Assembly: GCA_016209865.1 (NCBI GenBank)
Contig: JACQVL010000217.1
Location: forward strand, 1 to 21,338
Direction: 5' to 3'
Source: Candidatus Latescibacterota bacterium
GTDB taxonomy: Bacteria > JAAXHH01 > JACQVL01
Length of the DNA: 21,338 nucleotides
In this document: positions 1 to 21,338 of the stretch, piece by piece
How the letters are laid out: each line of letters opens with the position of its first letter
Numbering within the stretch: the first letter of the stretch is position 1
Position numbers and translations under genes: made by a program
The notes under the pieces: model-generated
Database searches by the model: none
Seen by the model: only the letters and a program-made list of their open reading frames with translations
Told to the model about the DNA's origin: nothing

Positions 1-1038
1 ACGGACGGGGATGTGCGCCTGCTCCGGGCCGTCGGGGGCTGGTTGTCCGCACACCGGCCGTGGCTGACGGCGACTCAGCCATACGCAGACGTGGGCCTCC
101 TCGTCGGGCATCCGGCCCCGGAGGTGATGCAGATTCCGACGCTCGGCCAGCTCTGGCGGGCGTCGCACCGGACATTGGCGACGGTGCCGTCCCCGGCGGG
201 GGAACTGGGGGGTCACCCCGGCCTGGACATCGACCTGTCCTTGCAGCACGAGGGCTACGACACCGAACGCGTGGGCAGCCTGTTTGCGGGGCGCTCCTGG
301 GATTTGTCGGCCTACCGGTTGGTCGTCGTGCCGGAGACGGCGCTGCTGGACGAGCCGACGGTGCAGGTGATTCGAGCGTACGTGCGGCAGGGAGGAACCC
401 TGCTGGCGTGCGGCCATGCCTCCCTTTTCGACCAGCAGGGGCAGCAGCGCCCCGATTTCGCCCTCGCTGACGTGTTTGGCGTGACGTACGTCGGCTCGCT
501 GCCGGGGTATAAACAATGGGATCCTCTGCCGGACAGCGGGCTGGTCGCGGGACTGCCGCGGAATACGGGGGCGCTGACGGTGACGGCGACGACGGGCACG
601 GTGCTGGCCGCCTGGCGGAGCGCCGGCGGCGCCCCGGCGCTCGTCGAGCAGGTCTATGGCCAGGGGCGATGTCTCTATGCCAGCGCAGAAGAGGCCGCGT
701 TCGGGCCGGGGCGGGCACTGCTCGCCGAGCTGGTCGCGCGGCTGATAGGACCGCCACCGATCACCCTCACCAGCGCCCGGTCGTACGCACGGCTGGTGAG
801 GCGGCATGGGAACGACCTGCTCCTGTATCTGCTGGAGCGGGGCGCAGGGACGCACGCAGCGTCCCTGGGGCCAGAATCCGTCGGACTTACCCTGGACACA
901 CGGGTGTTAGGGCCGATCATCCGGGCAGAGGTGCTCCCGGCGGGAGAGCCGGTGGCGTTGAGCCGGCAGGCGGGCGCCGTCCGGCTGTGGGTGAATGCGT
1001 CCCCTGGAGTCACGGCACTGCGGTTGATTCGCGGATGA
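1..1038 (+). CDS. Glycoside-hydrolase-like protein, C-terminal part (5' partial)
   Basis: The reading frame is open from the first base of the window, so the N-terminus lies outside it; the GTG at 13 is only the first possible start codon inside the window. The visible 345 residues look like the C-terminal half of a sugar-acting enzyme. A segment with DLSAYRLVVVPETALLD followed by IRAYVRQGGTLLACG resembles the class I glutamine-amidotransferase-like trimerisation domain found in beta-galactosidases (GH42-type) and related hydrolases. It is followed by a beta-rich tail (about residues 250-345) ending in LWVNASPGVTALRLIRG, as in the C-terminal Greek-key domains of such enzymes. No catalytic domain is visible, so the substrate cannot be named. 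The next gene, a DUF2961/GH172-like protein, begins 41 bases downstream and supports a carbohydrate role. Family assignment is by recognition of fold-level patterns only. Confidence 0.5.
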   Translation, partial: TDGDVRLLRAVGGWLSAHRPWLTATQPYADVGLLVGHPAPEVMQIPTLGQLWRASHRTLATVPSPAGELGGHPGLDIDLSLQHEGYDTERVGSLFAGRSWDLSAYRLVVVPETALLDEPTVQVIRAYVRQGGTLLACGHASLFDQQGQQRPDFALADVFGVTYVGSLPGYKQWDPLPDSGLVAGLPRNTGALTVTATTGTVLAAWRSAGGAPALVEQVYGQGRCLYASAEEAAFGPGRALLAELVARLIGPPPITLTSARSYARLVRRHGNDLLLYLLERGAGTHAASLGPESVGLTLDTRVLGPIIRAEVLPAGEPVALSRQAGAVRLWVNASPGVTALRLIRG

Positions 1039-1079
1039 AGCGGAGTCCAACGATGACCCATCTTGAAGGAGGAGCGCAC

Positions 1080-2165
1080 GTGATCGGACAGACCAGTTTA
1101 GCCTCGCTTCCCACAATCCGGGACTACACCAGCCATCGGGTTTCGAGTTACGACACGACCGGCGGCAACGACGACTACTGGCGGATCGAGCCAGGCGTGA
1201 AGAAGGTATTGGGCGAGATCACCGGGCCGGGGTGTCTCAAGCATCTGTGGATGACGCTTGGCCTTCCGCACGAGGATTATTGCCGGCGGGTCGTGCTCCG
1301 GATGTACTGGGACGATTGCGCGGAGCCGAGCGTGGAGTGCCCGATCGGGGATTTCTTCGGCCTGGGTCATGGGATGCGGAAGAACTTCATCTCCGTCCCG
1401 CTCCAGATGAGCCCGCAGAACGGCAAAGGATTCAATGCCTGGTGGCCGATGCCGTTCCAGCGCCGCGCGCGGATCGAGGCGGAGAACCAGGGAGACCAGC
1501 CGTACGTCCACTATTTCTACATCGACTACGAACGGTATTCGTCCGCCGATGCGGTGGCGGGCCTGGCGTACTTTCATGCGCAATGGCGGCGGGAGGACAC
1601 CACACGGGGATGGGCTTACGAAGAAAAATTGAAGTCAGACGTGTATTCGAAGGACCCTCGCTTCTTGAATAAAGACGGCAACGGCAATTACACCATCTGC
1701 GACGTCCAGGGCAACGGCATCTACTGCGGCGCGCACCTGGATATCGACTGCTTCCAGCGCAACCCGAACGACTGGTACGGCGAAGGGGATGACATGATGT
1801 TCATCGACGGCGAGCCGTGGCCGCCATCCCTCCACGGGACGGGGACGGAGGACTGGTTCCACTGCGCGTACTGTCCCACCCAGGAGTACCACGCGCCGTA
1901 CCACGGGGTGATCCTGTACAGCGGCAACGACGAGTGGCGCTGGAAGGGGAAGAACACCGTCTACCGGTACCACATCGAGGACCCGATCCGGTTCCGGAAG
2001 AGTATCCGGGTCTCCATCGAGCACGGACACGCGAACAAGCTGAGCAACGATTATGCGAGCACCGCGTACTACTACCTCGACAGACCACAGCGCGGTGGTC
2101 CGGCGTTGCTCCCGGTCGGCCAGCGCCTGCCGCGCCCCAACGAAACTCGCTATGGGAAGGAGTAG
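1080..2165 (+). CDS. DUF2961 (GH172-like) protein
   Basis: This 361-residue protein matches the DUF2961 family, whose characterised members (GH172) are exo-acting alpha-fructofuranosidase/difructose-anhydride enzymes and D-arabinofuranosidases. Family-type segments are YWRIEPGVKKVLGEITGPG near the N-terminus, YWDDCAEPSVECPIGDFFG, and IDGEPWPPSLHGTGTEDWF, containing Glu245 and Glu257. Acidic residues in the last segment are candidates for catalysis, but I cannot assign nucleophile and acid/base. The C-terminus has the SIEHGHANKLSNDYASTAYYY-type strand pair (split here as SIEHGHANK and SNDYASTAYYY). The GTG start at 1080 is chosen because a strong AAGGAGG lies at 1067-1073, 6 bases upstream; the in-frame ATG at 1053 would place that site inside the gene. 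No signal peptide is seen, so it is probably cytoplasmic. It abuts the PhyH-type gene. Substrate is unknown. Confidence 0.75.
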   Translation: MIGQTSLASLPTIRDYTSHRVSSYDTTGGNDDYWRIEPGVKKVLGEITGPGCLKHLWMTLGLPHEDYCRRVVLRMYWDDCAEPSVECPIGDFFGLGHGMRKNFISVPLQMSPQNGKGFNAWWPMPFQRRARIEAENQGDQPYVHYFYIDYERYSSADAVAGLAYFHAQWRREDTTRGWAYEEKLKSDVYSKDPRFLNKDGNGNYTICDVQGNGIYCGAHLDIDCFQRNPNDWYGEGDDMMFIDGEPWPPSLHGTGTEDWFHCAYCPTQEYHAPYHGVILYSGNDEWRWKGKNTVYRYHIEDPIRFRKSIRVSIEHGHANKLSNDYASTAYYYLDRPQRGGPALLPVGQRLPRPNETRYGKE

Positions 2166-3038
2166 ATGATGCTCACGAAGACCCAGACCGCCTTCTACAA
2201 GAAGAACGGCTACCTCGCCGTTGAGAACGTGCTCACGATGGACGAGGTCGAGGAACTCCGCCGGGTGACGGACGAATTCGTCGAGAAGTCCCGCTCCGTC
2301 ACGCAGCATACGGATGTGTTCGACCTGGAACCCGGCCATACCCCGGAAGCCCCGAGGCTGCGCCGGCTCAAGAATCCCGCCCACCACCATCCAGTCTACG
2401 ACCGGGCGATGCGCCATGACCGCATCCTTGACCTCATCGCCCAGTTGATCGGGCCGTCCATCCGGCAGAACGGGCATAAGCTCAACATGAAGTCCGCCGG
2501 GTACGGCAGCCCGGTCGAATGGCACCAGGACTGGGCGTTCTACCCGCATACGAACGACGATCTCTTAGCCGTCGGCGTGTGCTTAGACGACATGAGGCTC
2601 GACAACGGTTGCCTGCTGGTCATTCCGGGGTCTCACAAAGGCCCGATCTACAACCACCACCAGAACGGCGTGTTCGTCGGCGGGATCGCCGACCCCCGGT
2701 TTAACCCGGATCGCGAGCGCGTCGTGCCCGTCGAGGTCAAAGCCGGGGGCATCTCCCTCCATCATGTCCGGATGCTGCACGGCTCCGCGCCCAACGTCTC
2801 CAACGCGCCGCGCCGGTTGCTGCTGTTCCAGTACTGCGCGATCGACGCCTGGCCGTTGACGGGGGTGTCCGACTGGAAGGCGTTCAACGACTGCATCATG
2901 CGCGGGGAGCCGACCCACCAGCCGAGGCTCGTCCCGGTGCCTGTGCGGATTCCTCTGCCGCCTGCCGAGCGGGGCGGCTCGATCTACGAGGTGCAGACGT
3001 TGATGGAGCAGCCGGTCTTCCGGAAGAAGGCGGGATGA
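2166..3038 (+). CDS. Phytanoyl-CoA dioxygenase (PhyH) family protein
   Basis: This is a 290-residue Fe(II)/2-oxoglutarate-dependent oxygenase of the PhyH family, which hydroxylates small organic substrates using O2 and 2-oxoglutarate. The metal-binding facial triad is visible as His120-x-Asp122 (VEWHQDWAF) and His205 (HHVRMLHGSAPN), and Arg216/Arg217 (APRRLLLFQY) can bind the 2-oxoglutarate carboxylate. The N-terminal stretch FYKKNGYLAVENVLTMDEVEELRR is typical in placement (split here: FYKKNGYLAVEN, then LTMDEVEELRR). The stop of the upstream gene touches the ATG at 2166. The AAGGAG at 2157-2162 is spaced better for the second ATG at 2169, so the true protein may be one residue shorter. The neighbours suggest a substrate linked to carbohydrate or osmolyte breakdown, but PhyH proteins vary too much for a specific prediction. 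Confidence 0.85.
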   Translation: MMLTKTQTAFYKKNGYLAVENVLTMDEVEELRRVTDEFVEKSRSVTQHTDVFDLEPGHTPEAPRLRRLKNPAHHHPVYDRAMRHDRILDLIAQLIGPSIRQNGHKLNMKSAGYGSPVEWHQDWAFYPHTNDDLLAVGVCLDDMRLDNGCLLVIPGSHKGPIYNHHQNGVFVGGIADPRFNPDRERVVPVEVKAGGISLHHVRMLHGSAPNVSNAPRRLLLFQYCAIDAWPLTGVSDWKAFNDCIMRGEPTHQPRLVPVPVRIPLPPAERGGSIYEVQTLMEQPVFRKKAG

Positions 3039-3044
3039 TCCAAG

Positions 3045-3383
3045 ATGGCTGAGCTTAAAACGTCTGTGACAGTTCCGGACATTCAGCAGGTCGTTCAGCA
3101 GGTCGTAGCACAATTCCACCCGGAGCGGATCATTCTATTCGGCTCTTACGCCTACGGTCAGCCTCACGAGGGGAGTGATTTGGATTTGTTCGTCATCGTG
3201 TCTAATCCCCCCCCCCATCGTGAGAACTGGAAGTCTGCCCATGAACTCAGGCAACACAGTCCTTTGCCCTTACAAGTTTTTTTTATGAGTCCAGAAGAGT
3301 TTGAGGAGACCAAAGAGGTGGTGGGTGGGTTAGCCTATCCCGCTCACCACTGGGGCAAGGTGTTGTATGAAGAGAACTCGTGA
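3045..3383 (+). CDS. MNT-type nucleotidyltransferase (probable antitoxin partner)
   Basis: This 112-residue minimal nucleotidyltransferase carries the hallmark GS-x(10)-D-x-D motif: Gly33-Ser34 in LFGSYAYGQ and Asp45/Asp47 in EGSDLDLF. In known MNT/HEPN (type VII) systems the MNT protein is the antitoxin and neutralises its HEPN partner, in studied cases by adding AMP or another nucleotide. The third acidic residue that many relatives place in a V-D-V strand appears to be Gln77 here (LPLQVFF), so activity is uncertain. The gene ends 17 bases inside the following HEPN gene, indicating translational coupling. It has clearly lower G+C than its neighbours, an in-frame run of ten C (3207-3216, encoding Pro-Pro-Pro) and a run of eight T (3277-3284). 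These are uncommon in this window and could mutate by slippage. No strong ribosome site is visible upstream. Confidence 0.85.
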   Translation: MAELKTSVTVPDIQQVVQQVVAQFHPERIILFGSYAYGQPHEGSDLDLFVIVSNPPPHRENWKSAHELRQHSPLPLQVFFMSPEEFEETKEVVGGLAYPAHHWGKVLYEENS

Positions 3384-3807
3384 GCAGGTGATCTGGGATT
3401 TTGTCCAAAGTTGGCTGAGGAAGGCAGAGGGCGATCTACGCGCAGCAGAACACTTGTTGACCGTAAAACAAGAGGATTACTTTCCGACAGCTTTTCATGC
3501 TCAGCAAGCGGCAGAAAAATTTCTGAAAACCTTTCTTGTTCGATATCAGCTTCCGTTTCCCAAGACCCATGATATCCAACGATTACTGGAGCTGGCTGCT
3601 CAGGTTGATTCCTCGCTGAAATCAGAACTTTTAACAGCCTCTCTTCTCACTCCCTTCGGAGTAGAGTTTCGTTATCCTGGAGAAGAAGTGGCCGATTTTG
3701 AAACGGCTCACCAAGCAGTACAGGAAGCCAGGTTAGTGCAACAGGCTGTGTTAGATCATCTCAAAGACTATCTAAGCCAGGGACGGCCTTCAGGTAAAGA
3801 TGAATGA
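3367..3807 (+). CDS. HEPN-domain protein (probable toxin partner of MNT)
   Basis: This 146-residue, largely helical protein is of the HEPN family (PF05168 type) and overlaps the upstream MNT gene by 17 bases. Recognisable blocks are WLRKAEGDLRAAEHLL, the AFHAQQAAEKFLKTFL helix, the PKTHDI turn, and FRYPGEE before the last helix. HEPN proteins paired with MNT are often ribonucleases or tRNA-targeting toxins, but the canonical R-x(4-6)-H catalytic motif is not obvious. The nearest candidate is Arg58 in LVRYQLPFPKTHDI, with eight residues before the His. It may therefore be a non-nucleolytic member or a binding subunit like HI0074. Base composition is about 40-50% G+C in sampled stretches, well below the flanks, and its TTA codon context differs from the surrounding genes, both signs of transfer. 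It ends 8 bases from the convergent epimerase-like gene. Confidence 0.85.
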   Translation: MKRTREQVIWDFVQSWLRKAEGDLRAAEHLLTVKQEDYFPTAFHAQQAAEKFLKTFLVRYQLPFPKTHDIQRLLELAAQVDSSLKSELLTASLLTPFGVEFRYPGEEVADFETAHQAVQEARLVQQAVLDHLKDYLSQGRPSGKDE

Positions 3808-3815
3808 AGGCTCTC

Positions 3816-4484
3816 CTATTCAGAACCCTCTTTCCGAATCTGCGCGACCTCCACGATTCGAATGCCCTGGCACGGATGCTCGACCGCATGACGCAGCGTG
3901 TGGACCATCTGCGGGAGGGTGACCAGTCCTAAGCGCCGCGCAGTCTCCCGCGTCGAGGGCAGGCGTTCGAGCACCCAGTACAGGGGCACGAGCGCGTACG
4001 GCCACCGGTGACCCGGTCCAAGCACGTACCACGGCCGCAGGATCGTCGCGTTCAGTCCGCGCTCCCGAATCAGTCCTTCCCCTTCCGCACGCGCCTGTAC
4101 GTAGGCTTTCATCGCGGGCGCGGGCTGGGCGACGCTGACGTAGACGAAATGCTGAATCCCGGCGGCAACCGCCGCCACGACCGCCTCGTGGGCCGACGCT
4201 AAGTCGATCGTGCGGAATTCGGCTGCCTTCGCCGGACTCGGATGGGCGACGCCGACCAGATGGACGAACGTGTCAGCGGGCTGAATCTGCTCCACGTAGG
4301 AGGTGTGGTCCAACGCATTCCCCACGACCACTGTGCAACCGGGAGGGAGTTTCTGCTCCGACCCCTGGCGCGCCAGCGCGTGCACCTCATGTCCCCGTTG
4401 GACCAGCTCCGGTATCAGCCGCCGGCCGATGTAGCCGGTGCCGCCTGCGATGAAGATGCGATGGGTGGAAGAAGGCTCGGACAT
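3816..4484 (-). CDS. NAD(P)-binding epimerase/SDR-like protein
   Basis: This 222-residue Rossmann-fold protein is of the atypical/extended short-chain dehydrogenase type. The dinucleotide motif is GGTGYIG (Gly14-Gly20, in FIAGGTGYIGRRL), followed by GHEVHALARQG and a DTFVHLVGVAHPSP segment like those of NAD-dependent epimerases and complex I assembly-type SDRs. The active-site position usually read YxxxK is Tyr128-Val-Gln-Ala-Arg132, with Lys replaced by Arg, so catalysis may differ or be lost. The ATG at 4484 is preferred because a GAGGAG lies 10 bases upstream. A longer frame reaching 4709 only translates the upstream repeat DNA, giving the well-known spurious string WIPACAGMT. The gene is convergent with the HEPN gene and divergent from the PPP operon. 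Substrate is unknown. Confidence 0.75.
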   Translation of the reverse strand: MSEPSSTHRIFIAGGTGYIGRRLIPELVQRGHEVHALARQGSEQKLPPGCTVVVGNALDHTSYVEQIQPADTFVHLVGVAHPSPAKAAEFRTIDLASAHEAVVAAVAAGIQHFVYVSVAQPAPAMKAYVQARAEGEGLIRERGLNATILRPWYVLGPGHRWPYALVPLYWVLERLPSTRETARRLGLVTLPQMVHTLRHAVEHPCQGIRIVEVAQIRKEGSE

Positions 4485-4507
4485 AGGGAGTGAGCTCCTC
4501 TCAGAGC

Positions 4508-4536
4508 AGTGACGAGTGATCAGTGACGAGTGACGA
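4508..4536. repeat. GTGACGA-type heptamer repeat (spacer A)
   Basis: Four imperfect units related to GTGACGA (GTGACGAGTGAT, GTGACGAGTGACGAGT) lie just upstream of the minus-strand epimerase-like gene. No facing inverted arm is seen on the other side of the adjacent palindrome, so this copy looks like a single arm. A small perfect stem TCAGAG/CTCTGA (4538-4543 and 4554-4559) follows it. The same heptamer family recurs at 8299-8406 and 18543-18696. Confidence 0.8.
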
Positions 4537-4563
4537 GTCAGAGCAAAAAATATCTCTGAGGTC

Positions 4564-4583
4564 ATTCCCGCGCAAGCGGGAAT
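4564..4583. repeat. dRS3-like 20-bp palindrome, copy 1
   Basis: The sequence is ATTCCCGCGCAAGCGGGAAT, flanked by GTC on the left and CCA on the right. It matches the ATTCCC-N8-GGGAAT plan of the Neisseria dRS3/NRS3 repeat, versions of which are scattered through many proteobacterial and related genomes. Two further perfect-arm copies and one degenerate copy lie in other spacers of this window. Confidence 0.85.
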
Positions 4584-4634
4584 CCAGTTTTCCATCCACA
4601 GAACGGCGGTCATCCTCGCCCGGCAGTTTTTTCC

Positions 4635-4663
4635 TTGAATCTTCCTCGACCATTGATTATACT
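4635..4663 (+). promoter_or_regulatory. Sigma70-type promoter for the PPP operon
   Basis: TTGAAT (4635-4640) and TATACT (4658-4663) are separated by exactly 17 bases, close to the TTGACA/TATAAT consensus, in a locally AT-rich part of the 311-bp gap between the divergent genes. A start near 4670 would leave a leader of about 125 bases before the FGGY kinase. Apart from the palindrome at 4706-4718 I see nothing definite in that leader. Confidence 0.6.
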
Positions 4664-4705
4664 CACACACAGAACGTCGCGGAACTCCCACAGTTTCGCC
4701 GCATG

Positions 4706-4718
4706 GCACGTGACGTGC
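4706..4718. promoter_or_regulatory. Palindrome GCACGTGACGTGC, possible operator
   Basis: This perfect 6+1+6 inverted repeat lies about 35-45 bases downstream of the predicted start of transcription at about 4670. Its position fits a repressor site or roadblock operator for the PPP operon. No regulator gene is visible in the window, so this is inference from position and symmetry. Confidence 0.35.
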
Positions 4719-4795
4719 GAGCCGCCTTCAGCGTCAGCAGCCCGGCCTGCTCTCCAATCGAGTCAGTACAACGGCCACGAAGTGTCTGAGCGTCG

Positions 4796-6277
4796 ATGAA
4801 CGCCGCATCCGCTGAACCCCCGTTCGTCCTGGCCCTGGACATCGGTACGTCGTCCGTCCGGACGATCGTGTTCGACCGGCTCGGCCAGCCGGCCGGGGCG
4901 CAGGCACAAGTGGCCTACGAGATGCGCACGACGCCGGACGGCGGGGTGGAGATCGACGCGGATCACCTCATCGGGATCGTTGGGCAGACTCTCGACGCTC
5001 TCTATGACCAGGCGTACCCGTCACTCTCGCACGTCATCGGCGTCGCTGTCTCAACGTTCTGGCACAACCTGATCGGCGTCGACGCCGACGGCCGGGCGGT
5101 CACCCCGTTGATCAGTTGGGCGGATACGCGCCCGGAGGCCGCCGTCCCCCGTCTGCGTGAGAGGCTCGACGAGGCCGCGACGCACGCCAGGACCGGCTGC
5201 GTGCTCCACGCCAGTTACCTGCCGGCTAAACTGCTCTGGCTGGCTCGCGCACACCCGGCGGCGTTCCGGCAGGCGGCGCGATGGATGTCGATCGGGGAAT
5301 ACCTGTTCCAGCGGTTCTTCGGCCGGTCGGTCTGCAGCCTCTCGATGGCGTCCGGGACCGGCCTGTTCAACCAGCACACGTGCACGTGGGATCGAGAGAC
5401 GATCCAGGCGCTCCCCATCGACCCGGACCAGCTTTCGCCCCTGACCGACCTTCAGACCCCGGTAGCGGGACTGGTGGATGAGTTCGCCCGCCGGTGGCCC
5501 GCGCTCCGGGACGTTCCCTGGTGGCCGGCGGTCGGGGACGGGGCGTGTAGCAACATCGGGAGTGGGTGTGTGTCGTCCGACCGGATCGCGCTGATGGTGG
5601 GCACGTCGGGCGCGATGCGGGTGCTGTGGCCGACCGAGACGTTTACCATCCCGCACGGCCTCTGGTGCTACCGGGCGGACCGCCGTCGGGTCGTGATGGG
5701 CGGAGCGCTGAGCAACGGTGGGAACGTCTACGAGTGGATGCGGGACACCCTCCGACTGAGGAGTCCGGACGAAGTCGAGCGCGACCTCGCCGCGATCGAG
5801 CCGGATACGCATGGGCTGACGGTGCTCCCGTTCTGGGCAGGGGAGCGAAGTCCCGGCTGGCACGGGTCGGCGCGAGCGACACTGACCGGGCTGAGCCTCC
5901 ACACGACCCCGCTCCACATCCTGCGGGCGGGACTGGAGGCGACGGCGTACTGCTTTGCGTTCATCCACCGGATCATCCAGACGGTCAGGCCGGAGGCTCG
6001 CACGATCATCGCCTCCGGCGGCGGTCTGCTGCACTCTCCGGTCTGGATGCGGATGATGGCAGACGTGTTAGGCCAGCCGGTGACCGCCTCCGCCGTCCCG
6101 GAAGCCTCCAGCCGTGGAGCTGCGTTGCTCGCCTTAGAGGCCGCCGGGGTGCTCACGGATCTGACGGAAGCCCCTGTTCCGTTAGGGATGCCCTATGCTC
6201 CCGACCCGGAACGGCACGAGCGGTATCGGGCGGCGATGGAGCGGCAGCAACGGTTGTATGATGTCTTAATCGGATAA
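4796..6277 (+). CDS. gntK: FGGY-family carbohydrate kinase, probable gluconokinase
   Basis: This 493-residue protein has the usual length and motif order of FGGY sugar kinases, which transfer phosphate from ATP to a sugar or sugar acid. The N-terminal phosphate-binding motif is LALDIGTSS (Asp15). GTSGAMRV (269-276), PFWAGERSPGW (about 345-355) and the C-terminal adenosine motif ASGGGLLHSPVW (Gly408-410) follow. The GTSGA-R-V and GERSPGW blocks resemble gluconokinases more than xylulokinases. Gluconokinase would feed 6-phosphogluconate directly to the downstream 6-phosphogluconate dehydrogenase; a xylulokinase would also fit a PPP operon and remains the main alternative. It is the first gene after the promoter at 4635-4663 and has no strong ribosome site (the ATG follows CTGAGCGTCG). 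Its stop codon overlaps the ribosome site of the first transketolase. Confidence 0.75.
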   Translation: MNAASAEPPFVLALDIGTSSVRTIVFDRLGQPAGAQAQVAYEMRTTPDGGVEIDADHLIGIVGQTLDALYDQAYPSLSHVIGVAVSTFWHNLIGVDADGRAVTPLISWADTRPEAAVPRLRERLDEAATHARTGCVLHASYLPAKLLWLARAHPAAFRQAARWMSIGEYLFQRFFGRSVCSLSMASGTGLFNQHTCTWDRETIQALPIDPDQLSPLTDLQTPVAGLVDEFARRWPALRDVPWWPAVGDGACSNIGSGCVSSDRIALMVGTSGAMRVLWPTETFTIPHGLWCYRADRRRVVMGGALSNGGNVYEWMRDTLRLRSPDEVERDLAAIEPDTHGLTVLPFWAGERSPGWHGSARATLTGLSLHTTPLHILRAGLEATAYCFAFIHRIIQTVRPEARTIIASGGGLLHSPVWMRMMADVLGQPVTASAVPEASSRGAALLALEAAGVLTDLTEAPVPLGMPYAPDPERHERYRAAMERQQRLYDVLIG

Positions 6278-6289
6278 GGAGGCGTCCCT

Positions 6290-8299
6290 TTGGCAGCGAC
6301 TTCCCTCGATACTCTCTGCATCAATACGATCCGTATGCTCTCCGTCGACGCGGTGCAGAAGGCCAATTCCGGCCATCCGGGCCTGCCGATGGAGGCGGCA
6401 CCCATGGCGCACCTCCTGTGGACGCGGTTCATGCGGTACAACCCGAAGAACCCCCTGTGGCCGGACCGCGACCGGTTCGTCCTGTCCGCCGGACACGGGT
6501 CGATGCTCCTGTACAGCATGCTCCACCTGACCGGCTACGACCTCCCCATGGACGAACTGAAGCGATTCCGGCAGTGGGGGAGCCGCACGCCCGGCCATCC
6601 GGAGTACGGCCTGGCCCCCGGCGTGGAGACGACGACCGGTCCCCTCGGCCAGGGTCTCGGCAACGCGGTCGGCATGGCGATGGCCGAAGCCCACTTAGCC
6701 GCCCGGTTCAACCGGCCCGGCGAAGCGATCGTCGACCACTGGACGTACGTCATCGCCAGCGACGGGGACATGATGGAGGGGGTGGCGTCCGAGGCGTGCT
6801 CATTAGCCGGACATCTCCGCTTAGGCAAGCTGATCGTGCTCTACACCGACAACCACATCACGATCGAAGGGGAAACGTCCCTCGCTTTCTCGGAAGACGT
6901 CGGCCGGCGGTTCGAGGGGTACGGCTGGCACGTCCAGCACGTGGCGGACGGGAACGACCTGGAGTCGCTCGACGCCGCCATCCGGGCCGCGCAGACCGCG
7001 GCCGGCCGGCCATCCCTCATCGTCTGCCGGACGATCATCGGGTACGGGAGTCCCAACAAGGCCGGGACGGCGGAAGTCCACGGCGCAGCGTTGGGCGAAC
7101 AGGAAGTTCTCCTGACGAAGCAGAACTTAGGCTGGCCGGTTGAACCGACATTCTACGTTCCGGACGAGGTGTACGCCCGCTTCCATGAGATGGCCGACCG
7201 GGGCCGGAAGCTGGAAGAGGCATGGCAGGCGAAATTCGGCGCATACGCGGCCGCTTACCCCGACCTGGCCCAGGAGTGGCGGCGAGGGCTCACTCGCGAA
7301 CTCCCGGCCGGGTGGAATGCCGAGATTCCGGTGTTCACGCCCGACAAAGGGGCGATCGCCACCCGCCAGGCGTCGGGCGAGGTGCTGAACGCCCTCGCGA
7401 AACGGGTGCCCAGCCTGATCGGCGGGTCGGCCGACCTCGCCCCGTCGACCAACACGTTGCTCAAGGGGTACGCCGACTTTGAAGCCGGGAGCTACGACGG
7501 CCGGAACCTCCACTTCGGCGTCCGGGAGCACGCGATGGGGGCGACCCTCAACGGCATGACCCTGCACGGCGGGGTGATCGCGTACGGGGCGACGTTCCTG
7601 ATCTTCTCCGACTACATGCGCCCGTCCATCCGATTAGCGGCGATCATGGAGATCACACCCATCTACGTCTTCACCCACGACAGCGTCGGCCTGGGCGAGG
7701 ACGGGCCGACCCATCAACCGATCGAGCACTACATGACGCTGCGAGCGATCCCGCACCTTGTTCTCATTCGTCCCGCCGATGCGACCGAGACGGCGGTCGC
7801 CTGGCAGGTGGCCTTAGAACACCGGGGCGGGCCGGTGGCCATCCTCCTCACCCGGCAGAAAGTCCCCATCCTCGACCGGACGGCCCTCGCTCCGGCGGAC
7901 GGCCTGCGGCGAGGCGCGTACGTCCTGGCGGAGGCGGAACACGGACGGTCGGACGCCATCCTGATCGCCACCGGCTCCGAGGTGCACGTCGCCTTAGCCG
8001 CTCGCAAGAAGCTCGCAGAGGATGGGGTGGCCGCCCGTGTGGTCAGTATGCCAAGCTGGGAGTTGTTCGACCGGCAACCCGTCGAATACCGCAACACCGT
8101 GCTCTCTCCGGACATCCCCGCCCGATTAGCGATCGAGACCGGCGTCTCTCAAGGGTGGGAACGCTACGTCGGCCCGCACGGGTCTGTGCTCGGCCTGAAT
8201 CGCTTCGGCGCGTCCGCGCCGGATAAAGTCATCATCGAGCAATTGGGGTTCACGGCGGAGAACGCGGCGGCGCGGGCGATGAAATTGGTGAAAAGATAG
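6290..8299 (+). CDS. tkt: Transketolase (first of two)
   Basis: This 669-residue thiamine-diphosphate enzyme moves two-carbon ketol units between pentose, tetrose and heptose phosphates in the non-oxidative PPP. Key features are His29 in [16 protein letters not shown], the ThDP/Mg motif SDGDMMEG with TDNHIT, the catalytic Glu413 in FGVREHAMG, the phosphate/substrate block [16 protein letters not shown], and ATGSEV near the C-terminus. The start is a TTG at 6290, chosen because AAGGAGG (6276-6282) lies 7 bases before it, overlapping the upstream stop, and because the protein aligns from its first residues with the second transketolase. Stop to next start is 127 bases, filled by a heptamer/palindrome spacer. 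The TAG stop donates its G to the left inverted arm. This gene has eight TTA codons, all followed by G. Confidence 0.95.
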
Positions 8300-8406
8300 T
8301 GACGAGTGACAAGTGACGAGTAAAACTAAGTAACCATTAATGGAATGTCATTCCCGCGCAAGCGGGAATCCATATCATTTCTTGCTCGTCACTTGTCACT
8401 CGTCAC
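8299..8406. repeat. Inverted heptamer spacer B with perfect 22-bp arms
   Basis: The left arm at 8299-8320 (units GTGACGA, GTGACAA, GTGACGA) is the exact reverse complement of the right arm at 8385-8406. The 64 bases between hold a dRS3-like palindrome (8350-8369). The left arm begins in the stop codon of the first transketolase, and the right arm ends 8 bases before the AAGGAGG of the second. The RNA could fold into a long hairpin between the two genes. Confidence 0.85.
8350..8369. repeat. dRS3-like 20-bp palindrome, copy 2
   Basis: ATTCCCGCGCAAGCGGGAAT, identical to the copy at 4564-4583 and again preceded by GTC and followed by CCA. It sits inside the loop of inverted spacer B. Confidence 0.85.
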
Positions 8407-8426
8407 TGCTCTTCAAGGAGGCTCGC

Positions 8427-10442
8427 ATGTCGAAGGCGCTCGACCAATTGTGCGTGAATACCATCCGGATGCTGGCGGTCGACTGCGTCCAGCAGGCGAA
8501 ATCGGGACACCCCGGCACGCCCATGGGCGCGGCGGATATGGCGTTCATCCTGTGGAATCGGTTTCTGAAACACAACCCGGCCAACCCCCGATGGGAGGAC
8601 CGCGACCGGTTCGTCCTCTCCCCCGGCCATGCGTGTGCGTTGCTCTACAGCCTCCTGCATCTGTACGGGTACGACCTGGCCCTGGACGACCTGAAGCGGT
8701 TCCGGCAGTGGGAGAGCAAATGCCCCGGCCACCCGGAGTACGGGGAGACGCCGGGCGTCGAGGTGACGACCGGGCCGCTCGGACAGGGGTTCGCCACGGC
8801 CGTCGGGATGGCGATGGCGGAGGCCCACGTAGCCGCGATCTTCAATCGGCCAGGCCACGAGATCGTCGATCATTCTACGTATGGCATCTGCGGAGATGGA
8901 GACCTGATGGAAGGCATCTCTGCCGAAGCCGCCTCCTTAGCCGGGTTCCTCGGTCTGGGCAAGTTGATCTTTTTTTATGACGACAACCGGATCTCGATCG
9001 AAGGAGGTACGCGAGACACCGCGTTCTCCGAGCAGGTCGAGGAGCGGTTCAACGCGTACGGCTGGCACGTCCAGGTCGTCCCCAACGGCCATGACTTCTT
9101 CTCCCTCGAATATGCGCTCCACCGGGCGCAGACAGAGTCCGGCCGGCCGTCGCTCATCATCTGCCGCACCCACATCGGGTACGGCAGCCCGGAGCAGGAC
9201 TCCGCGAAGGTCCACGGGGAGCCGTTCAAGGATGAGCACTACAAAGCGACGCGACGACACTACGGCTTCCCCGAGGATCAGCCGTTCTACATCCCGGATG
9301 AGGCGTTAGCGCATTTCCGGGAGGCGGTCGAACGGGGCAAGACGGCAGAATCGGCCTGGTGGGTGAAGTTCGAGCGGTACGCCCATGAGTACCCTGAGCT
9401 GGCCGAACGCTTCCGGCTCGTCATGAGCGGGGCGCTGCCCGAGCAGTGGGACGGTGAAGTCCCGTTGTTTACCCCGGAGAAAGACGGCCAGATGGCCACC
9501 CGCGACTGCTCTGGGAAGGTGCTCAACGCGTTGGCCAATCAACTAAAAGGGTATCTGGTCGGTGGGTCGGCGGATCTGGCGCCGTCGACGAAGACGTACA
9601 TGACCGGCCACGGGGATGTTCGCTTCCACGAGTTCGCGGGGGACAACATCCATTTCGGCGTTCGAGAGCACGCGATGGGGGCAGCGACGAACGGCCTGGC
9701 GCTGCACGGCGGGATCATCCCGTACTGCGCGACGTTCCTCCAGTTCTTCAACTACATGGCCCCGACCGTCCGCTTAGCCGCGTTGATGAAGCAGCGGGCG
9801 ATCTTCGTGTACACCCACGACAGCATCGGCCTGGGCGAGGATGGACCGACCCACCAGCCGATCGAGCACCTCGCCTGGCTGCGTTCGATGCCCAACGTCG
9901 TCTCCATCCGGCCGGCGGATGGGAATGAGACCGCCTGGGCGTGGCGGGTGGCCATCCAGCGTACGGACGGCCCAACGGTGCTGTGCTTCTCCCGCCAGAA
10001 GCTGCCGACACTCGACCAGACGAAGCATGCTTCGGCAGAAGGCGTGACGAAGGGGGCGTACGTCCTGTCCGACTGTGACGGGACTCCCGACATCATCCTG
10101 ATCGCCAATGGAGGGGAACTCCTGTTCGCGCTCGGCGCACAGGATCGGCTCAAAGGAGATGGAATCAAGGCTCGTGTGGTGAGCTTCCCGTCCTGGGAGT
10201 TGTTCGAGCAGCAGCCGCAGGAGTATAAGGAGGCCGTCTTGCCCCCGTCGGTCACGCGACGGTTGGGCATCGAGGCGGCCGGGCCGCTCGGCTGGGATCG
10301 CTACTTAGGACCGGTGAGCGGCAGAAATTTCATCGGTCTGTGGGGATTCGGCGCGTCCGCGCCCTATGAAGTGCTCGCGCAGAAATTCGGGTTCACGGTA
10401 GAGAACGTCGTGGCGAAAGCGAAGGCGCTGGTGAGGGGATAA
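8427..10442 (+). CDS. tkt: Transketolase (second, paralogous)
   Basis: This 671-residue transketolase is clearly related to its upstream neighbour throughout. It has His28 in [24 protein letters not shown] with DDNRIS, catalytic Glu414 in FGVREHAMG, and [16 protein letters not shown]. Thus the same residues needed for catalysis are present in both copies. It differs where most transketolases have ATGSEV, reading ANGGEL, and in several surface segments. The ATG at 8427 follows AAGGAGG at 8415-8421; a longer frame from 8340 would only translate the repeat spacer ([12 protein letters not shown]). It contains a run of eight T (8970-8977). It lies 18 bases before the transaldolase/isomerase fusion. 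Whether the two copies form separate homodimers, differ in substrate or are conditionally used cannot be told from sequence. Confidence 0.93.
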
Positions 10443-10460
10443 TCAGAAGGGAGTCACCGA

Positions 10461-13325
10461 ATGCCAAACCCGCTCGTCGAACTCCGTAAATACGGCCAGA
10501 GTCCCTGGTACGATAACATCCGGCGGGGACTGATCACGTCGGGCGACCTGCAGAAGATGATCGATGAAGACGGTCTGATGGGGGTGACGTCCAACCCGGC
10601 CATCTTCGAGAAAGCGATCGCGGGCAGCACCGACTACAACGAGGCGATGGAGGCCCTCGTCCGGCAGGGGAAGAACGCGCAGGAGATTTTCGAAGCCTTA
10701 GCCATCCAGGACATCCAGATGGCGGCGGACGTGATGATGCCCGTCTACCGCCGGACGGGCGGGCGTGACGGCTACGTCAGTCTGGAAGTCTCGCCGTACT
10801 TAGCGAACGACACACAGGGGACGATCGTCGAAGCCCGCCGGCTCTGGGCCGCCGTCCAGCGCGACAACGTGATGATCAAGGTGCCCGCCACCCCGGCCGG
10901 CATCCCCGTCATCCAGCAGTTGATCAGCGAAGGATTGAACATCAACGTCACCTTGATGTTCTCCATCCAGGTGTACGAAGCGGTGGCCAACGCGTACATC
11001 ACCGGCCTGGAAGCCCTCGCCGCGAAGGGCGGGGACGTCAGCCGGATCGCCAGCGTGGCGAGCTTCTTCATCAGCCGGATCGACACCCTCATCGACAGCA
11101 TCGCCCAGGAGCGGCTGAAGACTGCCACCCGCCCTCGGGAACGGACGGAACTGCAGGGCATCATCGGGAAAGTCGCGATCGCCAACGCAAAGATCACCTA
11201 CCAGCGGTACCAGGAACTGTTCTCCTCCGGCCGGTGGAACGCGCTTGCCGCCCGCGGAGCCAGGACGCAGCGGCTTCTGTGGGCGAGCACGAGCACGAAG
11301 AACCCGAATTATCGCGACGTGATCTACGTGGAGGAACTCATCGGGCAGGAGACGGTCGACACTATCCCGGCCGCCACGTGGACGGCGTTCCGGGATCACG
11401 GCCGGCCACGCCCCAGCCTGGAATCGGGCGTGGACGAGGCGCGGGAGACGATGGGGATGCTCGAGTCGGCGGGCATCTCCATGACCGAGGTGTCGGCGAA
11501 ATTGCTCGACGACGGGGTGAAGCTGTTCGCCGACGCGTTCGATAAGCTGTTGAGCGCGACCGAACAGAAGCGGGAAGCGCTGTTGGGCGGGACGCTCGAC
11601 CGGCAGGTGTCTGCCATTGGCAGCTACGAAGAGGCTGTCAAGAAGACCTTAGAGGAGTGGCGCGCAGCGGGCAAAATCCGCCGGCTGTGGAACGCAGACG
11701 CCAGCCTGTGGACGGGCACGGACGAGAGCCAGTGGCTCGGCTGGCTGCACATCACCGAGCAGCAGCTCGAACACGCGAATCACCTCATCCGGATCGCCGA
11801 GGAGGTCAAGCAGGCCGGGTTCAAGAGTGCCCTCCTGCTCGGCATGGGCGGCAGCAGCCTCTGTCCCGAGGTGATGAAGCTGACGTTCGGGACGATCGAC
11901 GGCTACCCGGAACTCCACGTCCTCGATTCGACCGTCCCCGCGCAGGTCAAGGCGTTCGAGAAGAAGGTGAAGCTGTCCAACACCCTGTTCATCGTCGCCA
12001 GCAAGTCGGGGGGCACGACCGAACCGAACGTCTTCCGGAACTACTTTTTCGACAAAGTCCAGCGCCGGTTGGGGAAGAAGAAAGCCGGGCAGCACTTCAT
12101 CGCCATCACCGACCCGGGGTCGAGGGTGGAGATCGACGCGAAGGAACGCGGCTTCCGGCACGTCTGCGCGGGCGTGCCGTCGATCGGCGGCCGGTACTCC
12201 GCCCTGTCGGACTTCGGGATGGTGCCCGCCGCCATCATGGGGGTGGATGTCGTCACCCTGCTCGAACGGGCGGAGCGGATGGCGCAGAGCTGCGCCGCCT
12301 GCGTGCCGCCGGAGGAGAATCCGGGGGTTGTGCTCGGGGTGATCCTGGGTGAGCTGGCCAAAGCCGGACGGGATAAGGTGACGATCGTGACCTCGCCTGG
12401 CATCGGAGATTTGGGGGCGTGGCTGGAACAGCTCTTGGCGGAGAGCACCGGGAAAGAAGGGAAAGGCTTGATCCCGGTCGACAACGAGCCGCTCGGCCCG
12501 CCCGATGTGTACGGCCAGGACCGGCTGTTCGCCTACGTCCGCCTGGCCTCCGGTCCCGACCCCGGCCAGGATGCGGCCATCAGCGCCTTAGGGCTCGCCG
12601 GCCATCCCGTCGTGCGGATCGCGGTCGCCGACCCGATCGACATCGGGGAAGAATTCTTCCGGTGGGAGATCGCTACCGCCGTCGCTGGCGCCGTCCTGGG
12701 CATCAACGCGTTCAACCAGCCGAACGTGCAGGAGAGCAAGGATTACACGAAGAGCCTGACGGACGAGTACGAGAAGACGGGCCGCCTGCCGCCAGAAATG
12801 CCCATCCTGGAAGCGGACGGCATCACGCTCTTCACCGATGTAGCGAATGCCGCTGCGCTCGGTGCGGCCGTGCCTGGTACGGGCTTTCCGATGGGGTCTC
12901 TCGAATCCTACCTGGCCGCGCACCTGAACCGACTCACCTCTGGTGACTACTTCGCGCTGACCGCGTACATCGAGATGAACGCGGCGCACCAGGAGGCGCT
13001 CCAGACCATCCGGCTCCGCATCCGCGACACGAAACGCGTGGCGACGACGCTGGGGTACGGTCCCCGCTTCCTCCACTCGACCGGCCAGTTGCACAAGGGC
13101 GGCCCGAACACCGGGGTGTTCATCCAGATCACGTCGGACGACGCCTCGGACGTGCCGATTCCGGGCAAGACGTTCACGTTCGGCGTGCTGAAAGCCGCAC
13201 AATCGATGGGCGATTTTCTGTCCCTGAGCAAACGCAACCGCCGCGTCCTCCGCGTCCACCTGCCGGCTGACGTCCCGGCCGGACTGGCGCGGCTGCGACA
13301 GGCGGTTGAAAAAGCAACGACATAA
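10461..13325 (+). CDS. tal-pgi: Bifunctional transaldolase / glucose-6-phosphate isomerase
   Basis: This 954-residue fusion combines two enzymes of sugar phosphate exchange. Residues 1 to about 370 are transaldolase: TSNPAIF (43-49) and the Schiff-base Lys140 in VMIKVPATPAGIP, then the WASTSTKNP segment. From about 375 the protein is a phosphoglucose isomerase with SIS folds: GMGGSSLCPEV (about 461), SKSGGTTEPN (about 513-522), GGRYSALSDFG (about 575), and the C-terminal block STGQLHKGGPNTG (about 872-884) with a conserved Lys. Natural fusions of this kind are known in several bacterial lineages and let fructose-6-P made by transaldolase pass to glucose-6-P. The ATG at 10461 has GAAGGGAG 6 bases upstream. 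The next gene is 167 bases away, across an AGGACGA-type repeat spacer. Confidence 0.95.
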   Translation: MPNPLVELRKYGQSPWYDNIRRGLITSGDLQKMIDEDGLMGVTSNPAIFEKAIAGSTDYNEAMEALVRQGKNAQEIFEALAIQDIQMAADVMMPVYRRTGGRDGYVSLEVSPYLANDTQGTIVEARRLWAAVQRDNVMIKVPATPAGIPVIQQLISEGLNINVTLMFSIQVYEAVANAYITGLEALAAKGGDVSRIASVASFFISRIDTLIDSIAQERLKTATRPRERTELQGIIGKVAIANAKITYQRYQELFSSGRWNALAARGARTQRLLWASTSTKNPNYRDVIYVEELIGQETVDTIPAATWTAFRDHGRPRPSLESGVDEARETMGMLESAGISMTEVSAKLLDDGVKLFADAFDKLLSATEQKREALLGGTLDRQVSAIGSYEEAVKKTLEEWRAAGKIRRLWNADASLWTGTDESQWLGWLHITEQQLEHANHLIRIAEEVKQAGFKSALLLGMGGSSLCPEVMKLTFGTIDGYPELHVLDSTVPAQVKAFEKKVKLSNTLFIVASKSGGTTEPNVFRNYFFDKVQRRLGKKKAGQHFIAITDPGSRVEIDAKERGFRHVCAGVPSIGGRYSALSDFGMVPAAIMGVDVVTLLERAERMAQSCAACVPPEENPGVVLGVILGELAKAGRDKVTIVTSPGIGDLGAWLEQLLAESTGKEGKGLIPVDNEPLGPPDVYGQDRLFAYVRLASGPDPGQDAAISALGLAGHPVVRIAVADPIDIGEEFFRWEIATAVAGAVLGINAFNQPNVQESKDYTKSLTDEYEKTGRLPPEMPILEADGITLFTDVANAAALGAAVPGTGFPMGSLESYLAAHLNRLTSGDYFALTAYIEMNAAHQEALQTIRLRIRDTKRVATTLGYGPRFLHSTGQLHKGGPNTGVFIQITSDDASDVPIPGKTFTFGVLKAAQSMGDFLSLSKRNRRVLRVHLPADVPAGLARLRQAVEKATT

Positions 13326-13476
13326 GGACGAAAAAGCAAGGACGAAGGCCAAAGGACGAAAGGGATGGGTTTCTGTTTGCGCGGGCATGATAAACAAGCG
13401 TCATGCATTGTTTTTCGTCCTTCGTCCTTCATACTTCGTCCTTCATACTTACTTTGTCCTTTATCCTTCGTCCTTA
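13324..13476. repeat. Inverted heptamer spacer C (AGGACGA type)
   Basis: The left arm (13324-13364) carries AGGACGA-like units and the right arm (13413-13476) the complementary TCGTCCT-like units, several of them tandem. A perfect 11-bp inverted match is AAGGACGAAGG (13338-13348) with CCTTCGTCCTT (13419-13429). The middle holds a degenerate dRS3-like palindrome at 13368-13390. The left arm starts in the stop codon of the fusion gene. The right arm ends just before the GGGAGG of the next gene. Confidence 0.8.
13368..13390 (-). repeat. Degenerate dRS3-like palindrome, copy 4
   Basis: GGTTTCTGTTTGCGCGGGCA plus TGA aligns with the reverse complement of the intact copies (GGATTCCCGCTTGCGCGGGA then ATGA), with a few substitutions and one missing base in the left half. 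It lies between the two heptamer arms of spacer C, the same place occupied by intact copies in spacers B and E. Assignment rests on this similarity and position. Confidence 0.5.
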
Positions 13477-13492
13477 CAAAGGGAGGTTCCAC

Positions 13493-14458
13493 ATGCAACT
13501 CAGCATGATCGGACTCGGACGCATGGGCGGGAACATGGTACGACGGCTGATGAAGGGCGGACACCGGGTCGTCGTGTTCGACCGCAACCCGGAGACGGTG
13601 AAGCAATATGCCGCCGAAGGGGCGCAGCCGGCCACGTCGCTGGAAGACCTGACCGGCAAACTGTCGAAGCCGCGGGTCGCCTGGGTGATGGTCCCGGCGG
13701 GCGCGCCGACGGATGACACGGTCAACACCCTCGCCGGGCTGATGGACAAGGGGGACATCATCATCGACGGCGGCAACTCGATGTTCAAGGACGATGTCCG
13801 CCGCTCGAAGGCGCTGAAGGCGCAAGGGCTGAATTACGTCGATGTCGGGACGAGCGGCGGGATCTGGGGCATTACCCGCGGCTATTGCATGATGATCGGA
13901 GGGGAGAAAGACGTTGTCGAGCACCTCGACCCGATCTTCAAGACGCTTGCCCCCGGCCCCGACCCGGGCGTCACTCCCACGACCCCAGCAGAAGCCGGGT
14001 ACATCCACGCGGGTCCGGCTGGCGCCGGGCACTTCGTCAAGATGATCCACAACGGGATCGAGTACGGCCTGATGCAGTCATACGCGGAGGGGTTCGAGAT
14101 CTTCAGGCAAGCCGCATCGGAGAAAGTGGCGGAAGACTACCGGTACAACTTCAACCTCCACGACATCGCGGAGGCGTGGCGGCACGGGAGCGTCGTCAGT
14201 TCCTGGCTGCTCGACCTGTTAGAGATCGCCCTGCGGAAGGATCAGAGCCTGGTCGATTACACCGGGTTCGTGCAGGACTCCGGGGAAGGGCGCTGGACGA
14301 TCCAGGCGGCGATCGAGGAGGACGTGCCCGCGAACGTGCTGACCGCCTCCCTGTACACCCGGTTCCGTTCACGGGAGAAAGAGTCGTACGCGGAGAAGAT
14401 CCTCTCCGCCCTCCGGCACCAGTTCGGCGGGCATCTCGAGCGACCGACAGGAGGATGA
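13493..14458 (+). CDS. gnd: 6-phosphogluconate dehydrogenase, short (NAD-type) form
   Basis: This 321-residue enzyme oxidatively decarboxylates 6-phosphogluconate to ribulose-5-phosphate and CO2. It has the dinucleotide motif GLGRMGGNM (8-15), [11 protein letters not shown], the substrate motif GTSGGIWG (Ser121-Gly123) and the catalytic [13 protein letters not shown] with Lys183 and Asn187. At about 320 residues it is the short form (GndA/YqeC-like), not the 470-residue classical enzyme. The end of the second strand reads VVFDRNPE (Asp30), where NADP-dependent enzymes usually have Asn-Arg-Thr, so NAD preference is inferred. The ATG at 13493 follows GGGAGG at 13481-13486; an upstream in-frame ATG at 13403 would only translate the TCGTCCT repeats. 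The GAGGATGA end leads into a TTTTGGA-type spacer before the glucose-6-phosphate dehydrogenase gene. Confidence 0.93.
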
Positions 14459-14462
14459 AAGA

Positions 14463-14585
14463 ATTTTGGATTGGAGATTTTGGATTTTGGATTAGAGAAA
14501 AGGATAAACCGGATTTTGGATGGCCGGTTTTGGATGGTGAATTGTTCCTCACAAATCTAAAATCCAAAATCCAAAATCCAAAATC
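14463..14585. repeat. Inverted heptamer spacer D (TTTTGGA type)
   Basis: TTTTGGA units fill the left part (14463-14494) and the centre (14512-14537), and TCCAAAA units the right arm (14553-14585). An 18-bp perfect inverted match pairs 14476-14493 with 14568-14585. No dRS3-like core is seen here. The following ATG (14601) has only a weak AAAGGG in front of it. Confidence 0.85.
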
Positions 14586-14600
14586 GAAAGGGTTTTTCCT

Positions 14601-16151
14601 ATGCCTCCAGCAGCAACCAAGACGATAGATGTCCACGCTGGGCTGCGCGATGTCTCGGCGGCGCAGCGCGCCGGGTCGTGCGTCATGACCATCTTCGGCG
14701 GCGCGGGCGACCTGGCTAAACGCAAGATCGTTCCCGCCATGTATAACGCCGCGCGAGAAGGGCTGACCCCACCCGGGTTCACGATCGTCGGGACCGGCCG
14801 GGGAGAGATGAGCCACGATCAGTACCGCGACCTGATGCGGGATTCCATCCGGGAGTTTGTGGCGCACGTCGATGAGGACACGCTGCGCGATTTCCTCGCC
14901 GGACTGTACTGGGTGGGCGGCGACTTCGGCGACCCGGCGCTCTATGTCACACTCGAAGGTCTCATTCAGCAGTGCAGCGAGGAGCGGACGAAGTGCGATA
15001 ACCGCATGTACTACCTGTCCACCCCGCCGAGCGTGTTCGTCCCGATCGTCCAGCAGCTCGGCGCGCACAACATGGCGCGGGTGTCCGGCTCGCACCACTG
15101 GCGGCGCATCATCATCGAAAAGCCGTTCGGCCGTGACCTGGAGTCCGCGAAGACGCTGAACCGGGAGATCGGGGCGGTGTTCGAAGAATGGCAGGTCTAC
15201 CGGATCGACCATTACTTGGGCAAGGAGACCGTCCAGAACATCACCGCCCTCCGGTTTGCGAACGGCATCTTCGAGCCGCTGTGGAACCGCAACTACATCA
15301 ACCACGTGCAGATCACCGCGGCGGAGAGCATCGGAGTGGAGGGACGGGGTGGGTACTACGAAGAATCGGGCGCCCTGCGCGACATGGTGCAAAATCACCT
15401 GCTCCAGGTGCTGACCTTAGTGGCCATCGAGCCGCCGAGCACGTTCGACGCGAACGCGGTGCGGGATGAGAAGGCCAAGGTCTTACGGGCGATGCGGCCG
15501 TACGGGCCGGAGGATGTCGACCGGTGCTTCGTGCGCGCGCAGTATGACGACGGTCTGATTCAGGGCAAGCCGGTCATCGGCTACCGCAAAGAAGACGGGG
15601 TCTCCCCGACGTCGATGACTGAGACGTTCGTCGCCGCTCAATTCTTCGTCGATAACTGGCGATGGGCCGACGTGCCGTTCTACATCCGCACCGGCAAACG
15701 CCTGCCGAAACGGGTGAGCGAGGTGGCCATCTTCTTCAAACGCACCCCGCATCTGATGTTCCGCCGGATGATGTCGGATGAGGTCGCCCCGAACGTCCTC
15801 GCCCTGCAAATCCAGCCGGATGAGAGCATCGCCATGCAGTTCGAGGCGAAATTCCCGGGCCCGCAGATGGAGTTGCGGTCGGTCAAGATGAACTTCCAGT
15901 ATAAAGAGGCGTTCCAGGTGGAGACGGCGGAGGCATACGAGCGACTGATCCTCGACTGCCTGCGCGGGGATGCCACCCTCTTCATGAGACGGGACGCGGT
16001 CGAAGTCGGCTGGTGGCTGGTCATGCCTGTCCTGGAACGCTGGCAGAACCAGCAGACCTCCAGCATCCCGGCGTACCCGTCGGGGTCGTGGGGGCCGAAA
16101 GAATCGGAAGATTTGCTCGCCCGTGACGGCCGCTTGTGGCGAACACCGTGA
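14601..16151 (+). CDS. zwf: Glucose-6-phosphate 1-dehydrogenase
   Basis: This 516-residue enzyme oxidises glucose-6-phosphate to 6-phosphogluconolactone with NAD(P), the first step of the oxidative PPP. The coenzyme motif is FGGAGDLAKRK (32-42), slightly unlike the common GASGDLAKRK. IIEKPFGRDL precedes the active-site signature RIDHYLGKE (Arg201-Glu209), which includes the substrate-binding Lys and the catalytic-region His. Further blocks are FEPLWNRNYINHVQIT, PFYIRTGKRLPKR and the C-terminal YERLILDCLRGD. The first 28 residues precede the conserved core; a shorter start at Met29 is possible. The leader is the heptamer spacer with only a weak AAAGGG 7 bases upstream, so translation may be modest or coupled. 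Downstream, a 147-base spacer separates it from the lactonase gene. Confidence 0.95.
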   Translation: MPPAATKTIDVHAGLRDVSAAQRAGSCVMTIFGGAGDLAKRKIVPAMYNAAREGLTPPGFTIVGTGRGEMSHDQYRDLMRDSIREFVAHVDEDTLRDFLAGLYWVGGDFGDPALYVTLEGLIQQCSEERTKCDNRMYYLSTPPSVFVPIVQQLGAHNMARVSGSHHWRRIIIEKPFGRDLESAKTLNREIGAVFEEWQVYRIDHYLGKETVQNITALRFANGIFEPLWNRNYINHVQITAAESIGVEGRGGYYEESGALRDMVQNHLLQVLTLVAIEPPSTFDANAVRDEKAKVLRAMRPYGPEDVDRCFVRAQYDDGLIQGKPVIGYRKEDGVSPTSMTETFVAAQFFVDNWRWADVPFYIRTGKRLPKRVSEVAIFFKRTPHLMFRRMMSDEVAPNVLALQIQPDESIAMQFEAKFPGPQMELRSVKMNFQYKEAFQVETAEAYERLILDCLRGDATLFMRRDAVEVGWWLVMPVLERWQNQQTSSIPAYPSGSWGPKESEDLLARDGRLWRTP

Positions 16152-16280
16152 TTTTGGATTTTAGATTTTGGATTTTGGATTAAAGAGGAGTCACGATAAA
16201 GAAGGGATTTCACGTCTCATGTGAGACAGAGTATGCCCGGTGTGTCATTCCCGCGCGAGCGGGAATCCAAAATCCAAAAT
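16150..16280. repeat. Inverted heptamer spacer E (TTTTGGA type)
   Basis: The left arm (16150-16182) contains tandem TTTTGGA units and begins in the stop codon of zwf. The right arm (16264-16280) contains TCCAAAA units. A perfect 17-bp inverted match pairs 16165-16181 with 16264-16280. The right arm merges with the end of the dRS3-like palindrome at 16247-16266, sharing AAT. A small stem GTCTCA/TGAGAC lies at 16214-16227. The AGAGGAG in this spacer is not followed by a usable start. Confidence 0.85.
16247..16266. repeat. dRS3-like 20-bp palindrome, copy 3
   Basis: ATTCCCGCGCGAGCGGGAAT, one base different from copies 1 and 2 in the loop, again preceded by GTC and followed by CCA. Its last bases form part of the right heptamer arm of spacer E. 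Confidence 0.85.
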
Positions 16281-16298
16281 GAAGCATCGGAGGGGCGC

Positions 16299-17042
16299 AT
16301 GAACATCCAGATCTGCCAGGACGTCGACAGCCTGAGCCGTCAGGCGACGGTCGAGTTCGTCCGGCTGGCCAACCGGGCGATCTCCTCGACCGGCCGGTTC
16401 ACCGTCGCCTTGGCGGGCGGCTCCACCCCGCGGAAGCTGTACGACCTGCTCGCCAGCGAGGCCTTCCGGACGCAGGTCATCTGGTCGAACGTCGAGGTGT
16501 TCTGGGGGGATGAGCGGTGCGTCCCCCCGGATCATCCGGACAGCAATTACCGGATGGCCTACGAGGCGCTGCTCTCGCAAGTCCCCATCCCGCCCGACCT
16601 CATCCACCGGATGCCCGCGGAACGGGACGACGTCGCGGCCGCGGCCGACGAGTATGAACGGACGATCCGGGAGAGCTTCGACCTGGCAGACGGGGAATTC
16701 CCCCGGTTTGATCTCATCCTGCTGGGCATGGGCGACGATGGACATACCGCCTCCCTCTTCCCCGGAACAGCCGCCATCCATGAGCAGCGGCGGCTCGTCG
16801 TCGCCCACTACGTCGAGAAATTCAAGACCAACCGGATGACCCTCACCCCGCCGGTTCTCAACGGCGGGCACAACGTCTTCTTCCTCGTGTCGGGGGAGAG
16901 CAAGGCGGCGACGCTGAAGGAAGTGTTGCAGGGTGAGTCCCAGCCCGACCGGTACCCGTCCCAGGTCGTCCGTCCGGAATCCGGCAGCCTGGTCTGGCTG
17001 ATCGACCGTGCAGCCGCTCGGCTCCTCGACCTGGCGGCGTAG
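16299..17042 (+). CDS. pgl: 6-phosphogluconolactonase
   Basis: This 247-residue lactonase hydrolyses 6-phosphogluconolactone to 6-phosphogluconate, linking the dehydrogenases encoded just upstream. It shows the family motifs in order: VALAGGSTPRKLY (36-48), the WGDERCVPPDHPDSNYRM block (69-86), and LLGMGDDGHTASLFPG (141-156), where Asp, Gly and His line the active site. The length fits the glucosamine-6-P deaminase-like (DevB/SOL) type, and no signal peptide is seen. The ATG at 16299 follows GGAGGGG at 16289-16295; a longer frame from 16221 would only translate palindrome and heptamer DNA (SFPRERESKIQN). It ends with TAGGAGGG, whose purines serve as the ribosome site of the next gene, so the two are closely coupled. 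Confidence 0.94.
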   Translation: MNIQICQDVDSLSRQATVEFVRLANRAISSTGRFTVALAGGSTPRKLYDLLASEAFRTQVIWSNVEVFWGDERCVPPDHPDSNYRMAYEALLSQVPIPPDLIHRMPAERDDVAAAADEYERTIRESFDLADGEFPRFDLILLGMGDDGHTASLFPGTAAIHEQRRLVVAHYVEKFKTNRMTLTPPVLNGGHNVFFLVSGESKAATLKEVLQGESQPDRYPSQVVRPESGSLVWLIDRAAARLLDLAA

Positions 17043-17053
17043 GAGGGCTCGTC

Positions 17054-17722
17054 ATGATCCGCTTAGCGCCTTCCATCCTCTCCGCCGACTTTGCCCGCTT
17101 GGGTGAGCAGGTCAAGACGATCGAGCAGGCCGGGGCTGACCGCGTCCATATCGACGTGATGGACGGGCATTTCGTCCCGAACATCAGCATGGGGCCGGTC
17201 GTCGTCCAGTCCCTCCGGCCAGTGACCTTGCTTCCCCTTGAAGTCCACCTGATGATCGATGCCCCGGAACGGTACATCGACGCGTTCGTGAAGGCCGGGG
17301 CGGACACGGTGATCGTCCATCAGGAGAACGTCCCCCATCTCCACCGGATCGTCCAGCAGATCAAGGGCCTGGGCACACGGGCGGGCGTCGCCCTCAACCC
17401 GGCGACGCCAGTGAGCACGCTCGACGTGATCCTCGATGACCTCGACCTGGTGCTCGTCATGACGGTCAACCCGGGCTTCTCCGGCCAGGCGTTCATCCCG
17501 GCCACCCTCTCGAAGATGCGACAAGTGCGCGCCCTCCTGAACGAACGGGGCCTCCGGTGTGACGTGGAAGTCGACGGCGGGATCACGACCGAGACCGCCC
17601 CCCAGGCTGTCGAGGCGGGCGCCGACGTCCTGGTCGCCGCTTCCGCGATTTTCGGCCACCCCGAAGGGATCGCCGCCGCCATGCGCCAACTCCGCGAGTG
17701 CGTGGCTCCTCTCCCAGGATGA
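17054..17722 (+). CDS. rpe: Ribulose-phosphate 3-epimerase
   Basis: This 222-residue TIM-barrel enzyme interconverts ribulose-5-P and xylulose-5-P, joining the oxidative branch to the transketolases. Visible motifs are LAPSILSADFARLG (Ser7), the metal-binding HIDVMDGHFVPN (His32, Asp34), EVHLMI (His65), the MTVNPGFSGQAFIP phosphate loop and EVDGGI with the second catalytic Asp. The length is normal. The ATG at 17054 has AGGAGGG ending about 6 bases upstream, starting in the stop region of pgl. It is the last PPP gene in the run. No ribose-5-phosphate isomerase follows; instead there is a 347-base gap with regulatory features of the next gene. I see no clear intrinsic terminator directly after the stop. 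Confidence 0.95.
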   Translation: MIRLAPSILSADFARLGEQVKTIEQAGADRVHIDVMDGHFVPNISMGPVVVQSLRPVTLLPLEVHLMIDAPERYIDAFVKAGADTVIVHQENVPHLHRIVQQIKGLGTRAGVALNPATPVSTLDVILDDLDLVLVMTVNPGFSGQAFIPATLSKMRQVRALLNERGLRCDVEVDGGITTETAPQAVEAGADVLVAASAIFGHPEGIAAAMRQLRECVAPLPG

Positions 17723-17728
17723 GAGTCG

Positions 17729-17742
17729 GCACTCCGCACTCC
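17729..17742. repeat. Two tandem GCACTCC heptamers
   Basis: GCACTCCGCACTCC followed by AAAATC, just after the rpe stop. It is a minimal representative of the heptamer-repeat theme of the other spacers, using a different unit. No inverted arm is visible. Confidence 0.5.
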
Positions 17743-17770
17743 AAAATCATCCCTCCCTCTCCCTTCCGCT

Positions 17771-17836
17771 CGACAAAATGTCACCGTCCAGCCGCTTGAA
17801 ATTCCTCAGTTTTGACAAAATGTCATCGTTCATCCG
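17771..17836 (+). promoter_or_regulatory. Paired enhancer-like palindromes TGACAAAATGTCA
   Basis: CGACAAAATGTCA (17771-17783) and TGACAAAATGTCA (17813-17825) are 42 bases apart, four turns of helix, so they face the same side. The similarity continues 11 bases further (CCGTCCAGCCG against TCGTTCATCCG). They lie about 140-190 bases upstream of the sigma54-type promoter at 17956-17971, where activators of sigma54 usually bind. The activator is not identified. Confidence 0.55.
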
Positions 17837-17955
17837 GCAACCCATCGTTTCGATGAGACGATCTGTCCGTGTGCGGGAGGTTTGAGGGCGTGCCGTCTTC
17901 CTCGAAGAGATAATAACATCATGACAGGCATTACGTTATGGAGCGGAACGTCGCG

Positions 17956-17971
17956 TGGTATGGTTTTTGCT
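17956..17971 (+). promoter_or_regulatory. Sigma54-type (-24/-12) promoter
   Basis: TGGTATGGTTTTTGCT matches the sigma54 plan TGGCACG-N4-TTGCW, with the invariant GG (17957-17958) and GC (17969-17970) exactly 10 bases apart. Transcription would begin near 17982, leaving a leader of about 88 bases before the universal stress protein start at 18070. A GTGATCAC palindrome (17985-17992) and a TCACTGT direct repeat (17971-17977, 17989-17995) overlap the start region. I see no small gene in this gap. Confidence 0.55.
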
Positions 17972-18069
17972 CACTGTAAGGGGCGTGATCACTGTCCGTA
18001 CGTGAAGCCGGTCATCCCGGTGCAAGGCCCGCCCTGAACACAGGAAGGGACGCAGAGGAGGCACACACG

Positions 18070-18537
18070 ATGGCCATACAACTCAAACGGCTCTTATGTC
18101 CGACGGATTTCTCGGAACCCTCCGAACACGCGTTGACGTACGCGATCTCGCTCGCCCAGCAATACGGCGCGGTGCTGTACCTCCTGCACGTGATCGAGCC
18201 GCTGACGCCTGTTCCGGGCATCGAGATGGGACCGGTACTGATGTACGATGAGCGGCCGGACCTCCTCCAGCGGGTGCATGAGTTGCTCGATGAGATGGTG
18301 CCGGAGGATGTCAAAGCTAAGATCGAGATCAAGCCGCTCATCCGCCGGGGCGCTCCGTTCTTGGAGATCATCCGGACGGCGCGGGAAGAGGAGATCGACC
18401 TGATCATCATCGCCACGCACGGTCGGACCGGGTTGAGCCACGTGCTGCTGGGCAGCACTGCCGAGAAGGTCGTCCGGAAAGCCCCGTGCCCGGTGCTGAC
18501 GATCCGACATCCTGAGCATGAGTTCGTGATGCCATAA
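18070..18537 (+). CDS. Universal stress protein (UspA family)
   Basis: This 155-residue protein is a single USP domain. It opens with LKRLLCPTDFSEPSEHAL, a typical first strand with Asp13, then YLLHVIEP, and ends with the nucleotide-binding stretch IIATHGRTGLSHVLLGSTAEKV. The latter fits the G-x9-G-S/T part of the ATP-binding motif of the ATP-binding class, though the preceding Gly of G-x2-G-x9-G is Ala. Such proteins bind ATP or act as stress effectors in the cytoplasm, and their exact function is seldom predictable. The ATG follows GAGGAGG at 18055-18061 with 8 bases between. The sigma54-type promoter and paired palindromes upstream suggest activator-dependent induction. The next gene, a metal ATPase, follows after 159 bases of heptamer spacer and may be co-transcribed. 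Confidence 0.93.
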   Translation: MAIQLKRLLCPTDFSEPSEHALTYAISLAQQYGAVLYLLHVIEPLTPVPGIEMGPVLMYDERPDLLQRVHELLDEMVPEDVKAKIEIKPLIRRGAPFLEIIRTAREEEIDLIIIATHGRTGLSHVLLGSTAEKVVRKAPCPVLTIRHPEHEFVMP

Positions 18538-18542
18538 AAGGC

Positions 18543-18696
18543 AGTGACGAGTGGCGAGTGACAAGTGACAAGTGAAAACCGGTCAGAGCGGATGGTCAGG
18601 GTGACTGATTTAAGGCATGCTCTTCCTGCCACACGTGACCTTCGCTTCTCACTCTACTTGTCCTCGCTTTTACTCGTCACTTGTCACTCGTCACTT
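18543..18696. repeat. Inverted heptamer spacer F (GTGACGA type)
   Basis: GTGACGA/GTGACAA units (18543-18574) face TCGTCAC/TTGTCAC units (about 18654-18696). A perfect 13-bp inverted match is CGAGTGACAAGTG (18555-18567) with CACTTGTCACTCG (18678-18690). The right arm runs straight into the ATG of the ATPase gene and leaves no purine-rich ribosome site. No dRS3-like core is visible in the middle. Confidence 0.8.
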
Positions 18697-21009
18697 ATGC
18701 AGACAGTGGAACTGCCCTATACACCCCCGGAGGAACCCCACGGGCGACGGTGTGCCGACCTCTTAGTCGACATCTTGAGTACGTACCGCGGGATCGCCGG
18801 GATTGCGGTCGATGAGGCGACGTCCGTCCTCACCCTCCGGTACGATCCAGCGTTGATCTCCCTCGAAAAAGTCGAGCAGGTCGCCCGTCAAGTAGGGATC
18901 AAGCTCCGGGACCGGTTCGGCCGGTGTACGATCCGGCTCACCGGGCTGAACTGCCAGGACTGCGCCCGGACGGTCGAACGCGGCCTGGCCCGGGTCGACG
19001 GGGTGCCCTGGGCGACGGTGAACTTCGCCGCCTCTGTCCTGCGCGTGGAGTACCGGGAGCAGAGCGGGACGCTCGCCGAGATCGAACGGCGGCTCGACCA
19101 GCTCGGCTACGCTGCGGGGGAGGATGATCTCCGGCACGCCTGGCGGCGGCACGCGATGGCCCTCCTGACCGGGTTCGCCGGGGCGTGCCTGCTTCTTGGC
19201 TGGGGACTGGAATTTGTCCCGTCCATTCCGTCGTCCGCCCGGTTGATCGCGTACCTCCTCGCTTCCCTGACGGGCGGCTACTACGGGCTTCGCAACTCCG
19301 TCGCGGCGCTCCGCGCCTGGAACATCGACATCAACCTGCTGATGGTCGTCGCCGCGGTCGGGGCGACTGTGATCGGCCGGCCCCAGGAGGGCGCGGTGCT
19401 GCTCTTCTTGTTCTCGCTCAGCAACACCCTGGAGACGTATGCGATGGGACGAACCCACCGGGCGATCCGGGGGTTGATGGACTTGAGCCCGCCGGAGGCG
19501 CTCGTCCGGCGGGACGACCAGCCCGTCCGGTTGCCCGTCGCCCAGGTCGAGCCAGAGGATGTCGTCATCGTGAAGCCGGGGGAACGGATCCCCGTCGACG
19601 GCCGGGTGATCGCCGGAGAATCGAGCGCGGATCAGTCCGCCATCACCGGCGAGTCCGTCCCGGTCACCAAGCGGCCGGGCGATTCCGTCTATGCCGGGAC
19701 GATGAACCTGAGGGGGACGGTGGATGTCTTCGTCACTGCCCGATCCCAGGAGACGACGCTCGCGCGGGTGATCGCGTTAGTCGAGGAGGCGCAGAGTCAG
19801 AAAGCGCCCACACAACAGTTCACGGAATGGATCGGACAGTATTACACGATCGGGGTGCTGAGCATGGCCGTCCTGGTGTTCGTCATCCCGACCGTGTTCT
19901 TCGGCCGGGCGTCCGACCGGATGCTCTACCGTGCGATGACCCTTTTAGTCGTCGCCTCGCCGTGTGCACTCATCATCTCCACCCCGGCCGCCGTCCTCTC
20001 CGCCTTAGCCAACGGCGCGCGACGTGGCATCCTGTTCAAGGGCGGCGCCTACCTGGAAGGCCTGGCGAAGGTCCGGGCGGTCGCGTTCGATAAGACGGGG
20101 ACGCTCACGGCCGGCCGGTTGCACGTCACCGGCGTCGTGCCAGCGGACGGAGTGCCCCAGGACGAGGTCCTGCGCACGGCCGCCGCCGTCGAATCCGGGT
20201 CGGAGCATCCGATCGCGGCCGCCATCGTCGCGGCGGCTCACACGCACGGCCTCCATCCCTCCGTCGTGGCGTCGTTCCAGGCGATCACCGGCCAGGGGGC
20301 ACAGGGACTGATCGACGGCCAGATGGTCAGAGTCGGTAAACCGGAGTGGGTCGGCCAGTTCGTCGAGGTTCCGGCCGAGATGCGACAGCAGGTGGAGACG
20401 CTGGCCGCTCAAGGACGGACGACAGTCCTGGTCGGGGGGGATCGGCTGCTCGGTCTGTTGGCGGTCAGCGACATCCCGCGTCCGGCCGCGCACGGGCTGG
20501 CCGCCGCTCTGCACCGGCTCGGCGTCGAGTCGGTCGTGATGCTGACCGGCGACCATCCGGCCGTGGCTCGTACCATCGGTGCCCAACTCGGCCTCGACGA
20601 GGTGCGGGCGGGACTGCTTCCTCACGAAAAGGTGCAGGTGGTCCGGGAATTGCTAGGAAAATATGACGGGGTGGCGATGATCGGGGATGGAGTGAACGAT
20701 GCCCCGGCGTTAGCTGCCGCGACCGTCGGGATCGCGATGGGGGTGGGTGGGACGAACGTCGCCCTGGACACGTCGGACGTGGTGTTGATGGGGGATGACC
20801 TGGCCCAGCTTCCGATCGCCTTCGCGTTGAGCCGGCGCGCGTCGCGGATCATCCGGCAGAACCTCATCTTCGCCGTCGCGGTCATCATCACGCTGATCAT
20901 CTCGACCCTCATCGGACGGCTCTCCCTGCCAGTCGGGGTGATCGGCCATGAAGGGAGTACGCTCCTGGTCGTGCTCAACGGCCTCCGGCTGTTGGGCGGA
21001 ACGAGGTGA
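18697..21009 (+). CDS. Heavy-metal-transporting P1B-type ATPase
   Basis: This 770-residue membrane pump would export transition-metal ions using ATP. The N-terminus has two HMA-like regions: one lacking cysteines (about 15-68), and one with the metal motif GLNCQDC (Cys86, Cys89). About eight membrane segments follow. Catalytic motifs are TGES (317-320), the metal-site SPC in TM6 (421-423), the phosphorylated Asp465 in DKTGTLTAG, His504-Pro505 in SEHP, and GDGVND (663-668). The last membrane segment reads HEGST (751-755) in GHEGSTLLVVLNGLRLL. SPC with HEGST is the signature of subgroup P1B-4 (Co/Zn/Fe-type), whereas an HMA with CxxC and the fuller membrane plan is more usual for Cu or Zn/Cd pumps. 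The ATG at 18697 is the first that avoids repeat DNA; no Shine-Dalgarno is present. Confidence 0.92.
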   Translation: MQTVELPYTPPEEPHGRRCADLLVDILSTYRGIAGIAVDEATSVLTLRYDPALISLEKVEQVARQVGIKLRDRFGRCTIRLTGLNCQDCARTVERGLARVDGVPWATVNFAASVLRVEYREQSGTLAEIERRLDQLGYAAGEDDLRHAWRRHAMALLTGFAGACLLLGWGLEFVPSIPSSARLIAYLLASLTGGYYGLRNSVAALRAWNIDINLLMVVAAVGATVIGRPQEGAVLLFLFSLSNTLETYAMGRTHRAIRGLMDLSPPEALVRRDDQPVRLPVAQVEPEDVVIVKPGERIPVDGRVIAGESSADQSAITGESVPVTKRPGDSVYAGTMNLRGTVDVFVTARSQETTLARVIALVEEAQSQKAPTQQFTEWIGQYYTIGVLSMAVLVFVIPTVFFGRASDRMLYRAMTLLVVASPCALIISTPAAVLSALANGARRGILFKGGAYLEGLAKVRAVAFDKTGTLTAGRLHVTGVVPADGVPQDEVLRTAAAVESGSEHPIAAAIVAAAHTHGLHPSVVASFQAITGQGAQGLIDGQMVRVGKPEWVGQFVEVPAEMRQQVETLAAQGRTTVLVGGDRLLGLLAVSDIPRPAAHGLAAALHRLGVESVVMLTGDHPAVARTIGAQLGLDEVRAGLLPHEKVQVVRELLGKYDGVAMIGDGVNDAPALAAATVGIAMGVGGTNVALDTSDVVLMGDDLAQLPIAFALSRRASRIIRQNLIFAVAVIITLIISTLIGRLSLPVGVIGHEGSTLLVVLNGLRLLGGTR

Positions 21010-21012
21010 CCC

Positions 21013-21049
21013 AGAGTGAAGAATGAAGAGTGAAGAGTGAAAAGAAAGG
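21013..21049. repeat. GTGAAGA-type heptamer repeat (spacer G, left)
   Basis: About four units related to AGAGTGA/AGAATGA lie directly after the stop of the ATPase gene. The expected complementary TCTTCAC arm is absent; instead a different heptamer array follows at 21101-21142. Confidence 0.75.
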
Positions 21050-21100
21050 ATCTATACACAGGTGGATGAAGCGGGTGCTCGTCACTGGTTACTGTCCTTT

Positions 21101-21142
21101 ACCGACCACCGACCACTGATCACCGACCACCGACTCCCGACC
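21101..21142. repeat. ACCGACC-type heptamer repeat (spacer G, right)
   Basis: Six degenerate units (ACCGACC ACCGACC ACTGATC and so on) lie just upstream of the ribosome site of the sigma factor gene. The unit differs from the left array in this spacer, so the two do not pair. Confidence 0.75.
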
Positions 21143-21154
21143 GAGGTGGATTCT

Positions 21155-21338
21155 ATGGAGACAGAATTAATCGGCTCAACCCACAGAAGTCCGAATAATC
21201 CGTTCGAAGAGCAGAAAGCGGTCGAGCGATACCTGCACGAGATCGCGGCTTTTCCCATCCTCTCCTCGCCGGAAGAAGCCGTCCTGGCGCGCCGCATCCG
21301 GGCGGGCGATCAGGCGGCGTTGAACCGGCTCGTCCAGT
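21155..21338 (+). CDS. RNA polymerase sigma-70 family factor (3' partial)
   Basis: Only the first 61 codons are inside the window. After about 16 variable residues, the stretch VERYLHEIAAFPILSSPEEA then VLARRIRAGDQAALNRLVQ matches region 1.2 of group 1/2 sigma-70 factors (RpoD/RpoS/SigA-like), which have the pattern YLREIGR-PLLT-EEE-LA-RI-GD-AA-LV. The very short N-terminus, without a long acidic region 1.1, argues for a group 2 (RpoS-like, alternative) factor instead of the primary one, but this is not decisive. The ATG at 21155 follows GAGGTGG at 21143-21149. Core-binding and -10/-35 recognition regions lie outside the window. Its closeness to a stress protein and a metal pump fits a stress role only by association. 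Confidence 0.85.
   Translation, partial: METELIGSTHRSPNNPFEEQKAVERYLHEIAAFPILSSPEEAVLARRIRAGDQAALNRLVQ

Follow-up and report, generated by a model that had tools for sequence, protein, structure and literature searches.

Facing tandem-heptamer arrays between co-directional genes of a Candidatus Latescibacterota bacterium: candidate REPIN-like spacer elements of several families

What places pairs of short tandem-heptamer arrays face to face across the gaps between bacterial genes, and by which rules? Although heptamer repeats have been known for decades, no explanation of them has gained acceptance. Cyanobacterial STRRs and small dispersed repeats are reportedly short intergenic tandem heptamers with other small palindromes embedded in them, and we know of no unit-independent facing layout or polarity rule described for STRRs. 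The window analyzed here (the whole stretch of 21,338 nucleotides) is contig 170 of a 3.75-Mb MAG with 356 contigs, 83% completeness and a GC content of 0.63. Its genes are co-directional and encode an FGGY kinase, two transketolases, a transaldolase/PGI fusion, 6-phosphogluconate dehydrogenase and G6PDH (zwf), and the same run also encodes 6-phosphogluconolactonase, an epimerase, a UspA-like protein and a heavy-metal ATPase. Most of these names were assigned by Pfam, G6PDH by a search of relatives, and the second transketolase, the epimerase and the UspA-like protein by sequence inspection. The G6PDH of the nearest named relatives is just 54-56% identical to that of the window, and that of two genomes of the same order (G011 and G013) is 73-75% identical. 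Genes were called with a simple custom codon-model script, and the genome was sampled by stretches totalling 574 kb, 595 kb or up to 790 kb, depending on the count. Some contig blocks were picked after the list of GTGACGAGTGACNAGTGACNAG matches had been viewed, and most of the stretches added from this genome contain GTGACGA matches; the later 790-kb counts are therefore mildly biased.

All five inverted matches reported in an earlier note on this DNA are perfect at the coordinates listed in Table 1. When mismatches are allowed, four of the five arm pairs lengthen to 26-39 nt, and the pair in 16152-16298 remains at 17. Among inverted repeats less than 400 bp apart in the 21-kb window, ranks 1-16 by length all fall in these five gaps. 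The left array overlaps the stop codon in 13323..13475 (TAAGGACG) and in 16150..16280 (TGATTTTGG); in the latter, a REP-like palindrome is fused to the right arm, and a REP-like 27-mer lies in the loop of 8298..8407 at about 8346-8372. The suggestion that nearly every longer gap holds heptamer arrays proved slightly overstated, as facing arms are absent from the long gaps 4485-4795 and 17723-18069. The two families in 21010-21154 are convergent in G-rich polarity yet not complementary, with no significant hairpin in that gap (RNA fold z +0.6). Among six window gaps subjected to RNA folding, five reached z values of -3.8 to -11.3. An Rfam scan of the window gave no match.

Table 1. Arrays and arm pairs in the window (fold values are RNA predictions)
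Feature	Position	Arms, arrays or strand	Setting	Remark
Arm pair GTGACGAGTGACAAGTGACGAG	8299-8320/8385-8406			perfect reverse complement (22 bp)
Arm pair GATTTTGGATTTTGGATT	14476-14493/14568-14585			perfect reverse complement (18 bp)
Arm pair ATTTTGGATTTTGGATT	16165-16181/16264-16280			perfect reverse complement (17 bp)
Arm pair CGAGTGACAAGTG	18555-18567/18678-18690			perfect reverse complement (13 bp)
Arm pair AAGGACGAAGG	13338-13348/13419-13429			perfect reverse complement (11 bp)
Lone CAGTGAC(GAGTGAT) array	4507..4538	+		then REP-like palindrome at about 4560-4586; no facing arm
Facing GTGAC(G/A)A arrays	8298..8407	8298-8323 / 8382-8407	between two transketolase genes	fold -63.6 kcal/mol, z -11.3
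Facing AAGGACG arrays	13323..13475		between transaldolase/PGI fusion gene and 6-phosphogluconate dehydrogenase gene	fold z -5.5
Facing GATTTTG arrays	14463..14589		between 6-phosphogluconate dehydrogenase gene and zwf (G6PDH)	fold z -3.8
Facing GATTTTG arrays	16150..16280		between zwf and 6-phosphogluconolactonase gene	fold z -4.2
Facing GTGACGA arrays	18543..18695		between UspA-like gene and heavy-metal ATPase gene	fold z -5.4
Two unlike families in one gap	21013..21142	GAAGAGT array 21013-21041; GTGGTCG-type array, - strand, 21101-21142		

The same signal was found across the genome. In 574 kb, lags of 7 and 14 gave 58 and 50 strict tandem arrays, respectively; each of the other lags gave 2-5, and shuffled sequence gave 2. 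The lag-7 self-match was 0.32-0.34 in gaps of 30-300 bp and 0.257 in genes, with a sharp period-7 peak that is intergenic and not genic. Unit-blind detection gave 181 arrays in 59 kb of gaps versus 19 in 695 kb of genes, and exact matches to GTGACGAGTGACNAGTGACNAG numbered 239 in 3.75 Mb, with 0 for the reversed control. Inverted pairing between the left and right halves of a gap (score at least 12) was present in 25.4% of 169 gaps (70-300 bp, 595 kb); the figure was 0% after shuffling, 1.8% for pairing in the direct orientation and 2.6% when the two halves came from separate gaps. The genome scan for 7-bp periodicity with a shuffled pairing control, as proposed in the earlier note, thus yielded a strong excess (25% vs 0%), and the contrary outcome it had named, no inverted excess or arrays equally common in genes, was not observed (GTGAC arrays: 3 in genes vs 90 in gaps). 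Like STRRs and long heptanucleotide SSRs, the arrays consist of at least three tandem 7-bp units and are intergenic.

Facing arms were detected in 66 of 280 gaps of 60-400 bp in the 790-kb sample, comprising 61 of 232 co-directional, 5 of 18 convergent and none of 30 divergent gaps (Fisher p 0.0004). Where the flanking genes are co-directional, the arms begin a median of 6 nt past the stop codon and finish a median of 17 nt ahead of the start codon, which bears out the earlier description of stop-adjacent left arms and of right arms ending before the next ribosome site or start. Moreover, 23 of the 46 GTGAC arrays at gene ends themselves provide the stop codon. The loop between facing arms has a median of 60 nt, and the sequence outside the arms has a median of 24.5 nt, array-free co-directional gaps of up to 60 bp having a median of 18 nt. 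Clearly heptameric arms number 35; others have units of 8 or 9 (CGTTnnAA, CACAAAG) or no unit (GGGCGAAGCATTCGC). At least nine unrelated unit sequences occur in one common layout. Single-strand arrays (43 gaps on the + strand and 35 on the - strand) outnumber the 52 paired gaps in the nine-family count.

The two arrays of a gap also obey a polarity rule. For the nine named families, the strand order was +- in 52 gaps and -+ in none. These families had been oriented by hand, so the test was repeated unit-blind, with arrays signed by G minus C. Of the 36 two-array gaps in this genome, 35 have convergent G-rich strands, as have 15 of 15 elsewhere (Microcystis 7:0, Planktothrix 1:0, G055 2:0, other cyanobacteria 3:0, other named loci 2:0), with one possible exception outside this genome in G259 (locus L244). 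G exceeds C in all 35 heptameric left arms of this genome, and the strand skew is +0.21/-0.19 in array gaps versus +0.04/-0.01 in array-free gaps. The REP-like palindrome breaks the rule, with 10 cases for and 20 against. Polarity might result from selection, as a G-rich arm right before a start codon would mimic a ribosome site; this start-site explanation is weakened by convergent gaps, which also obey the rule (19 vs 2), unless polarity is fixed per family.

As to arms and loops, the two outermost arms share a family in 48 of 52 gaps, where 10 would be expected. Among arms of one family, sharing a gap brings no closer match than coming from separate gaps (permutation p 0.82-0.92), and no arm-to-arm co-variation was found inside families. 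Family membership therefore defines the pair; private copying and compensatory change do not. Most loops show no relation to one another; the exceptions are nested short repeats, the REP-like 27-mer and, beyond these, just three related loop pairs, one of which (L036/L158, from distant gaps) is 85% identical over 55 bp. A MITE would have the whole element, including the loop, common to its copies, which is not what these loops display. Loop sharing was likewise considered as proof that whole elements transpose, and such sharing is mostly absent. Families were found nested inside one another, and the REP-like TGTCATTCCCGCGnAAGCGGGAATCCA has 115 exact core matches in the genome.

Comparison of orthologous junctions pointed to turnover. 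The zwf-pgl junction is 147 bp long in the window versus 9 bp in G011, and the 6PGDH-zwf junction carries an AAGG-type facing array in G013 and GATTTTG in the window. At the cyanobacterial zwf-opcA junction, CAGT-type arrays occur in two Microcystis genomes, where they differ in length, and in Planktothrix; a TCATTGG-type array occurs in one Leptolyngbyaceae genome and another repeat in a second, and four others are array-free. The compared orthologues (about 65-75% protein identity) allowed neither a target-site duplication nor a precise empty site to be demonstrated. A set of 288 genomes that spans the domain, usually with one or two representatives of each family, had GATTTTN arrays with matching internal variants in 16 and GTGACNA arrays in 7; the reversed control pattern gave zero in nearly all, with matches in a few genomes. 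Some arrays of the GATTTTN or GTGACNA type in G055 and G274 face each other with the polarity seen in the window genome. Because identical units turn up in unrelated genomes, horizontal spread can be tested directly. Facing heptamer pairs are far rarer in the sampled stretches of Planktothrix, Microcystis, G055 and G044, and the window genome is therefore an extreme case.

The anatomy, the families, the polarity rule, the placement, the loop divergence and the different or absent elements at orthologous junctions were all observed directly. In place of scattered simple repeats there is a definite architecture: same-family arms, convergent G-rich strands, an extent from stop codon to ribosome site, no divergent pairs, interchangeable arms and private loops. 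Any account of origin, whether slippage, transposition or RNA selection, must satisfy these rules. The reading we prefer, to which we would give an even chance, is by analogy: the pairs may be dispersed non-coding palindromic spacer elements of the REPIN/BIME kind, in several families, with tandem-heptamer ends and folding as intercistronic RNA hairpins. Each end would be a short 7-bp tandem array, the ends being inverted with their G-rich strands toward the middle and a loop of 30-90 nt between them. Insertion into short intercistronic gaps would bring in the whole element at once, its two arms from a single family, presumably through a trans-acting mobiliser. The ends would stay near the family consensus, being what is copied; the loops would drift, nest other elements or gain REP palindromes, and unit number may shift by slippage. 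Single-strand arrays would be remnants, and the excess of single-strand over paired gaps has to be explained in this way. In mRNA, the hairpin would extend from the upstream stop codon onward and leave the next ribosome site free, so that the element could be tolerated, and it may stabilise the upstream cistron. Unrelated loops are unexpected for recent whole-element transposition, and the constant 7-bp step across unrelated units is left unexplained by the REPIN analogy.

The earlier note had proposed a mobile or self-copying element. Multi-site families, nesting, elements absent or swapped at orthologous junctions and flanks of ordinary size agree with this proposal; on the other side, no boundary, target duplication or enzyme was shown, and loops are mostly not carried along. 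A Y1 (RAYT/IS200) transposase (PF01797), detected in five control genomes, was not found in the 83%-complete assembly, nor was a reverse transcriptase (PF00078); the absence of the Y1 transposase is not final because about 17% of the genome is missing.

The constant step across unrelated units would follow readily if arrays arose in situ, polymerase slippage growing them with 7 nt as the favoured step, a preference that has been proposed for long SSRs, and hairpin template switching copying the inverted arm. Long SSRs of many bacteria are most often heptamers (Mrazek et al. 2007, as cited in PMC4679880), and Microcystis strains differ in array length, both of which suit such an origin. However, one unit is common to hundreds of unlinked sites and the same units recur in unrelated genomes, pairs are almost exclusively G-rich-convergent, and same-gap arms are no more alike than same-family arms elsewhere (p about 0.9), contrary to arm-to-arm copying; we consider this origin rather doubtful. 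A function at the RNA level, in which hairpins between cistrons are under selection because they stabilise mRNA or insulate the next cistron, appears unlikely. It would account for arms that span the stop codon to just ahead of the ribosome site, for the strong predicted folds and for the lack of paired arms in divergent gaps, and both recurrence and polarity would reflect selection, the latter for a C-rich arm, with few Shine-Dalgarno-like purines, before starts and a G-rich arm after stops. Against it, neither the presence nor the unit of an array at a junction is conserved between relatives, polarity extends to convergent gaps where no start codon is involved, and intrinsic terminators show no excess in the window. 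The RNA hairpin put forward in the earlier note is compatible with the folds predicted in five of six gaps, but the two arms of a gap show no matching beyond family, and selection for exact pairing is therefore unsupported.

Binding arrays for a global regulator or nucleoid protein, by analogy with the Geobacter metallireducens sites and the Beggiatoaceae TAACTGA repeats (PMC2700814, PMC4679880), would fit tandem units with one variable base, which resemble multi-site binding. At least nine unrelated units in one layout speak against this, as does the lack of a promoter tie, divergent gaps being without paired arms, and we consider it very improbable. It is also conceivable, if quite unlikely, that one process across several phyla adds or copies 7-bp units of any sequence in fixed polarity at or near both gap edges and spreads units between unrelated lineages; the G-rich strand would then run from the gene edge into the gap.

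Among known systems, REPINs and REPs (Bertels and Rainey 2011, PMC3116915) are alike in being short extragenic palindromes with two conserved inverted ends that occur as singlets and doublets, and our elements likewise have two inverted conserved ends, a short spacer, an extragenic location and many copies. REPIN ends, however, are REPs (16-25 bp, often GTAG/CGTC-tagged) and not tandem arrays, whereas the ends here are tandem heptamers with no such tag in the consensus units; REPIN genomes carry RAYTs, none of which was found in this genome. Heptamer STRRs and convergent heptamer pairs are already known (PMC4692102, PMC4679880, PMC2700814), and the view that the inverted arrangement is less described was thus partly wrong. 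The G-rich heptamers GGGAATC and GGGGA(C/T)T of Xanthomonas and Nostoc are mostly intergenic, near the upstream gene and rare between divergent genes; Xanthomonas has 70-75 convergent (inverted) pairs per genome, with species-variable length and conserved pair type (Rehm et al. 2015, PMC4692102). They share with the window genome heptamer arrays, intergenic location, convergent pairs and the disfavouring of divergent gaps, but comprise one unit family per genome, read as G-quadruplexes, in contrast to at least nine families here, with same-family arms and pairs that reach from stop codon to ribosome site. G-quadruplexes call for at least three G per run, and the main units GTGACGA, GATTTTG and AAGGACG are without G-triplets. 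The "class 3 global regulator sites" of Geobacter metallireducens (PMC2700814) consist of five tandem heptanucleotides, mostly paired and drawn as a loop; they differ by description, with 16 sites of a single unit family that are interpreted as sites for a regulator. In the literature, we found no description of one genome in which many families follow a unit-independent, family-matched, polarity-fixed architecture that reaches from stop codon to ribosome site. TAACTGA repeats are patchy across phyla (Beggiatoaceae, cyanobacteria, Bacteroidetes), with horizontal spread suspected (MacGregor 2015, PMC4679880). They too are intergenic heptamers, ending at start codons, but are described as direct, with only one inverted repeat in the focal genome, whereas facing pairs are a main arrangement here. 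Facing pairs also occur at the zwf-opcA junctions of Microcystis and Planktothrix.

Among the GTGAC arrays situated at stops, 23 of 46 provide the stop codon. At the sampled loci L031, L039, L043, L044, L047, L150, L167, L180, and L182, the gene terminates at the TGA within a GTGACGA array, and the predicted proteins therefore finish in array-encoded residues. In cyanobacteria, facing heptamer arrays occupy the zwf-opcA junction from stop to start, and their unit differs between lineages. A facing array, GGTGGGCA ... TGCCCACG, was also found in G013, a relative from the same order, where it separates the transaldolase from the phosphoglucose isomerase part, whereas both Pfam domains belong to a single fused gene in the window. 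Outside our own genome, a facing GATTTTG-type pair in G259 has its C-rich arm first and is possibly the single clear exception to the rule that the G-rich strands of both arms converge.

The REP-like palindrome ATTCCCGCGnnAGCGGGAATC, which has 115 exact copies genome-wide in either orientation, often lies within the loops of heptamer arrays. A second palindrome class, with a step of 8-9 bp, is present in several unlinked gaps. Two copies of another dyad in the 347-bp gap upstream of a UspA-like gene may represent an operator pair.

The window also carries an MNT nucleotidyltransferase gene paired with a HEPN gene (PF01909 and PF05168), a typical toxin-antitoxin arrangement; the surrounding stretch is richer in AT.

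Positions of the features, local to each stretch
Feature	Stretch	Positions
REP-like palindrome ATTCCCGCGnnAGCGGGAATC	window	4564-4584, 8350-8370, 16247-16267
Dyad GACAAAATGTC	window	17772-17782, 17814-17824
Second palindrome class TTCACCACAAAGACACAAAGAGCACAAAG ... CTTTGTGTCTTTGTGGTGAA	L186	13723-13851
	L148	283-383
	L203	1058-1171
	L194	14435-14549
	L190	6116-6232
zwf-opcA junction with facing arrays	L066	9468-9572
	L071	9468-9748
	L086	9465-9659
	L075	6666-6807
Fused transaldolase/phosphoglucose isomerase gene	window	10461-13325
Separate transaldolase and phosphoglucose isomerase parts, with facing array	L187 (G013)	9555-10313
Reversed-polarity pair	L244 (G259)	1501-1600
MNT/HEPN gene pair	window	3045-3807

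Follow-up and report, generated by a model that had tools for sequence, protein, structure and literature searches.

The question raised by this locus is how the operon beginning with a universal stress gene, uspA, is controlled, and whether the palindromes found before it belong to a wider regulatory system. The window, which is the whole 21,338-nucleotide stretch analysed here, is contig C170 of G000, a 3.75 Mb MAG that is 83% complete. An initial annotation, made from the letters and the open reading frames, described a sigma54 promoter with two phased enhancer palindromes upstream of a UspA-family gene and, probably, a metal pump.

The operon and its surroundings

Both gene assignments were borne out by domain models, and three genes of the operon were located on the window as follows.

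18070..18537, + strand: uspA, universal stress protein (Pfam Usp, 3e-36; orthologues of 74% in G011 and 67% in G001)
18697..21009, + strand: heavy-metal P-type (P1B) ATPase with HMA domain (Pfam HMA and E1-E2 ATPase; NCBIfam TIGR01525 over cut-off)
21155..21338, + strand: divergent RpoD/RpoS-type sigma factor, start only (Pfam Sigma70 regions 1.2-4)

The frame of the P1B ATPase is open from 18565, and 18697 is its likely start. The window ends inside the sigma-factor gene, where it shares an exact 141-nt overlap with contig C354; from this overlap we infer that the two contigs join. C354 carries the rest of the sigma factor, followed by a PAS histidine kinase gene and then a receiver gene. The sigma-factor, kinase and receiver genes had been overlooked in the initial annotation. 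RpoS was the best NCBIfam model for the sigma factor, at 245.1 bits versus a cut-off of 378.7 bits, which falls short of an RpoS equivalog, and G000 has three other RpoD-like proteins, from which this one differs.

Directly before the array, positions 6290-17722 of the window hold a long stretch of pentose-phosphate genes, comprising two tandem transketolases, a transaldolase-glucose-6-phosphate isomerase fusion (954 aa), 6-phosphogluconate dehydrogenase, glucose-6-phosphate dehydrogenase, 6-phosphogluconolactonase and ribulose-phosphate epimerase; the names were mostly read from translations, and the epimerase was assigned by Pfam. Short imperfect intergenic repeats of the type GTGACAAGTGACAAGTGA are located at 18545-18590, and similar ones were found between genes elsewhere in the genome.

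The control region lies upstream of uspA and consists of four elements, scored as described below.

17770..17784 (core 17772-17782), no strand: enhancer palindrome 1, TCGACAAAATGTCAC (matrix score 18.7)
17812..17826 (core 17814-17824), no strand: enhancer palindrome 2, TTGACAAAATGTCAT (matrix score 21.4; 42 bp from site 1)
17857..17867, no strand: degenerate third site, GACGATCTGTC (score 4.7; 43 bp from site 2)
17956..17971, + strand: sigma54 -24/-12 element, TGGTATGGTTTTTGCT (GG-N10-GC; score 17.0)

Direct reading of the -24/-12 element placed the GG at 17957-58 and the GC at 17969-70, separated by exactly N10 as annotated, and a transcription start is expected near 17982 from the position of this element. 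An rpoN gene, whose presence was a check proposed with the annotation, was found on contig C190 (PF04552, E 3.4e-61). Measured to the first G of the -24 GG, the site centres are 95, 138 and 180 bp upstream. A sigma54-dependent, enhancer-activated promoter is indicated by the -24/-12 element, by rpoN and by upstream sites at enhancer distance.

Palindrome 1 (CGACAAAATGTCA, 17771-17783) and palindrome 2 (TGACAAAATGTCA, 17813-17825) are both present with the claimed start-to-start distance of 42 bp, but the former has one mismatch. Similarity had been said to extend over 24 bases per copy; 20 of 25 bases are indeed identical between the two window copies, but the outer part has no counterpart in other regulon sites, and the 24-base extended site was rejected. 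Since these outer bases are private to the window copies, the functional unit would be TTGACA-N3-TGTCAA. The degenerate third site, which had also been overlooked, gave an empirical p of 0.00085 with three allowed offsets, and counterpart third sites were found at other arrays. As read from these sequences, the window array, counting its degenerate third site, is a triplet, as most of the other arrays are.

Arrays in two genomes

Single palindromes with ≤2 mismatches occurred six times in the window versus 5.9 expected by chance. Because this count does not exceed chance, the evidence had to be genome-wide. The pattern GACAAAATGTC, with ≤1 mismatch, gave 33 matches in G000 versus 14 for the control, several of them paired about 41 bp apart. 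When 16 genomes of the phylum were searched for the paired pattern GACANNNTGTC-N26-36-GACANNNTGTC, it was found at 4 places in G000 and 7 in G001, a relative from another family, and at none in the other 14, while a reversed control pattern gave 0 in all 16. Every pair was spaced 41-43 bp, though 37-47 was permitted. A site matrix, TTGACA-N3-TGTCAA, was built from 25 sites and revealed at least six array loci in G000 and at least five in G001, these counts being lower bounds because the members of the regulon were collected by pattern searches and their list is not complete. Three sites are present at most arrays. The loci and their adjacent genes are as follows.

G000, C170 (window operon): uspA-ATPase-sigma factor
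G000, C109: ald-kinase and, divergent, acetyl-CoA hydrolase/transferase
G000, C16: radical-SAM/EBP operon and NnrS-like gene
G000, C194: gltD-metF-like genes
G000, C354: unknown secreted protein
G000, C51: lipoprotein
G001, C765: uspA-uspA-sigma and lipoprotein
G001, C815: uspA and K+/H+ antiporter
G001, C1006: receiver and VIT-type gene
G001, C129: metF-like cluster
G001, C345: uroD-like gene

The NnrS, metF, uroD, VIT, antiporter and lipoprotein names are translations read by eye, without a Pfam or NCBIfam result.

Near the arrays, 12 outward sigma54 elements scoring ≥16 were seen versus 0.28 expected; the corresponding P of 4e-16 is indicative only, because the score is a simple consensus sum devised for this analysis, the 300 bp outward windows were chosen after the arrays were known, and the matrix derives partly from the same arrays. 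The distance from the nearest site to the promoter was 79-199 bp in 12 of the 15 listed promoters. The genome search proposed with the annotation, for palindrome pairs together with GG-N10-GC, thus found further arrays with sigma54 promoters in G000, and on this pattern evidence the arrays define a real regulon in that genome.

Comparison of orthologous promoters, another check proposed at the outset, found the arrangement kept. Arrays are retained at four orthologous targets, namely uspA-sigma, the lipoprotein gene (C51/C765), the metF-like genes (C194/C129) and uspA-2 (C815/C28). In G000, G001 and G011 alike, a sigma-factor gene comes after uspA, with a second uspA between them in G001 and the ATPase gene in the window. 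The uspA promoters of these three genomes have little common sequence apart from the sites and the promoter: that of G001 has three sites and the strong element TGGCATGCCGATTGCA, and that of G011 has degenerate sites and the near-consensus element TGGAACGTTTCTTGTA, with GT replacing GC. The second uspA of G011 (C28) is preceded by a perfect site and TGGCACGAATGTTGCA. Together with rpoN and the further arrays, these kept promoters support the reading of the window promoter as activator-dependent.

A few loci depart from this layout. At L061 (C16, 1952-1967) and L064 (C194, 9474-9489), a strong sigma54 element is directed at the array, and the gene beyond the array is on the same strand; judging from the sequence, the enhancer here may lie downstream of the start that it serves, or the genuine promoter may be a weaker element facing outward. 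At L063 (C134, 6970-7051), an EBP gene and a receiver gene flank two palindromes 71 bp apart, a spacing off the four-turn rule, and a sigma54 element occupies 6855-6840. One perfect TTGACAATATGTCAA each was found in G002 (L295, position 3942) and G012 (L296, position 3234), two genomes in which the activator orthologue described below is absent. The lone strong palindromes in G002, G012 and G010 were set aside, as no sigma54 element is nearby.

The candidate activator

Strong EBP matches in G000 numbered 14. The annotation had called for a linked AAA+ activator; none is present on the window contig, but a good candidate was found on C109.

G000:C109:3540-4901: candidate activator, AtoC-like NtrC-family response regulator (receiver PF00072, PF00158, PF02954)

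The protein has the domains of an NtrC-family response regulator, with a receiver, a sigma54-activation AAA+ domain carrying GAFTGA and a Fis-type HTH, and an array lies about 3 kb from its gene. Within the order, orthologues of 73-74% were found only in G001 and G011, which are the other genomes with arrays, the best matches elsewhere being 43-46%, and the recognition helix GIASRTIYRKL is identical among the orthologues. The kinase beside the G011 orthologue has its best G000 match in the kinase of the window operon, at 58% (next 43%).

A motif-only search for pairs in 384 genomes, in which no protein was used as query, matched five genomes besides G000 and G001. Good sites 41 bp apart, with outward sigma54 elements of 17.9 and 15.8, were present in G331 and G106, respectively. 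The matches in G031 (six GC-rich copies, repeat-like) and G208 (weak sites) were discarded, and that in G174 is a 40-bp tandem repeat with the promoter directed inward. Four of these five genomes were next examined for the C109 EBP. In G331, which is outside the phylum, the gene some 185 bp away from the array encodes the closest homologue of this EBP (53%), which ends in ISSRTIYRKL; in G106 the best EBP homologue (49%, INARTIYRRL) is on a different contig from the array. One strong and one partial instance support rather than prove the assignment of the arrays to the C109 EBP. A scan for arrays around EBP relatives of roughly 50% identity, most of them deltaproteobacterial, gave no pairs near them, and their recognition helix is different.

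Several findings stand against the model. The C109 EBP gene is off the window contig, and no recognisable array accompanies the sigma54 element of its own operon; G011 has the EBP, yet it holds no exact pair, and the sites at its uspA-sigma promoter are degenerate; the sigma54 element facing the array is the strongest one at C16 and C194; the MAGs are possibly incomplete (83% and 85%); and the adjacency in G331 is a single case reached after several searches.

It is fairly improbable that the regulon is real and another EBP binds the arrays, the alternatives being the PAS-EBP of C16, the response-regulator EBP of C134 and the kinase-linked EBP of C251. The C16 and C134 genes are near palindrome copies, but among the other genomes with arrays neither protein has a close orthologue, and both were rejected as activators. 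Orthologues of the C251 EBP are present in G001 and G011 (60% and 76% over fragments), and the four other genomes compared have no close one; against it, no array is nearby, and its DNA-binding end, hence its helix, is lost at the contig end. Only a C109-type EBP adjoins the array in G331.

Operators commonly take the form of palindromes this long, and some lone copies, as in G002 and G012, have no sigma54 element. These points would suit sites of a non-EBP transcription factor, either a repressor or a sigma70-type activator, with the sigma54 elements coincidental, a reading that we consider very unlikely in view of the 12 strong outward elements versus 0.28 expected and of the 79-199 bp distances, which are typical enhancer placement. 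Chance palindromes combined with a chance GG-N10-GC, favoured by the chance-level count of loose single palindromes in the window, can practically be dismissed given the genome-wide pairs with zero in the phylum controls and the arrays kept beside orthologous genes of another family.

Predicted control and comparison with known systems

We consider it likely that the region controls a sigma54-dependent stress operon within a larger undescribed regulon, in which the C109 EBP binds the phased palindromes and a sigma cascade follows. Starting from the sites, their spacing, the promoters, regulon membership, rpoN and the co-occurrence of activator and sites as found in the sequences, the C109 regulator would be phosphorylated by a PAS histidine kinase, and its dimers would bind two or three TTGACA-N3-TGTCAA sites on one helix face (41-43 bp, four turns). 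An active AAA+ hexamer could assemble on three filled dimer sites; by DNA looping it would reach sigma54-RNA polymerase at the -24/-12 element, which it would open. The transcript would yield UspA, the metal pump, the divergent sigma70-family factor, the kinase and the receiver. Since the operon encodes a sigma factor beside stress genes, one signal would start a sigma54-to-sigma70-family cascade; judged by the targets, this signal is probably energy, redox or oxygen limitation.

Searched as a text string, the palindrome had no match in the openly accessible literature, an earlier description in figures or closed papers being possible, and the literature on PilR-type TGTC sites held nothing useful for comparison. 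By analogy, NmpR of Myxococcus xanthus is the closest functional analogue found, and the Rrp2-RpoN-RpoS pathway of Borrelia the closest cascade. The NmpR regulon likewise combines sigma54 promoters and paired dyad sites with an NtrC-like response regulator, counts a universal stress protein among its targets and has an oxygen/energy theme; its site is GCGCA-N5-TGCGC, with 14-15 bp between sites (PMC11841059). In contrast, the sites here are TTGACA-N3-TGTCAA, 41-43 bp from start to start and often three in number, and the operon includes a metal pump and a sigma factor; by its site matrix, the array does not belong to the NmpR regulon. In Borrelia burgdorferi, a sigma54-dependent EBP response regulator drives a sigma70-family gene (PMC2940757, PMC11109971), whereas the sigma gene here shares its operon with genes for UspA, a metal pump, a kinase and a receiver, a clear enhancer array precedes the operon, and the sigma factor is not a certified RpoS.

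Among NCBIfam models, the C109 EBP and its adjacent kinase come closest to AtoC and AtoS of E. coli, but the scores (508.9 versus 714 bits and 288.5 versus 646 bits) are far under the curated cut-offs, so that the EBP is not an AtoC equivalog, and the targets differ. Desulfovibrio vulgaris also has a sigma54-dependent alanine dehydrogenase close to an EBP gene; its regulator DVU0569 is given as a single-component regulator with GAFTGG (PMC4641369). Compared by domain content and this motif, the C109 EBP differs in having a receiver domain and GAFTGA.

For an uncultured phylum this yields a predicted stress regulon whose candidate activator is named, whose site is defined and whose arrays mark eleven loci in two genomes; it is open to in vitro study without growing the organism. 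The strict four-turn spacing, often with three sites, provides a natural way to test whether EBP hexamers are templated by enhancer DNA. From the uspA-sigma operon, a cascade leading from sigma54 to a sigma70-family factor is suggested. A much more tentative extension, which we rather doubt, is a sigma54 general stress system of several phyla, in which an RTIYRKL-type regulator, a three-site hexamer template and a switch of UspA plus a sigma70-family factor would do an RpoS/SigB-like job.

The candidate activator gene itself sits behind a uspA-like gene and a formate-tetrahydrofolate ligase gene (L062, C109, 695-4901). This operon has the sigma54 element TGGCATAGTTGTTGCA at 695 and no recognisable array, and may be under a different activator.
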